Program-made: the position numbers and the translations under genes | Notes under the pieces: generated by a model | Told to the model about the DNA's origin: nothing | The model's input: the letters and a program-made list of their open reading frames with translations, nothing else | Database searches by the model: none | Shown: piece by piece, positions 1 to 64,000 of the stretch | Layout of the letters: the number at the start of each line of letters is the position of its first letter | Numbering within the stretch: the first letter of the stretch is position 1 | DNA from: Anaerolineae bacterium | GTDB taxonomy: Bacteria; Chloroflexota; Anaerolineae; Aggregatilineales; Phototrophicaceae | Reading direction: 5' to 3' | DNA: 64,000 nucleotides | NCBI GenBank assembly: GCA_022820665.1 | Contig: JAJEFB010000014.1 | Location: forward strand, 62,001 to 126,000

Positions 1-2486
1 TGGTTCTCCCAGCCCAGGACAATCGGTATGCCGGTCAACGCGCCAACTCTGCCGTAGCGTTCGCTGTATGCTTGGAGAACCGCTTCCGCCACTACCGCGT
101 CGTCTCGCCCGACAAGTTCGCTCAGACAGTTTATGACGTTGAGGTCGTCACGATCGATAAAACCGTCGCGGCCGTCCAGCGACAAGGGCTTGACGATCCG
201 AATTGACATCTCGTCAGCCAAGACAATTCCCTCGTGCCGCGAACGAATAATAGTAGACTCGGTAGCGCCAAACAAGCTGCCGTCCGTAAACAAGACGGTC
301 CCGGGATAGGCGGTCTCGCCTGGCGTCACTTGCATGACTGGCGTCAACCAATTTTCAGGCGGCCTATACTGATGTTGACTGCCGCCGCGCCCGGATTCGA
401 TCCAGGAACGATGTGTAATCCCCAGTACGCTGTAGACGAGACCTGCCGCCAGCGCAAGCAGTACTAGCGCCGCATAAATGAATCGTAGCGCTTTGATCGG
501 CCGCAACGCCGCGCCGTCATCCAGGACACTGTAGACCGCATAGGCTGTGGCAACGCTCCAAACCGTCCAAGCTTGGTAATAAAACTTGAATATAGTGTTA
601 ATGCGACTGCTAAAATTGTCCTTGAGAAAGACAAACTCGGGAATGAGAGTCAAGCACAATCCCATGCCGATCAAAAGCAAAGCACAAGCCGTCGCGCGTG
701 AGTAGGTGACATTGGGAGTCGGCATCTCTTGAAGGCGCTGACGTACCCGATTCTTGGGAAACAGGCGCGCGAGAATCAGAACAATGCCTGCGAGCAACAC
801 CAGCGTCGTCATGCCATATTCGATTCGACGTCCGATCAATAAGGGAATTACTTGGCTCCATCCTCCGGACTGCGCGACTAATTGACTAACAGCCGGCATC
901 ACCGAGGAGGACATTGCGCCGATCAGGCCGAAAATGACTAGGAGCAGAAGAAGCCCTAAGAATGCAATAGCGCCGATCGCTCTGCCGAATTGCCAGTTTA
1001 GACGCCGAAACCGCTGGCCTCGCCAAGTCTCCACCAGCAGGAAACCAGGCAGGATGATCAGAATCGGACCGAACATGATGAAGAAGCGTCTGAATGAGGT
1101 CGGATTTATCAGGTTTGGCAGCAATCCGCCGGCTTGAGATCGAAACCCTATAAAAAACGGGAAGTAGGCCAGCAGGGCGATACCCGCCAAGAGGAGTCCG
1201 AACACTAGCAATACGGCGGTATCGGCGACGGTTAGCCTGCCACGGTCATTCAACATCAGACGGCGCAGCGCTTCCGCAGCCACCAAAGCAAACAAGTAGA
1301 TCGGCCCGTCCCAGGTGTTGAGGAAAGCCAATCCGCCGACGGCGAGGCCATACAAGATGACTTCTGGAAGCCGCGGCTGTCTTCTCAACAGGACAATATT
1401 GATCATCAGGCCGATCGTCATCAAGGCAAAAGGCAGCGCCAAGACATGCGGATGATTATCCGCAAGCAGGAAGCTGAAGGCTGGAAACTCGTCGATCGGC
1501 TGGATCGGTCCAGGCGAGTTGTCCAGGTTGTAGTCTGTCAGGACGCGACTGGCGCGGAACCACCACCAGTAGCTCCAGCTGGCGGGATCGGAAAAAACAG
1601 GTGCTTGCGGATCCCGGGCATAGCCGCCTTCAGCGAAGTTCGCGCGCTCTTGCGTACCCCAGAAATTCAGATAGGGTTCCGTGGCATATCTGGACTGAAA
1701 GGGAAACTCGATGAGCGCCGCCTGGAAATTGCCGACCAGCGTCATGAAGAGCATCGCCAACAAGCCGACGGCGATGGCTTTCGCTCGCGAAGCCCGGATA
1801 TTTCGGAATTGTATCGCTATCTCGAATGCGCGGGATCGCACCAGATTGTAGGCGACGCCGAAGGCGCAAATGCCCGTCAACGCGAACTGCGACGCAGCCG
1901 TCAAGTTAAAGCCGACCGTGCTGCTTATATTGCTGAAAACCGAAAGCATGGCGGACATCAGGTAACCCATGTAGTAGTAGCTGATCGCGTAGCCCGCCAT
2001 CCAGGGATCGTCCGGCGGGAAACTCGCGCTGCGTTGCACCGCGCTTAGGAACGCCAGTTCCATGGGTTTTTCCGTATACAGAATCGAGCTCTGATGCGCC
2101 CGGTAGACTGCCCAAACCAGAAACAAGACCAGAAACAATAGTTCGGTCGCCAGCGCGAGGCTGCGATTTTCCTGCCACCAGGCGCGTATGTCGCGCCAGT
2201 CGCCTTTCTGCGCGTAAAATGTTAGTGACAGGAAGAGCGTCACGACCCAAGTCAGCGCGATGCTGCCGGCGGAGTTTTCCAGCAGACCGAAGCTGGTCAA
2301 AAGCCAGTAGACGAAGGCTAGCGCCAGCATGCCGATTGCGCGCGACAAGCTGTAACCCTTGTCAGGCAAGCCCCCCAAGAGACGAAGGCACAGCGGAAAA
2401 GCCGCCGCGCCGGCCAACGTGATAGCCAGCCACCAGCTAAAGAGCAAATATCCTTCGCGAGTCAACCATTCCTGGATGAGTGTCAA
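1..2486 (-). CDS. DUF2298 (Chlor_Arch_YYY) membrane protein, C-terminus beyond window
   Basis: The frame stays open from a TTG at 2486 to the window edge, so about 828 residues are visible and the C-terminus is missing. The TTG overlaps the TGA of the upstream gene (TTGA), which supports both the start and co-transcription. The protein is almost entirely hydrophobic. It carries the hallmarks of the family: YTEKPMELAFL, then SYYYMGYL (the YYYxG motif), then FLLADNHPHVLALPF, and NTIFKFYYQAW further on. The family is known from Chloroflexota and some archaea and has no proven function. Its place beside glycosyltransferases suggests a GT-C-like role in envelope or lipid-linked glycan synthesis; that is inference. 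Confidence 0.88.
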   Translation of the reverse strand, partial: MTLIQEWLTREGYLLFSWWLAITLAGAAAFPLCLRLLGGLPDKGYSLSRAIGMLALAFVYWLLTSFGLLENSAGSIALTWVVTLFLSLTFYAQKGDWRDIRAWWQENRSLALATELLFLVLFLVWAVYRAHQSSILYTEKPMELAFLSAVQRSASFPPDDPWMAGYAISYYYMGYLMSAMLSVFSNISSTVGFNLTAASQFALTGICAFGVAYNLVRSRAFEIAIQFRNIRASRAKAIAVGLLAMLFMTLVGNFQAALIEFPFQSRYATEPYLNFWGTQERANFAEGGYARDPQAPVFSDPASWSYWWWFRASRVLTDYNLDNSPGPIQPIDEFPAFSFLLADNHPHVLALPFALMTIGLMINIVLLRRQPRLPEVILYGLAVGGLAFLNTWDGPIYLFALVAAEALRRLMLNDRGRLTVADTAVLLVFGLLLAGIALLAYFPFFIGFRSQAGGLLPNLINPTSFRRFFIMFGPILIILPGFLLVETWRGQRFRRLNWQFGRAIGAIAFLGLLLLLVIFGLIGAMSSSVMPAVSQLVAQSGGWSQVIPLLIGRRIEYGMTTLVLLAGIVLILARLFPKNRVRQRLQEMPTPNVTYSRATACALLLIGMGLCLTLIPEFVFLKDNFSSRINTIFKFYYQAWTVWSVATAYAVYSVLDDGAALRPIKALRFIYAALVLLALAAGLVYSVLGITHRSWIESGRGGSQHQYRPPENWLTPVMQVTPGETAYPGTVLFTDGSLFGATESTIIRSRHEGIVLADEMSIRIVKPLSLDGRDGFIDRDDLNVINCLSELVGRDDAVVAEAVLQAYSERYGRVGALTGIPIVLGWEN

Positions 2487-5400
2487 GAATATCGCTCCTC
2501 GAGGTATCGCAGAATGGCATCGTCGTTAACTTGATAAACCGTGCCGCCCTCGATGGCGAATGCAATCGATAGCAGACCCGCGCCGACCATGCGCTCGAAC
2601 TTGGCAAGGCCCTCCGGGGTCGAATGAAGCTCTTCCAGACCGCTGCGCACGATGTATTTCACGTCAAAATGATTGAGGATATCCACTGCATCGTCGATGG
2701 CGCCGGTATTGTAAAAGGCGCGAACATTTCTTTCGCGCTGTTCAACCCAGGTCGGCAGCGGATCAATCGTGCGCTGCTGCCGCTGATGCCAGTTCCAGCC
2801 AAGAACCGAGGGAAGGCCGGTAGCTATCGAAATACGGCCGTTCCACTGATATTCGCTGGGGAAGCGCCGGCCCTCCATGATCACGGGCGAGCCGGCAATG
2901 TTTTCCTGCATCCAGCGAATCAGCGCATGGTCGACGGCGAGATCCAGTATCGCTGTTTCGTTCTTGTTCGGCGCGGTTTCCCGGTGCGTGGATTCTTTCA
3001 TGTAGTCAAGGCCGTCGAGAGTCAAGGGTAAATGGGGAGCCATTCGATCCAGGGATCTGGCTCGCGTCGCCAGTATCGGATATGCGCTGGCGACCGTGAA
3101 CAGCCCAATACATGTTGCGAACCAAAATACGCGTATTCGCCTGCGCCAGCGAACGGCCGAGCTCAGCAGGGGGCTCATTGCGACGCCTCCCGCCACGCTC
3201 AGCAGCAGCCAAACCTGGATGTAAAACTTGAAAATTGTATTTTGACGACCGATATCCCCGCCGATGACGACGATCTCTACGCCTAGTGTCAAGGATAGCG
3301 CCAATCCGATCAAGACAAGTACGAATCGCAACGCGCGCGATTGACCGGGGCGGAAGAACAGAAAGGCGATCCATACGAGCATCGGCAGGACGATCAGTGC
3401 CACTTGATAGTGCGCGACGAACATGGCCAACGAAATCAGCATGACCAGGACAACGACGGCTCCTGCGTTTCTTAACAGCGCGCCGCGTCCGCGCAGCGCC
3501 GCAACGCGCGTACTTCTCATCCAATGCCCGGTCTCCCAGATCAGGAGCGATAGGACCAGAAACAGGAATAGACCGTGAATGTCAAAGTAGGCCCAGACCG
3601 GCGTTTTCCCGCCATGCCACAGGGTCAGGCTCGTGTAGTTGGAGGCGTACCAGGTCGTGTATGGCAATGCGAATGCGAGGTTGAGCACCAGGAACCCACC
3701 GACCCGGCTGAGCAGATCTAAGGCTGACGCTCTAACCAGAAAATGTCGGATCGCGATCCAGACCGCAACCAGCGCGATGCAAGCGAGCAAGACGCGCCTG
3801 ATGATTGCCAGCGCCTCCGACAGAGCCGCTGCCGACGCGCCGCTACCTGAGTAGTACTGAGAATCCAGAAGCGTGACAAGGCCGATTGCGATCAACAGCG
3901 CGCCGGTTAATATCGTGTAGAAGCGGACATCCATGCCCCCGCGAAAAGTATCGCGCCAGCGCAGCCACCAGCAATAGATGAGGCCCGCCGTCGCCAGCAA
4001 GGTCATCGAGGGCCAATCCCAGGTATTGCTCGCCTGCATGACGCCCACCACCATTGCTCCCAACGCCAGCGCCAGGAATCTCTCCCAGGCGCTTCGTCGA
4101 TCCCTGCCAACTTGCATCAGTTCGTTGAAAAGGAAGGCCAGGGTCATCAGAATGAGTGGCATATTGATCATGTGGGCGTGCAAGTCGCCATACAAAAAGG
4201 TGAAAAACGGCATCTCTGTTATTGCGTTTCCGCGCACGCCGGGCGTTTCGGCCAATACGCGAGAAGGACCCCAATACCAACGGTCATGCCCCATGGGTAT
4301 GGATTCTCCGCTGATCGCCAAACCGACCCCTCGCGCAAGCCCGCCGATAAGTGACAATGAACTATTGATCTCGTATCGAACATTGTCGATTAGTCCGGAT
4401 TGAGCTGCTTTCTCCCTCAGTTGAGCGCGCGCGTTCTCGTCAGGCGCTTGACCCTGAGTTTCGCGGTATTCATCGACCAGGAACGCTTCGAGCCCCTCTG
4501 GTTTTCGGTAACCGCCTAACTCCGCTATGCCATTGCCAGCGACTCGAACAGTATCGAGATTGCCCAAGAGGATACACATCAACATCGCCAGGATTCCTGC
4601 AGTCCAGGGACTTCCCAGCCGTCTTGCCTGTTTGCGCTTCGACCCTTCATTATTCTGGATGCTCATTTTCCAGCGTGAATGGATATTGAATGCGGCCGAA
4701 AATGCGCCCGCGCCGGTTAGCGAGAATATCGTAGGGATCATCAAGTTGTAGGCGAAAGAGGGGACGATGCCCAGCAACAGGGATGGTACGCCAACCAAGA
4801 CATATCCAAAGTAATAGTAGTTGATGAATCCGCCGGCAAACCACGGGTCAATCGGCGGGAAGGTCGTACTGCGCAAAACACCGTTCAGATAGGCGAAATC
4901 CATGGGCTTTTCGCCGCCTTTGTACGGGTGCCAGAGATCCGGGTTCGTCAGTCGAATGACAACCATGACTGCGAAAGCCAGGATTGCCAGCAACTCCATC
5001 CAGGCCAGGCGCCGCCAGTTTGCGCGAAGAAATTGCATCAGGCTCAAACGCTTGCGATAGGCTGTATGCAAACTAAACAGCCCCAGAAGCGCGAGAAGCG
5101 CCAGGAGGCCCGCTTGTGACCACAGCGGGAACTTCAACGTCGAAGCAGCCCAGGCAAACCAGGCAACCAGCAGCGCGCCAGTGAGCTTGCTAATGCCGTA
5201 GCCTCCATCTGCCAGGTTGGGGAATAGAGCGAAAACGATGGGAAAAGTGATGAAGCCGATAAGAAGTAGCGAGACATACCAGAACAACGTTCCCAGCGCT
5301 TGATTGCTGTTCGCGATGCTGTCGCTGAAAAAGCGCTCCGACCAGGTGCCGCCCGCCCTTTGAGTCTCATAGTCTGCCCGCGGGAACGTCAAGGCAGTCG

Positions 5401-8329
5401 GTACCGTGTCCGCTTCCATGGACGTCCAGTATATGACACCCAGCCTGTCTGCGCTGTCAAAATCTCTTGACAATTCATGACTCTGTCTCAGCGACACTGA
5501 AGAGAGCGCCGCCTTTACTTTCGCGCTCGAATAATCCTCTGATTTGCGAAAGACAAAAACGGCTGGATGATCGTAAACGTGAAAGGCTTCGTCGCCTTCG
5601 ATTTCGTTCAGCCAGGCGGGAGAATCGTATATAGGCAAGTATTGATCGGAGACCCGCCAGGGTCCTAATTGGAATGGTTCGTCGAAAAGAGCGACCAACT
5701 CGTAACCCAACTCGCCCGCAAAGAGTTTCTCATAATAGCGAGTCGTCAGGGGCCAACGCATACGATTGCGCGATTCTGTATCGTAAAAGCGGTTGCTGGC
5801 AATCGTTAGGTAGTCGCCAACTTTCAGCGTGTGCAAGATATTCTCGTATTTGCTTTGATTGTCCACCGGGAAGGACATAATCTGATCGTATGAATTGACC
5901 AACGCGCTAAAGGCGTATTTGCCGCGACAGTCCTCGCTGCGAACGAGCCCCGAGGCGGGACGGTCAACCAGCGCCAGGTCCTCAGGCAATTGACAGGTCA
6001 ACGTGCCTGTCACAGTGTTGTCCCAACTGCCTTCCGTCAGTACGACGGAACCCGAGCCGATGACGTCGCCGCTGCCTTCCGCTGCAAGGATTTCAAATAC
6101 ATACCGGGTGCCCGCCTCTACTTGCCAGGGCACGGCGAAGGGGATTTCATAGCTATTGCCCAGCGGATGATCGCGTCGCGTGAAGTTGGCTTCCAGGACC
6201 GCCTCCGCCAGCAGTTGATTATCGCTTTCGGGATATACGCGTATTTCCAGTCTTTCCGGCTCTGGATCATCTAGTGGATCACCCAGGTGCGGCGCAAAAA
6301 CGGTCGCAATCGAACCGCTTGCAGGAGCGGTGAAGACCGTGCGTCGGGCCGCCGCTTCGTGGTAGTGCGTAACGCCTTTGAACAAATGCTTGGGCAAGTG
6401 GTCTGATGAATAACCCGTATTCGCCACAGCAATGTTGACCAGCCGCAATGATTCCTCCGCACCGTCGATAGGCATGGCAAAATCACCGGGGACGTGCTTG
6501 AACAAGTAGCGAGACGCCTGCACAAGCGTCGTCTGGTGCCTGTAGACATTGCCGAACATCAGCCCCCAAATCGAAGTAAAGCCGACGGCGAACACGGCAA
6601 GCGCGATGGCTCGGCTTGATCGCGGCAACGGAAGCAAAGCCGCCAACAGTAGTATTGCGCCGATGGCCGCCGCGGTGACCGCGGTCGCGTCCTGCGTACC
6701 GTTGGCAAGCTGATAGGCGCCTACCGCGCCGAACAAAGTGCCAAGGATCGACAGCAGAACGCGTGTTGCGAGAAAATCACCCTCGCCGCGCCGAGCATAA
6801 TGGATCAATCGGACAATTGCCCAGCCAGCCAATACCGCCAAGGCGCCATACAGGGGCAAATAGTAGCGCATAGTCATGGGCCATAGTTGGTTAAGCCAAA
6901 CAAAATACGCGCCGATCCAGACCACAAGCAGGACGTTGTTCAGAGCCGCCTTCCGCATCCGCGCGATCCGATAGGCTGACCAGCCCCAGCCGAACCAGGC
7001 CAGCAGAGCCAAGGGCGGTCCCATGGCCCAAAGCGCCATATCTTTTAGCGGGTAAAAGTACGACGCCCGCGACAGCCATTGCCAGTTGGGCGGCGAGTCT
7101 TGCGCGCCAGACACCCCGAAACTGGCGGAGCGCACATTTTCAAACCAGCGGTCGTTGGGCATTATGCCCAGAAAATCCGGTCCCATAAACGCGTAGGGAT
7201 TGAGTAGACGAAAAGCCAGGAAGGTGGCGAATCCTGCCAATATCAACCCAAAGAAATGGTAAGCGAGGATCCGCAGTCTTTCCTGATGATTCAAACTTGG
7301 GTCGAAGCAAGGAGCCACTTTGACGATGGCGGCCAATACCACGATTCCCGCAAGAGGCGCAAGGTTCATGCGACTGGCGACTGCGGCTCCGCAAGCGAGG
7401 CCAAACAAGATATACGACGAAAGTCTTCCCCGTTGCTGCACGGCAACCGCAAAGTAAAGCGCGAGCGTAACCAGGCAGGCGGCAATCGTATTCGTCGTTG
7501 CATAGTGAGATTTTTGAATGGCCAGCGGCGCCGCCGCGTACAGCGCGGCCGCGATAAGCCCGACCCATCTGCCATGAATTCGGCTGCCTAACGCGAAGAT
7601 CGCCACAATCGCCAGCAAGTCGAAAAGCGTCGACAGGCCACGCCAAACAAGATGGCCCCCTTGCCAGTCAAACAAGGGCAATCCAGCCTCTGTAGCGCCA
7701 CGGACCAATTCACCCGCATAGTGGGCGAGCAGCAGGGGAAAGGTGCCATAGGCATAAAAACCGTGGCCCGCCTGATGTGGATTCAAGGGAGAACATCGCG
7801 CGTCGAAGTAATTGCCAATGCCCTTGCTCCGGGGATATAGGTGCCGACATCGCAAGGATTGCAGTTGCAAGGAATCTGAAGTAGCTGCGACGCTTAAGCC
7901 CGCGAAATTAGCTCCCAATCCCTCGTCAACGATGGCCGCATCCAGTTGGCTCCCTCTCAGCGCTTCCAAAGCCTGCGCTGTCTGTCCATAGATGGTGATG
8001 TCATTGTCGCTCGCTATCCAACTCGCAACCTGTGCCGAAAACGTCTCGCTAACGGCGCCAATGCGGATTCCGAATACGGCGGACAGATCGGCAAAGTCTT
8101 GGAGACCTTGCTGGCCGCTCCTTACAAGGATGCTCTGGCTGGGGAAATTGCTTTGATCATAGGTAAATTCGTTCCTGCCGCCGACGTTCGGCAGCAACAG
8201 GATGGAAAGGAATCGCTCGTCAGGATGCGAATACGAGAAGTCGTCCCAATTATGTCCAGTGAAACGCAGGACTCCCGCGAAGACCAGAATGATTGTCAGA
8301 AACAGGGCTGTAATGGCGGTTTTTCTCAT
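2483..8329 (-). CDS. Giant GT39-like / DUF2298 fusion membrane protein with an inserted SBP-like lobe
   Basis: A 1948-residue polytopic membrane protein. Residues 1-870 resemble GT-C glycosyltransferases of family 39 (ArnT/PMT type): an N-terminal membrane segment, then an acidic first-loop motif HPDERF (35-40), then SPLNPHQAGHGFYAYGTFPLLLA (about 180-202, in two parts). Between those two motifs, residues about 50-168 look like one lobe of a type 2 periplasmic binding protein. A soluble, beta-rich stretch with few membrane segments lies about 620-1000. The C-terminal half is a full DUF2298 domain: EKPMDFAYL (about 1140), YYYFG (about 1171), DLHAHM (about 1383) and NTIFKFY (about 1698). Fused GT39-DUF2298 proteins are consistent with one transferase acting on lipid-linked sugars outside the membrane, but substrate and reaction are unknown. 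The next gene starts within its stop codon. Confidence 0.88.
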   Translation of the reverse strand: MRKTAITALFLTIILVFAGVLRFTGHNWDDFSYSHPDERFLSILLLPNVGGRNEFTYDQSNFPSQSILVRSGQQGLQDFADLSAVFGIRIGAVSETFSAQVASWIASDNDITIYGQTAQALEALRGSQLDAAIVDEGLGANFAGLSVAATSDSLQLQSLRCRHLYPRSKGIGNYFDARCSPLNPHQAGHGFYAYGTFPLLLAHYAGELVRGATEAGLPLFDWQGGHLVWRGLSTLFDLLAIVAIFALGSRIHGRWVGLIAAALYAAAPLAIQKSHYATTNTIAACLVTLALYFAVAVQQRGRLSSYILFGLACGAAVASRMNLAPLAGIVVLAAIVKVAPCFDPSLNHQERLRILAYHFFGLILAGFATFLAFRLLNPYAFMGPDFLGIMPNDRWFENVRSASFGVSGAQDSPPNWQWLSRASYFYPLKDMALWAMGPPLALLAWFGWGWSAYRIARMRKAALNNVLLVVWIGAYFVWLNQLWPMTMRYYLPLYGALAVLAGWAIVRLIHYARRGEGDFLATRVLLSILGTLFGAVGAYQLANGTQDATAVTAAAIGAILLLAALLPLPRSSRAIALAVFAVGFTSIWGLMFGNVYRHQTTLVQASRYLFKHVPGDFAMPIDGAEESLRLVNIAVANTGYSSDHLPKHLFKGVTHYHEAAARRTVFTAPASGSIATVFAPHLGDPLDDPEPERLEIRVYPESDNQLLAEAVLEANFTRRDHPLGNSYEIPFAVPWQVEAGTRYVFEILAAEGSGDVIGSGSVVLTEGSWDNTVTGTLTCQLPEDLALVDRPASGLVRSEDCRGKYAFSALVNSYDQIMSFPVDNQSKYENILHTLKVGDYLTIASNRFYDTESRNRMRWPLTTRYYEKLFAGELGYELVALFDEPFQLGPWRVSDQYLPIYDSPAWLNEIEGDEAFHVYDHPAVFVFRKSEDYSSAKVKAALSSVSLRQSHELSRDFDSADRLGVIYWTSMEADTVPTALTFPRADYETQRAGGTWSERFFSDSIANSNQALGTLFWYVSLLLIGFITFPIVFALFPNLADGGYGISKLTGALLVAWFAWAASTLKFPLWSQAGLLALLALLGLFSLHTAYRKRLSLMQFLRANWRRLAWMELLAILAFAVMVVIRLTNPDLWHPYKGGEKPMDFAYLNGVLRSTTFPPIDPWFAGGFINYYYFGYVLVGVPSLLLGIVPSFAYNLMIPTIFSLTGAGAFSAAFNIHSRWKMSIQNNEGSKRKQARRLGSPWTAGILAMLMCILLGNLDTVRVAGNGIAELGGYRKPEGLEAFLVDEYRETQGQAPDENARAQLREKAAQSGLIDNVRYEINSSLSLIGGLARGVGLAISGESIPMGHDRWYWGPSRVLAETPGVRGNAITEMPFFTFLYGDLHAHMINMPLILMTLAFLFNELMQVGRDRRSAWERFLALALGAMVVGVMQASNTWDWPSMTLLATAGLIYCWWLRWRDTFRGGMDVRFYTILTGALLIAIGLVTLLDSQYYSGSGASAAALSEALAIIRRVLLACIALVAVWIAIRHFLVRASALDLLSRVGGFLVLNLAFALPYTTWYASNYTSLTLWHGGKTPVWAYFDIHGLFLFLVLSLLIWETGHWMRSTRVAALRGRGALLRNAGAVVVLVMLISLAMFVAHYQVALIVLPMLVWIAFLFFRPGQSRALRFVLVLIGLALSLTLGVEIVVIGGDIGRQNTIFKFYIQVWLLLSVAGGVAMSPLLSSAVRWRRRIRVFWFATCIGLFTVASAYPILATRARSLDRMAPHLPLTLDGLDYMKESTHRETAPNKNETAILDLAVDHALIRWMQENIAGSPVIMEGRRFPSEYQWNGRISIATGLPSVLGWNWHQRQQRTIDPLPTWVEQRERNVRAFYNTGAIDDAVDILNHFDVKYIVRSGLEELHSTPEGLAKFERMVGAGLLSIAFAIEGGTVYQVNDDAILRYLEERYS

Positions 8330-8338
8330 CGATTGGCG

Positions 8339-8382
8339 CCTCGTTTATTGGACCGCAACCTTGTCGCTGCCGCCGAGCGGCT
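8339..8382 (+). repeat. Degenerate half copy of the interspersed hairpin repeat
   Basis: The end CGCTGCCGCCGAGCGGCT matches the tail of copy 1 exactly, and the preceding CTCGTTTATT with a following CCGC resembles the middle of the repeat. The leading hairpin is missing. It lies just upstream of the start of the giant fusion gene, in the same orientation as the full copies. Confidence 0.45.
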
Positions 8383-8514
8383 ATGGTAGTTCCTGTGCCA
8401 TTCTATGACAAACGCATTTGCAAATACACCGTCGCTAACGGTGATCCGAACACAACTCGGAATACGACTGAAAGAAATCGATGTGTCCCTCGGCATCATG
8501 TTCCAACGCGTCTC

Positions 8515-11313
8515 TTATTCCTGGTTGCCGCCCTTTCCTGCGAAAAACACTGCCCACCCCTCTTCCCCCAGTCTCGGTACGCGATAGAGCACAAACCTGT
8601 CCTCGGGATGATATGACTGCACAGTCGTAGCGCGACCCTGAGGGAACCACTCGCGCAAGCGCTGCCAGGCCTGCTCATCAGCAGGATTGAAAAGGAACAG
8701 GAGGTCCCTGTTCGGGTCCAGACGGAATTCCCCCTTTCGCCCCAGGGCGCTTCGAAGTATTTGCGGCAAGTTCTCCAGCGGGTACATATCGTTGGGCCAC
8801 AAGGGATAACCGGCTTCAATGCCCAGCGCCCGGTAGTCCCACCAGTAAGGAAAACCCAGGGACCAGACGTTTCCAATCGCGCCGTCGCTGCTTGCGAAGC
8901 CTTGAACGATTCTACCGGCCTCGCTGTGCGGAAACGACGGACCCAAATACGCGTTCGCATAACGATCGAAATAGGTCCCGCTGTTTTGCTGGTTCGCGAC
9001 CAAGACTATGCCGACTCCAAAGATAATCGCGACTATCATCCCTTTGCCGCCTTTAATCAACCATTTGAGGCGAACCGCCATCATCGCTACAGGCAAGGCG
9101 GCGAACAGGTAGACGACCGGTACAGTACCCAATGCGCGCGAGTTGCTGGGATTCGCTTCCGGGTGCGCCAGCGACAGGGCGCTTGGCATTAACATGACAA
9201 GAACCACCACAGGCATGAACCAAACGACCGGGTCGCGCGATTTGATCATTCTCGCTGACCAGGCAGCAGCTCCCAATACCAAGAAAGCCCCGGTCAAGCT
9301 GTCCATGACTGGATGTTCCGGAGCCCCGTTGAACCAGCCTATGTCGCCCTTCCAGTTGTACATGAGCAGCGCATCACGGATATTGCGCATGAGAAAGGGC
9401 ACATTGCTGCGCAATGCCTCCAGGGCATCATCTACGGTCGCATATGCCAGGTGATCTCCCAATAGTCGCGTTGAGGTTCGCATCCAGAAGGAATTGGGGA
9501 ATTCTAGCCAGAAATGCAGCATCGGCAGAAAAACCATGAGCGATACAAAAACTAGGATCGCGAGATGAACCAGGTAGAGTAGCTTCTGTCGCCAACTGAC
9601 GCCTCGCATCCAGATGGCAAGAAATACGCCGATGACAATCAGAACCGGCAGCATGCGTACCGCCTGGTACGTATATAGCCCGAATCCAAGGATCAGAGCC
9701 GCCTTGACGTAATCGCTTCGCCTGTTGTATCTCATTGCGCGGGCGAGATATACGAGCAGCAGCGCGGTCACTGCAGGCGTTAGTGGAATGCGCAAACCCT
9801 GGCGACTGACGATGACGTGCCAATAACTTGACGCGACCAGCGCCATCAACAAAAGAGCGACCGCTTTCTTGAATCCGGGACGGTCGCCGCCGATAAGCTC
9901 CATGCCCATCCAAAACAGCAGCGGCAAGGTGAGTACGCTTTCCACGACGGCGAGGAACTTGAGCGTATAGAAGTCGAATCCCAGCCCAGGCGCCGTGGAC
10001 AGCATCGACAGCAAATACATTTGTACCGGTTCCCGTCCTCCGTTGTTGGGGAAGAAGATTTGGTAGTCGCCGGTAGCGACGCGATATGCGTCCTGGATTT
10101 TCTCCACATGATCGCTGGTCATCTCGCGCGGGACGCTATCCAATCGCGTGAAGCGGAAGCTTATCCCCAGAACCATGATCAAAACGAAGGCGACGATGAT
10201 CCAGCGATTTCCACGCCAATCAATGCGCCGGAAGCAATCAATCCTTGCCGTGATCCAATCAAAAGCGTTCCAATCTGCCGGCGCGAAGACCATTGCCCAG
10301 GCAATTGAGGAAACGATCCACAACCCGATGAAAGGGGGTTCAATTCGATTGCCACTGGTATTCATCCATAGAACAACGCTTGCAAGCGCCGAGAAAACCG
10401 CGAGGCTGATCCGGCGGTTGCTGATATGATCCCGCCAAAAAGGAAACGCTGTTGAGCTTGGGAGGGCGCTAATTGCGCTAATTGCGCTGATTGAATGGGA
10501 CAAGCCCGATCTTTCGCCCTTCGCTACCGCCGTTTTGGACAAACGGGCTTTGATCCGCCAGACGACAAAATCCAACAGATGCCAGAGTATTAGACCGGCG
10601 ATCAGTCGACCTGCGGCGGTCAGCAGGAACTCAAAAGACTGTTCCTTTGGGGCTACCATGGAATCCGAAATTGCATGCAAGGAAGTCAGCCATATCGCTA
10701 CCGGGACTATGCGAGCCGCCCAACGAATACGGTCCATAGGACCCATCTGCTGCCACCATCTTCGCAATTGCTCGTAATTCCCAATGACTTCGCCGATCAA
10801 CCAGATAAGGAATCCAATCCAGAGAAATGGCGCGCCAACCTCCAGCGTGTTTTCGGGGCTGCGGCTGCTCCCATCCGGACCCAGCAGCGCATTCGTGCCA
10901 ATGACCGCGCTAACAATTGCCAGGCTAAAGAACAGCAGTTGAAGATTCTGCGCCTGGCGCAGCGCGCCGGCAATTCGTGGGATCGAGAGACCTGTGGCCT
11001 CCTGTTGCCTGGTATTAACATCGCCAGCCGGAATCTCGGGAGCGAGAACGGACTCCGCGCCCGCAATAGCCATTCTCGCGCGCCGCCAAGTGACAAGTGG
11101 CGATCGCATAAACCGCCCGAAAAGGTCGGCGAGTGTCAGGTCTTCAATTTGAGTTTCGGCGACCTCTGCCGCCAGATTTGGGGATTCGCGTTTATATTCC
11201 TCCGCGGATGACCAGCGTTGCGCCGCGTCACTGTCTGGTTCAGTCTTGTCGTTTTCGTCAAGACGCGGCGTAGCCTTGTCCTCTGGAAACATACGACCGT
11301 CCCTTTGCGCCAT
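8515..11313 (-). CDS. GT39-like (ArnT/PMT type) membrane glycosyltransferase
   Basis: 932 residues. A charged cytoplasmic N-terminus (1-115, rich in E, D and R) precedes a set of membrane helices, so the catalytic module sits unusually far into the chain. The likely first outer loop carries SVPREMTSDHVEKIQDA (around residue 400), with acidic and histidine residues in the place of the GT-C catalytic and metal site. It is followed by NNGGREPVQMYLL and by SRQGLRIPLTPAVTAL and GLYTYQAVRMLPV, a pattern I associate with Chloroflexota family 39 enzymes. The C-terminus is a small soluble domain. Expected role: transfer of a sugar from a polyprenyl-phosphate donor on the outer face of the membrane; acceptor unknown. 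It probably belongs with the DUF2298 genes downstream. A 9-bp tandem repeat lies inside it. Confidence 0.8.
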   Translation of the reverse strand: MAQRDGRMFPEDKATPRLDENDKTEPDSDAAQRWSSAEEYKRESPNLAAEVAETQIEDLTLADLFGRFMRSPLVTWRRARMAIAGAESVLAPEIPAGDVNTRQQEATGLSIPRIAGALRQAQNLQLLFFSLAIVSAVIGTNALLGPDGSSRSPENTLEVGAPFLWIGFLIWLIGEVIGNYEQLRRWWQQMGPMDRIRWAARIVPVAIWLTSLHAISDSMVAPKEQSFEFLLTAAGRLIAGLILWHLLDFVVWRIKARLSKTAVAKGERSGLSHSISAISAISALPSSTAFPFWRDHISNRRISLAVFSALASVVLWMNTSGNRIEPPFIGLWIVSSIAWAMVFAPADWNAFDWITARIDCFRRIDWRGNRWIIVAFVLIMVLGISFRFTRLDSVPREMTSDHVEKIQDAYRVATGDYQIFFPNNGGREPVQMYLLSMLSTAPGLGFDFYTLKFLAVVESVLTLPLLFWMGMELIGGDRPGFKKAVALLLMALVASSYWHVIVSRQGLRIPLTPAVTALLLVYLARAMRYNRRSDYVKAALILGFGLYTYQAVRMLPVLIVIGVFLAIWMRGVSWRQKLLYLVHLAILVFVSLMVFLPMLHFWLEFPNSFWMRTSTRLLGDHLAYATVDDALEALRSNVPFLMRNIRDALLMYNWKGDIGWFNGAPEHPVMDSLTGAFLVLGAAAWSARMIKSRDPVVWFMPVVVLVMLMPSALSLAHPEANPSNSRALGTVPVVYLFAALPVAMMAVRLKWLIKGGKGMIVAIIFGVGIVLVANQQNSGTYFDRYANAYLGPSFPHSEAGRIVQGFASSDGAIGNVWSLGFPYWWDYRALGIEAGYPLWPNDMYPLENLPQILRSALGRKGEFRLDPNRDLLFLFNPADEQAWQRLREWFPQGRATTVQSYHPEDRFVLYRVPRLGEEGWAVFFAGKGGNQE
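10466..10492 (+). repeat. Three tandem 9-bp units inside a coding region
   Basis: GCGCTAATT occurs twice and GCGCTGATT once, head to tail. The unit is three codons, so on the minus strand it encodes a repeated Ile-Ser-Ala tripeptide in the glycosyltransferase, and slippage would add or drop tripeptides without a frameshift. Confidence 0.8.
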
Positions 11314-11320
11314 TCACATC

Positions 11321-11409
11321 TATTTTAACAAACCACGTCGCTCATGCGACGAGAAGGCTTATTATTTTGTGTGAGCGCGGCAAACTTTTTCGCTGCCGCC
11401 GAGCGGCTC
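11321..11409 (+). repeat. Interspersed hairpin repeat, copy 1 (tail type A)
   Basis: Starts with the T-run TATTTTAA, followed by the hairpin CGTCGC-TCAT-GCGACG (11336-11351), GAGAAGGCTTATTATTTTG, GTGAGCGCGGC and the tail CGCTGCCGCCGAGCGGCT. It fills the gap between the GT39-like gene and the GT4 gene, both on the minus strand. See the findings for the family. Confidence 0.85.
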
Positions 11410-11456
11410 TAAGCTTAGTATCAAGCGAAAAGCGCTGCAAACGGGGGAATCCGAAA

Positions 11457-12632
11457 TTATTTGCGCGCGTGCTCCAACAAAACAGATTCGAATCGATCAA
11501 AGGTGTTTTTCAAGGAAAAGCGCTTGGCAACGAAGTCTTTGGGTTTGATATATTTCTCACGGTTATCCAGAACTTCCAGCGTGGTCCTACCAATTGACTC
11601 CCAGTCGCCGGATTTGGCCAGTTTCCCCATGCCGGTTACTTGAACCGGTACGCGGCCGCCATAGACGTCTGTCATGACGACCGGCGTTCCACAAAGCATG
11701 GATTCACCCAGAACTGCCGGAAAACAATCGTTGTTGCTCGGCAAGACCAGCACATCGCAAGCCGCGTAAAAGTTGGCCATTTGCCGCTTGTCGCGGATCA
11801 GGCCCAGAAATATAAGTTGCGACTTGTACTTTTCGACCAGCTCCTTCTGAAGGTTCCAGGTATTCTCGTAGTTGAGGTTGTACTCGCCGGCAAAGATGAT
11901 TCGAGTCTTTGGATATTTTTGGTTTATGACGTCCAGCGCTTTTATGAGCAGATCGGGCCTTTTTTCATGGGCGAAGCGCCCTGCGAATCCAATCAGCGGC
12001 CCATCCTCACATTGCCATTTGTTTCTGAGTTTTGCGGCGTTTTCCAGGTTGGGATCGTGAATTGAAATAGGTGGGTAAACCACTGCCAGCTTGTCGCGGA
12101 ACGGACGGAGATAGTAGGAATTCTCGGCATAATCGTCGCTGAAGCCTATGATACATGGGGCGCGCCTGGCCATAAAGGCGTACATGGCGTACATCATCTT
12201 CACGATCGCCTTGTTCAACAATCCCTCCGGTAGAAATAAATCCCCATGGTGCGTCGGGATGACCTTCAAGCCCGCCAATCCCGCTAAAACACTGACTAGC
12301 GCGGTTTCAAGCATCGGCGTGTGTATGCTGACGATGTCATGCTGGCGCATTAGGCGAAGCAGATGCCAGGGATAGCTTGGCAATATCATGCCCCGGCTCA
12401 ACCGCACGGGCGCCCAGACTCTAACGATGCGCACGCCGTTATGCGTCTCCGGATGCTTTGGCAGTTCTTTGTCGTGCCTGGAAGCGAGTACCGTCACTTG
12501 ATGGCCCCGCCGCACCAATTCCTCAGCGAACATCTGCACGTAATACGTAAGGCCGGTGGGGTGGGGATAGTAGTAAAGAAGCGTGATTAGAACTTTCAGC
12601 TTGCGGCTGTTTTCAGCTTGTCCAGAATTCAT
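11457..12632 (-). CDS. GT4-type glycosyltransferase (GT-B fold)
   Basis: 391 residues and soluble. The N-terminal acceptor domain begins LKVLITLLYYYPHPTGLTYYVQ, the usual first strand and glycine loop of GT4 enzymes, followed by AEELVRRGHQVTVLAS. The C-terminal nucleotide-sugar domain has LIGFAGRFAHEKRPDLLIKA (basic donor-binding segment), YAACDVLVLPS and then DCFPAVLGESMLCGTPVV. The first glutamate of the common E-x7-E motif is replaced by aspartate, as in some relatives. Expected to add a sugar from a nucleotide-sugar to a lipid-linked or capsule acceptor on the cytoplasmic side, feeding the GT-C enzymes in this locus. The donor cannot be read from the sequence. Confidence 0.85.
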   Translation of the reverse strand: MNSGQAENSRKLKVLITLLYYYPHPTGLTYYVQMFAEELVRRGHQVTVLASRHDKELPKHPETHNGVRIVRVWAPVRLSRGMILPSYPWHLLRLMRQHDIVSIHTPMLETALVSVLAGLAGLKVIPTHHGDLFLPEGLLNKAIVKMMYAMYAFMARRAPCIIGFSDDYAENSYYLRPFRDKLAVVYPPISIHDPNLENAAKLRNKWQCEDGPLIGFAGRFAHEKRPDLLIKALDVINQKYPKTRIIFAGEYNLNYENTWNLQKELVEKYKSQLIFLGLIRDKRQMANFYAACDVLVLPSNNDCFPAVLGESMLCGTPVVMTDVYGGRVPVQVTGMGKLAKSGDWESIGRTTLEVLDNREKYIKPKDFVAKRFSLKNTFDRFESVLLEHARK

Positions 12633-12641
12633 TGATCAATC

Positions 12642-13760
12642 TTACGTGGATGCTTGATCCAAAGATTGGACATGAGAACGCAACTGCGTCAGCGAGACAC
12701 CCTCGAATATCAAGCCAACACCGCCGGTCACGATGTAGACCAGAATGTTCTGGGCGTGCACGGCAAGGGCGAAGGCGGTAATCTTGTCCAGTTCCTTATG
12801 CCCTAATAATGTAAATGCTACAACTATGGAGAATTCATACGCGCCTAGATTACCTGGAACTAACGGAATCGCAATAGCAAATGAAGCCGAAGCGATGGAA
12901 AACATAATTGCCACCCAATCGCCCTGATCAAAAAAGGCTAGCATCAATACATAATTCGTGATCACTGAAAGTAACCAACTGATCGCCGTCCAGATGAGCG
13001 CGCGCGCTAAAGGAGCGAAATCTAGCAAGGGTTGCAGACCGTCGAGAAACTCGCGAGCAAGTATCTCCGGCTTTAATCCCTCGGGCAAAGGCAGCGCATT
13101 GGAGACGCGTCCAATCGACTTATCGGTAAGTCCGCGCCAACGAGCCATTGCCAGGAGCGCGACGAATCCGCTTACGGAAAATATCGCTCCCAGCATTGCT
13201 AGATGCCGCAGCTCGGCGCTCACCGGCGCGACGGCCGTGGCGATCATCGCCAACAGCGCGACTCCCAATACATCCAGCAGCCTCTCGACCAAGATGGTGC
13301 TGCCTGTATGCATGAAGGGAATTTGCTTGTTGGCGCGCGTTGTCAAGAACAGGCGAGCAACTTCGCCGATTCGCAGTGGAATGACGCCGTTTACCAAGTA
13401 TGCGATATTCATGATATTGAAGGCGCGATGCAATGGCAGTTGACCACCCAGCAAACCACCCCAGCGCAATGCCCTGGTAAACAGTCCCACCATGAAAAAC
13501 AAGAGGCTGGCCACAAGAAAACGATAGTCCGCGCTCAACAGGGTCGACAAAAGCGCTTCAAGATCTACGCGGCTAACCAGCAGCGCTGCAATAGCGAAAC
13601 CCGCAACAGTGCCGGCAAGTGTCCTTCTATGTAGTCGCAAATCCCTCTCCGAACGGTGATGTCGATTGGAAACAAACGCGCTATTGACAACCGCGCGGCC
13701 AATTCGTCCCAATATGCTCAGCGGCATTACTATATCACGGCGACTTGACGCTTGGAGCAT
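12642..13760 (-). CDS. AglD/MprF-type integral membrane protein (LPG_synthase_TM, UPF0104)
   Basis: 372 residues with about eight membrane helices. Family-typical pieces are LRWGGLLGGQLPLHRAFNIMNIAYLVNGVIPLRIGEVARLFL and the late LVPGNLGAYEFSIVVAF (quoted as separate motifs: RIGEVARLF and PGNLGAYE). The family includes the transmembrane part of lysylphosphatidylglycerol synthase and archaeal AglD, and often accompanies glycosyltransferases. Two starts are possible: ATG 13760 or ATG 13727. The -35 box of the divergent tRNA-Gly promoter lies at 13745-13750, inside the first codons of the longer form, so 13727 is the simpler choice. It lies 9 bp from the downstream GT4 gene, which suggests an operon. 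Confidence 0.8.
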   Translation of the reverse strand: MLQASSRRDIVMPLSILGRIGRAVVNSAFVSNRHHRSERDLRLHRRTLAGTVAGFAIAALLVSRVDLEALLSTLLSADYRFLVASLLFFMVGLFTRALRWGGLLGGQLPLHRAFNIMNIAYLVNGVIPLRIGEVARLFLTTRANKQIPFMHTGSTILVERLLDVLGVALLAMIATAVAPVSAELRHLAMLGAIFSVSGFVALLAMARWRGLTDKSIGRVSNALPLPEGLKPEILAREFLDGLQPLLDFAPLARALIWTAISWLLSVITNYVLMLAFFDQGDWVAIMFSIASASFAIAIPLVPGNLGAYEFSIVVAFTLLGHKELDKITAFALAVHAQNILVYIVTGGVGLIFEGVSLTQLRSHVQSLDQAST

Positions 13761-13773
13761 GATTTTCTATAAT
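13745..13773 (+). promoter_or_regulatory. Sigma70-type promoter of tRNA-Gly
   Basis: TTGACG (13745-13750), 17-bp spacer, TATAAT (13768-13773). The predicted transcription start falls about 5 nt before the tRNA. Confidence 0.8.
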
Positions 13774-13784
13774 ATTGACAGTTT

Positions 13785-13857
13785 GCGGGTGTAGCTCAGT
13801 TGGTAGAGCGCCTGCTTCCCAAGCAGAAGGTCACGGGTTCGAGTCCCGTTACCCGCT
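13785..13857 (+). tRNA. tRNA-Gly, anticodon CCC
   Basis: 73 nt. The acceptor stem GCGGGTG pairs with TACCCGC (last pair G-T). The D arm is TAGCTCAGTTGGTAGAGC, the anticodon loop TTCCCAA gives anticodon CCC, and the T arm is ACGGGTTCGAGTCCCGT. The top pair of the anticodon stem is a C-A mismatch. CCA is not encoded (TTGT follows). A terminator hairpin follows within 15 nt, so it is a single-tRNA transcription unit. Confidence 0.95.
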
Positions 13858-13870
13858 TGTCATGTTCGTG

Positions 13871-13894
13871 CCCACCGAAGGGTGGGTGTTTTCT
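13871..13894 (+). terminator. Rho-independent terminator after tRNA-Gly
   Basis: Stem CCCACC-GAAG-GGTGGG followed by TGTTTTCTT. Confidence 0.8.
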
Positions 13895-14019
13895 TGCCCG
13901 AAGAGCATTGACCCTTGGCTCTTGCGCATTTAGAATTATCGGGCTATTGACCCGACAACGATCGGCAACTTGACCGAGGATTGCGCCTCGGGTTTAGGGA
14001 ACTGAAGGAGAACTTTATT

Positions 14020-14664
14020 ATGGCGGAATTTGAACTGGCTGCCGAAGTCCGGAATGCGCACGGCAAGCGAAACCGCGAGTTGCGCAGGCAAGGATTTGTC
14101 CCCGGCATCGTTTACGGACCCAGCAATGATCCGATTAGCGTGCAGTTCCCGTATCGCGCAATTGAGGTGACCTTGATGAACGCGGGCGGGACCAATCTGA
14201 TCGATATTGTCGTCGATGGCAAGGCATATCCATCGCTTGCGCGCGAAGTGCAGCGGGATGTGGTTCGGGGCGACATCTTGCATGTGGACTTCCTGGCGGT
14301 CGACTCCTCCCAGCGGATCCGCGTGGAGGTGCCGATTATCATGGAAGGGCGCAGCCCGGTCGTTGCGACTCGCGAGGGGATTCTGATCACGGGCAGGAGC
14401 GCGCTGACCTTGGAAGTTTATCCGGATGACATTCGCGACCGTATCGTCATAGACCTGTCACATTTGACCGAACTCGGCTCGGAGGTGCTGGTAGGCGACC
14501 TGGAATTCGGTGAAAATGTGACCGTACACAGCGATCCAAATGAGATGCTCGCCAAGATTGTGCAGCCGGCCGCAGCCCGCGCCGAATTGGAACTGGATGA
14601 ACTTGAAGGCGAAGAGGGCGAAGAAACAGACGAAGATTCCGCAGAAGAAGACGAAGAAGAGTAA
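14020..14664 (+). CDS. rplY: 50S ribosomal protein L25, long CTC/TL5 form
   Basis: 214 residues. The start is ATG 14020, with GAAGGAG 8 nt upstream and the conserved opening MAEFELAAEVRNAHGKRNRELRRQGFVPGIVYG. The N-terminal L25 domain (1-95) binds 5S rRNA. The second beta domain (about 100-185, beginning with VPIIMEGRSPV) makes this the CTC/TL5 form rather than the short E. coli form. The C-terminus is a strongly acidic tail of about 26 residues (runs of E and D), common in this form. A strong terminator follows. It is an isolated gene between tRNA-Gly and gyrA. Confidence 0.93.
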   Translation: MAEFELAAEVRNAHGKRNRELRRQGFVPGIVYGPSNDPISVQFPYRAIEVTLMNAGGTNLIDIVVDGKAYPSLAREVQRDVVRGDILHVDFLAVDSSQRIRVEVPIIMEGRSPVVATREGILITGRSALTLEVYPDDIRDRIVIDLSHLTELGSEVLVGDLEFGENVTVHSDPNEMLAKIVQPAAARAELELDELEGEEGEETDEDSAEEDEEE

Positions 14665-14696
14665 TCCGCAAGGGACTCAACAAGCGAAATTCCAAG

Positions 14697-14726
14697 AGGC
14701 GGTGTCATATTGGCGCCGCCTTTTTT
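14697..14726 (+). terminator. Terminator of rplY
   Basis: AGGCGG and CCGCC flank a short loop and are followed by six T. The T-run merges with the start of repeat copy 2. Confidence 0.75.
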
Positions 14727-14815
14727 GATAAGTCACGTCGCTCATGCGACGAGAAGGCTTATTACTCTGCGTGAGCGCGTCAGTTCTTCCCACTGCCGTT
14801 CTGTCCCGAGCGGTT
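14721..14815 (+). repeat. Interspersed hairpin repeat, copy 2, overlapping the gyrA 3' end
   Basis: T-run, hairpin CGTCGC-TCAT-GCGACG (14736-14751), GAGAAGGCTTATTACTCTG, CGTGAGCGCG and a degenerate tail ending CCCGAGCGGTTC. The tail covers the last dozen codons and the stop of gyrA on the opposite strand. Confidence 0.82.
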
Positions 14816-17362
14816 CTCGTCACCAGCGGACAGCAGAGCGTCGGGTTCGTCTTCATCATCGTCTCGCATGATGGCGATGCCAGCGACCGCGTCATTTTCT
14901 TCCAGCTTCATCAAGATTACGCCCTGCGTGTTGCGTCCGGTTTCTCGAATCTCCGACAGGCGAGTCTGTATAACTTTTCCCCCCTTCGAGATCAAGACAA
15001 TATCATCCTCTGGGCGAATGCAGCGCATGGCCACCACCGGTCCCGTGCGCTCATTTCGCTTCAATGTCCGCACGCCCAATCCATATCGATGCTGTGGCTT
15101 GTAATATACTTGGTCTTCGGCGCCCTCGCTGCCATCATCACTAGATATCAGCGTGCGTTTGCCGTAACCATTTTCCGTGACGATGAGCAGATGGCTGTGT
15201 TCGCCCGTCAAGACATCCATGCCGGCGATCTCGTCGTCATCCCGCAAGCGCATCCCGATTACGCCCTGCGCTTGACGGCCCATGACGCGCACTTCCTCCG
15301 CTTTGAAACGAATGCACTGACCATTGACCGACGCCATGACAATATCATGATCGCCCTTGGACCACTTCACGGATCGCAAGCTGTCACCGTCGTTAAACTG
15401 AATCGCCATCAAGCCGCTTGGGCGGATATAGCTGAATTCGCTGAATGCCACTTGCTTCACGCGGCCCTTGCTGGTCGCCAGCACAAAGTACCCTTCCTCA
15501 AGCTCGAGGACATCGTCGGCTACGGCAAGTACGACGGAGACCTTCTCATCTCCTTCCAGTGGCAAGATGCTTTGGATGAGCAGACCGCGCCTTTCTCTTA
15601 AGGTCTCTGGTATGTCGTAGGCTCTGCGAGAGTAAACCTTGCCCTTGTTGCTGAAGAACAAGATCATATCGTGGCTGTGCGCGAAGAATACGTCCTTTAA
15701 CGTATCATTGTCTTTGATCGCCATGCCGCGCATGCCTTTGCCGCCGCGCCGCTGTGAACGATAGTGACGAGCCGCAACTCTTTTTATGTATCCTTGTTCC
15801 GTCAGCGAAATCACCACATTTTCCCGGCGATAAAGATCCCCTTCTTCGAGGTCGACTATGCCATGCATAACCGCGGATTTACGTGCGTCGCCGTATTTCT
15901 CGGCGATTTCGGCAACGTCTTCGCGAATCAGCCCCAGGATTTTCTGTGGCGAGCTTAGCAGATCTTCAAGATATTCGATACGCGCCCGAACCGTGTCATA
16001 TTCATCCTGCAGCTTTTGCCTTTCCAAAGCAGCCAGACGCCTCAACTGCATGTCGAGTATGGCATTGGCTTGGATCTCGTCCAATTCCAAATTCGCCATC
16101 AATTGTTCTCGGGCGCCATTGACGTCGGGAGAATTGCGGATCATTTGAATGACCTGGTCGATGTTCGACACTGCCTTAAGCAGACCGGTCAATACGTGCG
16201 CTCGCGCCCGCTGTCGCTCCAAATCATATTCAGAGCGCCGCACAATCACGTCATAACGATGCTCAATATAAATCCGTAACGCGCGTTTGAGGGGCAAGGT
16301 GCGTGGTTCGCCGTTGACCAGCGCCAGCATTTGAATGCTATAGACACTTTGTAATTGCGTGTATTTGTAAAGTTGATTGATAACTCGCTGTGGTTGCGCG
16401 TGGCTCTTTAGTTCGACAACAAGGCGCAGACCTTGACGGTCGGATTCGTCGCGCAAGTCGCGAATCGCTTCGATACGGCTCTCGCGCACCAGAGCGACGA
16501 TCCGTTCAATGATGGCCGACTTGCTCACCTGGTAAGGAATGGACGTGAAGACGAGATTCTTGCCTTCCCCGGGACCCTCTTCAATATCGACGGTGGACCG
16601 CACCGCGACGCGCCCCTTGCCCGTGGCGTATGCCTCTCTCAGATCTTCGCCAATGACGATCGTGGCGCCGGTAGGGAAGTCCGGACCCTTGATGAATTGC
16701 ATGAGATCGTCGACTGTGACGTCGGCAGCGTCGTCGTAGTTGTCAATCAAATAGGTGATGGCGCTTGCCAACTCCCGCAGATTATGCGGCGGGATGTTGG
16801 TCGCCATGCCCACTGCGATGCCGCTGGTGCCATTGAGCAGCAGGTTGGGCAAGCGCGCGGGAAGAACCGTCGGTTCCGCTTGCGTGCCGTCGTAATTCTC
16901 CGCGAATTCGACAGTGTCCATGTTGATGTCTGTCAACATTTCGCCGGCGATATTAGCCATGCGCGCCTCGGTATAGCGCATCGCCGCGGGCTTGTCTCCG
17001 TCCTGGCTGCCAAAATTGCCTTGGCCGTCAACCAGCGGGTAGCGCAGCGAGAAATCTTGGGCCATGCGGGCCATGGCGTCGTAAACCGCCTGGTCGCCGT
17101 GCGGGTGATACTTGCCCAGTACTTCGCCAACGAGTCGGGCGCTCTTTTTGTATGCCGTGCCGGGACGCAGACCCATATCGTACATGGCATAAAGTATGCG
17201 CCGATGTACGGGCTTTAGCCCGTCTCGGGCGTCGGGAAGCGCGCGCGCCACGATCACGCTCATGGCATAGTTGAGATAACTGCCGCGCATCTCTTCGTTG
17301 ATCGTGATCGTGCGAATGTTTCCCGCGTTGTCTTCTGGCAAATCCGAGTCGATTATGTCCAT
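14780..17362 (-). CDS. gyrA: DNA gyrase subunit A
   Basis: 860 residues, full length. The catalytic tyrosine is Tyr130 in [10 protein letters not shown]. The helix that binds cleaved DNA reads [12 protein letters not shown], so the position equivalent to E. coli Ser83 is Gln91, while the acidic residue equivalent to Asp87 (Asp95) is kept. The GyrA box is present as [11 protein letters not shown], which marks it as gyrase rather than topoisomerase IV. The six-bladed C-terminal pinwheel is followed by a short acidic, polar tail whose last residues are encoded by repeat copy 2. gyrB is not in the window. A likely promoter lies about 310 bp upstream, so repeat copy 3 would be in the leader. Confidence 0.96.
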
Positions 17363-17434
17363 ATCATGTGGCTAAACCAGATATCTGATTTGCGCATGGC
17401 TCCTTTCGCGGCCGACGAAATATCCTTGGCGACT

Positions 17435-17531
17435 CTTTTTTAATAAATCGCGTCGCTCATGCGACGAGAAAGTTTATTATTTTATGTGAACGCGGCATTC
17501 CTGTGGACCATTCGCTGCCGCCGCGCGGCTT
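17435..17531 (+). repeat. Interspersed hairpin repeat, copy 3 (tail type A)
   Basis: T-run and TAATAAATCG, hairpin CGTCGC-TCAT-GCGACG (17451-17466), GAGAAAGTTTATTATTTT, then ATGTGAACGCGGCATTCCTG and the tail CGCTGCCGCCGCGCGGCT. It lies upstream of gyrA and is oriented against it. Confidence 0.85.
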
Positions 17532-17679
17532 ATACGACATCACTCGCGCCCTGGAAACGACTACCCGCCTTGGACCGGATAGCGCCAGACCAGCAAAATC
17601 AGTCGCTATAGACGATCGGCAAAGCCGGTTCCCCACAGGTATTTGTGACACCGTTGCGCCAACGCCATTATTGATATGT

Positions 17680-17688
17680 ATTATAGCA
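17680..17688 (-). promoter_or_regulatory. Extended -10 promoter, probably for gyrA
   Basis: On the minus strand the sequence reads TGCTATAAT, a perfect extended -10. The -35 region is poor, as is usual with extended -10 promoters. Confidence 0.5.
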
Positions 17689-17973
17689 TGTTTGCGCCAG
17701 CATACTACTTGCGCGCGAGGCTAAACAGGACATTCGCTTCAAAATCAGTTTGTGAAGATCGCCACATAAATTGTCCAAATTGTAGCCCGAATTCTGGCTA
17801 GGAACGGTTGGATAAGCACACGGAATCTGATTCCAAAAAATCCTCGCTGTCGCTTGCCAGCATGAAGTAACACGGATTTGTCTTTCTTGGCAGAAATAGC
17901 TGACTTATTTGCGTACTTTGTTACTTGCAAAGCGGCTATTTCGAAAAACCTAATAATTTGCGCCAAACTTCGC

Positions 17974-18002
17974 TTGCATTAGCTAAACGAAAGGGCTAGA
18001 AT
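17974..18002 (+). promoter_or_regulatory. Weak promoter candidate for the 157-residue membrane protein
   Basis: TTGCAT, 17-bp spacer, TAGAAT. The -35 is only half conserved. It would give a leader of about 105 nt ending in the GAGGAGG site before ATG 18112. Confidence 0.35.
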
Positions 18003-18111
18003 ATTGTACAAAAGCAACAAGGAATCGCTGTATTTGTTGCTCGATTTTGCAATGCCTTAAGGCTTGCGAATCACACCAATAAGCTCTTAAGTATTACGAG
18101 GAGGAAAAAAG

Positions 18112-18585
18112 ATGGACAGCGATAAAATGAGAAGGGGGATTATTCCGGGGATAATCGCCGGCTATGTATTTTTGGCATTCATCGGCGCGTCTATGGTGCC
18201 AATGATGGACGCCGAAGGCAACATGTCTATGGAAATGAACAATGGCATGCTCGAGATGGTCGGCGGCATGATTAGCGCCGACGCCTTTGTTGGCTTCATC
18301 CTGCATGTCATCATCAGTGCTGTAATTGGCGCTCTCTACACGGGACTGTTCGCGGACCGGGTGGACTTGGGCAATCCCTTGATGAACATAGCCGTGGGCG
18401 GCTTGATCTACGGTTTGATCTGGTGGATCATCGGTGGGAACATCATCATGCCGGCGGTTGCGGGTGGAGATGTCTTAAGTCTTAACTTCCAAGATCCCAG
18501 CCTGTTTGGACATGTCATATTTGGCCATGTCCTGGCATTTCTCGTCGTCTTGCGCGACCGGGCTTTTGGCATGACCGACGAATAA
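18112..18585 (+). CDS. Unknown small integral membrane protein
   Basis: 157 residues with four likely membrane helices: about 9-30 (IIPGIIAGYVFLAFIGASMV), 60-82, 92-115 and 130-148. The loop after the first helix is rich in Met and acidic residues (MDAEGNMSMEMNNGMLEMVGG). The start is ATG 18112, with GAGGAGG a few bases upstream, one of the strongest ribosome binding sites in the window, so good translation is expected. It is a single-gene unit with its own terminator. I do not recognise the family. The Met-rich loop may suggest soft-metal contact, but that is weak. Confidence 0.72.
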   Translation: MDSDKMRRGIIPGIIAGYVFLAFIGASMVPMMDAEGNMSMEMNNGMLEMVGGMISADAFVGFILHVIISAVIGALYTGLFADRVDLGNPLMNIAVGGLIYGLIWWIIGGNIIMPAVAGGDVLSLNFQDPSLFGHVIFGHVLAFLVVLRDRAFGMTDE

Positions 18586-18636
18586 GCGCTTGACGCTCTA
18601 AAAACTTGCTGCGGCAAGTTAGTGCAAACTGAATAA

Positions 18637-18665
18637 GGGCTGCGAATCAGATTCGCAGCCCTTTT
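18637..18665. terminator. Bidirectional terminator between convergent genes
   Basis: GGGCTGCGAATC and its exact reverse complement are separated by one base, with TTTT on the right and A-rich sequence on the left. It overlaps the stop codon of the minus-strand gene. A second small hairpin (AACTTGC-TGCG-GCAAGTT) lies at 18603-18620. Confidence 0.85.
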
Positions 18666-20035
18666 CAATTAGCCCGCTTCCAGACGCCATCCACCAGCTT
18701 GAATAACACAACCGATTCTTCGTCATACCCGCCGACATCCGCTATTACTGTCACTCGCAACTGCGGTGAACCATCGGGCGCGCGCGTGAGCGCCTGATCG
18801 AGTACTGCGCGCGGCCGAATCACGGTCTTGGTCCGATAGCGTTGGTGCGCTGCCTGCCAGACATCTTCATCCCCGGTATCGTACAAGTTCAGCAAGTCGC
18901 CCTCGGCGCCGCTCTCTATCAAGTCCGCTTCGGTGTTTAGCCGCCACTTGACAAAGTCGCGCCAATCCAGGGGCGCTTCGTCCAGAGCCTGGCCGATGAT
19001 CCCTTGCAACATGGCCATGCTGGCGCCCGGAGCAAGCTGGTCGACCAATTCCGCAACTTTTTCTTCCCCGTACACGTATGCTAACGAGTCTACAAGCGAG
19101 TCGCCGCCCTCCGCGCCCAGGAACTGATTGACCAAATATGCGGCTGCCGACAGTCGCAAATAGTCAGCGTCCTGCGGATAAATGACCTGTCTTCCGTCCG
19201 TTCGTAGGCTGATCAAAACTTCTGCCAGCGCCTCCGCGACAAGACCGCGCCTGTTCTGGTCAAATGGCGCATCAAGGGACATGCGTCCGCCCGATGGCGA
19301 CAATACCAGTAAGGTCGCTGTTCCATCACTTGCCCAAGAGACCGGCTGCGCCGAGTCCTGTACGACGACGATCGATAATTCGGGTTTGGCATCGCAGCGC
19401 AGTATCTGGCATCCCCGGCGCAACCATCCGCCGACAGCTTCGCTTATCGCTTGGGCAAAGCGCTCGTCGAGATCATAATAGATAATGCTTATGGCATCGG
19501 TTTCAAGCCGCCGTTCCTGGCTCCAAAATGAGAAATCGGGAGGGACGTGACGCCAACCATCCCCCAAATTGCGGTAGAACCAGGCTTGAGCGTATCGTAC
19601 CCCGTTGATGATCTCTTCCACGACGACTCGACCACGCTCTCCGTCGATCTCCAGTTCAAGGACCCTGCCGGTTAGCTCGACGTCATGCCTGGCTTTCAGT
19701 TCGCTGTATTCGCGAAAGACAGATTGCTGTCGCTGTCGCCAGGTATCGCTCGCGCTGTCCTGCGCGGCGAGGAAGGTGTTGATGTCCCCGATTCGCAATG
19801 CGGCAGTCTCGGCGCGGACCGTTTCGCGCAGCAATTGCTCAAGCTGACTCTGAACATCCAGGAGTCGTTGTCTAACGACCAGAACGCCAAAACTAAGTAC
19901 GGCGAGAACGACGCCAATCAACATGATGAGTCGCAGCGTTCGCCTACGGCGCTCCCGTTTCGCGATCGGGTCTTCGCTATCGAACTTGTCGATTTTCTGC
20001 GTTTCGACATTCCATTCCAGGCGAATGCGGCTCAT
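18665..20035 (-). CDS. Unknown single-pass membrane protein with large extracytoplasmic domain
   Basis: 456 residues. A basic cytoplasmic N-terminus (KRERRRR, about 26-32) is followed by one membrane helix (about 34-53) and a coiled-coil-like stretch (LLDVQSQLEQLLRETVRAE). Then comes an NTF2-like-looking segment that includes AQAWFYRNLGDGWRHVPPDFSFW, and an alpha/beta region. The late part, with AAAYLVNQFLGAEGGDSLVDSLAYVYG, resembles the helical core of peptidase MA-like gluzincins, but I see no HExxH, so catalysis is not supported. Its ATG overlaps the birA stop by 4 bp, so it is co-transcribed with birA. Function unknown. Confidence 0.78.
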   Translation of the reverse strand: MSRIRLEWNVETQKIDKFDSEDPIAKRERRRRTLRLIMLIGVVLAVLSFGVLVVRQRLLDVQSQLEQLLRETVRAETAALRIGDINTFLAAQDSASDTWRQRQQSVFREYSELKARHDVELTGRVLELEIDGERGRVVVEEIINGVRYAQAWFYRNLGDGWRHVPPDFSFWSQERRLETDAISIIYYDLDERFAQAISEAVGGWLRRGCQILRCDAKPELSIVVVQDSAQPVSWASDGTATLLVLSPSGGRMSLDAPFDQNRRGLVAEALAEVLISLRTDGRQVIYPQDADYLRLSAAAYLVNQFLGAEGGDSLVDSLAYVYGEEKVAELVDQLAPGASMAMLQGIIGQALDEAPLDWRDFVKWRLNTEADLIESGAEGDLLNLYDTGDEDVWQAAHQRYRTKTVIRPRAVLDQALTRAPDGSPQLRVTVIADVGGYDEESVVLFKLVDGVWKRAN

Positions 20036-20790
20036 GCGCCGGAGTCCCGTTCCCCGACGACGAAGACATCGCCCGCCGCCACGGTTTGCAGCGCGCCGAA
20101 GTTATCGCGCAGCAGCAAACTGCCCTCCGGCAGTACATCGGTTGCCGTGCCGACAAAACCTTCAACTTCTAGGCGCTTGCCAAGCATGTTTAGCCGGCTC
20201 TTCCAATTCCTGAACAAGATCTCTTCGTCTATATGTGAATACCAGCGGTCGACATGGCGCAAAAGCGACTCCAGCAGGTCCGCGCGATCCAACCGTCTAT
20301 TGACGATATTCTCCAGACTGATTGCATAGTCCGCTAATTCGGTTTGGCTGAAATCGATACGCACGTTGAGTCCCATGCCCAGAACGACGCCCAGCGCCTC
20401 CGGTCCATTCCAGACGACTTCAGGCAAGATGCCGGCGATCTTCTTTCCATGCGCCTGTACATCGTTGGGCCATTTGATCCCGATCATTGAACAGCCTGCC
20501 TCCGCCGCCACGTCACAAACAGCGAGAGCGCCCAAGAAGTTGACCTGCGGAATGCGATGCCTATCAGGCTTAAGAATAAGGGACACAGCCAGCGCGGCAT
20601 CGGGCGGTGTCCGCCAGGCGCGGCTCTTTCGGCCCCGTCCGCGACTTTGTGCGTTGGCGACAACCGCCGCGCGGTCAGGCGCGCCCGCTTCCAGCCAGGC
20701 TTTGGCGACGTCGTTTGTGCTGCCGATCGATTCGTAATACTTGAATGGCCGATCCAGACGGCTCGTAACTATTGCTTTGGATAAGGTCAT
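20032..20790 (-). CDS. birA: Biotin--[acetyl-CoA-carboxylase] ligase, monofunctional
   Basis: 252 residues. It activates biotin to biotinyl-5'-AMP and transfers it to a lysine of biotin carboxyl carrier proteins. The ATP/biotin loop is GRGRKSRAW (51-59), followed by KWPNDV (106-111) and KKIAGIL (116-122); a short SH3-like C-terminal domain follows (about 205-252). The N-terminal DNA-binding helix-turn-helix of the E. coli enzyme is absent, so it should not act as a repressor. The 4-bp overlap with the downstream unknown gene suggests an operon. Confidence 0.93.
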   Translation of the reverse strand: MTLSKAIVTSRLDRPFKYYESIGSTNDVAKAWLEAGAPDRAAVVANAQSRGRGRKSRAWRTPPDAALAVSLILKPDRHRIPQVNFLGALAVCDVAAEAGCSMIGIKWPNDVQAHGKKIAGILPEVVWNGPEALGVVLGMGLNVRIDFSQTELADYAISLENIVNRRLDRADLLESLLRHVDRWYSHIDEEILFRNWKSRLNMLGKRLEVEGFVGTATDVLPEGSLLLRDNFGALQTVAAGDVFVVGERDSGA

Positions 20791-20820
20791 ATCACCATTA
20801 CTTGAGCTGACATTCTGTGC

Positions 20821-20829
20821 ATTGTATCA
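20821..20829 (-). promoter_or_regulatory. Extended -10 promoter candidate for birA
   Basis: TGATACAAT on the minus strand, about 30 bp before ATG 20790, with no clear -35. Confidence 0.45.
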
Positions 20830-20944
20830 GAATACGCCAGTCCATTAGAATAGATTCGTCATAGGGTTTCTAAACTTGCTTCGCGCCGGATATAGCGCCA
20901 TTTGACCCGCCAAATGAACTGATGCCGAACGGATTGGGCAGAAT

Positions 20945-21460
20945 TTGCATAACCTCTGGACGCCCTGGCGAATGGATTACATCAAACGCGATCGTGAACT
21001 CGAGGGCGATTGTATATTCTGCGCCATGGCATCTTGCGCGGGTGGCGACGGGGGCGATCTTGTTGTTTTCCGCTCCAGCCATAATTACGTAGCCTTGAAC
21101 AAATATCCATACAACTATGGGCATGTCATGATTGTTCCCTATGCCCATGTCCCGTCCCAGGAAGACATGGACATGGATGCGCTAGGCGACCTGGTCGTCT
21201 TGACGAACCGGTCTATGCGGGCGCTTAGGGAACTCGCCAATCCATCTGGATTTAACATTGGCGCCAATATCGGGGCGGCCGCCGGCGCCGGAATCGCCGC
21301 GCACTATCACTTCCACGTTGTACCGCGCTGGGAAGGCGATGCCAATTTCATGAGCAGCGTAGCCAATACACGAATGATTCCCGATACGCTCGACAACCTC
21401 GGTCAGGACTTGAAGCGGATTTGGCATGCTTCGTTTGGAGACGGCAGAGCGCAAAACTGA
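20945..21460 (+). CDS. HIT-family nucleotide hydrolase or adenylyltransferase
   Basis: 171 residues from a TTG start at 20945; the opening LWTPWRMDYI is the usual start of this subgroup and no better upstream start exists. CIFC (Cys23, Cys26) is a zinc-type CxxC near the N-terminus. The catalytic triad is H120-Y-H-F-H-V, the histidine triad itself, with His122 the likely nucleophile. The subgroup includes bacterial Ap4A phosphorylase/hydrolase-like HIT proteins that cleave dinucleoside polyphosphates or nucleoside phosphoramidates; the exact substrate cannot be told. It stands alone, divergent from birA. Confidence 0.88.
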   Translation: MHNLWTPWRMDYIKRDRELEGDCIFCAMASCAGGDGGDLVVFRSSHNYVALNKYPYNYGHVMIVPYAHVPSQEDMDMDALGDLVVLTNRSMRALRELANPSGFNIGANIGAAAGAGIAAHYHFHVVPRWEGDANFMSSVANTRMIPDTLDNLGQDLKRIWHASFGDGRAQN

Positions 21461-21605
21461 CAACATCGCGCGATTGACAATTCTTCATCTTCGGGCTTAA
21501 GCGTCTGCGCTTGTAGAATCATCGATAAGGATGAAAGCCTGAGCACAGGTCGAGCGATCAGTTGGCTGTGATCGTCGTTCGATTCTTCACAGGGGAGTAT
21601 GTCGC

Positions 21606-23567
21606 TTGCAAGTCATGCAGCAACTGAAGCGCGCCGGGTCATGGCAATTGCTGCTGATTCTTTTGCTCGCCGCCGCTATGCGATTCGGACACGGCGACCT
21701 GGTCGAATACTATCACGACGACGCCATGCTGGCGACGCTGGCTTTGGAAGCGGCTGACGGCTTGCGCCTGCCGCTGACCGGCATACTTTCGTCGACCGGT
21801 ATCCCCAACTCGCCGGTCAGCGTGTATTTGCTGACGATTCCCTTTGCCATCAAGGCTGATCCGCATTTTGCCATTCATTTCGTGATGCTCTTTAATGTAT
21901 TCGGCGTCGGTCTGCTGTGGCTGATGGCGCGCATGTTCGCGCAGCCCCGTGTCGCCTTCGTCGCCGGCTTGGTATATGCCATAAACCCTTGGGCAGCGCT
22001 CTACAGCAGGAAGCTATGGGCGCAAGAAATGCATACGCCGCTTATCTTGCTGGGATTGCTCTTGCTGCTTTACGGCTTCTGGCAGAGACAGGCGCCCGGC
22101 ACACCGCGTCGCCGAGAGTTCCTGGCGCAAGCCTTGGCAGTACCCTTGCTGCTATTTGCGATTCAGTTTCACTTCGCCGCCTGGTCATTGCTTCCCGTAG
22201 TGCTCCTGGCGCTGTGGGTCGGGCGACGCCGCCTTAGCGCGCCTGCCGCGGCGCTGGCTGCGCTGCTGTCGATTCTGGTCCTTTTGCCCTATGCCAAGGG
22301 ATTAGCCGAAACGCTCGATCGCGATCCCAGCCGCCTGTCTGACGCCATCGGTCGTTCAACTGCCAGCGGCATCGAAATTGATTTGGCGCCGTTGAGCCAC
22401 ACGATCATGCTTGTTTCGGGCACTGGCCTCGAGACCTGGCTAGCGCCGGACCAAACGGAGCAGCTTGCCAGCCGATACCCATCGTTTTGGCGGGCCAACT
22501 TTCTTCTGGCGATCGCGGCGATTGCGGGTCTCCTTGCCTGCTACAAGCGCTCCCAAAAGATGGCTTTCTTCCTTTCGATTTGGGCTTTCGCGCCGGTGCT
22601 GCTGCTGATTCCCGGTTGGACGCCCGCCTATGCTCATTATCTGATCCCGTCGCTGCCGGCCCTCGCGCTAATGACAGCTTACGGCGTCGATTCGCTTCTT
22701 CAGCGCCTCGACGCCAAGCCCCTTGGCAAGCGGTTGACTTGGGGGGCTTTGACATGTCTTTTGGGACTGCAATTCCTACAATGGCAGGCCGCCTTGGGCT
22801 ATGTTGCGGAGCGACATATCGATTATCCCGGTTTCACAGCGCCCTTGAGCAAGCTGCTGCCGCTGCAAGATCGCCTGCGGCAAGCCGACGATGTGCTGGT
22901 CATCAGCCAGGGCATGGCTTGGAATCTGCATCACGAGGTCGCTGTCTGGGATACCTTGCTTTGGGAGGATGTCAGTTGTGTTCGGACGCTGATTCCACAA
23001 GGCTATGCGGTGTTTCCCGATCATGCTTTCACTGTGCTGATCGCGCCCGATGCCTCGATAGAGCCCCGGGACAGCCTCTATGCGAAAGCTGATTCGGAGC
23101 TCTTTCCCACGCGCGCCGGAGGGCGCGGTTATACTGTTATTGATTGGAACGCCGCCCCCGATTGGCAAGGACCCGGCATAGAGAGCCTTGATCCCGTGTT
23201 ATTTTCCAATGGCGTTCAACTGACGGGATACGGGATTCACGGGGACGAGGTTTTTCTGGAGTGGCGCTTGCCCGGCCGCCGCGTCGGCATGGACTATCAA
23301 TACAGCGCGCAACTTTATGATGAAGAGGGGGCGCGGCTGGGACAATGGGACGGCCGCTTTTGGCATGGGCGACACTGGTGCGCCGGCGATCGTTTGCTGA
23401 CCTGGGGACCCCTTGAAATTGACGATCCGGCGACGACGCTCAAGGTGGCGATGTATACCTTGGGAAGCGGAAAAAACAAAGCGCAGTTTTTCAATGCGGA
23501 GGTCCTGGACGAATTGGGCAATCCCGCCGGATGGTCGGCCGATATTCCGCTTGTTGGGAGCAGCTAA
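21606..23567 (+). CDS. GT-C (family 39-like) membrane protein with C-terminal beta module
   Basis: 653 residues. TTG 21606 is preferred over ATG 21615 because AGGGGAG (21591-21597) lies 8 nt from the TTG. After the first helix the outer loop has EYYHDDAMLATLAL, with Asp38-Asp39 in the GT-C catalytic position. About ten membrane helices run to residue 400. The soluble C-terminus (about 535-653) is a beta-rich module (LFSNGVQLTGYGIHGDEVFLEW onward), of the kind often fused to Chloroflexota GT39-like proteins and duplicated in the neighbour at 23564. The two genes converge and their stop codons overlap. Substrate unknown. Confidence 0.78.
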   Translation: MQVMQQLKRAGSWQLLLILLLAAAMRFGHGDLVEYYHDDAMLATLALEAADGLRLPLTGILSSTGIPNSPVSVYLLTIPFAIKADPHFAIHFVMLFNVFGVGLLWLMARMFAQPRVAFVAGLVYAINPWAALYSRKLWAQEMHTPLILLGLLLLLYGFWQRQAPGTPRRREFLAQALAVPLLLFAIQFHFAAWSLLPVVLLALWVGRRRLSAPAAALAALLSILVLLPYAKGLAETLDRDPSRLSDAIGRSTASGIEIDLAPLSHTIMLVSGTGLETWLAPDQTEQLASRYPSFWRANFLLAIAAIAGLLACYKRSQKMAFFLSIWAFAPVLLLIPGWTPAYAHYLIPSLPALALMTAYGVDSLLQRLDAKPLGKRLTWGALTCLLGLQFLQWQAALGYVAERHIDYPGFTAPLSKLLPLQDRLRQADDVLVISQGMAWNLHHEVAVWDTLLWEDVSCVRTLIPQGYAVFPDHAFTVLIAPDASIEPRDSLYAKADSELFPTRAGGRGYTVIDWNAAPDWQGPGIESLDPVLFSNGVQLTGYGIHGDEVFLEWRLPGRRVGMDYQYSAQLYDEEGARLGQWDGRFWHGRHWCAGDRLLTWGPLEIDDPATTLKVAMYTLGSGKNKAQFFNAEVLDELGNPAGWSADIPLVGSS

Positions 23568-26113
23568 TTGCCCTCATCGCTGGATTCCGTTGCAACCGGG
23601 GCTGCCGGCTCGATTGTCGACTCCTCGACCGCGGCGCCTTCACTATTTCCGGCTTGGGCAGTCGCCGCCGCTTCTTCGGTGAGGCGAATGCTCTCTATCA
23701 AGATCTCCCAGGGAACGACGAAGGAATCCAGGAAAACCTCTTCCGGCGCTTCTTCCTCGGTTTCGCCTTCAATCTGATGGCGATACTGTATCTTCGGGTA
23801 ACCCAAGCCGTCATTGATATACCACCCGACGCTGACGGCGTGGTCGAGCAGTGGCAGTTCTTCCGGCAACTGATGATAGGTCAAATATGTTTCACCCCAA
23901 CGCCAGTATTTTGTTGGCAGCCGAGGCGCCAGATCCGCTTGCGCGATGATCTTGCCTTCTTCGTCCAGCATGTGAACAAACACAGTGTAGTCCTCGGCCG
24001 GCGCCGCTTCAGCCTTCCAATGCAACACGAGTTCGTTCAGATCGCTATCGACCAGGTAGCTTTGCAATCGAATCGACTCGTCGAAATTCGGTTGCGCGTC
24101 GCTTGGTATTTCGACAAAGCCGCTGGCGGTATCCTGCAGTCTTGCGCTAACGACTGCGCCAATATCAAGCAAGACCGGATGAATGTCATCGCCCTCGGCG
24201 TTGGTCGCGACAATTGAGTTATCGTCCTCGAGGTCTTCCCATTCTACCTGCAGGTCGAATGGATATCGGCCCGTAGCCCCGCCGTGGATTGAAATCACGT
24301 ACTCATCCGCATAAATGGCACCTTCTTCCCATTGGGAAGTGAGCAAGGCGCCAGCCCCGGGATACGTGATGTAGTGGCCTATTTCCTGCTTGTTGTCATC
24401 TACAAAGGTCAGGAAGACGCTATTGTCTTGCTCGGATTGTGCCAGGACCTGCCAGTACAATTTGACCCTGACCTTGTCTCCCGGGCTGTAACGCCGGTCC
24501 AGGCGCTCGTAGGCTATCAGCGCGACGTCGCCAAATTCGGCATAGACCGGACGCGCATTCTCGGGCACGGCGGTCATAGGCTCGGGCGCGGCGTACTGCC
24601 CGGCGATGACCGTGAAGGGCGCCAGCATGGCGGCCAGCCCAAGGATGCGCAACTGCCAGACCATCGTTTCGTGCAGCAGCTCTTTGGGAACGGCGTCGCC
24701 GGCTCGGACGAACTCCAGATTGGGCGGGCGCAAAGAAAACACGATCCACCAGACCATCTCGACGAAACCCACCGCGAGCACGGGGCTTATCACCGCGATC
24801 AGGGGAAAGAGTATGCGTCCGTCAGCGGTGCGGGTCAAAGTCCCCCAATAAAGCACGCCAATCCAGAGTAGGAGGGCTGTAATCAAGAGTATCGCCAGAT
24901 GCCTGAGTTCATAGCGAGCGTAGGCGAAGTCGCTGATGGCCAGCAGTTGCAGAATCAAGAATATGCAGCCGATAAAACTTAGCAGCGTCATCAAATCCAG
25001 CAGCAGGTAGTATATGGCGGTGAGCTGGATATTGAGCGCGCCAAACAGACCCCAATAAGACATGCGGAATTGCTGAAACTCGGCGAACAAGTTGACCAAG
25101 CTGAAACTCATGCCGCGGGGTCCGGCGATATTGGCCATTGTCATCATGCCGAAAGGTTCATTGTATAGCTGCACATTGCGCAGGTACCACCAGGCGGCAA
25201 TCAGCATCCAGAAAACAACGAGGCTGATAAAGTAAATGACGCCGCCCCGTCGATCGCGCGTTCGGTACAGCGCCAGCCCGCCAACGAGCAACAGCGCCGG
25301 CAGCAGAACCAGAGAGGTCACTTTGGTGATGCTCGTCAAGGCAAACAGCAGGGCAATGCACAGGCTGATCCGGGAGCGAAAGCCGTCACGGAGGCATCGC
25401 AGCGTCAAAAGTACCAGCGCGCCGTTTAAGATCATCGCCAGCGAGTCGTTGCTGACGGAGGCGCTGATAAAAATGAACATCGGGTTGAGGCCCGTGAGCG
25501 CGGCCGCGACAAATGCCACCGTCGGGCGTTGTGGGGCGACGAATTCGCTGATTTTGTATACCAGAACGATGGTTCCCGCGCCAAGCGCGAGCCCGAATAG
25601 CCGAAGCAAAAGCACCACGAAGCCGGTGCCTCGCAACAAAGAAAGCGAGTCGTCGTGAACAATCAGGTTCTTGTTGCCGTAGGCATTCGGGAGGCTCGCT
25701 CTTACATGAGGATTCAGACGGCGATATTCATCGACGTCATTCATGTCGAAGGGCGAGGTGAGCAGCGCCGTTACGGCATAATAAAGCGGCGGCTGACTGC
25801 CGTGTTGCGCATAAACAGTCTCGTTGCCGTCAAACACTTGTATCGGCAGGTTGCCCGTCTCCCGCACATACTGCAGAAAGCCAAAGTGCCATAGCTCATC
25901 ATTTGCTTCGAATACCGGGGTCGCTGCTGTATAGCTAAAGCCGAAAATGATGTACAGGAGCAGAATCCACTGCAAGGGACTGAGCGGTATATCCAGGCTG
26001 TTTACCCACTTCCATGCCCGGAGCAATACTCTGATGAGCTCTTTCAAGACATCCTGAACGCGGTCAATCCAGGGTAAGACTGGGCGCGCTAAAGCCTGTA
26101 ATTGTGCTCGCAT
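23564..26113 (-). CDS. GT-C-like membrane protein with two C-terminal beta modules
   Basis: 849 residues. The first helix (about 47-65) leads into PVFEANDELWHFGFL (66-80), whose acidic residues sit where GT-C enzymes hold their catalytic site, then HGSQPPLYYA (104-113), usual in the DUF2142/GT39 group. About twelve helices end near residue 505. Two related beta modules follow, about 522-640 and 650-770, each with the pattern L-x-W...(V/N)-x-V-F-(L/V)-x-(F/H): VKLYWQVLAQSEQDNSVFLTF and LVLHWKAEAAPAEDYTVFVHM. The very C-terminus is low complexity (A, E, T). A TATAAT lies 6 bp before the ATG, so the mRNA may be leaderless. Confidence 0.78.
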   Translation of the reverse strand: MRAQLQALARPVLPWIDRVQDVLKELIRVLLRAWKWVNSLDIPLSPLQWILLLYIIFGFSYTAATPVFEANDELWHFGFLQYVRETGNLPIQVFDGNETVYAQHGSQPPLYYAVTALLTSPFDMNDVDEYRRLNPHVRASLPNAYGNKNLIVHDDSLSLLRGTGFVVLLLRLFGLALGAGTIVLVYKISEFVAPQRPTVAFVAAALTGLNPMFIFISASVSNDSLAMILNGALVLLTLRCLRDGFRSRISLCIALLFALTSITKVTSLVLLPALLLVGGLALYRTRDRRGGVIYFISLVVFWMLIAAWWYLRNVQLYNEPFGMMTMANIAGPRGMSFSLVNLFAEFQQFRMSYWGLFGALNIQLTAIYYLLLDLMTLLSFIGCIFLILQLLAISDFAYARYELRHLAILLITALLLWIGVLYWGTLTRTADGRILFPLIAVISPVLAVGFVEMVWWIVFSLRPPNLEFVRAGDAVPKELLHETMVWQLRILGLAAMLAPFTVIAGQYAAPEPMTAVPENARPVYAEFGDVALIAYERLDRRYSPGDKVRVKLYWQVLAQSEQDNSVFLTFVDDNKQEIGHYITYPGAGALLTSQWEEGAIYADEYVISIHGGATGRYPFDLQVEWEDLEDDNSIVATNAEGDDIHPVLLDIGAVVSARLQDTASGFVEIPSDAQPNFDESIRLQSYLVDSDLNELVLHWKAEAAPAEDYTVFVHMLDEEGKIIAQADLAPRLPTKYWRWGETYLTYHQLPEELPLLDHAVSVGWYINDGLGYPKIQYRHQIEGETEEEAPEEVFLDSFVVPWEILIESIRLTEEAAATAQAGNSEGAAVEESTIEPAAPVATESSDEGN

Positions 26114-26442
26114 GGACTCATTATACTCCGGTCAGCAAAAAACAAGGACTTCTGCAACTGCGATTGCTGGGTAGTGTATCCTTTTCAGTGGAGACAAAAA
26201 AACTGTCACAAAGGGTGTGTAGACACAGCCCTACGCTATTAGCTGACCCGTCCCTATCGTACCGTGTTACTTCAAACATATCCGCCCCTCTCCCATCGCA
26301 GCGGGTTGCTTAGATACTGACAGCCGCTTGTCCCTACCGGCTGTCAGGTGGTTGTTGTCCTTTCATATCAAACAGCTTCGCTGCATTGCCCATGTCATCT
26401 TGTCTTGCCGCTGAACTTCGCGAATGATATGCTATCGTCGAC
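26114..26442. other. Intergenic region, mostly featureless
   Basis: 329 bp. It holds a minus-strand -10 next to ATG 26113 and a hairpin-like CTGACAGCCG...CGGCTGTCAG pair near 26317-26346. I see no other gene or repeat. Confidence 0.55.
26120..26125 (-). promoter_or_regulatory. -10 box consistent with a leaderless transcript
   Basis: TATAAT on the minus strand with only 6 bp before ATG 26113, so transcription would begin at or next to the start codon. The -35 is unclear. Confidence 0.4.
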
Positions 26443-26934
26443 ATGAGACTGAAGAAGACAGGCCAATTGGCGATACGTTTTGCGGTGGAGGAAGACTTGA
26501 GGCGGGCAGCTCTTATTTGGAACGAGCGCGCGTCGTTACTTCAGCAGTCGGATGATCTTCAGCCATTGAACCCGGAGCGGATTCCCGATTGGCAACGACG
26601 AGCCAGATCGTGGTTGAAGAACGACGAGTGCGGTTTCTTTGTAGGGGAGGTGAACAAGAGCATCAGTGGCTACATAGTGGTCATGATCTCCGAGGGACCA
26701 GCCGGGCTGGGACCGGCCGTCGTTGGGAAAGTGATCGACATGGCTGTTGATCTGCATGAATCTTGTCCCGGTCTCAGTGGCGCATTGTTGGATGAAGCGC
26801 GTAAATGGCTCAAGGCGCGCGACGTAGGTTTTTTGATCGTGGACGTACCAGCGCGTTATCCCGTTGAAGAGGCTTTCTGGCGGGCGCAAGGCGCGCGTTT
26901 GCGATTTAATCAGAATTGGTTAACTCTATTTTAA
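26443..26934 (+). CDS. GNAT-like N-acetyltransferase
   Basis: 163 residues. It opens IRFAVEEDLRRAALIWNERASLL, the usual first strand and helix of the GNAT fold. The central strands GFFVGEVNKSISGYIVVMIS and VVGKVIDMAVDLHESCPGLSGALLDEARKWL fit the acetyl-CoA-binding part, although the R/Q-x-x-G-x-G/A loop is replaced by CPGLSG. The last strand has the GNAT-typical VPARYPVEEAFWRAQGARL. Substrate unknown. Its stop codon lies inside the T-run at the left end of repeat copy 4, and a second GNAT gene begins at the right end of that repeat. Confidence 0.7.
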   Translation: MRLKKTGQLAIRFAVEEDLRRAALIWNERASLLQQSDDLQPLNPERIPDWQRRARSWLKNDECGFFVGEVNKSISGYIVVMISEGPAGLGPAVVGKVIDMAVDLHESCPGLSGALLDEARKWLKARDVGFLIVDVPARYPVEEAFWRAQGARLRFNQNWLTLF

Positions 26935-27014
26935 TACCCCCTTGCTCACGCAAGGAGAAGGCTGGTTATTTTGTGCGAGCGCGGTCGACCCTATCGCTGC
27001 TGCCGCGCGGCTGT
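26926..27014 (+). repeat. Interspersed hairpin repeat, copy 4 (covariant hairpin, tail type A)
   Basis: CTATTTTAATAC, hairpin CCTTGC-TCAC-GCAAGG (26940-26955), GAGAAGGCTGGTTATTTTG, GCGAGCGCGG and the tail CGCTGCTGCCGCGCGGCT. Two stem pairs differ from copies 1-3 on both arms. Its left end contains the stop codon of one GNAT gene and its right end touches the GTG of the next. Confidence 0.85.
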
Positions 27015-27480
27015 GATACGATTGGCGAATGAAGCGGATGCGGACCGAATCGGCTGTTTATGGTTGGAAATGGTGGAATACCACCAAGCCTTTGATCCGC
27101 TCACGTTTCGCGCGGCCGACGATGGCGCCGACTTGTACGCGCAGCGGATCCTGCAACGGTTGTCCGATCCCTGGACTCGTATTCTGGTTGCCGAAGTTGG
27201 CGGCGACGTCGTAGCCTATGCGCTTGGCTTGGTAGCCGATATCACGACTGAGATGTTCCAGCCGCTGCGCAGTGGATTGCTGGCTGACATCTACGTCACG
27301 GCCGAACACCGCCGCCAAGGGCTGGGCCGAGAGTTGGTGGCGAAAATGTCGGACTGGTTTCAAACCCAGAAGGTAAGCCATTTTGAATGGCATGTTAGCG
27401 CGCAGAATCCAGCGGCGATTCAATTTTGGAAGGCAATTGGCGGCAAAGCGACGATGCTGCGAATGCGCGCCGATATCTGA
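27013..27480 (+). CDS. GNAT-family N-acetyltransferase
   Basis: 155 residues from GTG 27013. The frame is open further upstream, but that part is repeat sequence, so the GTG at the repeat edge is the better start. It opens IRLANEADADRIGCLWLEMVEYH. The acetyl-CoA-binding loop is clear: ADIYVTAEHRRQGLGREL (Arg100-Arg101-Gln-Gly-Leu-Gly105). The C-terminal FEWHVSAQNPAAIQFWKAIGG is the standard late GNAT motif. The acceptor is unknown. The alaX-like gene follows after 11 bp with its own ribosome binding site, suggesting one operon. Confidence 0.85.
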   Translation: MIRLANEADADRIGCLWLEMVEYHQAFDPLTFRAADDGADLYAQRILQRLSDPWTRILVAEVGGDVVAYALGLVADITTEMFQPLRSGLLADIYVTAEHRRQGLGRELVAKMSDWFQTQKVSHFEWHVSAQNPAAIQFWKAIGGKATMLRMRADI

Positions 27481-27491
27481 AGGAGTTAGCA

Positions 27492-28199
27492 GTGACGGAA
27501 CAACTGTATTTGGAAGACAGTTATCTACGGGAGTTTGAAGCCAAAGTCGTATCGCATGATATCGCGAACAATGGCGTAAAACTCGACAGGACCGCCTTTT
27601 ATCCTGGCGGCGGCGGTCAGCCTTGCGACATTGGCAAGCTCCGCAACGGGCAGAGCGAATACGATGTTGGCAAGGTCACGCGCGGGAACATACACATCAT
27701 CGAAGGCTCTCTGCCGCCCGTTGGCAGCGACATACAGGGCATGGTCGACTGGGAGCGGCGCTACAAGCTGATGCGCACGCACACCGCGATGCATGTTTTG
27801 TGCGGCGTTGTATGGCGCGACTACCAAGCCAGCGTTACCGGGGGCAATATGGATGTTCTGTCGGGCAGGATGGACTTCGAATTCGAACGGCTGGCGCCGG
27901 AAGTCGTGCTGGAAATTGAAGAGAAGATTAATTTGGAAGTGGCCGCGGCTCGCGACGTCAAGATTCAGATATTGCCGCGGAACGTCGCCTTTGAGATTCC
28001 CGACCTGATTCGTACAAAGATCAATTTGTTGCCGGAGTCGATTAAGGAAGTGCGCACGGTGGAAATCGTCGGGCTTGATCTGCAGGCGGATGGTGGAACG
28101 CATGTTGCGAATACTTGCGAAGTTGGCGGGATAAAGATCAGCAAATACAAGAGCAAGGGTGGTATCAACAAGCGGCTTTATGTGGAGATCGGCGGCTAA
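27492..28199 (+). CDS. Alanyl-tRNA editing protein, AlaX type
   Basis: 235 residues from GTG 27492, with AGGAG 6 nt upstream. It is related to the editing domain of alanyl-tRNA synthetase and should deacylate mischarged Ser-tRNA(Ala) or Gly-tRNA(Ala) in trans. AFYPGGGGQPCDIG is the glycine-rich loop. The first zinc pair is HTAMH (His97, His101). The second motif, normally CxxxH, reads ADGGTHVANTC, so the usual Cys is Asp200, while His204 is kept; Cys209 is nearby. The unknown gene that follows begins in its stop codon (TAATG). Confidence 0.87.
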   Translation: MTEQLYLEDSYLREFEAKVVSHDIANNGVKLDRTAFYPGGGGQPCDIGKLRNGQSEYDVGKVTRGNIHIIEGSLPPVGSDIQGMVDWERRYKLMRTHTAMHVLCGVVWRDYQASVTGGNMDVLSGRMDFEFERLAPEVVLEIEEKINLEVAAARDVKIQILPRNVAFEIPDLIRTKINLLPESIKEVRTVEIVGLDLQADGGTHVANTCEVGGIKISKYKSKGGINKRLYVEIGG

Positions 28200-28900
28200 T
28201 GCGCTATTTGCATCCTGTGCAGGCGCACGAAAGTTTTGTCGCCAGTGGAGTTTATTTGTTCGCCAAGGATGGCAGGTCGTTAAGCAAGACGGAATCATGG
28301 ACCATTCATGAGTTGGGCGATGGCAGCAAGTTCGTGCGTGTTGACAGCGACGCGCGCGAAGAAGAAGGCAAGTCGCTTCTGGCGGAGCTTTTGATCAGCA
28401 GCGACGACGAAGTAATTCGCTTTGACCTTCGCTATGAAAATGATCAGTTTGAAGGCGGTATAAGGACACTGTCCGCTACCTATAGCCTGGTTGACCAGGT
28501 CATGCGGGTTGGCTACCGAATGAATGGGGCGGTACGAAGCTATCTTGAACGAGAGATGGTGCCCGAGGTATTGCCGGATATCCCGCTTCTAGTCATGCGC
28601 GGGAGAACGCTTCGCGCGCTGTCGGAATGTGTGGGAAAACCGGTCTCGGTTTTTGTGCCGATGTTTGAACATGCGCAGTTGTTCCCCGGCGTGACGCGCA
28701 TTGTGCAATCGCCAGTGGAGTGTTTGGGCTCCGAACGCCTGGCGCTGGGCAAACGCGAAATCCTGACTCAGCGATTCCGCTATGTCGATAAAGCCGCGTC
28801 TTACTGGGTTGATGAGCAGGGCATTGTCATCAAACGAATCAACGCTTTCAAGCAGCATGAATTCTCGGTCACTGTCAGCAACTATGCGCGCCGTCCATAG
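28199..28900 (+). CDS. Unknown conserved-looking soluble protein
   Basis: 233 residues. The start is ATG 28199, overlapping the alaX stop (TAATG). The frame continues upstream inside alaX, but the overlap start is the usual arrangement. The predicted structure is mostly beta: alternating strands such as SKTESWTIHELGDGSKFVRVDSDAR, then RFDLRYENDQFEGG, then REILTQRFRYVDKAASYWVDEQGIVIKRI. The pattern resembles LolA/DUF3108-like half-barrel proteins, but there is no signal peptide or lipobox. Five bp separate it from the first TPR gene. Function unknown. Confidence 0.72.
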   Translation: MRYLHPVQAHESFVASGVYLFAKDGRSLSKTESWTIHELGDGSKFVRVDSDAREEEGKSLLAELLISSDDEVIRFDLRYENDQFEGGIRTLSATYSLVDQVMRVGYRMNGAVRSYLEREMVPEVLPDIPLLVMRGRTLRALSECVGKPVSVFVPMFEHAQLFPGVTRIVQSPVECLGSERLALGKREILTQRFRYVDKAASYWVDEQGIVIKRINAFKQHEFSVTVSNYARRP

Positions 28901-28905
28901 TAGAA

Positions 28906-29946
28906 GTGTCCAAGGCAAGCGTTCCCGGAAAGCAAAGGCAAATGCTTAGGCGCTTTCGGATTTTCCTCGGACCGGCCAGATTCAAGGCATTTTTCGTCCT
29001 GCTTGGCGTTACCGGTATTGCCAGTCTGGTGCTGAATATCGCCGCGGACAGGCTTTACTGGGCTACAGCAGCGCAGAGTTTACTGCTCGCTGTTTTTCTC
29101 GCGGGCGCATCCTATCTGATTCTAGGCCGATTAACGCGTGAGGAACGTCTTCGCTGGTTGGCGGTGATCGTGCCCGCAGCTTTGGCTGTCGTCATCGCTT
29201 CGAGTCTTCTGCCGCACTTAACCGGCTTGTTTGTCGGCGCCGGCATCGGCTGGATCGTCGCCGGAATCTTCGTGTTTAACAGCACGGGAGGTCCTCAGAA
29301 TTACAAGCGTGCCGTACGCGCCATGCGAAAGGGAGATTATGCGGCTGCCATCAAATCAATCACTGCGCAGATCAAGCTCGAACCTTCGCGGGGAGAGCAT
29401 TATCGATTTCGGGCGGAGCTCTATCGCTTGGCGGGTAAGCTGGAAGCCGCGAAGCAGGACTATCGCAGGATGATCAAATTGGGGGAGCAAACTGCGGTTG
29501 CATATAATGGTTTGGCGGAAGTGGAATTGCAGGGAGGCAACTATCAGAAGGCGCTTGAGGCGGCAGAAATCGCATACGAAATGTCCCCGGAGGAGTGGGT
29601 GGCTGCCTACAACCTTGGCATGATCGAAGACCGCTTGCAGCTTAGTGAAGGCGCGATTGAACACCTCCGCTCTGCCTTGGCGCTAAAGATGCCTGATTCT
29701 CGACACCGGCTGCTAGCTCATCTATACTTATTGAGAGCCCATCTGCGGCTGGGCGATTCGGTTGGAGCGGCACAGGCACTGGATGCGATGAAGAGGGAAA
29801 AGTCCGGCTTGGAAGAGTGGCAGGTCATTATGAGCGCTGATGAGGCGCATGCCTTGCGGGATGTGCTAAGCGAGGATATCGATTACGCCCGCGATCTGAT
29901 TCGGGATGAAAAAGGCCTGGAGACAGCGCAGGTTGGAGAAACATGA
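28906..29946 (+). CDS. Membrane-anchored TPR protein 1
   Basis: 346 residues from GTG 28906. Four membrane helices lie at about 28-49, 52-73, 82-103 and 107-127. A cytoplasmic TPR array follows from about 133 to 300: GDYAAAIKSITAQIKLEPSR, LAGKLEAAKQDYRRMIKLG, GGNYQKALEAAEIAYEMSPE and EGAIEHLRSALAL. TPRs are protein-binding scaffolds, and no enzyme domain is visible. It is the first of three consecutive genes of the same architecture, each overlapping the next by 4 bp (ATGA). Confidence 0.82.
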   Translation: MSKASVPGKQRQMLRRFRIFLGPARFKAFFVLLGVTGIASLVLNIAADRLYWATAAQSLLLAVFLAGASYLILGRLTREERLRWLAVIVPAALAVVIASSLLPHLTGLFVGAGIGWIVAGIFVFNSTGGPQNYKRAVRAMRKGDYAAAIKSITAQIKLEPSRGEHYRFRAELYRLAGKLEAAKQDYRRMIKLGEQTAVAYNGLAEVELQGGNYQKALEAAEIAYEMSPEEWVAAYNLGMIEDRLQLSEGAIEHLRSALALKMPDSRHRLLAHLYLLRAHLRLGDSVGAAQALDAMKREKSGLEEWQVIMSADEAHALRDVLSEDIDYARDLIRDEKGLETAQVGET

Positions 29947-30830
29947 TGTCTGTCCGCCGGTTAATCGCGTGGATAGCGGTCTTCGTATCCGTTGCGCTGG
30001 CGCTGCTGGGAATCGTGGTTTTTGTCTTGGGCGTGGCGATCGAATTTGCCAGCGGGATGACACAACCGCTTGATCCCTACCTGTCACCCGTAGCGCAATT
30101 GTCGCTGGCGGGCTTGTGCCTGTCCGCGAGCATGATCGTTCTCGGCTTCTTGCTGGTCGGCATCTTGCTAGCGCGACAGTCCCGCCAGTACGGCGCGGGA
30201 TACGGCGAAGCGTATCGTTTAATCCAGAAACTGCAGTTTCCGCAGGCAATACAGTTGTTGGAACGCGTATTGGCCGGCGGCAAAATCACGCCGGACCTGC
30301 TCATGCTCTTGACAAGCGCCTATGCCTACAACGGGCAACTGGCGAAAGCCCAAGCAACCGCCGATCAAGCTGTACAGATGTTCCCGCAAAACGCCGCCGC
30401 TTACATGACCCTGGCAAACGGCTATCGCATGCAGGCCAGCTACGGCGAAGCGGCCATGGCGCTACAGACAGCCGCGCAACTGTCGCCCGATCAGCCGATT
30501 ATCTGGGCGGAACTGGGTTTCATACAGCAGTTGGCAGGCGAGCACGACTCTGCCATCGAGTCCTTCAAGCATGCGGTGCTGTATTCGATGCCTTCAATGT
30601 ACAGCGTGCGCGTCAACTATTATCTCTCGCAACACTACGCGACAGTCGGGGATTCGACGAACGCTGCCAGCGCGACCGAGCGCATGATAAGTACGAAACA
30701 TGGGCTGAAGGCTTGGAAGTCGACGCTTAGCGCGCTGGAAGGAACTGCCTACGGCAGTTTGCTCAATTACGAAATCGAAAAAATCGAGCGAGCGATCGCC
30801 GATGCCGAAGAGCAGCAGCAAAAGGCATGA
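29943..30830 (+). CDS. Membrane-anchored TPR protein 2
   Basis: 295 residues. It begins at ATG 29943 in the overlap with the previous stop (a second ATG follows at 29946). Two membrane helices (about 6-34 and 46-72) are followed by TPRs from about 85 on: LQFPQAIQLLERVLAGGKIT, NGQLAKAQATADQAVQMFPQ, YGEAAMALQTAAQLSPDQ and AGEHDSAIESFKHAVLYS. The last 40 residues end in a charged, coiled-coil-like helix. Its topology and position suggest that it works with the other two TPR proteins, possibly in one complex; that is inference. Confidence 0.82.
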   Translation: MMSVRRLIAWIAVFVSVALALLGIVVFVLGVAIEFASGMTQPLDPYLSPVAQLSLAGLCLSASMIVLGFLLVGILLARQSRQYGAGYGEAYRLIQKLQFPQAIQLLERVLAGGKITPDLLMLLTSAYAYNGQLAKAQATADQAVQMFPQNAAAYMTLANGYRMQASYGEAAMALQTAAQLSPDQPIIWAELGFIQQLAGEHDSAIESFKHAVLYSMPSMYSVRVNYYLSQHYATVGDSTNAASATERMISTKHGLKAWKSTLSALEGTAYGSLLNYEIEKIERAIADAEEQQQKA

Positions 30831-31657
30831 TCTTCGGTCATTTCCTGCGTGATCTATGCAAGCGCCTGCCCGAGTGGGACAGGTCTTCTCGGCTGTCGCT
30901 CTATTTGGCGGTCATTCTTCTCGTCCTGTTGCTGCTCGCAGGCTTTGCTGGTCCAGACGAGATTCAGTCGCCAGCTCGTATTGGCGCCTTTGGTTTGCTC
31001 CTGACACTGCAACTGCTGATCTTTTGGGGAAACCGTCGCGCTATTTCGCCTTATCACGAAGCCCAGCAGCACTACATTCGTGGCGAATATGAGTCCGCGC
31101 GCGACTTGCTCGAGCCAGTCCCGGAAACCCATCGAGAGTCTGTTGACGCTCTGGCGCTCTTGGGCAACTGTTACAGGCAGTTGGGGCAGTTGGACCAAAG
31201 CCGGGCGGCGATTAAGCGGGCATTGGCACTAAAGCCGGGTTATCATTACGCGCTTTACGCCGCCGGCAAGTTAAGCCTGGTTGGCGGGGACTACTGTGAT
31301 GCCAGAGCTTGCTTTGAAAGCGCGTTAGCGGCTGGGGCGCCAGAACTGGTGCATTTTGATTTAGGCCAAGTTTGCTATTACCTCGGCAGCGCAGACGCGG
31401 AAGCGCATCTGCGCAAGTTCAATGCCGCGTCCCTCGATGAACCGGCCAAGGCGGTCATGGCGACATATTATCTTTTGGACATCAGCAAGACAGGCGCTTG
31501 GGCTCCGCTGTTGACCCAGGAAGTAATCGCTTATTGGCTGGACGAAGCCAAGCGCTATCAGCAGACGGAGTATGGCAAACGCTTGCTCGCAGACATCGAG
31601 CAACTCCAAGATACGTTGCAGCCCCAAGGCGCAAAATCAGGCGCTCACCTCGTCTAA
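30827..31657 (+). CDS. Membrane-anchored TPR protein 3
   Basis: 276 residues from ATG 30827 in a 4-bp overlap. Two membrane helices (about 24-42 and 51-69) precede TPR-like repeats: RGEYESARDLLEPVPETHRE, LGQLDQSRAAIKRALALKPG and GGDYCDARACFESALAAGA. It ends the operon; a palindromic hairpin follows, then 200 bp to ileS. Sequence identity among the three TPR proteins looks low, so this is repeated architecture rather than recent duplication. Confidence 0.82.
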   Translation: MIFGHFLRDLCKRLPEWDRSSRLSLYLAVILLVLLLLAGFAGPDEIQSPARIGAFGLLLTLQLLIFWGNRRAISPYHEAQQHYIRGEYESARDLLEPVPETHRESVDALALLGNCYRQLGQLDQSRAAIKRALALKPGYHYALYAAGKLSLVGGDYCDARACFESALAAGAPELVHFDLGQVCYYLGSADAEAHLRKFNAASLDEPAKAVMATYYLLDISKTGAWAPLLTQEVIAYWLDEAKRYQQTEYGKRLLADIEQLQDTLQPQGAKSGAHLV

Positions 31658-31685
31658 ACTTGCGGCATGCCGCCTTGTCAGACGA
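31651..31685 (+). other. Hairpin at the end of the TPR operon
   Basis: CGTCT...AGACG surrounds a perfect 12-bp palindrome GCGGCATGCCGC (31662-31673). There is no T-run, so it may be a processing hairpin or a poor terminator before ileS. Confidence 0.4.
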
Positions 31686-31886
31686 AGTATTTCACCCTAT
31701 CGAAATCTCCCGCGGTAAGCCATAATTTCTTCGTTATTCAAAGCCCAAGGGGAGGTGCAAACGTGGTGTTGCTGCGCGAAATGCTCGCACCGCGGGTCAT
31801 TGCCATAGTGATGCGAACAAAGGGCTAACAGTCCGATTCTTTGCAAGTCGTCGATTCGTATCACTATCATGGAGAGAAAAGTCGTC

Positions 31887-34800
31887 ATGTTTAGGGCAGT
31901 AAACTCGAATATCAATAGCGAGAGCATCAACAAACTCGAACAGAAGCAATTGGATTTCTGGCGCTTCAACCGCGTATTTGAGCGCACCACCGAAGGGCGC
32001 GAAGATGCTCCTCGATACGTGTTTTATGAAGGACCGCCGACGGCGAATGGCAAGCCGGCAAGCCATCACGTCTTGGCGCGGGCTTTCAAGGATATGTTCC
32101 CGCGCTACAAGGTGATGAATGGATTCTATTGTCTGCGGCGGGGTGGCTGGGACACGCACGGTCTGCCGGTGGAAATCGCGGTCGAAAAGGAGCTCGGCTT
32201 CGACAACAAGAGCCAGATTGAAGAATACGGCATCGCAAAATTCAACGAAATGTGCCGTTCCACGGTTTTTCGCCACATCATCGAATGGGAAAAGTTCACC
32301 GAGCGCATCGCGTTCTGGGTGAATATTGACGACGCTTATGTGACATTCTCGAATGAGTACATTGAAAGCGTCTGGTGGATCCTCAAGGAGTTTTGGAACA
32401 AGGGCTTGCTCTATCGCGGCTACAAAGTAGTGCCATACAGCCCCACTTCCGGCACGCCTTTGAGCAGCCACGAGGTTTCGCTCGGCTACAAGACCATCGT
32501 TGATCCCAGCATATTTGTGCGCTTTCCGCTCAAGGATCAGCCGGGTGTCTATCTGCTGGCTTGGACGACAACGCCTTGGACTTTGCCGGCCAATGCCGCG
32601 CTGGCAGTTGGCGAGGATGTTGACTATGTGCAAGTGGCAGGACCCGCCTCGGATGGCGAGGGCGCCGAGCAGCTTATCCTGGCCGAAGCGCTCATGGAGA
32701 AGGTGCTGGACGGAGATATCAATTACAGAGTGGTGCGGCGTCTCAAGGGCAAGGACTTGCTAGGCTGGCGCTATCATCCGCTCTATACCTTCTTGCCCGT
32801 GGAAAACGATTACGCCTACGTTGTACCTGCGGACTACGTGAGCACGGAAGACGGTACAGGCATCGTGCATACGGCGCCGGCTTATGGTGTGGACGACCTG
32901 GAAACGGGAAGAAAACACGACTTGCCGGTTCTGATCACGGTTGACGAAACGGGATGCTTTGTTGATGCCTGCGCCAATTTCCGCGGTATGTGGTTCAAAG
33001 ATGCCGATAAGGAAATTATCGCGGATCTGGTAGAACGCGGCTTGATGTATCGCAACGAGAAATACGAGCATACCTATCCCCACAACTGGCGCGATGATAC
33101 GCCGCTGATGTACTTCGCGCGGGAGACTTGGTTCATCGACACGCTGAAATACAAACAGACGATGATTGATCTCAATCAGACTATAAACTGGGTGCCCGAT
33201 CACCTGAAGGATGGCCGCTTTGGCAACTGGCTCGAGGATCTCAAGGAATGGTCTCTGGGGCGGGAACGGTACTGGGGCACGCCTTTGCCGGTCTGGGTTG
33301 ACGACGAGACTGGGGAAATGATCTGCGTTGGCAGCGTCGCGGAGCTAAGCGAACTTGCCGGCGCAGACTTGAGCGAGCTGGATTTGCATAGGCCCTATGT
33401 CGACGACGTCACATTCGACAATCCCAGCGGCGGAGGCGGCGTCATGCGCCGCGTGCCGGAAGTGATTGACGTCTGGTTCGACAGTGGAGCGATGCAGGTG
33501 GCGCAGTGGGCTTATCCTCAGAAGAATAGAGACTTGCTTGAAGAACAGCATCCGGCGGACTACATCTGTGAAGCCGTCGACCAAACGCGTGGCTGGTTCT
33601 ATAGCCTTCACGCGATTGGCGCCATGCTGTTCGATTCGGTTGCATTCAAAAATGTCATCTCGCTTGGGCACATCCTCGACGAAAAGGGGCAAAAGATGTC
33701 GACGAGCAAAGGCAATGTCGTCGACCCCTGGGAGGTGCTGGAAGAAGCGGGCGCAGATGCCTTTCGCTGGTATCTCTATACCTCCGGTCCGCCGGGCGAA
33801 CCGCGTCGTTTTTCCAAGAATCTGGTCAGCGAAGTCATCAAGAAGTTTTGGTCCACGCTGTGGAATACCTACAGCTTCTTCGTAACTTACGCCAACATAG
33901 ATTCATGGACGCCGGCGATGAAGGCGCCTGCGCCCGCCGATCGGGAATTGCTCGATCGCTGGGTGTTGGCGGAATTGCACAGTCTGATCAAGACCGTGAC
34001 CGATGCCTACGAGAACTACGATGCAGTTGCCGCGACGCGTCCCGTCGAAGAGTTTGTAGAACGATTGAGCAATTGGTACGTCCGGCTGAGCCGTGAACGG
34101 TTCTGGAAGAGCGATGTGGACGCGAGCAAACGCTCGGCTTATGCCACTTTGTACGAAGTGCTGACAACCTTGGCTAAATTGTTGGCTCCGACGATGCCAT
34201 TCTTGAGCGAAGAGTTGTATCGCAATCTGGTAGGCGAACAAGACGGCTCTCCGGCAGACAGCGTGCATTTGTCCGCGTGGCCGAGTTGCGATGACACTTT
34301 GATAGTCGAAGAGCTCATATCGGAAATGGCGCTGGTGCAACGCTTGGTGAGCTTGGGATTATCAGCGCGCAACGCAGCGCAAATAGGCGTTCGGCAACCT
34401 TTAGCCAGCGCCCAGTTCGCGACTCGGGATGTAGCGGAGTCAGGGACAATTGAACGTTATGCCGAGTTGATCAAGAGCGAGTTGAATTTGAAAGACATCA
34501 AGGTCATGGGCGCGGAGGATGTGGATCGATTCGCAGCGACCAGCGTCTACAGCCTCAATCCATTGCCGCGTTTCTTGGGTCCGAAGTTCGGCAAGGACTT
34601 CAAAGCGCTGCAGTCGGCGCTCAAGTTCGGCGAACAGGACTATGTGCGACCCTTTGCCGAGCGCCTGCTGGCGGGGGAAGGCATCACCGTCGAGCTTGAC
34701 GGCAAGACCTATGACATAGTCAATGCCGAATGCGAGGTTAAGGTCACGGTCGAGACACCGGAAGGCGCAGTCGAAGACGGCGGCTATATGGTGGTCCTGG

Positions 34801-35090
34801 ATACCCGTTTGTCGTCCGACCTGGTGGAAGAAGGACTGGCGCGAGAGCTGGTCAGACGGATCCAGAACTTGCGCAAGGTTGCGGACTTCGCATTGGACGA
34901 CCGTATCAGCATTGTCTATTGTGATGCGTCGGACGCCATTGACGCTGTTATGCAACTCTTCAGCGGTTATATCAGCCAAGAAACCTTGGCGGACGATTTG
35001 CAGCCAGGGACTCCCTCCGGCGATTTCGTCAGCGAAAGTGTAGAAATCAAAGGTGAATCGCTGACAATTGGCGTAAGACTATCCAGTTGA
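31887..35090 (+). CDS. ileS: Isoleucyl-tRNA synthetase, type 2
   Basis: 1067 residues. ATG 31887 is preferred because the family starts MF(R/K)xV and GGAG lies about 12 nt upstream; an in-frame ATG at 31869 is less likely. It charges tRNA-Ile with isoleucine. The HIGH motif is SHHVL (His60-His61), the form seen in type 2 (eukaryote-like) enzymes, and the following FPRYKVMNGFYCLRRGGWDTHGLPVE matches that type. The KMSKS loop reads KMSTSKGNVVDPW (about 602). A CP1 editing domain with the TTPWTLPANAAL motif is present. Type 2 enzymes are known for natural mupirocin resistance. A good terminator follows. Confidence 0.95.
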   Translation: MFRAVNSNINSESINKLEQKQLDFWRFNRVFERTTEGREDAPRYVFYEGPPTANGKPASHHVLARAFKDMFPRYKVMNGFYCLRRGGWDTHGLPVEIAVEKELGFDNKSQIEEYGIAKFNEMCRSTVFRHIIEWEKFTERIAFWVNIDDAYVTFSNEYIESVWWILKEFWNKGLLYRGYKVVPYSPTSGTPLSSHEVSLGYKTIVDPSIFVRFPLKDQPGVYLLAWTTTPWTLPANAALAVGEDVDYVQVAGPASDGEGAEQLILAEALMEKVLDGDINYRVVRRLKGKDLLGWRYHPLYTFLPVENDYAYVVPADYVSTEDGTGIVHTAPAYGVDDLETGRKHDLPVLITVDETGCFVDACANFRGMWFKDADKEIIADLVERGLMYRNEKYEHTYPHNWRDDTPLMYFARETWFIDTLKYKQTMIDLNQTINWVPDHLKDGRFGNWLEDLKEWSLGRERYWGTPLPVWVDDETGEMICVGSVAELSELAGADLSELDLHRPYVDDVTFDNPSGGGGVMRRVPEVIDVWFDSGAMQVAQWAYPQKNRDLLEEQHPADYICEAVDQTRGWFYSLHAIGAMLFDSVAFKNVISLGHILDEKGQKMSTSKGNVVDPWEVLEEAGADAFRWYLYTSGPPGEPRRFSKNLVSEVIKKFWSTLWNTYSFFVTYANIDSWTPAMKAPAPADRELLDRWVLAELHSLIKTVTDAYENYDAVAATRPVEEFVERLSNWYVRLSRERFWKSDVDASKRSAYATLYEVLTTLAKLLAPTMPFLSEELYRNLVGEQDGSPADSVHLSAWPSCDDTLIVEELISEMALVQRLVSLGLSARNAAQIGVRQPLASAQFATRDVAESGTIERYAELIKSELNLKDIKVMGAEDVDRFAATSVYSLNPLPRFLGPKFGKDFKALQSALKFGEQDYVRPFAERLLAGEGITVELDGKTYDIVNAECEVKVTVETPEGAVEDGGYMVVLDTRLSSDLVEEGLARELVRRIQNLRKVADFALDDRISIVYCDASDAIDAVMQLFSGYISQETLADDLQPGTPSGDFVSESVEIKGESLTIGVRLSS

Positions 35091-35118
35091 ATTGGCATAT
35101 TTGGCTAAGCAATGCATT

Positions 35119-35155
35119 AGGGCGACGCTGCAAGCAGCGTTCGCCCTATCTTTTT
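35119..35155 (+). terminator. Terminator of ileS
   Basis: AGGGCGACGCTGC pairs with GCAGCGTTCGCCCT with one bulged base, followed by ATCTTTTT. Confidence 0.85.
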
Positions 35156-35278
35156 GGCTAGCAATATGTTAAGTTATTGGTCATAAGGTACAAATTAATA
35201 TCGCCGATTTGTCGTTTCTGCCAATCAGATATTGGTCAGGCGCTATTTGGCTTTATTCACGGGTGCAGGAATCTAGCC

Positions 35279-36934
35279 ATGTCAGATAAAAACACCGCTT
35301 CAATTCAGTCCTTGCTTAGGTATTCTTTACCATTGGGCGCGAGCATTGTAGCCGGTGATCCGGAAACGCAAGTGAATTGGTCGGTCACTATTCGCGCGCA
35401 GCCGCCCGTTTTCCCTGATATTTACGGTGGGGAGCTGGCGCTGGTATCCATGGACGTTTTGCGCAGCTTCGATGATCGACTGCGTTTGGCGGGCGTGATT
35501 CGTCTCTTGTCAGACATCGGCGTCAATGCGGTTCTGGCGACGGGCGAAACCAGCCAGAGCGCTAAAGATGCCGCAAACGAATGCGGGACGGTTTTGGTAT
35601 CGGTACCTCTGGATACCAGCTTGACGACTGTTGAGCGGGCAGTGAATTCTCTGCTATTGAACCAATCCGCGCGTTTGACTGAGAGAGCCATCGAGATCCA
35701 ACGGCAATTGACGCGCCTGGCTGCCGAGAATCGTGATCTTGGCAGTCTCCTGCAGGTTATGTCACGATCGACGGGAAAGCCCATTGTCATTCACGACGAT
35801 GCAGGTCTGATGATTTCCCAGATCTATCCCAATATTGGTCGCCGCAGCCTGAACGGTCGCTATCAACCCGCAGAATTGCCTCTGGGAGATTTTCAAACGT
35901 GGTTGGTTAAGGAAGCGCCTTCCAGCCAAGGTATGATCACCCCAAGCCCCTTGGGCTTTACAACGGTGCTAAAGGTGGAAAAACGCGTGGCGGGTTATCT
36001 TTCGCTGGTGGATCAAAAGAGCGAACTGGATGAATTCGGCCGCTTGGTCCTGGTCTATGGCGCCGACGTTTGCGCGATAGAAATGGCGAAGAACCGCGCA
36101 ATCGCTTCGGCTGTTGAGCAAGCGCGAGGCGACTGGATCCAGATGTGGCTGAGCGGAACACCGGCGGATGACGACTTGTTGCGTACGCGCGCGCAGCAGG
36201 CGGGCTTTCAACCCGGCTCTTCTTACGTTGTTTCTGTGTTTCGCGCGATCACAGAGGAGGGCCAGTCTCTTTCCCTGGAGTCATTGATTTCGCTGGTGCG
36301 CGACGATATGTCGCGCCGCCAGATCAACGGCGCTGTTGGACAATATGTGGATGTGATTGTGGCCTTGTATCCGCTGGACGAAGATGATGCCGCGGGACTG
36401 TCGAGAACACGTACAATTATCGAAAATGTACGCGGACAAATCTCAAGCCGCCTTTCAAACGGCCTGATTGCGGCGGGCATAAGTCGTCCCGCGACAGGGC
36501 TTTCCATGTTACGGGAGGCTTACCGCGAGGCCAAGGACGCTGTTGGCATTTCCTACCAGCTTAGCGACCGCGATACCACGACATTCTACGGCGATCTCAA
36601 ATTGTTTCAGTTGCTTCTGGCTTTGAAGGAACGGAATCTGGACAATCTTCATCAGTTCTACGACGACGCCTTGGGTCCGCTAGTTGAGCACGACAAACGC
36701 AAGCAAAGCGACCTGATTCGGACCTTAAGCGGATTCTTTGAAGCGAACGGAAATCTGGCGAAGGCGGCGCAAGCCCTTGATGTGCACCGTAATACTTTGG
36801 TCTATCGGCTGGAACGCATAGCCGAACTCACGAAAATGGACCTGGATGACTCGGACAATCGTTTAATCTTGCATTTGGCGCTCAAAACCCAGCGCGTGTT
36901 GGCAACGATTCCCGGGCGGGCGTCGACGGCTTGA
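35279..36934 (+). CDS. PucR/CdaR-family transcriptional regulator 1
   Basis: 551 residues from ATG 35279 (MSDKNTASIQ); the open frame upstream lies in the gap and has no ribosome binding site. The N-terminal PucR-type sensor domain covers about 10-130 (FPDIYGGELALVSMDVLRSFD). A middle GGDEF-like domain follows, and the C-terminal PucR helix-turn-helix is NGNLAKAAQALDVHRNTLVYRLERIAELTKMDL. Members of this group commonly activate purine, amino acid or nitrogen metabolism genes. It converges on gltB, and a paralogue lies on the other side of gltB. Confidence 0.87.
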   Translation: MSDKNTASIQSLLRYSLPLGASIVAGDPETQVNWSVTIRAQPPVFPDIYGGELALVSMDVLRSFDDRLRLAGVIRLLSDIGVNAVLATGETSQSAKDAANECGTVLVSVPLDTSLTTVERAVNSLLLNQSARLTERAIEIQRQLTRLAAENRDLGSLLQVMSRSTGKPIVIHDDAGLMISQIYPNIGRRSLNGRYQPAELPLGDFQTWLVKEAPSSQGMITPSPLGFTTVLKVEKRVAGYLSLVDQKSELDEFGRLVLVYGADVCAIEMAKNRAIASAVEQARGDWIQMWLSGTPADDDLLRTRAQQAGFQPGSSYVVSVFRAITEEGQSLSLESLISLVRDDMSRRQINGAVGQYVDVIVALYPLDEDDAAGLSRTRTIIENVRGQISSRLSNGLIAAGISRPATGLSMLREAYREAKDAVGISYQLSDRDTTTFYGDLKLFQLLLALKERNLDNLHQFYDDALGPLVEHDKRKQSDLIRTLSGFFEANGNLAKAAQALDVHRNTLVYRLERIAELTKMDLDDSDNRLILHLALKTQRVLATIPGRASTA

Positions 36935-36963
36935 GCGACAGATTTGAGCGCTCGCCATGATGG

Positions 36964-36995
36964 AAAGCTGCCGGCATGTGCGCCGGCAGCTTTTG
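36964..36995. terminator. Bidirectional terminator between PucR gene 1 and gltB
   Basis: AGCTGCCGGC (36966-36975) and GCCGGCAGCT (36982-36991), flanked by A on the left and TTTT on the right. Confidence 0.85.
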
Positions 36996-37001
36996 ATTCG
37001 A

Positions 37002-40000
37002 CTAGCTTTCGTTGACGATGTTGCGCGCGACCGGAGGCGCAATCTTCACGAAGTGATCTTCGGGGCGCTTCAGTAACGCATAGAGCGGCTCTGCGGTCTG
37101 CGATTGATGATTCTCTTCGAGCGTGCGAATATAGGCATTCAAGAGTTCGCGCACATCCTGATGTCCCTCGTCGTCCAAGGGTTGCGCCTCGACCACGGAT
37201 CCAGGAGCGATACGGCGTCTGATTGCGTCTATAGTCAGATTCATTTCCGGCTGCACGCGCTGATATACGACGCCACCGGTCATGCCAGCGCACATCCACG
37301 GTCCGGGGTCGCCCAAGACGACCGCGCGTCCAGATGTCATATACTCGAAGGCATATCCCTTTAGATTCGCGCGCGCGCCCAAACCTCCGAGTCCGTCCTG
37401 CAACGGTTCGGTGATTTCGCCTCCAAAAACTACGTCGGCGCCGCTCATGCGGATGCAGGCTCGTGTATCGGCGTTGCCTTGCACGATAAACAGACCGCCT
37501 TGCGCGCCATACGCGAAGCTCTTGCCGACCGAGCCGTCCAAACGACGCCCATTATGATTCAAGCCTTTCAAAATGGAGATCTTGCTGCCTACAGCGCATT
37601 TCCCCACGCCGTCCTGCGCGCCGCCTTCGACTAAAACGTTTACTGGATCATCCAGAAATGCGGCGAGGCCATTTCCTGGAATCGCCGAATTACTGAAGCT
37701 CAGATTAATAGCGCGTATCCGGTCGCCGTGTGGAATAGACTTCCGCTGGATGGCGCCCGCGAGATGGGTGCCCAGCGCTCGATCCATCGCCATGACTTGC
37801 TCATCATCATAGGTGAGTTCGTATTCTCCCTTGCTGACGTACTCGGCAACGATATCGGTTATTTGCTTGCTGACCGTGTTGCGCGGCCGTGTGACACGAC
37901 GCCCGCCGGGCTGCGCGCGACTTTTCTGCACGCCCGGTACTGACCGTAGCAAATCAGTCAGGTCAATGCGGTCATGGTGCGAGCGTTGTACCAGCAGGTC
38001 GGCGCGACCGACTATATCCTGCAAGTTGCCAACGCCCATCTTCGCCAGCCACTTGCGGATGTCATCACCCAGGGCGTCAAACATGGTGACGATGCTTTCC
38101 GCCGATCCGCGCTCCTCAAAGGGGCGGAATGCCTTGAAATTGCGCTTTTCGGCTTCTTCCTTGGTTTTGACATGTGTTGTAATGCCAACATGGCATGTTC
38201 CGTCGTGGCAACCGCGGCAAATTGTGCAGCCGACCGCTACCATCGCCAGCGTGGCGAAGCCGGCGCGATTTGCGCCCAGGCAGACCATCTTTATCACATC
38301 GCGGCCGCTTTTCATGCCGCCGTCAACCCAGATTTCCACATCGTCGCGCAGTCCACTGTGGATGAGATGGCGATGCGCCATCCAGACACCGATCTCGGCG
38401 GGCAGACCAACGTGACGCAAGGCGTGCGCGCGCGCGGCGCCGGTACTGCCCGTATAACCCGTGATGGTGATGATGTCGGCGCCTGCTTTGGCTACACCTA
38501 CCGCGATAATGCCGATGCCGGGCACCACTGGCAGCTTCACCGAAACTTTGGCGTGTGGATTCGCGGTCTTGAGTTCATCGATCAATTGCGCCAAGTCTTC
38601 AATTGAGTATAAGTCGTGATTATTGCTGGGAGAGATCAAGCCGATACCCGGCGTTGTGCTGCGGACGGCGGCAATCTGCTCAGTGACCTTGTAGCCGGGC
38701 AGGTGGCCGCCTTCGCCCGGTTTAGCTCCTTGTCCGATTTTGATCTCGATATAGTCCGCGCTGTTCAAGAAGGCGATGTTGACGCCAAAACGGCCTGAAG
38801 CCACTTGTTGCCCGCGATTGCGAGGATACTTGCCCAGCAAGTCGTGAATCTCGCCACCCTCGCCGTTCATGCAGATAATGTTGAGTTGGTGAGCCGCTTC
38901 AAAATAGGCGCGATAGGCTAGTTCACCCTGTGACCCGAAGGACATGGCGCTGATCAAAACAGGCATGTCATATCCTTTGATGCTGATATCCACATCATCC
39001 GGGTTTAGCGGCGTCTGGCTCTCTTTCAATGACATAATGTGCCTGATCGACACGGGCATTCTGTCTTCCAGACCCATTAGCGTGTCGGTGTACTCTTCAA
39101 ATGCCAATTCGCCGTGAGCGACCGCCTCCGCTTTCTTCCACATCTTTGGATAAAAGCGTTCGGGGTTTTTCAAACGGGCGCGCGCCTCGCCACGAAATTC
39201 CCTGGCGCGCTCTTCGGCGTCATTCATCAGCGCGGTCCAGGTCAAGCCGCGACCGGTCGAGCCGAAGTAGTTCGGCGTTCCCAGCAGGTTGACCAGGTTC
39301 TTGGACAAACCAATCGAACTGAAGCTATGTCCGTATCCGCGCAATTCGTGACAGCCCACAGTAGATGTGATCTTTTGGAGCGCGGCATGGATCGCCTTCA
39401 GCGAATTGCCGAGATAAGTCTTGATATGGTCATTTGTCAGCGGATTCTTGCTGCCGCGGGGGGCAGTGCCCAAACAGACGGCGTACATCGCATATGGCAA
39501 AATGGCGTTCGCGCCGAGGCTGAGACAAATCGACAAGTCGTGCATATCGCGCAGCGCGCCCGAGCGAACCACCAATCCAACCCGCCTGCGCAGGTTTGGC
39601 GTTTGGTCCGCCAATCTCAATGCTTTGTCCACGGCAGCGGTCGCCAACAATGGATCAATGAACAATTGCTCGCCCGTCGCCACCTTATTGTCGTCAAGAA
39701 TGATGCATTGAACGCCGGCCAGTACATCCTCAACCGCCCGCTGCTGAAGCATTTCGATGCTTTGGTCGATTGAAGTGTCCGCCGGGCAGCCCATAGACAG
39801 GTAACTGACACGATCTTCGAAGACTTCGGCAAGATCTTCGATCATCATGGTGCCGTATTGGGACGCGATATCGCGGATCAGCGCAGTATCTTCAAAGTCG
39901 GGTATTGATTCAAGAAGAAGCGGGATTTCCAGGCGGATCAAGGTTGCCTCATCGATTCGACCAAGAGCGATTTCGGGGCGAGTGCCAATGAGTACCTGTG

Positions 40001-41693
40001 ACGAAAACTGTGATTGCTCACGTTCGCGGTCAATTGACGGGTTGGTAACGACGGCGATTGTCTCTTTGAAATAATCCGCCAAATTGACGCGCAGGTTGCT
40101 CAGGGCGGCTACAGGACCGTCCCAACCGAGACTGCCTATTTGCTCCTTTGCGTTTTCAGCCAGCGACGACATGACTTCAACGTGGTAACGCTCCCAACCG
40201 AAGCCGGACATGACGGCGGCATTGACTTTGGCCGGTGAATCCGACCAGGGCAACTTCGCGGCAGTTTTGCGCGCTTCGGGGGCTTTCTCCAACACGGCTA
40301 CCGGCGCCGACTCCATTTGTAACTGTCGGCCGCCGTCCGGTGTCGGGGGCATCGGGTAGTTGCCGCTTGGCGCTGTGACGCCATTGCCTGAATCGGAAAC
40401 CCAAATGTCCGAGCCGGGAAATCCGCCGGGCTTGCGGTCCCGATACTTGTTGTAGACGTATCGCTGAATAGCGGGATAGTCGAGAACCTGAATCGAATGA
40501 CCGGTGTTGATCTCAAGAGCGATCTTCTCCCCAGGCGCCATTGGTTTGGGGCTGACAGACATGGAGTCCAGGGGATAAACGCCGCGTTCCGACGAAACAA
40601 AATACTCTTTCTCGGTTTCCCCGAACCAGAGCGGACGCAATCCCAGCGCGTCAACGCTGAATACTGCCAGATTGCCCAACCGAGAGGCGACAGCAGCCGG
40701 ACCTTGAGCGAAGGGGCCAAATGATTGCCGGACTTCGTCGTACATATCGTGGATTTCCGGCGCGTCCTGAAGCAGATCGTGGCTGAATGGAGGGAAAATG
40801 TGTTCCATCGCTTCGATCAGGTCAAGGCCGTGGCGCATACACAATGCGTAGATAGTCCGGTCGACATCCTGGGAGTCCGATCCGTTTTCCACCATCGGTA
40901 TCTTCAGCATTTCCGATTCCAGCCGGAAACGGGAAATGGTATTGAATTCGCCATTGTGCCCAATCAGACAGAAGGGCTGCGCGCGCTCAAAAATGGGATT
41001 GGTGTTGGTGCTGTATCGCGCGTGTCCCATAGTCAGCGACGAGGCGTAGTCGGGGTCACGCAATTCCGGGTAGTAGCGTCGCAGAATCTCGATGGTGCCT
41101 TGTACTTTGTACACCACGCTGTGCGAGGAGAACGATGGAAAATGCACGCCAAGATCGGACTCCAGCTGGACTTGCAGTTCGAAAAGCGAGGCATCCAGTT
41201 CTGCGGATGGCACTTGACCGTTGATACCTGCGATCTGCCAAAAGACGGGTTCATTCTTTTCCGCATTCGGTCCCAGAACCTGGGAATTCACCCGACTGCT
41301 GCGGTCGATCAAGATGTGCAAACCCGCTTCGCTGATATGGCGGCAGATCTGATCAATGATATTTTGTGATCGCGCCCGATCGGTGGCGGGAATCATCACG
41401 TGGGCAACCCAGAAGTTGCGGTCAGTCGCCAATGAAGATCTTAGTCCGGCTTCGGCCAGCCACTTCGTCCAAAGCTGACGAGGGATATCCGTCAATACGC
41501 CGACGCCATCGCCTTCGCCATTGATGTAACCGGTGCGATGACCCATGCGCGTCAATGCTTCTATTGTTCGTTTTACATTGCCGTGCGTGGCTTGCCCGCC
41601 TTTACGCACGGAACAAATGAGCGCGCAGGCGTCACGATGTTCGCGATCAATGCGATGAAGGTCGGCAAAGCTATCGTTCTGGGAAAGAGCCAT
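37002..41693 (-). CDS. gltB: Glutamate synthase large subunit
   Basis: 1563 residues from ATG 41693, chosen because AGGAGG lies 7 bp upstream. It transfers the amide of glutamine to 2-oxoglutarate, giving two glutamates. Cys23 in REHRDACALICS is the probable N-terminal nucleophile after removal of a 22-residue propeptide. The order is: class II glutaminase (23-400), a polar linker rich in P, G, S and A (about 420-480), a central domain, the FMN synthase barrel (about 870-1230) with the Fe-S cluster motif CTICRGCHDGTC (about 1155-1170), and the C-terminal beta-helix with repeated GG motifs. No gltD small subunit is adjacent, so the electron donor (ferredoxin or a distant GltD) is unclear. Confidence 0.93.
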   Translation of the reverse strand: MALSQNDSFADLHRIDREHRDACALICSVRKGGQATHGNVKRTIEALTRMGHRTGYINGEGDGVGVLTDIPRQLWTKWLAEAGLRSSLATDRNFWVAHVMIPATDRARSQNIIDQICRHISEAGLHILIDRSSRVNSQVLGPNAEKNEPVFWQIAGINGQVPSAELDASLFELQVQLESDLGVHFPSFSSHSVVYKVQGTIEILRRYYPELRDPDYASSLTMGHARYSTNTNPIFERAQPFCLIGHNGEFNTISRFRLESEMLKIPMVENGSDSQDVDRTIYALCMRHGLDLIEAMEHIFPPFSHDLLQDAPEIHDMYDEVRQSFGPFAQGPAAVASRLGNLAVFSVDALGLRPLWFGETEKEYFVSSERGVYPLDSMSVSPKPMAPGEKIALEINTGHSIQVLDYPAIQRYVYNKYRDRKPGGFPGSDIWVSDSGNGVTAPSGNYPMPPTPDGGRQLQMESAPVAVLEKAPEARKTAAKLPWSDSPAKVNAAVMSGFGWERYHVEVMSSLAENAKEQIGSLGWDGPVAALSNLRVNLADYFKETIAVVTNPSIDREREQSQFSSQVLIGTRPEIALGRIDEATLIRLEIPLLLESIPDFEDTALIRDIASQYGTMMIEDLAEVFEDRVSYLSMGCPADTSIDQSIEMLQQRAVEDVLAGVQCIILDDNKVATGEQLFIDPLLATAAVDKALRLADQTPNLRRRVGLVVRSGALRDMHDLSICLSLGANAILPYAMYAVCLGTAPRGSKNPLTNDHIKTYLGNSLKAIHAALQKITSTVGCHELRGYGHSFSSIGLSKNLVNLLGTPNYFGSTGRGLTWTALMNDAEERAREFRGEARARLKNPERFYPKMWKKAEAVAHGELAFEEYTDTLMGLEDRMPVSIRHIMSLKESQTPLNPDDVDISIKGYDMPVLISAMSFGSQGELAYRAYFEAAHQLNIICMNGEGGEIHDLLGKYPRNRGQQVASGRFGVNIAFLNSADYIEIKIGQGAKPGEGGHLPGYKVTEQIAAVRSTTPGIGLISPSNNHDLYSIEDLAQLIDELKTANPHAKVSVKLPVVPGIGIIAVGVAKAGADIITITGYTGSTGAARAHALRHVGLPAEIGVWMAHRHLIHSGLRDDVEIWVDGGMKSGRDVIKMVCLGANRAGFATLAMVAVGCTICRGCHDGTCHVGITTHVKTKEEAEKRNFKAFRPFEERGSAESIVTMFDALGDDIRKWLAKMGVGNLQDIVGRADLLVQRSHHDRIDLTDLLRSVPGVQKSRAQPGGRRVTRPRNTVSKQITDIVAEYVSKGEYELTYDDEQVMAMDRALGTHLAGAIQRKSIPHGDRIRAINLSFSNSAIPGNGLAAFLDDPVNVLVEGGAQDGVGKCAVGSKISILKGLNHNGRRLDGSVGKSFAYGAQGGLFIVQGNADTRACIRMSGADVVFGGEITEPLQDGLGGLGARANLKGYAFEYMTSGRAVVLGDPGPWMCAGMTGGVVYQRVQPEMNLTIDAIRRRIAPGSVVEAQPLDDEGHQDVRELLNAYIRTLEENHQSQTAEPLYALLKRPEDHFVKIAPPVARNIVNES

Positions 41694-42106
41694 CTCATTT
41701 CCTCCTAACGACCGGTGTCGTCGCACAACAAAACAAGCGTCTTTGAGGACCTATCATAAATCCAATTCTGTAAAATTGTTGTTTGACTTTTGTCACTTTG
41801 CACATTATGTATATTGCATTATACCAGAATTGATCGGCGGCACTATTGCTAGAAATTATGGACAAACCCACCGTAGGCTTGGGCAAACTATACAAGGAGC
41901 GCAAGCAAAAACTTGTTATGGACAACCAGAAACTGGGGAGCCAGTGTCTTACAGAAGTACACCAATAAAATAATGCGAAAAAATCTCATTTGTAGCGAAA
42001 CTTCTGGATCTAACCTAATCCCGCCGAATGCGCTCTCCCTCTCCATTACTTACTTGCACTTACAAAGATGAAGTTTGCGACGGAAACGAGCTCATTTCTG
42101 AATGAA
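41694..42106. other. Intergenic region upstream of gltB
   Basis: 413 bp between two minus-strand genes. It holds the gltB ribosome binding site and a minus-strand extended -10. It also has a plus-strand promoter-like pair (TTGACT 41783-41788, 17 bp, TATGTA 41806-41811) with no plus-strand gene after it. 41880-42060 is AT-rich and otherwise featureless. Confidence 0.55.
41818..41826 (-). promoter_or_regulatory. Extended -10 promoter of gltB
   Basis: TGGTATAAT on the minus strand, a perfect extended -10, about 118 nt before the start codon. Confidence 0.55.
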
Positions 42107-43753
42107 TTAACTAAGAGCGAGCAATCGCCTGATGGTCAGCGCAAGGTGCAATGCCAGGCGCGTTTCCGGCCTATTCAGGTCAATACCGGCGATTTCGTTA
42201 ATGCGATTCATGCGATAAAGCAGCGTGTTGCGATGAACGATAAGGGATTCCGCCGTTTGCGACAGATTCCCGTGGCAATTGAAAAATGCCTCCAATGTCT
42301 TGATCAAGTCCGCATTTTGGCGCATGTCATAGTCCATTAAGGAGCCAAGCGTATCCTCGCAGAAGTCGCTAAGCTTGTCCCTGTCGGAGAGGCTCAGGAT
42401 GAGTTGATATACGCCCAGGTCGCCTATATAGAGCGGCGAGTCGGTTTGCAGGCGCTCGGCCAACTCCATGGCTTGCACGGCGTCGCGGTAACTGCTGCGC
42501 CAGCCGTTGATATCCCTTGCGATCTGGCCCAAGCCAATGGCAATGCGGTATTGCGGATACTGACGGTTTAACTCTCTACTGAAGGCATTGGACAGTTCCA
42601 TACTTTGATCGACGGGATCGGTATAATCTGTCGCATGGAAGACGACGACTTGACCTTCTTTTTCTCTGGTCCAGACAAGCGCGGAACAATTGCGACTTGC
42701 GATGATGGTATTCACCGTAGTTTCCAAACGCCTAAGCGAGGGACGGCTTTCCCCCCGCCAAGACAAAACAAAGGCGATATGTGTTTGCGTCATCTCGTGA
42801 TTGAACCGCTCGCCCTGGCGCACCGCCTCCTGCTGACTAACATCGCCGAGCAACAGTCGATCAAGGAAGGTACCGCGCAGGCGCTTCTCTGTTTCATTTA
42901 CCGCCTTCTGCTTTGCCATTTCCAAAGCGCAGGCGGCTGCGCCGTGCTCGCAAACCAACTGGTCAATTTCATCGAGATCGCCTTCGCGGCCGATGATAGA
43001 CAAGTAACCGCGGCCAACGCCCTTGTTGATCACCGGCGCGACCAGGCGCGCAACGCCGGATATCGGCAGCGCTTGCATGAGCACTGGCGGATCAATCTCG
43101 ACGACTCGGTGCCGATCGTGCAATTCGACCGGCAGATTGTCCTGCTTTTTCAAAAAGAACTCGATGTCATCCCAAATCTCAACGAATTCGGGCTGGATCT
43201 TATGAGAAAGCGGATGCAAGCGCTTGTCGTGAATGACGACGGCTTTCTTGGTCAAACGCGCCATGGCAGCGATTAATTCGTCCATTCCTTCGTTGCGCGA
43301 AGAAATCTGCGTCAATTGACGATAAATCTGGGTCGCGCGGCGTTCAACTTGCCCCTTGCGATTGACCAGCAGGCTGATAATCGTCTTCTCGATTTCGCGA
43401 ATGCGCACATTGCTGGTCACGTTCAAGACTGGAAGGTTGCGGGCTTTTGCCTCGGCCAGGGCGGAGGCGCTAACCGCGCCGCAAAACGCAACCGCGGAGG
43501 CTTGCACGCCGGCGCACCACTGAATCAGTTCGGTGTCTCCATGCGCCTTCGGCGGATTGTTAACCGGCGCTATCAAGACAAGTTCGCGCATTTGCACTTG
43601 TTTGGAGGAAATGTCGTCTTCAGGATGGATTACCGTTGTCCATGTCACCGGGCGATCCAGCAGACCTTCGCCCGACAGAATATACGTGCTCAACGGAAGC
43701 GCCAGCTTGCGAACTTCTTCTACCGTGATCTCTTGCGCGCTAGGTCTGCTCAT
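42107..43753 (-). CDS. PucR/CdaR-family transcriptional regulator 2
   Basis: 548 residues from ATG 43753. The N-terminal PucR sensor domain contains RPVTWTTVIHPEDDISSKQVQMREL and a second helix pair with AVAFCGAVSASALAEAKARNLPVL. A GGDEF-like middle part follows (about 290-430), then the C-terminal helix-turn-helix NLSQTAESLIVHRNTLLYRMNRINEIAGIDL. It has the same architecture as the gene at 35279 and is clearly a paralogue. It reads toward gltB on the same strand, with 413 bp in between. A small membrane protein gene lies 36 bp upstream. Confidence 0.87.
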   Translation of the reverse strand: MSRPSAQEITVEEVRKLALPLSTYILSGEGLLDRPVTWTTVIHPEDDISSKQVQMRELVLIAPVNNPPKAHGDTELIQWCAGVQASAVAFCGAVSASALAEAKARNLPVLNVTSNVRIREIEKTIISLLVNRKGQVERRATQIYRQLTQISSRNEGMDELIAAMARLTKKAVVIHDKRLHPLSHKIQPEFVEIWDDIEFFLKKQDNLPVELHDRHRVVEIDPPVLMQALPISGVARLVAPVINKGVGRGYLSIIGREGDLDEIDQLVCEHGAAACALEMAKQKAVNETEKRLRGTFLDRLLLGDVSQQEAVRQGERFNHEMTQTHIAFVLSWRGESRPSLRRLETTVNTIIASRNCSALVWTREKEGQVVVFHATDYTDPVDQSMELSNAFSRELNRQYPQYRIAIGLGQIARDINGWRSSYRDAVQAMELAERLQTDSPLYIGDLGVYQLILSLSDRDKLSDFCEDTLGSLMDYDMRQNADLIKTLEAFFNCHGNLSQTAESLIVHRNTLLYRMNRINEIAGIDLNRPETRLALHLALTIRRLLALS

Positions 43754-43789
43754 GATGCCTTCCAGTGCTGACAGAAAACTCGATATTGC

Positions 43790-44140
43790 TTAAGTCTCAT
43801 TGACAAAAATGCCCATCCCGATCACAAATACAGCCAGCAACACAACTGGGAACGTCATGTCCAATTCCGGTCGTTCCAGCAGGCTGTAAATTGCGATCCC
43901 AATACTTATTGTTCCAGCGACCCAGGTCGAAAAACTAACGCGCCATTTCTGCCGGTGCTGGTACATTCCAGAGGCGAGTAGCACGAGTCCGGCAAAAAAG
44001 GGTGCCAGCGCGTTGTGCAGCGTCAGCCAGTCTGGTAGGATGCCAGGGATGACCAAAACACCGACCAATCCAAACCAGGTTAGGCGCTCTATCCGCAATT
44101 CTGCGCTGGTCTTCGCCAGAACAGGTTCTTCTGTAGCCAT
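43790..44140 (-). CDS. Unknown small integral membrane protein
   Basis: 116 residues from ATG 44140 (MATEEPVLAKTSAEL); the frame extends upstream without a ribosome binding site. Four hydrophobic stretches: LTWFGLVGVLVIPGILPDWL, ALAPFFAGLVLLASGMY, FSTWVAGTISIGIAIYSLL and FPVVLLAVFVIGMGIFV. Paired helices of this kind occur in SPW-repeat-like proteins, but the motif itself is not evident. It lies 36 bp before PucR gene 2 on the same strand. Function unknown. Confidence 0.6.
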   Translation of the reverse strand: MATEEPVLAKTSAELRIERLTWFGLVGVLVIPGILPDWLTLHNALAPFFAGLVLLASGMYQHRQKWRVSFSTWVAGTISIGIAIYSLLERPELDMTFPVVLLAVFVIGMGIFVNET

Positions 44141-44608
44141 GACAAGCCTTGAACCCCATGCTACGACGGTTTGCATATTGGCGACGGGCGCCACTGTGCT
44201 TAAGTTGAATTATATAGTATCTACAAAGGCTTGTACATATTGCCCATATAAGGCTTGTCCGCTACTGGCTCATGCAACCGCGCTTTTTCTACCCCATCCC
44301 CCGGCCCCTTCCCCAAAGCATCAGGGAAGGGGAGCAAATATAGCGCGAACTCGCTTGAAATCGGCAGCTATCGACACTTGCAACATCAGAATACTCGCGT
44401 TGATACAACGTCGAAACTAGCTTCCCCCCATTGCTATGGGGGGATTGAGGGGGGTAGACCAAAGGCGGATGCGAATCAATTAGTAGCGGACAAGCCTTAT
44501 AATGGCGCTTCGACAAGGAATCAGTAAAGCGTTCCTACTCTATGGAAGCGCTGGAGGACTATCTTGCTATTGCCTGGCAGGCGGGTAAGTCGCCGGACTG
44601 CGAGCCGC
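44141..44608. other. Intergenic region occupied by a MITE-like element
   Basis: 468 bp without a gene, half of it the palindromic element 44247-44501. The rest shows only an imperfect extra copy of the element's end sequence (AAGGCTTGTAC near 44226). Confidence 0.6.
44247..44501. mobile_element. MITE-like element with perfect 20-bp terminal inverted repeats
   Basis: The ends are TATAAGGCTTGTCCGCTACT (44247-44266) and its exact reverse complement (44482-44501). A TA on each side fits a TA target duplication, as made by Tc1/mariner or IS630-type transposases. The 215-bp interior has no open frame. It contains C-runs on the left and G-runs on the right (TCTACCCC against GGGGTAGA), a CCCCTTCCC/GGGAAGGGG hairpin and a CCCCCCATTGCTATGGGGGG hairpin, so most of the element can fold back on itself. 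No transposase is nearby. Confidence 0.72.
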
Positions 44609-45031
44609 TTAACGCGTCTTCTCGCGCATGAGTTTGCTGTACATGCCGATCCAGTCGCTTGGATCGCGCGTAAGCCTGTTGATCTTGATATCGGAAAAAT
44701 GCGGGAAAAGCTTGACCACGGCTTCCGGGATCTGTTCCCAATTGTCGCTTCTGACCAGTTTTTCCAAGGAAGTCGATGAAAGTGAACACCACCACCATTT
44801 TTGCTGGAAGTCATCGGCTTTTTTCCAATAGCCGCGTTTCTCCCAGGCGACGGCCGATTCCTCAACCGTAGCCTCAATAGCCCGCAAACTGAAAATGACT
44901 GCGGCTACCATATCCTTGGAACTGTCATCTATCATTGTCTTTTGCCCAAGATGCCGCAGGATCTCGGCGATGGTTCTCATGTGCGCGTTGCGGCGTTTGC
45001 CAGGACTGTTTGTGTTAATCACCCGCGCCAT
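44609..45031 (-). CDS. Unknown helical protein, third gene of an unknown operon
   Basis: 140 residues from ATG 45031; GGAG, inside the end of the previous gene, lies 8 nt upstream, and the stop of that gene is only 3 nt away. It opens MARVINTNSPGKRRNAHMRT, then a helical region with AAVIFSLRAIEATVEESAVAWEKRGYWKKADDFQQKWWW. The many aromatic and charged residues point to a small helical bundle. It resembles conserved hypothetical proteins I associate with Chloroflexota, but I know no function. It is co-transcribed with the two genes before it. Confidence 0.72.
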   Translation of the reverse strand: MARVINTNSPGKRRNAHMRTIAEILRHLGQKTMIDDSSKDMVAAVIFSLRAIEATVEESAVAWEKRGYWKKADDFQQKWWWCSLSSTSLEKLVRSDNWEQIPEAVVKLFPHFSDIKINRLTRDPSDWIGMYSKLMREKTR

Positions 45032-45034
45032 GGA

Positions 45035-45469
45035 CTATTCTCCGGCTGCCGGGTGATGGGGGCGGATACCGCGGTAGATGCGCACGCCGCCGATGGTCTT
45101 GAGTATCGTGGCGGCATCCCTGCCGGTGATTTCCGCTAGTTCGAGCGGATTCAGGGGTTGATTGCCATTGACGAGCAGGGCGCGAAAAACGCTATCAATG
45201 AGGCCAATGTGCTCGCTAATGAAATCCTCCCTTTGCGATGACTCCCGGATCGCCAACCCCAATGTATCCAACTGGAAAACTTCTCCGGTTTGCGGGTCGA
45301 CGTAATCAAAGGACTCGTGCAAGTCTTGCTGCTCAAGCTGTGTTTGTTGCTCGCGCGTCAGGTGCGTAAGCAGATAAATATGTAAATCGTCTCGACTTGA
45401 CTCCCACCAACCATAGTCAATACGAAACTTGGTCTTTATGCTGGGCTTGATCAGGTAGTTGAGAGACAT
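45035..45469 (-). CDS. Unknown protein with a C-terminal helix-turn-helix-like segment
   Basis: 144 residues from ATG 45469 (MSLNYLIKPSIKTKFRIDYGWWESS), 16 bp after the stop of the 527-residue gene; the frame extends upstream into that gene, which is unlikely to be used. The first 90 residues contain YLLTHLTREQQTQLEQQ and FDYVDPQTGEVFQLDTLGLAIRES. The C-terminus, PLNPLELAEITGRDAATILKTIGGVRIYRGIRP, has the helix-turn-helix-wing layout of a winged helix domain. It probably binds nucleic acid or acts as a partner of the larger protein. Confidence 0.72.
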   Translation of the reverse strand: MSLNYLIKPSIKTKFRIDYGWWESSRDDLHIYLLTHLTREQQTQLEQQDLHESFDYVDPQTGEVFQLDTLGLAIRESSQREDFISEHIGLIDSVFRALLVNGNQPLNPLELAEITGRDAATILKTIGGVRIYRGIRPHHPAAGE

Positions 45470-45485
45470 CTGGATGGCTTTCGGA

Positions 45486-47069
45486 TCACTCGCTGAGTTT
45501 CCAGTAGTTGCCGCCGACATACTCAAATTCGGGATTAGCGACGAGCGTGGCGCAAATGGGACCCGGCGGACAGCGGCGCAGAATGTTTATCGTGCTGTAA
45601 AGCACCTTGGCGTGTACCGACTTTTGCGGGTTCTGTTTGCTTAATTCGGAAATCAGACTGCGCAACAGCTTCGCAAGCGGCACCTGCTTGTTTTGCACAT
45701 CTTTGCCCAGGCGATCGACTTCGGAAAGCACGTTGACGCCAACAATAATCATGTCATCGTAATCGGCGCCGATAGCGCGCTTTGCCGTGCCGAAATGAAG
45801 TTGGTCCTTCTCTGTGCTTTCGACCACGGGAATCCATTCTGTACGCGGACGATAATTGTCAAACTCAATTTCGAACCGACTGGGGTCCCCGGTCCGGTTT
45901 AGATAAACGTAAGCGCCGACGGGCAGATGGTGCTTCTGATAAAGCGCGGCCAAGCCATAAACATATTTGAATCTATGCACAACCCAGCAGGGGTATTCCT
46001 CTTTATCCAGGGTGTCAACGATCGTGATCGCGATGCGCGGTGTCTTGGCATCCGGGAAGACATGCTTGGTTTCCGAATTGATGGGCAGTGTGCCTACACG
46101 TCGATGCGGATATGTCAAAGTAATGCTGACCTCATCGTCGGGTGGCGCGGATTTCAAGGGCGAATGCTCGTCGTCCAAATCATACTCCAGTTGCAGCATT
46201 TCGTTCTTGAGCAGAGTCCGATCATACTCGACCAGCAGGTACTGCAGAATCTTGGGTACCTGCCGCACCATCCGGGGCAGCAGGCGGGTCAAATGCCAAA
46301 GTATGACGCCGGCGGGTCCCACTTCGTCAAATCGGTCATCCTGGTTCATGGCGTAATTCAAGGAAAAGACTTGCAAGGGTTTCGGTGAATCCCCCAGTCC
46401 GCCAATCTGTTCCAGGATTTCATCGGGACCCAAAGGGCCTCCCCCGTGCATGTCCAGGACCGCTTCCGACAAGTGCATGTGCCCGATGTCAACCTCTAGC
46501 ATCAGTTCGCGCACGAACCAGGTTCCCGCGATCCGCACAAGATCGGGATTCTTTTCCAAAGCGTCATTCACTTGTTGGATAATCGTCACTTCCGGGGCAT
46601 TGACAATGTCTTCTACAGTGAATTCGCTCTGTGAATGACCGGGGTGATGGTTGTTGTCGGGCTCGTTGAGGGGGTGTTCCCCGCTGTACTCCGTGGCGAA
46701 TTCACGCGGTGGCGCATCCGGCGAGGAAGCCGCGTCGTCAAATGCGACTGACGCAACTTTGAATGAGTCCACATTGTTGTTCTTGCCGTCTCGCAATCCG
46801 ACAACGGTGGCAGTACGGTAGTTCATTTGCGAGAAGGTTAAACGATCTCCCACTGCGAAGCTTCCGCAAGGTTGGTACACCTTGGTACCCTGATATTGCT
46901 GCTCAAGCTGACGTTTGATATTTTCTTCGCGCTGTTTGATTATCGCAGTGGCAAGCTCTACGCTGGACAAGGGCATCTCTTTTTCCAGCAGGAGGTTGGT
47001 GATGCTATCTATGTCTTCAGCACCGATTGAGAAGCTGTACGCCCAATGTTGTGCCGGTAACAAGGTCAT
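45486..47069 (-). CDS. Unknown multidomain protein with winged-helix-like segments
   Basis: 527 residues from ATG 47069. The N-terminus ITNLLLEKEMPLSSVELATAIIKQREENI resembles the first helices of a winged helix and is followed by a small beta domain (YQPCGSFAVGDRLTFSQMNYRTATVVGLRDG). A low-complexity acidic/His stretch lies about 125-155. A second helical unit is VTIIQQVNDALEKNPDLVRIAGTWFVRELML. The C-terminus, VHAKVLYSTINILRRCPPGPICATLVANPEFEYVGGNYWKLSE, is again wing-like. The central region (about 240-450) is an alpha/beta domain I cannot assign. It leads the three-gene operon. Confidence 0.75.
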   Translation of the reverse strand: MTLLPAQHWAYSFSIGAEDIDSITNLLLEKEMPLSSVELATAIIKQREENIKRQLEQQYQGTKVYQPCGSFAVGDRLTFSQMNYRTATVVGLRDGKNNNVDSFKVASVAFDDAASSPDAPPREFATEYSGEHPLNEPDNNHHPGHSQSEFTVEDIVNAPEVTIIQQVNDALEKNPDLVRIAGTWFVRELMLEVDIGHMHLSEAVLDMHGGGPLGPDEILEQIGGLGDSPKPLQVFSLNYAMNQDDRFDEVGPAGVILWHLTRLLPRMVRQVPKILQYLLVEYDRTLLKNEMLQLEYDLDDEHSPLKSAPPDDEVSITLTYPHRRVGTLPINSETKHVFPDAKTPRIAITIVDTLDKEEYPCWVVHRFKYVYGLAALYQKHHLPVGAYVYLNRTGDPSRFEIEFDNYRPRTEWIPVVESTEKDQLHFGTAKRAIGADYDDMIIVGVNVLSEVDRLGKDVQNKQVPLAKLLRSLISELSKQNPQKSVHAKVLYSTINILRRCPPGPICATLVANPEFEYVGGNYWKLSE

Positions 47070-47377
47070 CGGCCTCCTAATCTTTTTGCTGCCAGTCTAG
47101 TATCAAGCATAGAAACTGCCGGGGAGTTGCTGACAATCTCGATAACGTTGCAATCCTACTGTAAGCGGTCGCTTGTCGTCAAGCGCAACTTGTACCAATC
47201 TTGGCTCATGACCAGGAATTACGGGAGAATCGACCGAGTTGACTTCGTCCGGCGCGCCCGAGTTTAGCTCGGAGGATCATTCCTTTACGGGATCCGATGC
47301 GAACGACAGTGTAATCGCATTAAAAACAACTGCCTTTCCATCCCCACCTTGAATCTTTCCCCGCAGGTCAGTATCGG

Positions 47378-47411
47378 CGGTCAGTGTCTACGCGACCTAC
47401 GCGACCCTGCG
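47378..47411 (+). repeat. Direct repeat, left copy
   Basis: CGGTCAGTGTCTACGCGACC followed by TACGCGACCCTGCG. It matches 47952-47985 with about five differences in 34 bp. Confidence 0.65.
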
Positions 47412-47745
47412 CGGCTCCCCCAAAATCGCTTTTCGGCAATCTCGAAAATCGCGAACATTTGTTCTTCTTTTCTACTCAAAGTGGTGATATGCTCTCCCTA
47501 TGGATCAATTATCGCAAGCCCTCAATCTCGCTCCCCAGCCGCTGACCTCCGCCTGGTCCCGCCTTCACCGCCAGACTCGAAAAAGTATCTCCCGAAAAAA
47601 CAGACTGTATCTATACGGTGTCGATACACTTGCCAAAATTAGGGAGACAGCTAGAGGCGTTTCAGAGGCATGTCAGGGGCGGAAGCCGACTTTATGGCGG
47701 CGGACGCGCCGGAAAACCAAATTCATACCGTCAGCCGCCTGCCTT

Positions 47746-47813
47746 TTGTCCGTTTCAGCCACAAAACCGCATCTATTGTCCGAAAAATATATTTTATTGT
47801 CCGAAACGGACAA
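47746..47813. promoter_or_regulatory. Cluster of TTGTCCG sites including a perfect dyad
   Basis: TTGTCCG occurs at 47746, 47776 and 47797; the third is followed by its reverse complement, making the perfect 17-bp dyad TTGTCCGAAACGGACAA (47797-47813). Site starts are 30 and 21 bp apart, close to three and two helical turns, so a protein could bind them on one face. Binding protein and target unknown. Confidence 0.5.
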
Positions 47814-47951
47814 AGTCGAACAAAAAAATAAACCGAAAACAAATGCTCGCCGAGAGTGGCTTCATTCTGACTGCACGATAACTTCGCTGGCAAACATAAA
47901 ACTTTGTGTCGGCGGCTTAGCGCTGTCGACGCGACCGACGTTCAGTGTCGA

Positions 47952-47985
47952 CGGTCTGTGTTTACGCGACCTGCGCGACCCTCGC
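47952..47985 (+). repeat. Direct repeat, right copy
   Basis: CGGTCTGTGTTTACGCGACC followed by TGCGCGACCCTCGC, the partner of 47378-47411; together they bracket about 540 bp. Confidence 0.65.
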
Positions 47986-48043
47986 TGTACCCGGGGCTAA
48001 GAAGTAATTTGACGCGATTGCCCTGATGTGAACGAGGCGACTG

Positions 48044-48072
48044 TTGACCTAAAATTCTTGCTCGACTATACT
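48044..48072 (+). promoter_or_regulatory. Sigma70-type promoter of the rpmH-rnpA operon
   Basis: TTGACC (48044-48049), 17-bp spacer, TATACT (48067-48072), about 40 bp before rpmH. Confidence 0.82.
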
Positions 48073-48116
48073 TACCCGTTGTGGATTGAGAAGCAGCAAA
48101 TGCAAAGGCAAGTGTG

Positions 48117-48296
48117 ATGTCAACCAAACGAACATGGCAGCCAAAAGTGCGACGCCGTAAACGCGTGCATGGATTCCGCAAGCGCATGAGTACCAGCAAC
48201 GGTCGTCGTGTCCTCAAGGCAAGGCGGCGGCGCGGACGTCATCAGCTTGCCGTCACACCCAACCATGTCAAGAAAGTCAACTGGAATGCAAGTTAA
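48117..48296 (+). CDS. rpmH: 50S ribosomal protein L34
   Basis: 59 residues from ATG 48117 (GTG 48114 precedes it in frame). Signature [39 protein letters not shown], the basic L34 core. The C-terminal extension ([16 protein letters not shown]) makes it about 12 residues longer than usual. First gene of the conserved rpmH-rnpA-yidD-yidC-jag cluster, with its own strong promoter. rnpA follows directly. Confidence 0.95.
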
Positions 48297-48299
48297 GTG

Positions 48300-48641
48300 A
48301 TGAGAGCTGCCCTAAGGCTGCGGCAGTCTCGCGATTTTGCTCGTGTGAGGCAAGAAGGCAAAGTTTATCGTCATCCTGTAATGCTGCTCAGCTTGCGCGA
48401 TAACGACTTGCCCTGCAATCGCTATGGCTTCGTCGTTGGCAAAGGCGCGGGCGCCGCCGTATCTCGCAACCGATGCAAACGTCGCCTCCGCGCTTTGATT
48501 GACGGCATTCACGAATGTTTAGGGCAGGGCTACGACATCGTGATCGTTGCCAAACCCGCGATAGTTCAGCAACCGTATAGCGAATTGCGGCGTATAGTGA
48601 ATGTCTTGTTTCAGCGCGCGCGCCTTTTGAAGGTCGGCTGA
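48300..48641 (+). CDS. rnpA: Ribonuclease P protein component
   Basis: 113 residues from ATG 48300 (GTG 48297 is a possible start directly after the rpmH stop). It assists RNase P RNA in cutting tRNA 5' leaders. [21 protein letters not shown] is the usual N-terminal helix, and the RNR motif is present as [26 protein letters not shown] is the conserved beta strand. Immediately downstream of rpmH and 1 bp upstream of yidD. Confidence 0.94.
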
Positions 48642-48642
48642 A

Positions 48643-48870
48643 GTGTTCAAGTGGATCTTGCTGCGAGCGATCCGTGGCTACAAGCGCGTTTTGTCGCCTG
48701 TACTGCCTTCCGCTTGTCGATTCACTCCGACATGTTCCGCGTATGCTTACGAGGCAATCGAAGTCTATGGACCTGCGCGAGGCATGTGGATGGGATTGCG
48801 GCGGATATTGAGATGCCATCCGCTTAATCCAGGTGGGTATGATCCCGTTCCCCCAAGGAGTGATGTTTGA
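48643..48870 (+). CDS. yidD: Membrane protein insertion efficiency factor YidD
   Basis: 75 residues from GTG 48643. The conserved pieces are [29 protein letters not shown], with the characteristic CRFxPTCSxYA motif, and [18 protein letters not shown] short amphipathic N-terminus should attach to the inner face of the membrane and assist YidC. The next gene begins at the TTG overlapping its stop (TTGA). Confidence 0.94.
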
Positions 48871-50042
48871 ACTTGACGACACATAGGCCAATTCGCTTAG
48901 GCATACTCATGCTGCTTGCCGCGCTGGCCGCGACGTCTTGTGTCGGAACGCGCATGGGCGTCAGTTGGCCATCGGTCGGACTGATTGAACTCAATGGCCA
49001 GGAACACATTTCACTTTCCTACAACGACCAGGTTGCGATTTTGAGCCCAGTGAATGGCGTACCGGCCAGATTGATTAATCCCGATAGTGGCAATCCAATA
49101 CGCGACAACGAGAACAATCCGCGCAGTTGGGTGCTTTCGGGCGCATCTTATGAAAACGCGCAGTTTTACGCTTTGCCTATTCGCCTGGACGCGGAAACGC
49201 TTTTGGCCGCCGATCATAACAAAAGGCTGCTGAAGGTCGATAGCGTCGTGGCGGAAGTCCAGCGCACCATACCTGTTGCGGATCAGATCGTAGCCAGCAT
49301 CCTTGAGGTTGGGGACGTCATCTATGTTCCCTATCAGAATGGCGGCCTGAGAGCGACTTCAAAGATCGACTTCAGCGAACTGTGGACTTTCCCCACAAGC
49401 GGGGGCATTTGGGCGCGGCCGCTCTTGGTGGACGACATGATCCTTGTACCCTCGATGAATCATCAGTTGTACGCGATTGATCGGGCAAGCGGCGCTCAGT
49501 TGTGGTCGCTCGACCTGGGCGGAAGCGTTGCCTCCACTCCGTTACTGGCAAATGGCCGCCTTTATGTCGGGAGCTTCAACAAGTCCTTTTTCGAGATATC
49601 GCTTGACGGCCAGATCCTGAACAAATATGACACGCAGAATTGGGTCTGGGGCACCCCGGCAATTGACGAGATCGGCATCATATACGTCGCGGATCTCAGC
49701 GGGTACGTGCATGCGCTTGATACGCGCAACGCCTTGGCCGAACGCTGGTCCGTGCAAGTGTCGGAAAGAGGCATTCAGGCAGGTCCGCTGTTTTATGATC
49801 AGCGCGTGATCGTTTCTTCGCGTGATGGCAAGGTCTATTGGCTAGACAGCCGCGATGGCGAGTTGATAAACGCGCGCGAAATCGAAGGCGCGCCCGAGTT
49901 GCTTGGCAATTTGCTGTTGCTGGAGCCAAGCGCGACCATGAATATTGATGAACCCTTGATCATTGTAAGTTCAGTCGATCCTGGCAAGCTGTTAATTGCG
50001 TTTGGAGTCGATGGGCGCCAAACCTGGGTCTACCCTCGTTAG
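48867..50042 (+). CDS. PQQ-like beta-propeller lipoprotein (BamB-like)
   Basis: 391 residues from TTG 48867 in a TTGA overlap with yidD. A signal peptide ends in a lipobox, [11 protein letters not shown], with Cys25 as the lipidated residue. The rest is a beta-propeller with repeats such as [35 protein letters not shown], followed by [18 protein letters not shown] and [25 protein letters not shown] (the WGTP/VxxTP and YAxD patterns of PQQ-like repeats). It resembles BamB in fold but is unlikely to be part of a BAM complex, since Chloroflexota are generally monoderm. It sits between yidD and yidC, so a role in folding or quality control of inserted proteins is possible. Confidence 0.85.
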
Positions 50043-50065
50043 CCTTTCGACGGGAGCACTGTGGC

Positions 50066-50971
50066 ATGTGGGATATCATCCTAAACCCCTTCGTGACAAT
50101 CCTGACCTGGTTGTACGCGCTGCTTAATCAGGATATTGTTCTTGCGATTGTCGTCTTGACAGTGATTATTCGATTCCTGACTTATCCTTTGCTGGCGAAA
50201 CAGCAAGAGTCTTCGCGCAAGATGCAACAGATTCAGCCACAGTTGAAGAAACTGCAGGAAAAATACAAAAACGACAAAGAAAAACTCTCCCAGGCTCAAA
50301 TGAAGTTATATCGGGAGAACAAAGTTAATCCGGTAGGCGGCTGTTTCCCGCTGGTGATCCAGTTCCCCATATTGATAGGTTTGTATCAGGCGATATTCTT
50401 TGCCCTGGCGGCGACGCCTTTCCAGTTGATTGATCTGTCCGAGCGCTTGCTCATCCCAGGATTAGATCCCTTGATTCCGCTGCAAAGAATGTGGAGCCCG
50501 ATCCCGGGGCTGATGCATATTTTGCCCGAAATGGATCTGACGCTGCCGCCAACGGCGAACCCGTCTTACGCGCTGGTGTTGCCGCTCCTGGTTTTGGTTA
50601 CGACCTGGGCTCAGTCCAAATTGACAATGGCTACGACCAAGGGAAAGAGCGATAAGAAAGATGAGGACGATGATGACGATAGCGGCAGCGGCGTTGGAGG
50701 CCAAGCGCAAGCCATGACCAAGAGCATGACAACGATCATGCCCATCATGTTTGGCGCCTTTTCACTGTCGTTTTCGGTAGGGCTGTCTATCTATTTCGTC
50801 ACTTCCAATTTGATTGGCATTGTTCAATACAGTCCGCAAGGGCGGCAATTGCTGGATAAGGTATTCAGGAAAAAGCAGACTGACGATGTGATTGTCGATG
50901 TTGAACTGGATGACGACCCGCCGGCAAAGAAACCGCGCCGGTCAAGAAAAAAGAAGCCTCGCAAAAAGTAA
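50066..50971 (+). CDS. yidC: YidC/Oxa1-family membrane protein insertase
   Basis: 301 residues, the short form without the large periplasmic domain. The first helix is followed by VLTVIIRFLTYPLLAKQQESSRKMQ, with Arg36 as the conserved positive residue in the hydrophilic groove. A coiled cytoplasmic loop, LKKLQEKYKNDKEKLSQAQMKLYRENKVNPVGGC, leads to the second core helix. An acidic insert (KDEDDDDDSGSG, about 200-210) separates two later helices, which is unusual. The C-terminus is strongly basic (KKPRRSRKKKPRKK), as in forms that bind the ribosome directly. Confidence 0.94.
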   Translation: MWDIILNPFVTILTWLYALLNQDIVLAIVVLTVIIRFLTYPLLAKQQESSRKMQQIQPQLKKLQEKYKNDKEKLSQAQMKLYRENKVNPVGGCFPLVIQFPILIGLYQAIFFALAATPFQLIDLSERLLIPGLDPLIPLQRMWSPIPGLMHILPEMDLTLPPTANPSYALVLPLLVLVTTWAQSKLTMATTKGKSDKKDEDDDDDSGSGVGGQAQAMTKSMTTIMPIMFGAFSLSFSVGLSIYFVTSNLIGIVQYSPQGRQLLDKVFRKKQTDDVIVDVELDDDPPAKKPRRSRKKKPRKK

Positions 50972-51010
50972 GCTGTTGCATCGGGCGCATCGACGACAGA
51001 GGATGACAAC

Positions 51011-51751
51011 ATGGAAATGATAGAAGTGACCGGTAACTCGGTCGAATCAGCGATCAGCAAGGGATTGGCCGAATTGAACGCGGCGCCCGCGGACGTGATG
51101 ATTGAAGTCCTGGAAGAGCCGAATACGGGACTTTTCGGTTTTGGCGCCAGGGAAGCGCGCGTCCGTATGGTGCTGATTGGAAGACGAAAGGCGGCAGAGC
51201 CGGAAGACGCCAGCGTAGACGAAGCGCCCGGCGACGATCTATCCTCTGAGGCGACTTTGAAAACTGTATCCGAGGAAGATCTCGGCGAAGACGCCATCGT
51301 CGGCAAGCAGGTTCTCGAAGAATTGCTCGATAAAATGGGGATTAACGGGCGCGTCAGCGTACACTTGACGGATGACGATGCGGACGGCGAAGACCCCCAC
51401 TGGATCTTGAACGTGACGGGCGAAGGCATCAACCGTTTGATTGGCAGGCGCGGAGAAACCTTGTCGTCCTTGCAATATATCGTTCGGCTGATCTGCAGCC
51501 GTCGTTTGCAGCGGCGCGCAAACATTATCGTGGACGCCGCCGGGTATAAAGCCGGCCGTTCAAAGCGCCTGCGTGGCTTGGCTAATCGTATGGCAAAGCA
51601 GGCGATACAGCAGGGCCGCACCATTACACTCGAGCCGATGCACCCGAATGAACGCCGCATAATCCATTTGACGCTGCGGGGTCGTCAAGACGTTACGACG
51701 CGCAGCATCGGAGAGGGACGTACCCGCAAAGTTACCATCGTTCCCAAATAA
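51011..51751 (+). CDS. jag: Jag/KhpB RNA-binding protein (SpoIIIJ-associated)
   Basis: 246 residues. The N-terminal Jag_N domain (1-55) has VSVESAISKGLAEL-like helices followed by GLFGFGAREARVRM. An acidic linker follows (about 62-95), then a KH domain with the GxxG loop LIGRRGETL, and an R3H domain with EPMHPNERRIIHLTL (the Arg-x3-His-like motif). It binds RNA and acts with KhpA in cell division and envelope control in Firmicutes. Last gene of the rpmH cluster, followed by a terminator. Confidence 0.93.
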   Translation: MEMIEVTGNSVESAISKGLAELNAAPADVMIEVLEEPNTGLFGFGAREARVRMVLIGRRKAAEPEDASVDEAPGDDLSSEATLKTVSEEDLGEDAIVGKQVLEELLDKMGINGRVSVHLTDDDADGEDPHWILNVTGEGINRLIGRRGETLSSLQYIVRLICSRRLQRRANIIVDAAGYKAGRSKRLRGLANRMAKQAIQQGRTITLEPMHPNERRIIHLTLRGRQDVTTRSIGEGRTRKVTIVPK

Positions 51752-51784
51752 TCGAATGCGGCAAGCAATTCCGATATCATGTGG

Positions 51785-51811
51785 AGACGCAGTTACTGCG
51801 TCTTTATTCTC
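51785..51811 (+). terminator. Terminator of the rpmH-jag operon
   Basis: AGACGCAG-TTA-CTGCGTCT followed by TTATTCTCTTTCT. Repeat copy 5 begins at its end. Confidence 0.8.
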
Positions 51812-51905
51812 TTTCTAATAAACCGCGTCGCTCAAGCGACGAGAAGGCTCGTTATTTTGCGTGAGCACGGTGGTTCTTCTCGCCGGTTACGCGCCGTGCG
51901 GCTGC
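51811..51905 (+). repeat. Interspersed hairpin repeat, copy 5 (tail type B)
   Basis: CTTTCTAATAAACCG, hairpin CGTCGC-TCAA-GCGACG (51826-51841), GAGAAGGCTCGTTATTTTG, CGTGAGCACGG and the tail CGCCGGTTACGCGCCGTGCG. It lies 17 bp before the PfkB kinase start. Confidence 0.85.
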
Positions 51906-51921
51906 AATAGCCTGAAATCGA

Positions 51922-52782
51922 ATGACCGCGACTACTGAAATTGATGTCTTGGTAGTTGGCCACATGACGGCTGACCTTGTACCTGACGGCAAGATGCTTG
52001 GCGGTACGGTTGCTTATGCCGCGCCGACATACGCGGCTTTTGGCCACCGCGTCGGCGTTTTGACCAGCGCCGCCTATGACGAATCCTTGCTCAGCCATCT
52101 CCTGCCCTTTGGCAAGGTAGTTTCGCTGCCAGCATCCTCTTCGTTGACCTACGAAAACGTATACAGCGACCGCGGGCGACAGCAGTTCGTCCGCTCAACG
52201 GCATGCGATATCGGCTTCGGAGACGTGCCCAATGCCTGGGTTAATGCTCCCTATGTGCATTTGGGTCCCCTGGCGGCCGAGCTCGATCCGCTGGAAATGG
52301 CGCGTAACTTTCCCAATGCTACAGTCATGCTGACTTTGCAGGGTTTGATGAGACAATGGGGCGCAGACGGTTTGGTTCGCTTCCGACCCTGGTTTGACGC
52401 CGAAGCGTTAAGATTGATTGACATCGTCGTTTATAGCCAGGAAGATGTACAGCAGTATCCCCAGTTGACAGAGAAAATGCGCGACGCAAGTGAGCACCTG
52501 ATCGTCACGAACGGTCGAAACGGCGGCACATACTACAATTCGGGACAGGCGATTCGATATGCGAGTTCGGACGTCATTCCGCTGGACTTAACCGGAGCCG
52601 GCGACGTTTTCGCTGCGTCGCTGCTCGGCGTACTGCCCTTCGTCGACAACAACCTGCGAAAGGCAGTAGGCATTGCCGGGCGCCTGGCTGCCTATTCTGT
52701 AACGCGCAGCGGCGTCGACAGCGCGCCCACTTCAGACGAAATCGCCCGTGAAGTCAAGCGCTTTCAAGGAGATGAGCTTTGA
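51922..52782 (+). CDS. PfkB-family carbohydrate or nucleoside kinase
   Basis: 286 residues. It opens VDVLVVGHMTADLV-like (IDVLVVGHMTADLVPDGK), followed by GGTVAYAAPTYAAFGHRVGVLT, the family's first signature. The second signature is DLTGAGDVFAASLLGVL; its aspartate (in GAGD) is the catalytic base that takes the proton from the sugar hydroxyl. It is somewhat short and lacks part of the lid. The substrate (sugar or nucleoside) cannot be told. The amidohydrolase gene starts in its stop codon (TTGA), so the two probably act in one pathway. Confidence 0.88.
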   Translation: MTATTEIDVLVVGHMTADLVPDGKMLGGTVAYAAPTYAAFGHRVGVLTSAAYDESLLSHLLPFGKVVSLPASSSLTYENVYSDRGRQQFVRSTACDIGFGDVPNAWVNAPYVHLGPLAAELDPLEMARNFPNATVMLTLQGLMRQWGADGLVRFRPWFDAEALRLIDIVVYSQEDVQQYPQLTEKMRDASEHLIVTNGRNGGTYYNSGQAIRYASSDVIPLDLTGAGDVFAASLLGVLPFVDNNLRKAVGIAGRLAAYSVTRSGVDSAPTSDEIAREVKRFQGDEL

Positions 52783-54380
52783 TTGATATGATTCTCTTCA
52801 ACGGAAACATTATCACTCTCGACGCGCGACAGCCGAGAGTCACTGCGCTGGCGACGGCTTACGGGCGCATAGCAGCCCTCGGCGATGACAGGGAGATTCG
52901 TCGCTTGGCGGAGCCCGGTACGGTCGAAGTCAATTTGGATGGAAAAACAGTTCTTCCCGGCTTGTCAGACGCTCATCTTCACTGGGAGTGGCAATCTCGC
53001 GCCCTGCGCTCAGTCGATGTATTTGAAGTGCCCAGCAAAGAGATCGCATTGGATCGTGTAGGCGATCGCGCGGCTGCGACCCCGGCTGGTGAATGGATTA
53101 CTGGACAGGGTTGGGCTCAAGATATGTGGGCGGATCGCGCCTTCCCGACAAGATTCGATCTGGATGCCGTCGCTCCAGAGAATCCGGTGGTCTTGTTCGC
53201 GAAGAGCGGACACGCGGACTGGGTCAATTCCAAAGCGCTTGAAGTCGCGGGCATCACGACGTCAACGGCGGATCCCGAGGGTGGCCAGATTATGCGCGAT
53301 GGCGCCGGCGAAGCTACCGGAATTCTTCTGGAAACGGCGGGCGACCTGGTAAAGGCGGCGGTACCCGATCCAACAAGCGCGCAACTGGCGGATATGATGG
53401 CGGAAGCGCAGAAAGAAGCGCTCGCCTATGGCATCACTATGATCCATGATTTTGACGATCCGTCCTGTCTGGTTGCGCTGCAACTGCTGCGAGAGCAAGG
53501 CCGGCTAGGCTTGCGCGCGCTCAAGCATATCAACCTGAACTGGTTCGACGCGGCGCTAGAATCCGGAATCCGCAGCGGCTTTGGAGACGACTGGATCAGG
53601 TTCGGCGCGCTGAAACTCTTTGCGGATGGCGCGTTGGGACCGAAGACCGCGCTAATGTTTGAGCCATACATTGGCGAACCGGACAACTATGGCATGGCTC
53701 TGGTCGATAAGGAAGAGATGGTCGAACATGTCAGCCGCGCGAGCGAACTCGGTCTGTCGTCGACGATTCATGCAATAGGCGACAAGGCGGTTCACGACGT
53801 GCTGGATGTTTACGAAAGCGTCCGCCGCCAAGAAAAAGCGCGAGGCGAACCGCGAACAAGTCGCCGACACCGAATCGAACACGTTCAGATTATCCACCCG
53901 CAGGACGCGGGGCGCCTGGCTGAACTGGATATTATCGCCTCGATGCAGCCGATTCATGCGACTTCGGACATGACCACTGCGGATCGATACTGGGGCGATC
54001 GCACTGCCTACGCCTACAATCCGCGCATACAGTTGGATTATGGCGCGCGGATCGCATTCGGTTCGGACGCGCCGGTGGAGCCATTCAATCCCTGGCTGGG
54101 TATCCACGCAGCCGTCACGCGTCAGCGCAATGACTTGCCCTTAGAAGGATGGCGCCCGGAAGCGCGACTTGGCTTGCACGAGGCTTTGCTCGGTTTCACA
54201 CAAGGACCAGCCTACGCCGCCGGCATGGAAGACAGACTTGGCATGCTGTCGCTCGGCTATCTTGCAGACATGCTCGTCATAGATCGCGACCCCTACCAAC
54301 TCCCGCCAGAAGAATTGGCGGCGGTCAAGGTACTGGGCACGCTTGTTGACGGGAAATGGCGCCACCGAGTTTTCGATTGA
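52779..54380 (+). CDS. Amidohydrolase (YtcJ-like, Amidohydro_3)
   Basis: 533 residues from TTG 52779 in a TTGA overlap (ATG 52788 is an alternative). LPGLSDAHLHWEW carries the HxH metal motif; then SGHADWVNSKAL, LKLFADGALG (the lysine normally found near the metal is here), IHAIGDKAVHDVL, RHRIEHVQIIHP and FGSDAPVEPFNPWLGIHAAVTR, with the metal-binding aspartate in GSDAP. The C-terminal strands return to the small beta domain (GYLADMLVIDRDP). Members hydrolyse N-substituted formamides and other amides; the substrate is unknown here. Confidence 0.9.
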   Translation: MIDMILFNGNIITLDARQPRVTALATAYGRIAALGDDREIRRLAEPGTVEVNLDGKTVLPGLSDAHLHWEWQSRALRSVDVFEVPSKEIALDRVGDRAAATPAGEWITGQGWAQDMWADRAFPTRFDLDAVAPENPVVLFAKSGHADWVNSKALEVAGITTSTADPEGGQIMRDGAGEATGILLETAGDLVKAAVPDPTSAQLADMMAEAQKEALAYGITMIHDFDDPSCLVALQLLREQGRLGLRALKHINLNWFDAALESGIRSGFGDDWIRFGALKLFADGALGPKTALMFEPYIGEPDNYGMALVDKEEMVEHVSRASELGLSSTIHAIGDKAVHDVLDVYESVRRQEKARGEPRTSRRHRIEHVQIIHPQDAGRLAELDIIASMQPIHATSDMTTADRYWGDRTAYAYNPRIQLDYGARIAFGSDAPVEPFNPWLGIHAAVTRQRNDLPLEGWRPEARLGLHEALLGFTQGPAYAAGMEDRLGMLSLGYLADMLVIDRDPYQLPPEELAAVKVLGTLVDGKWRHRVFD

Positions 54381-54403
54381 TTTCAATCTCCTGCGCCGGC
54401 CAA

Positions 54404-55042
54404 TCAGGACAGCGCTGCCGAGCTGAAGACAACGCGAAACGGCCTGCAATATATCACCACGCTCCGATACTGGCTCAAATCGACTTCCGTTGGAATCTCG
54501 TAGTTTTGGTTGCCGACGTTACCCTTGAGCGAGCCAAGATGTACTTCATTGTTGCCCAGACCCGCAAAGGTGCTCGTCGGAATCTCGGTTGACAGATAGA
54601 CATGCAGATCCGGTCCATTCTTGGAGCGAAAGTCCTCAAATCGCAAGACGCGGTCACCGTCGGGCAATTCGTAGATCGTGGCTGTACCCACAGCGCCGTG
54701 GATGGGATCAATGTCGATGAACGAGCCCGATGAATGTACGAGTGGCTCGGCTGGCATATCGGGCGGGATCGCTTGCTGCTCTTGCGGCACGACAACATCA
54801 GCCCCGGTCTGCGCGATGGCGACCTCTTTCGCCATATCCTCGTTTTCCTTCGCCATTTCCACGAGCGCGTCTTTTTCCTCTTCGGGCATGTTGCGCACGG
54901 CATCGCGCTGTTCGGTGGTCAAACCAGGGAAAGCCTCGTCCACTTCATTTGTTACGAAGTAGAGCCAAGGTTGCGTAATGGCCAGACCCGCGACAACAAC
55001 GATGATCACGGCTATGCCGATGATGGCCCGATTCTGTCTCAT
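54404..55042 (-). CDS. DM13-domain membrane-anchored protein
   Basis: 212 residues. An N-terminal helix (about 7-28) anchors the protein. A charged helical linker follows (38-75: TEQRDAVRNMPEEEKDALVEMAKENEDMA, in part). The DM13 domain covers about 105-212: VGTATIYELPDGDRVLRFEDFRSKNGPDLHVYLS, then VHLGSLKGNVGNQNYEIP and VVIYCRPFRVVFSSA, with the conserved Cys199. DM13 is proposed to have a redox or electron-transfer role. It is divergent from thiol peroxidase, with a shared 136-bp promoter region, which fits a redox function. Confidence 0.82.
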   Translation of the reverse strand: MRQNRAIIGIAVIIVVVAGLAITQPWLYFVTNEVDEAFPGLTTEQRDAVRNMPEEEKDALVEMAKENEDMAKEVAIAQTGADVVVPQEQQAIPPDMPAEPLVHSSGSFIDIDPIHGAVGTATIYELPDGDRVLRFEDFRSKNGPDLHVYLSTEIPTSTFAGLGNNEVHLGSLKGNVGNQNYEIPTEVDLSQYRSVVIYCRPFRVVFSSAALS

Positions 55043-55084
55043 GTGGATTCTCCCTTAGCTTATGCGAAAACAATGGTGACTATG

Positions 55085-55137
55085 GTATCACCTTGATACA
55101 GATGGCTATCGGTCTATAATTCTCATAATAACCGATA
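55085..55137. promoter_or_regulatory. Promoter of thiol peroxidase with two inverted repeats
   Basis: The promoter is TTGATA (55093-55098), 16 bp, TATAAT (55115-55120). A perfect dyad GTATCA-CCT-TGATAC (55085-55099) covers the -35. A second, TATCGGT-N17-ACCGATA (55107-55113 and 55131-55137), brackets the -10. Both would put a repressor over the RNA polymerase site, and possibly over the divergent DM13 gene. Confidence 0.6.
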
Positions 55138-55178
55138 CAAAGTAAATATCCCATTAGCGGAACAAAGGAGCAAAGGAA

Positions 55179-55691
55179 ATGGTACGCAAAGGATTAATGG
55201 TGGGCGATAACGAACATCATGTTCAAAACGAGATGCTTCAAATCGGAACAAGCGCGCCGGACTTTAATCTGATTTCCAACGACCTGAGCGCGAAGTCCCT
55301 CGCCGACTATGGCGACCAGGTCAAGATCATAAGTGTGATTCCATCCATCGACACCGGCGTTTGTTCCGTACAGACGCGGCGTTTCAACGAAGAAGCGGCG
55401 GCTTTGGACAATACAGTCATCTTAACCGTGAGCGCGGATATGCCCTTCGCGCTGGGCCGCTTCTGCAGCGCGGAAGGCATCGAAAACACAGAGACGCTAT
55501 CAACGCAGCGGGACATGAAGTTCGCCGATGACTACGGCGTCCACGATACGGAATGGCGGATTTGCCAGCGCGCGGTATTCGTGATCGACCAGAGCAACGT
55601 CTTGAAGCACGCGGAATACGTGGACGTCATCGGCGACGAGGTTGATTACGACGCTGCCTTGGCGAAAGCGCGCGAGTTGGCTTCCGGCTAG
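55179..55691 (+). CDS. tpx: Thiol peroxidase, Tpx-type peroxiredoxin
   Basis: 170 residues. It reduces hydrogen peroxide and organic peroxides with thioredoxin as electron donor. The peroxidatic site is PSIDTGVCSVQTRRF (Cys62), preceded by the conserved Pro and Thr; the resolving cysteine is Cys96 in RFCSAEGIEN. Both match the Tpx pattern, in which the cysteines lie on separate helices and form a disulfide within one subunit. ATG 55179 follows an AAAGGAG-like site. The M29 aminopeptidase gene lies 26 bp downstream. Confidence 0.94.
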   Translation: MVRKGLMVGDNEHHVQNEMLQIGTSAPDFNLISNDLSAKSLADYGDQVKIISVIPSIDTGVCSVQTRRFNEEAAALDNTVILTVSADMPFALGRFCSAEGIENTETLSTQRDMKFADDYGVHDTEWRICQRAVFVIDQSNVLKHAEYVDVIGDEVDYDAALAKARELASG

Positions 55692-55717
55692 GTCGGCTCG
55701 AGAATATTGGAAAAACC

Positions 55718-56821
55718 ATGAGCGATACAAGACGGCGAAAATTGGCGCGCTTGCTGGTTGAATACTCAACCCAGGTGCAGCCGGGAGATTGGGTAGGGAT
55801 ACTTGGCAACTTTGGATCCTTGCCGATTTTGCGCGATATCTATGAAGCGGTAATCGACGCTGGCGGCTTCCCCAGCCTCTTTGTCGAGGACGATCAGATG
55901 CAGCGCTATTTGTTGCGCAATGCCAACGACGATCAGATGCAGTGGATAGATCCGCGCATGCGGTTGTACGTTGATGAAGCGGATGTATACATCCGGGCGC
56001 TGGCGGAAGAAAATACGCGAGCGATGACGGGCATTGACGCGAAGCGATTGCAGATGCAGCGCGCTGCCCAAAGCGAGATACTCCAGACAAGACTGCAGCG
56101 AAGCTCCAAGGGAGAATTCCGTTGGGTGGGAACGCTCTTTCCGACCCAGGCATCGGCTCAGGAAGCCAATATGAGCTTCGAAGAATATGAAGACTTCGTC
56201 TATCGCGCCTGCTTCTGCGATCATAGCGACCCGGCGGGAGAATGGCGCAGGCTAAGCGCAATGCAGCAGCACAAGGTCGATTACTTGGTCGGCAAGAAAC
56301 ATATTCAGTTGCATGGACCCAACATCGAACTTGAATTGAGCATTGAAGGCCGTCGCTTCATCAATAGCGACGGCAAGCGCAATATGCCCAGCGGCGAGAT
56401 TTTCACGGGTCCTGTTGAAAATAGTGTCAACGGCTGGGTGCGCTTTACCTATCCGGCGATTGTCAGTGGCCGAGCCGTTAGCGGCATTGAGCTGACCTTT
56501 GAAGAGGGCAAGGTGACCCGCGCGTCAGCCGAGATGAACGAAGATCTGCTCCAGGCTCAGTTAAACACCGACGACGGCGCGCGCTACCTGGGTGAATTCG
56601 CAATCGGCACCAATTTCGGAATCGACCGCTTTACCGGCAGCGTCCTCTATGACGAGAAGATTGGCGGTACTGTTCATATGGCGATCGGCATGGGCTACCC
56701 GGAGACGGGCAGCCGCAATACCAGCGCCGTCCATTGGGATATGATTTGCGACATGCGGACGGATAGCTCAATCACCGTCGATGACGAACTCTTCTACGAG
56801 AACGGCGCCTTCACAATTTAG
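55718..56821 (+). CDS. M29-family aminopeptidase
   Basis: 367 residues. Metal-dependent exopeptidase of the AmpS/aminopeptidase T type. The N-terminal domain has VQPGDWVGILGNFGSLPILRDIYEAVIDAGGFP. Likely metal ligands lie in the C-terminal half: NMPSGEIFTGP (Glu), LGEFAIGTN (Glu), GTVHMAIGMGYPETG (His) and SAVHWDMICDM (His, Asp). These positions match the di-metal site of M29. It follows tpx closely and may share its promoter. A large hairpin follows. Confidence 0.9.
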   Translation: MSDTRRRKLARLLVEYSTQVQPGDWVGILGNFGSLPILRDIYEAVIDAGGFPSLFVEDDQMQRYLLRNANDDQMQWIDPRMRLYVDEADVYIRALAEENTRAMTGIDAKRLQMQRAAQSEILQTRLQRSSKGEFRWVGTLFPTQASAQEANMSFEEYEDFVYRACFCDHSDPAGEWRRLSAMQQHKVDYLVGKKHIQLHGPNIELELSIEGRRFINSDGKRNMPSGEIFTGPVENSVNGWVRFTYPAIVSGRAVSGIELTFEEGKVTRASAEMNEDLLQAQLNTDDGARYLGEFAIGTNFGIDRFTGSVLYDEKIGGTVHMAIGMGYPETGSRNTSAVHWDMICDMRTDSSITVDDELFYENGAFTI

Positions 56822-56855
56822 TCCCCGAATAACCCGTTGAGACCGTGATCAGATC

Positions 56856-56890
56856 GGCGTCAGCGACGACAGAGTCGCTGACGCCTGTTC
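56856..56890 (+). terminator. Long hairpin after the aminopeptidase gene
   Basis: GGCGTCAGCGAC (56856-56867) and GTCGCTGACGCC (56874-56885), a perfect 12-bp stem. The tail TGTTCCCTTT is a weak T-run. Confidence 0.6.
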
Positions 56891-57074
56891 CCTTTGAGCG
56901 ATTTCACATGCCGTTTCCGCGTCTTGCTTGCGTCAGTCATGCGACTGGACTTGTGCCTGTCCGCGGCCGATTTATGCTGGTCTTGGCTTGCGAGTTTTGC
57001 GAGATTCGCCCATTATCGATAGCTATACATTGAGCCGCTGAAGACAAAATCATCAACTGCTAGGGGAGCGCTGC

Positions 57075-59231
57075 ATGTCCAGTATCGCATCGATGCCAAA
57101 ACCTGCCCAGCCGGGTAATCCGGTTGTCGCGATTGCCAATACCAAGTCGGCATACAGCAACGTCCGCCGCGGCCCCGGCATTAACTATCAAGATGTTGGA
57201 GATTTGATGGATAATGCGCTGGTCGTCTATTATCCGGATACGAAAACGCCGGGAAACTGGGTCTGGGTGGAGAAGGCGGGTTTGCGCGGATGGGTCTATG
57301 CCGGATACATCGAATTCATTCCCGCTATTGGCGCGGCGCCCTCGCCACATCCACCGACGCCATATGATGGCAAAGTCGCGCTTTGGCACTGGAAGGGAAG
57401 TGCCATCCCCGAAGATTCAATCGAACAACTGCTCAGCAACATCAAATCTCGCAGTCCAAACGTGAACCAGATTTGGGTCAAGATCACCGAAGGCAGTGAC
57501 TGGATGGGCGAGTTCGATAGCAGCGATCTTGCGATATCAGGCGCGAGCGCCATCGATACATGGGTAAGCGCCTGTCAAAGCGCCGGACTCGAGTTTCATG
57601 CCTGGTGCGTACCGCATGGCTTGGATGCGGAGGCGGAAAGCGCCATTCTAATCGAAGCCTGCGGGCGCCCCGGCGTCCATTCGCTGATTCTGGACATTGA
57701 GCAGCCGCCAGGCTACTGGCAGGGCGGAGAAGCGGGTGTCCGTCCCTTCATGCTCGCGCTTCGACGCGGGCTGGGCACGAACTTTCATATTGGCATAAGC
57801 GTGGATCCGCGTCAGCACAACAAGGCGGCGATTTTCCCCGACGCCTGGAATCCCTTTGTCGATAGCGTACATCCACAGACTTATTGGGCGACCTTTCGCA
57901 GATCGGTCGAAAATACGCTGAGCGATATGTACGCCGCCTGGGGCGGATACGGCAAACCGATAATCCCGGCTTTGCAGGGCAAGGCGCCCGTTCAAGAACA
58001 AACGGAGGCGCATACGCTTGCGACGCAGCAGCACGGCGCAAAAGGATTGAGTTGGTGGCGCTACGGCGTGATTTCTCAGTGGACGGCGATCAACACGGCA
58101 ATTGAGTTGACTCAGTCCCCAGCCGACCCGAGCCTCGAAAACATTGAGAACTTCACGGATGAGGTCACTATTTTGCCCGCTGGCCAAGGTTTCCGCAGCG
58201 GGACCTATACGGGCCAGCCTGAATTCAATGTGCGGCAGAATACCTGGGGCTGGGACTACCTGCATACAACTACGGAAGTCCGGACGAGCAAAGTTTGGGC
58301 GGAATGGCGGGACGATCTGCCACAATCCGGGCTATACGAGATCTCCGCATTTATTCCCAGTCGATACTCGACTACGACGCGCGCGCGTTACAAGGTGCAC
58401 GGCATCGTCGGCACCGACACCGAAGTCGTAATCGACATCAACCAGCATATCAACCGCAATACCTGGGTGCCCCTGGGCATATTTGATTTGGATCGCCGCA
58501 TGCCCAATGCCGGGCGCGTCTTCTTGAATGACGTGACCGGCGAGGAGGGCAAATCGATCGCTTTTGATGCCGTGCGTTTTCGCCGAATTGTTTCTACCCC
58601 GCCGGGCTATACGCCCGCCCCGGACCCTGGCAATCAGCCTTCATCGCCACCATCCAGCGGCGGGGACAGGCCTAGCGTGGTGAACGGCGTATATGTCGCC
58701 GATGGCTACGACTCGCCCATTGGCACCACCCAACAACGCAATGGTCCCGATGTATGGCCCCACGGTTGGCGGGATGCCTCTCCCTTTGGCAAGCTGTATT
58801 TCATCGGTACGCCCAGCGAAGCATATCACACCGGCGCCGACTTGAATTTCGGTCGCCCCTATGAAGACCGAGGAATGTCGATTTATTCTTGCGCTAGCGG
58901 CGTCGTCACATTTGCGGCGCGATTAAGCATTTGGGGGAATCTGATCGTAATCAAGCACGATCCATTGCACAAACCCGGCGGGGCGGTGATATACAGCCGC
59001 TATGCGCACGTACAGAATATGCGAGTGGTAGTGGGCCAGAGGGTTGCGCGTGGGGAACGAATCTGCGAGGTTGGCGACGCTTTTGGGCGCTTTGTACCCC
59101 ATTTACATTTTGATCTCAGCCCAACTACTATGTTCGAGAATCGGCCCGGGAATTGGCCCAAGCTCAACTACGACATGTTGATGAGGCACTATATAGATCC
59201 CTTGCAGTGGATCCGGAGGAATAGACCATAG
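57075..59231 (+). CDS. SH3b - TIM barrel - golvesin-like - M23 peptidase fusion
   Basis: 718 residues from ATG 57075, preceded by TAGGGGAG. No signal peptide or membrane helix is visible. Order: SH3b-like domain (about 17-75, SAYSNVRRGPGINYQDVG); TIM-barrel part resembling glycoside hydrolase-like domains (about 86-345, KVALWHWKG and LILDIEQPPGYW); golvesin/xly-like beta domain (about 372-515); P/S/G-rich linker; M23 (LytM) endopeptidase (about 560-700) with zinc ligands His585 and Asp589 in HTGADLNFG, and HLHFD (His676, His678). M23 enzymes cut peptidoglycan peptides. All ligands are present, so it looks active; how it leaves the cell is unclear. Confidence 0.85.
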   Translation: MSSIASMPKPAQPGNPVVAIANTKSAYSNVRRGPGINYQDVGDLMDNALVVYYPDTKTPGNWVWVEKAGLRGWVYAGYIEFIPAIGAAPSPHPPTPYDGKVALWHWKGSAIPEDSIEQLLSNIKSRSPNVNQIWVKITEGSDWMGEFDSSDLAISGASAIDTWVSACQSAGLEFHAWCVPHGLDAEAESAILIEACGRPGVHSLILDIEQPPGYWQGGEAGVRPFMLALRRGLGTNFHIGISVDPRQHNKAAIFPDAWNPFVDSVHPQTYWATFRRSVENTLSDMYAAWGGYGKPIIPALQGKAPVQEQTEAHTLATQQHGAKGLSWWRYGVISQWTAINTAIELTQSPADPSLENIENFTDEVTILPAGQGFRSGTYTGQPEFNVRQNTWGWDYLHTTTEVRTSKVWAEWRDDLPQSGLYEISAFIPSRYSTTTRARYKVHGIVGTDTEVVIDINQHINRNTWVPLGIFDLDRRMPNAGRVFLNDVTGEEGKSIAFDAVRFRRIVSTPPGYTPAPDPGNQPSSPPSSGGDRPSVVNGVYVADGYDSPIGTTQQRNGPDVWPHGWRDASPFGKLYFIGTPSEAYHTGADLNFGRPYEDRGMSIYSCASGVVTFAARLSIWGNLIVIKHDPLHKPGGAVIYSRYAHVQNMRVVVGQRVARGERICEVGDAFGRFVPHLHFDLSPTTMFENRPGNWPKLNYDMLMRHYIDPLQWIRRNRP

Positions 59232-59277
59232 TCGCTGCATGTTTCTGGGATTCCTGCGCGTCAGAGCTGCGGCGAGC

Positions 59278-59583
59278 TCAGAACAGACCCCAGTCGCTTG
59301 CCGCGCCTTCTTCCATCATGCTGGGGTCCCACATCTCCATACCCATTTCGATGGTCGTTGGCACGCCCAAGAAATCTTGCGCTGTGCGGCGCGTTTGCTC
59401 CAACAATTGAGGCGCATATGGGCAAAATGGCGTGGTCATGATCATGTTGACATGCGCGCGGTCCTCTTCTATGTCGACACCGCGGACAAGACCCAACTCG
59501 ATGATGTTCATGCCGATTTCCGGATCAATGACGGATCGCAAGGCTTCGTAGAGTCCGGCTTCCTTTTCAACCGTTTCCTGCAT
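59278..59583 (-). CDS. MIP18/DUF59-family Fe-S assembly factor (SufT-like)
   Basis: 101 residues. Typical DUF59 layout: LYEALRSVIDPEIGMNIIELGLVRGVDI, then HVNMIMTTPFCPYAPQLLEQTR with the conserved cysteine in TPFCP, then PTTIEMGMEMWDPSMM. Such proteins aid maturation of Fe-S proteins, and the family includes SufT and PaaD. The gene is divergent from sufC, with 471 bp between them containing a repeat and strong regulatory features, which supports a link to the SUF system. Confidence 0.88.
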   Translation of the reverse strand: MQETVEKEAGLYEALRSVIDPEIGMNIIELGLVRGVDIEEDRAHVNMIMTTPFCPYAPQLLEQTRRTAQDFLGVPTTIEMGMEMWDPSMMEEGAASDWGLF

Positions 59584-59680
59584 AGGTTTGTTCCCCCCGC
59601 GCGTTGAGTCTGTAAGTCCTCAAAAGACTGCCCAATTCAACCAGACATCACTGGCTGTGAAGGCATGGAAAACTATCAGT

Positions 59681-59779
59681 TATTTTTGAACCCTCTTGCT
59701 CGCGCAAGAAGACAGCTTCTTGTTTTGCGTGAGCGCGACATTCCTGGGTTCTTCTTGCCGGTTACGCGCCGAGCGGCTT
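59681..59779 (+). repeat. Interspersed hairpin repeat, copy 6 (covariant hairpin, tail type B)
   Basis: TATTTTTGAACCC, hairpin TCTTGC-TCGC-GCAAGA (59694-59709), AGACAGCTTCTTGTTTTG, CGTGAGCGCGACATTCCTGG and the tail TGCCGGTTACGCGCCGAGCG. Three stem pairs differ from copies 1-3 on both arms. Confidence 0.82.
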
Positions 59780-59828
59780 TGGATGCTTCCCGCGCTCAAC
59801 GAACCTAGCATAGTACAGCGTCCCTTAG

Positions 59829-59867
59829 TTGTCAATCAGGTCGGCATCTGACAATTCTGACCTGATT
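59829..59867. promoter_or_regulatory. Overlapping inverted repeats upstream of the suf promoter
   Basis: AATCAGGTC (59834-59842) is repeated inverted as GACCTGATT (59859-59867). TTGTCA (59829-59834) is repeated inverted as TGACAA (59849-59854). There is no T-run, so regulator binding is more likely than termination. Confidence 0.45.
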
Positions 59868-59952
59868 CTATTGTTGATCTGATACCATTAGCGGATTGTT
59901 TCGTTCACCAGTCAGAAAAGCGCCGATCACATTCAGCGTCGCTTCTACCGCA

Positions 59953-59981
59953 TTGACATGCTGAGAGGGCGCTGTTATACT
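59953..59981 (+). promoter_or_regulatory. Strong sigma70-type promoter of the suf operon
   Basis: TTGACA (59953-59958), 17-bp spacer, TATACT (59976-59981): a perfect -35, a near-perfect -10 and ideal spacing, the best promoter in the window. Confidence 0.85.
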
Positions 59982-59995
59982 GCGAACAAGTTCGA

Positions 59996-60022
59996 GTCGG
60001 TTATAGAGTAAATTTAACCGAC
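59996..60022. promoter_or_regulatory. Operator-like dyad downstream of the suf promoter
   Basis: GTCGGTTA (59996-60003), 11 bp, TAACCGAC (60015-60022): a perfect 8-bp inverted repeat starting about 8 nt after the expected transcription start. A repressor here would block elongation. The half-site TAACCGA also occurs at the tpx promoter. Confidence 0.6.
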
Positions 60023-60054
60023 ATTAAACTACAGTGAGAGGAGATACGCCAGGA

Positions 60055-60846
60055 ATGGTAGCGACGTTGGAAATACGCAACCTCCATGCGAGCGTGGACG
60101 CGGAAGATGATCTGATTTTGAATGGGGTCAACCTGACCATAAGGCAGGGCGAAGTCCACGCGCTTATGGGACCAAACGGCTCCGGCAAAAGTACGCTGGC
60201 CAACGTTTTGATGGGCAATCCCGCCTATGTTGTGCGCGAAGGGCAAATATTGCTCGATGGCGAAGATCTGTTAGAGATGGAAGCCGACGAACGCAGCCGC
60301 GCTGGCTTGTTTCTGGCATTTCAGTACCCGGTGGCGATACCCGGGGTGACGCTGGGCAACTTCTTGCGCCATGCCATAAACGCGCGTTTGAAGGCAGAAG
60401 ATCCGGAAAGCAAAGGCATCCCGATCCCGCAATTCGCGCGTATGATGCGCCAAAAGATGAGCGCCTTGCAGATTGATCAGTCCTTTGCCGGCCGCTACCT
60501 CAACGAAGGATTTAGCGGTGGAGAAAAGAAACGCGCGGAGATCTTGCAGATGGCTGTGCTTGAACCCCGGATCGCTGTGCTTGATGAGACCGATTCCGGC
60601 CTGGATATCGACGCTCTGCGAATTGTCGCTGACGGGGTCAACTCGCTCGCCGGTCCCGATATGGGCGCACTGGTGATCACACATTATCAGCGCATTCTCA
60701 ACCACATAAAGCCGGACTTCGTCCACGTCCTGTATGATGGTCGTATCGTGGAAAGCGGGGGACCTGCGCTCGCGCTCGAGCTGGAAGAAAAAGGCTACGA
60801 ATGGGTGCGCGAAAAGCATAGTATGCTGCAAGCTGCCGAAGCCTAA
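60055..60846 (+). CDS. sufC: Fe-S cluster assembly ATPase SufC
   Basis: 263 residues from ATG 60055 ([14 protein letters not shown]); GAGAGGAG lies about 10 nt upstream, and an in-frame GTG at 60034 overlaps that site. ABC-type ATPase that drives the SufBCD scaffold. Walker A is GPNGSGKST (about 39-47), the signature [11 protein letters not shown] (about 153) and Walker [15 protein letters not shown] (about 172-185); the catalytic glutamate follows the aspartate in DET, and the switch histidine is in LVITHY. First gene of the suf operon. Confidence 0.96.
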
Positions 60847-60870
60847 ACTTAGCCCAATGAGGTAAGCAAC

Positions 60871-62319
60871 ATGTCCGAAGTAATCAAAAGCGATAAGCAA
60901 CTCACTATCGAGGAAGAGGCGCTGAAGGATGTCGGCTTAACCTACGCGGAGAAGTACGGTTTCCATGACGACGATGTTGATTATTCCTTCAAGAGCCAGA
61001 AGGGCATCAACGAGGAGATTGTTCGTCAAATCAGCGCGATCAAGGAAGAGCCTCAGTGGATGACCGACCTGCGGGTCGAGGCATATCATATCTTTATGGA
61101 TAAGCCGACGCCGCAATGGGGCGGGGATCTCAATACCATCAACTACGACGACATCTACTATTACGTGCGCGCCACGGACAAGACCGAGCAAGATTGGGAT
61201 GAAGTGCCGCAGGAGATCAAAGAGACCTTTGACAGGCTGGGGATTCCCGAAGCCGAGCAAAAGTTCCTGCATGGCGTCTCCGCCCAGTACGACAGCGAAT
61301 CGGTCTACCACAAAATCCAGGAAAACCTGGAGGAACAGGGCGTAGTCTTCCTCGATATGGATTCGGGATTGCGGGAACATCCCGATGTCGTGAAGGAATA
61401 TTTCACGACGGTGATCCCATCCAACGATAACAAATTCGCCGCCTTGAATACGGCAGTATGGTCGGGCGGCAGCTTTATCTATGTGCCGCCGGGCGTTCAC
61501 GTGGAAATGCCTCTGCAGGCTTACTTCCGCATCAACACCCAGAACATGGGACAATTCGAGCGCACGCTGATCATCGTTGACGAAGGCGCTTATGTGCACT
61601 ACGTCGAAGGATGTACAGCGCCAATCTATAGCTCGGACAGCTTGCACAGCGCCGTAGTCGAGATCATCGTCAAGGAAGGCGGTCGCTGCCGCTATACGAC
61701 GATCCAGAATTGGTCCAACAATGTTTACAATCTGGTCACCAAACGAGCTGTCGCCGAAAAGAACGCCACAATGGAGTGGGTCGACGGCAATCTTGGCAGT
61801 CGACTTACCATGAAGTATCCCGCGGTGATCTTGCGCGGTGATGGCGCGCATGGCGAAGTACTGTCGATCGCATTTGCCGGCGAGGGGCAACACCAGGACG
61901 CCGGCGCCAAGATCACACATCTTGCGCCGAACACGACCAGCCAGATCATCAGCAAATCAATTAGCAAGGATGGCGGGCGCGCCAGCTATCGCGGATTGCT
62001 CAAGATCGCCGAAGCGGCCCGCAATAGCAAGAGCAACGTGGTCTGCGACGCCTTGCTTCTCGACGATTTCAGCAGGTCGGATACCTATCCGACCATCGAG
62101 ATAGACGCCCGGGACGTGACCATGGGCCACGAAGCCTCCGTGAGCAAGGTCGGCGAAGATCAATTGTTCTATCTGATGAGCCGCGGCATGGGTGAAGACG
62201 AAGCCAATGCGATGATCGTGAATGGTTTCCTCGAGCCTTTGGTCAAGGAACTGCCAATGGAATACGCGCTGGAGTTGAATCGACTGATTCAGATCCAGCT
62301 GGAGGGTTCCATCGGCTAG
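60871..62319 (+). CDS. sufB: Fe-S cluster assembly scaffold protein SufB
   Basis: 482 residues. Scaffold on which the cluster is built. The core beta-helix runs from about 200 to 420, with [59 protein letters not shown] and TLDGxxGSRLT-like [15 protein letters not shown]. The cysteine in [20 protein letters not shown] is at the position linked to cluster assembly in E. coli SufB. The C-terminus [24 protein letters not shown] is family-typical. 24 bp after sufC. Confidence 0.96.
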
Positions 62320-62388
62320 TCATTTCCGAGCGCGCTAGGCGCAACTCGAAGTCATATCCAGATACCAAGTCACAGAAGGAGACTATGC

Positions 62389-63723
62389 GTGGCTGTTGTG
62401 AGACGGCGGTCTACACTCCCGCAAGCGCCGGTATACGCCAAAGCGGATGTCGAAGCGCTGAGCGAAAAACATGATGAACCCGGTTGGATGCGCGAACGGC
62501 GCATCAGAGCCTGGGAACTGTACGAAAGCACGCCAATGCCTTACATGGAAGAGGAATGGCGGCGCACGGATTATCGACACATTCGTTGGGATCAAGCTTC
62601 GACGATGGTCGTAGCCAACGGCGCCGGCGCGGAACAAGTGCCCGCAAAGCATTTGGAGCCTCTCACCGGCGAGGAGCAGGGCGGTCTGCTGGTATTGGTC
62701 GACGGCAAAGTGGTACGTCGCGAACTCGCCGACGAGTTGCGCGATCAGGGCATCGTATTTGCCGACCTGCGCACAGCGCTAAGGGAACATGAAGAGCTGC
62801 TGCGCAAGCACTTCATGACCACGGCTGTCAAAGCGAGTGAAGGCAAGTTTGCCGCGCTGCACGCCGCGCTTTGGGATCATGGCGCCTTCATCTTTGTTCC
62901 GCGCAATCGCCAGGCGACGCTGCCGCTGCACGTTGTCTGCTACAATTCGACCTCTGGCTCGGCAATGGGCCATGTTTTGGTGGTTTTAGAAGAAAACGCG
63001 GGCGCGACTGTACAGGTCGAATATGCCTCAAGCCCCGGCGATGAGCACGCATCGTACATTGGCGCCACCGAATTGATAGTTGGCGATGCTGGCAATCTGC
63101 GTTTCGTCTCCCTGCAAGACTGGAATCGCGAAACTTTTGAGTTCAGTCATCAACGCGGTCTGGTGGGCCGCGACGCGCAGTTGGATTGGGTCAACGGCGT
63201 GATGGGCAGCCGGCTTACCAAAGCCTTTATTGAGGTGGACGCTGTCGGCACGGGCGCCAACGCGCGCGTGAGCGGGTTCTTTTTTGCCGATCACGGCCAA
63301 TTCTTTGACCTTGATACGCAGCAGAATCACAACGCGCCGCTGACAAACACCGATCTCTTGTTCAAGGGCGCGGCGCGTGACAACGCCCGTACGCTTTGGC
63401 AAGGCATGATCAAATCTTTGCCGAAAATGCAGAAGATTGATGGCTACCAGGTCTGCCGCAACTTGATGTTGAGCGATGAAGCGCGCATGGATAGTATTCC
63501 AGGCTTGGAAATCGAGGCGGATGATGTGGCTTGTTCTCATGCCGCTACCTTTGGCACCTTGGAAGAAGAACCGATCTATTATTTGATGAGCAGGGGCATC
63601 ACGCGGCCACAGGCTCAACTCATGATTATCGAGGGCTTCTTTGACGAACTGCTGCAACGCATTCCCTTCGACCCGGTGCGGCGACGGCTGATGGACGAAA
63701 TCGAAGCGAAAATCATCGGCTAA
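62389..63723 (+). CDS. sufD: Fe-S cluster assembly protein SufD
   Basis: 444 residues from GTG 62389; AAGGAGA lies about 8 nt upstream. It pairs with SufB in the SufBC2D complex. An N-terminal helical part (WMRERRIRAWELYESTPMPYMEEEWRRTDYRHI) precedes the beta-helix: GAFIFVPRNRQATLPLHVVCYN, SLQDWNRETFEFSHQRG and WVNGVMGSRLTKAFIEVD. The conserved histidine in FADHGQFFDL-like FFDLDTQQNHNAPLT is present. The last domain is SCHAATFG-like ACSHAATFGTLEEEPIYYLMSRG. 69 bp after sufB. Confidence 0.95.
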   Translation: MAVVRRRSTLPQAPVYAKADVEALSEKHDEPGWMRERRIRAWELYESTPMPYMEEEWRRTDYRHIRWDQASTMVVANGAGAEQVPAKHLEPLTGEEQGGLLVLVDGKVVRRELADELRDQGIVFADLRTALREHEELLRKHFMTTAVKASEGKFAALHAALWDHGAFIFVPRNRQATLPLHVVCYNSTSGSAMGHVLVVLEENAGATVQVEYASSPGDEHASYIGATELIVGDAGNLRFVSLQDWNRETFEFSHQRGLVGRDAQLDWVNGVMGSRLTKAFIEVDAVGTGANARVSGFFFADHGQFFDLDTQQNHNAPLTNTDLLFKGAARDNARTLWQGMIKSLPKMQKIDGYQVCRNLMLSDEARMDSIPGLEIEADDVACSHAATFGTLEEEPIYYLMSRGITRPQAQLMIIEGFFDELLQRIPFDPVRRRLMDEIEAKIIG

Positions 63724-63792
63724 AGCCTCAGCTTGGACGCCCGTTTATGCGGTTCTTCCCGTTCTTCAAACCTGTAAGACCGGTCCGTCGTA

Positions 63793-63819
63793 GCGCATCT
63801 AAGTGATGCGCCTCTTTTT
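63793..63819 (+). terminator. Terminator after sufD
   Basis: GCGCATC-TAAGT-GATGCGC followed by CTCTTTTT. The T-run is also the left end of repeat copy 7. Confidence 0.82.
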
Positions 63820-63914
63820 AATAAGTCACGTCGCTTATGCGACGAGAAGGTTTGTTATTTTCTGTGAGCGCGGCATTCCTGGGACTTTTTCGCCGATTAC
63901 ACGCCGAGCAGCTG
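63813..63914 (+). repeat. Interspersed hairpin repeat, copy 7 (tail type B)
   Basis: TCTTTTTAATAAGTCA, hairpin CGTCGC-TTAT-GCGACG (63829-63844), GAGAAGGTTTGTTATTTTC, TGTGAGCGCGGCATTCCTGG and the tail CGCCGATTACACGCCGAGCA. It lies between sufD and the sufU-like start. Confidence 0.85.
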
Positions 63915-63946
63915 TGTTTAGCGATTGATTTGGGTGCGCATTAGTC

Positions 63947-64000
63947 ATGGAAGACATGTATCGCGAGATCATTTTGGATCATGCCCGAAACCAACGTCAT
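63947..64000 (+). CDS. sufU: Fe-S cluster scaffold SufU/IscU, N-terminus only
   Basis: Eighteen codons from ATG 63947 to the window edge: MEDMYREIILDHARNQRH, matching the usual N-terminus of SufU (MYREIILDHYRNPRH-like). The cysteines lie beyond the window. It follows sufD after a terminator and a repeat, with no sufS between, which differs from the common sufC-D-S-U-B order. Confidence 0.8.
   Translation, partial: MEDMYREIILDHARNQRH

What the first reader, a model, noticed from the sequence alone, without database searches (positions are those of the whole stretch)
11321..63914. Interspersed 90-100 bp repeat family with a covarying hairpin and constant orientation
Seven clear copies (11321, 14721, 17435, 26926, 51811, 59681, 63813) and one degenerate half copy (8339) share a T-run, a 6-bp hairpin, GAGAAGG, an AT-rich middle, GTGAGCGCGG and a GC-rich tail. 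The hairpin is CGTCGC/GCGACG in five copies, CCTTGC/GCAAGG in copy 4 and TCTTGC/GCAAGA in copy 6, so up to three of six pairs change on both arms together. This points to selection on the folded form. All copies read the same way although adjacent genes lie on both strands. The tail has two types (A: copies 1, 3, 4; B: 5, 6, 7) that do not follow the hairpin types, as if the parts were exchanged.
Basis: seen in the sequence. Interest (0 to 1): 0.72.

Follow-up and report, generated by a model that had tools for sequence, protein, structure and literature searches.

The report
Hairpin mobile element inserting at CT
These repeats are copies of a roughly 85-105 base-pair, hairpin-forming, non-coding piece of DNA that has repeatedly inserted at CT steps, nearly always between genes, in one genus of Chloroflexota-like bacteria; it is likely moved by a REP-type transposase, a gene found in related genomes but not detected in this one.

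Summary
The repeat is real and not confined to the window. A covariance model lists 150 matches in this genome (the scoring cap), 75 per strand, so the window's constant orientation is local.

It is a mobile element. The 11321 copy is absent from 5 of 5 close relatives; where the target bases survive (2 of 5) the empty site has one CT and the filled site two. At 14721 three genomes carry different subfamilies behind the same terminator-like hairpin and three are empty. One relative has a copy nested inside another at CT. It occurs in 24 of 34 genomes of the genus and 0 of 27 outside.

Likely mover: a REP-type Y1 transposase. Its E. coli homologue cuts at CT beside hairpins (PMC8266576). The gene is present in 5 relatives, and this genome carries the GTAG-tagged REPs typical of such enzymes. 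But the gene was not detected here, and its neighbours there are ordinary REPs, not this element. Transposition is shown; the enzyme is inferred.

The parts
11320..11408 (+). element copy, from left CT (11320-11321) to right CT (11407-11408); tail type A
   Evidence: coordinates; absent from 5 of 5 relatives, net insertion 87 bp
14720..14792 (+). element copy with its right end lost; it directly follows the terminator-like hairpin GAGGCGG...CCGCC behind the ribosomal protein L25 gene; sequence from about 14792 on is native
   Evidence: the right limit is approximate
17433..17530 (+). element copy, tail type A with the extra ATTCCTGTG stretch
   Evidence: in G020 the site is empty, in G008 and G032 only a GAGCGGCTGC-like remnant, in G016 and G021 other sequence
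26926..27012 (+). element copy, hairpin CCTTGC/GCAAGG, tail type A-like
51811..51903 (+). element copy behind the terminator-like hairpin GACGCAG..CTGCGTC that follows a Jag/KhpB-like gene; tail type B
59681..59778 (+). element copy, hairpin TCTTGC/GCAAGA, tail type B; no CT at the left edge; left limit approximate
63812..63913 (+). element copy behind the hairpin GCGCATC..GATGCGC, tail type B
8340..8382 (+). degenerate copy lacking the hairpin (left edge approximate, right CT 8381-8382)
   Evidence: right-half profile match 8358-8382, E = 0.0007; coordinates

Best explanation
The repeats are copies of a non-coding mobile element of about 85-105 bp that inserts at CT steps, and it is likely moved in trans, as a folded single strand, by a REP-type (HUH, Y1) transposase. 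Shown: sequence families within one genus, precise insertion leaving CT on both sides, empty orthologous sites, nested and head-to-tail insertions, a left palindrome kept by compensatory change, and a conserved right end GTGAGCGCGRCA..CGAGCGGCT. Inferred: an enzyme recognises the left hairpin by shape and cuts at the C-T step flanking each end; strand transfer joins the element to another CT, sometimes one just 3' of a hairpin (terminators, REP palindromes, its own hairpin). Hairpin and tail are modules exchanged between copies, by nested insertion, recombination or gene conversion. The host benefit, if any, is unknown; a selfish element is the simplest reading.
For: Empty site for the 11321 copy in 5 of 5 relatives; G008 and G016 read CACAT-CT-CTAAGC where this genome has CACAT-CT-element-CT-CTAAGC. 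Host repeat TCTGTGCCTCTGTGGTGAA: 118 uninterrupted places, control 0; 19 of 150 copies are followed by CTGTGGY, 16 of these with a matching left flank; the same site is used by other subfamilies in G006 and G016. Three subfamilies at one site. Nested copy in G016 at CT 3' of the older copy's left hairpin. Palindrome conservation. 9 of 108 non-host-repeat insertions lie within 6 nt behind a hairpin of 7 bp or more, against 1.9% of control CT sites (p = 0.0002, the best of nine settings, p 0.0002-0.041). After the right CT, G in 42 of 100 against 28.5% in control. TnpA-REP of E. coli and Stenotrophomonas cuts at CT beside the REP (PMC8266576, passages). A REP transposase is present in 5 of 34 genus genomes (four read, with HUH and Tyr by eye; NF047646 70 bits, below its cut-off of 80; PF01797 33.4 bits, above its cut-off). 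This genome has 25 GTAG-tagged palindromes in 660 kb held, against 6-11 for six other tags, 23 of the 25 beginning GTAGGGGCG.
Against: No PF01797 match at E <= 0.001 in this genome, though the relatives' REP transposases score only 7.5e-5 to 3e-4 there, so the absence is not secure. The transposase gene was not detected in the other five genomes with 66 or more copies (G008, G016, G020, G021, G032), whose PF01797 matches are a degenerate domain beside polA. In the four loci read the transposase is flanked by GTAGGGGCTTGCC..GGCAAGCCC REPs, not by this element. The element shows no GTAG at the foot of its palindrome. All 5 transposase genomes carry the element, but so do 24 of 34 overall, which is no significant link (hand calculation, about 0.15). 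The right half shows no excess of folding (mean z -0.2). CT at both ends would also fit a 2-bp recombination core. No replication-strand bias is shown.
Confidence: 0.45

Rival explanations
1. Same mobile element, but moved by an enzyme of a class not searched for or not yet described that recognises the hairpin and the CT step; the REP transposase of the genus is a bystander.
For: No match at E <= 0.001 to Y1, IS110, RVT_1 or serine recombinase in this genome; the transposase of five relatives sits among its own GTAG REPs.
Against: Only four families were searched; the assembly is 95.7% complete, and the REP transposases of relatives score near the E threshold.
Confidence: 0.25
2. Site-specific recombination with a 2-bp CT core (IS110 with a bridge RNA, or an IS607-type serine recombinase) of a circular miniature derivative.
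For: CT at both ends and one CT in the empty site; IS621 uses a CT core and targets REPs (PMC11208160, passages); in G016 an IS110 ORF lies between two element copies.
Against: IS110 in 7 of 34 genus genomes, not in this one nor in G008, G020, G021, G032; serine recombinase in 3 of 34, none of the six genomes with 66 or more copies. No bridge-RNA-like part is evident in under 105 bp, and a conserved palindrome would be unexplained.
Confidence: 0.12
3. Reverse transcription of a structured RNA with priming at CT behind hairpins, in the manner of group IIC introns.
For: Some targets are terminator-like hairpins, as for group IIC introns (PMC7923331, passages); right-half-only matches outnumber left-only ones (21 to 6 in stretches of this genome).
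Against: No RVT_1 match in this genome or in G008, G016, G020, G021. Most right-only matches are full-length copies with a diverged hairpin, read by eye. No intron RNA parts; no Rfam match but a tRNA in the window.
Confidence: 0.08
4. Not mobile: a conserved regulatory RNA or terminator module spread by descent and gene conversion.
For: Intergenic in 145 of 150, folded, orthologous copies at 51811 in G008, G016, G020. Replacement of copy types at one site could be gene conversion.
Against: Empty sites, insertion into an unrelated host repeat and nested copies; 75 to 75 orientation and no fixed position relative to genes.
Confidence: 0.04

Closest known systems
REP / REPIN elements with REP-associated tyrosine transposases (RAYT, TnpA-REP)
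   Same: High-copy, intergenic, non-coding, imperfect palindrome with an internal bulge, CT cut sites beside the hairpin (PMC8266576); a RAYT and GTAG REPs occur in the same genus.
   Different: About 85-105 bp and asymmetric, not a 20-40 bp palindrome or an inverted pair; no GTAG tag; hairpin sequence varies freely between subfamilies; no RAYT beside it in the loci read.
IS200/IS605 elements and their miniature derivatives
   Same: No terminal inverted repeats, subterminal hairpin, insertion beside a fixed short target without a longer duplication (family features recalled and from PMC6006769 passages).
   Different: No transposase with these ends was found; a second, right-end hairpin is not supported.
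IS110 / bridge-RNA elements
   Same: CT core at both ends, preference for repeats and REPs.
   Different: No IS110 gene in this genome at E <= 0.001; no bridge RNA.
Group IIC introns
   Same: Some insertions lie directly behind terminator-like stem-loops.
   Different: No intron RNA and no reverse transcriptase match in this genome.
CGTC-tagged REPs without a dedicated transposase
   Same: Palindromic repeats whose mover is unknown (PMC3733652, abstract and outline only).
   Different: There CGTC is an unpaired tag; here CGTC lies inside the stem of one subfamily.

Membership tests
REP / REPIN (RAYT-mobilised) | Palindrome with GTAG (or CGTC) tetranucleotide at its foot | tested here: not met
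   No such tag at the foot of the left palindrome in the copies read; GTGAG lies 5' of the right end, a resemblance only
REP / REPIN (RAYT-mobilised) | 20-40 bp palindromes, often in inverted pairs | tested here: not met
   85-105 bp asymmetric unit; tandem copies are head to tail
REP / REPIN (RAYT-mobilised) | RAYT gene in the genome, flanked by the repeat | tested here: inconclusive
   RAYT in 5 of 34 genus genomes, flanked by other REPs in the four read; not detected in this genome at E <= 0.001
REP / REPIN (RAYT-mobilised) | Strand cutting at CT beside the repeat | not testable with these tools
   Junctions lie at CT, but cutting needs an assay
IS200/IS605 miniature derivative | No terminal inverted repeats, no duplication beyond the shared short target | tested here: met
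   Empty sites
IS200/IS605 miniature derivative | Hairpins near both ends | tested here: inconclusive
   Left hairpin supported; right half mean z -0.2
IS200/IS605 miniature derivative | Parent element with the same ends and a Y1 transposase | tested here: not met
   No full element seen; 21 tail-pattern places outside the model list, 20 of them fetched, read as partial or diverged copies
IS110 | DEDD transposase in the genome | tested here: not met
   0 matches at E <= 0.001 in this genome, 7 of 34 in the genus
Group IIC intron or other retroelement | Reverse transcriptase in the genome | tested here: not met
   0 RVT_1 matches at E <= 0.001 in this genome, 7 of 34 in the genus
IS607-type serine recombinase element | Serine recombinase in the genome | tested here: not met
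   0 matches in this genome, 3 of 34 in the genus
Classical MITE of a DDE transposase | Terminal inverted repeats and target duplication | tested here: not met
   Ends CTTTTTTAATAAACC and CGAGCGGCT are not inverted repeats; no duplication beyond CT

The most novel reading that the evidence does not exclude
A genus-restricted orphan transposable element that is recognised by hairpin shape rather than sequence and inserted at CT steps by an enzyme class not yet described, with freely exchangeable hairpin and tail modules and a liking for CT directly behind terminator and REP hairpins.
Probability: 0.22. Interest if true: 0.78.

Novelty: new variant of a known kind. Interest (0 to 1): 0.52.

Why it matters
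How REP-like elements actually move has stayed open because precise insertions are rarely seen. Here empty, filled, nested and re-used sites can be read side by side in a set of about 34 species with copy numbers from 0 to more than 150. If the genus's REP transposase moves this unit, the shape-recognised, sequence-free hairpin would widen what such enzymes accept. If it does not, a new mover awaits discovery.

Tried and rejected
Constant orientation as a property: rejected. Coding function of the element: an open frame through the element in seven copies of a ~650-bp composite repeat, and chance open frames elsewhere, but stops in most copies; rejected as the general explanation. Phage carriage: 0 exact matches for two patterns in viral contigs. 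5' truncation as a mark of retrotransposition: no excess of left-only pattern places (142 in the genome, 107 in model hits, control 34), 21 right-only places, most of those read explained by diverged hairpins; left open. Strand of action from wobble pairs: 246 against 252, no answer. Controls that did not separate: 'pairs with a change on both sides' is 14 of 14 for the structure and for all slid versions, further pair types are 50 against 47-57 slid, and two-sided cells are 171 against 88-151 slid; the separating measures there are percent paired and the shuffles (mean 93.5, maximum 116). 136 of 150 copies have a CT in a nine-position window at the left edge, which chance alone would often give. 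Literature: searches showed no description of this element in the listings; that is a limited search of one open-access library. Structure prediction and fold search were not used.

Full report
What is there. Read with both junctions, a copy is: CT; a T-rich or GTTTATG leader; a palindrome AATAAACC-G-CGTCGC-TCAT-GCGACG-AGAA-GGTTTATT; TTATTTTGTGTGAGCGCGRCA with or without about 7 extra bases; then one of two tails ending CGAGCGG-CT.

How many and where. A pattern search gives 142 places in the 4.56-Mb genome against 34 for the reversed control. A covariance model built on 29 copies lists 150 matches, which is the number of candidates scored out of 2162, so it is a lower bound; 75 lie on each strand. 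With a home-made gene caller, 145 of 150 are intergenic: 48 antisense and 35 sense in tandem gene pairs, 43 between divergent and 14 between convergent genes, 5 with an open side. An exact pattern scan of named genome contigs found 12 stretches in four MAGs, all titled Chloroflexi bacterium; that the source is a Chloroflexota is inferred from this.

Fold. On 29 copies aligned by sequence alone, 86.9% of cells at the 14 pairs are standard pairs, against 29.8-51.5% slid; 18 cells are changed on both sides, against 2-6 slid and at most rarely more in shuffles (mean 5.9, 0 of 500 as high). On 176 copies less than 94% alike over the left 50 bases, from this genome and relatives, the figures are 74.3% against 33.9-47.4%, and 171 two-sided cells against a shuffle maximum of 116 but a slid maximum of 151. 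Some subfamilies carry quite different hairpins, such as ACCGC-GATC-TGCGGT in G016, G021 and G028. The left palindrome folds better than dinucleotide shuffles (mean z -1.8), the right half does not (-0.2).

Mobility. (a) The 11321 copy is missing in G008, G016, G020, G021 and G032, which match right up to both sides; G008 and G016 keep the target bases and have a single CT where this genome has CT-element-CT, a net gain of 87 bp. (b) 118 uninterrupted places of a host repeat TCTGTGCCTCTGTGGTGAA exist (control 0); 19 of 150 copies are followed by CTGTGGY, 16 of them with the matching left side, and other subfamilies use the same site in G006 and G016, so this is a target, not just a co-amplified flank. 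(c) At 14721, behind the hairpin GAGGCGG..CCGCC, G016, G020 and G032 are empty, while G000, G021 and G008 carry three different subfamilies within two bases of each other; independent insertion is the simplest reading, gene conversion is not excluded. (d) At 51811 four relatives hold a copy, 24 more distant genomes have gaps of 31-98 nt in which I see none, G016 has a second copy nested at TTATTCT^GTGTG of the first, and G032 a new copy head to tail with an old one. (e) Tail and hairpin types assort freely.

Target. The junction bases are CT on both sides; beyond the host repeat G follows in 42 of 100 against 28.5% of control CT sites. A minority lies directly behind hairpins: 8 of 136 against 1.6%, or 9 of 108 against 1.9% with a looser rule. 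Thresholds were chosen after seeing examples; nine settings gave p from 0.0002 to 0.041.

The mover. PF01548, PF00078 and PF00239 have no match at E <= 0.001 in this genome and, read from the tables, do not follow copy number. PF01797 has none here either, while 15 of 34 genus genomes ring. Those matches are of three kinds: 11 genomes with a 640-700 aa protein, read in six loci (L217, L219-L221, L224, L226) plus L218, lying directly upstream of polA in the two loci whose ORFs I listed, with a degenerate Y1 domain; ordinary Y1 genes in G033, which has no element; and, in G005, G010, G011, G026 and G028, a REP-associated tyrosine transposase. In the four of these five loci that I could read it has MPNHLHG and IRKYI and is flanked on both sides by GTAGGGGCTTGCC..GGCAAGCCC palindromes (motif meaning recalled), and a database search finds thousands of relatives, some named RayT (3663 proteins, 120 listed). 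This genome itself holds 25 GTAG-tagged palindromes in the 660 kb I have. The E. coli and Stenotrophomonas enzymes cut at CT next to a hairpin (PMC8266576, passages). Hence the commitment to a REP-type enzyme, as inference: no gene was detected in this genome, its known neighbours are other repeats, and the element lacks the GTAG tag.

Scores. Mobility is close to certain; the enzyme is not. The thing works like a REP or IS200/IS605 miniature, but I do not file it as a member, since the tag and size tests are not met.

Noticed in passing
L217:1-1863 (+), L220:1444-3288 (-), also L218, L219, L221, L224, L226: A protein of about 610-620 aa, lying directly upstream of polA in L217 and L220, ends in a Y1 transposase-like domain whose HUH reads FVY, FIH or FVH and which has no evident catalytic tyrosine; it looks like a domesticated, inactive domain.
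   Followed up: partly
G000 C14:101334, C22:58102, C30:280, C50:110514, C45:251485, C52:181977, C10:173723 (loci L011, L017, L024 and others): A composite repeat of about 650 bp, seven copies, carries an element-like segment inside an open frame MRLLDIHNHINAVYLFMQTLSLMRREGNLFCVSAAYLFAAALRLL that stays open in most copies.
   Followed up: partly
118 places in G000, many near contig ends: High-copy repeat TCTGTGCCTCTGTGGTGAA, itself unexplained, serves as a landing site.
   Followed up: partly
L222, L223, L225, L227: REP-associated tyrosine transposase with its own GTAG REPs at one conserved place, beside a permease-like gene, in four relatives.
   Followed up: partly
L228:636-738 (-), 817-2040 (-), 2671-2779 (-): In G016 an IS110 transposase ORF lies between two element copies of the same orientation.
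   Followed up: no
window 47745-47814: Inverted repeat TTTGTCCGTTTC../..GAAACGGACAAA, similar to a piece of the composite repeat.
   Followed up: no
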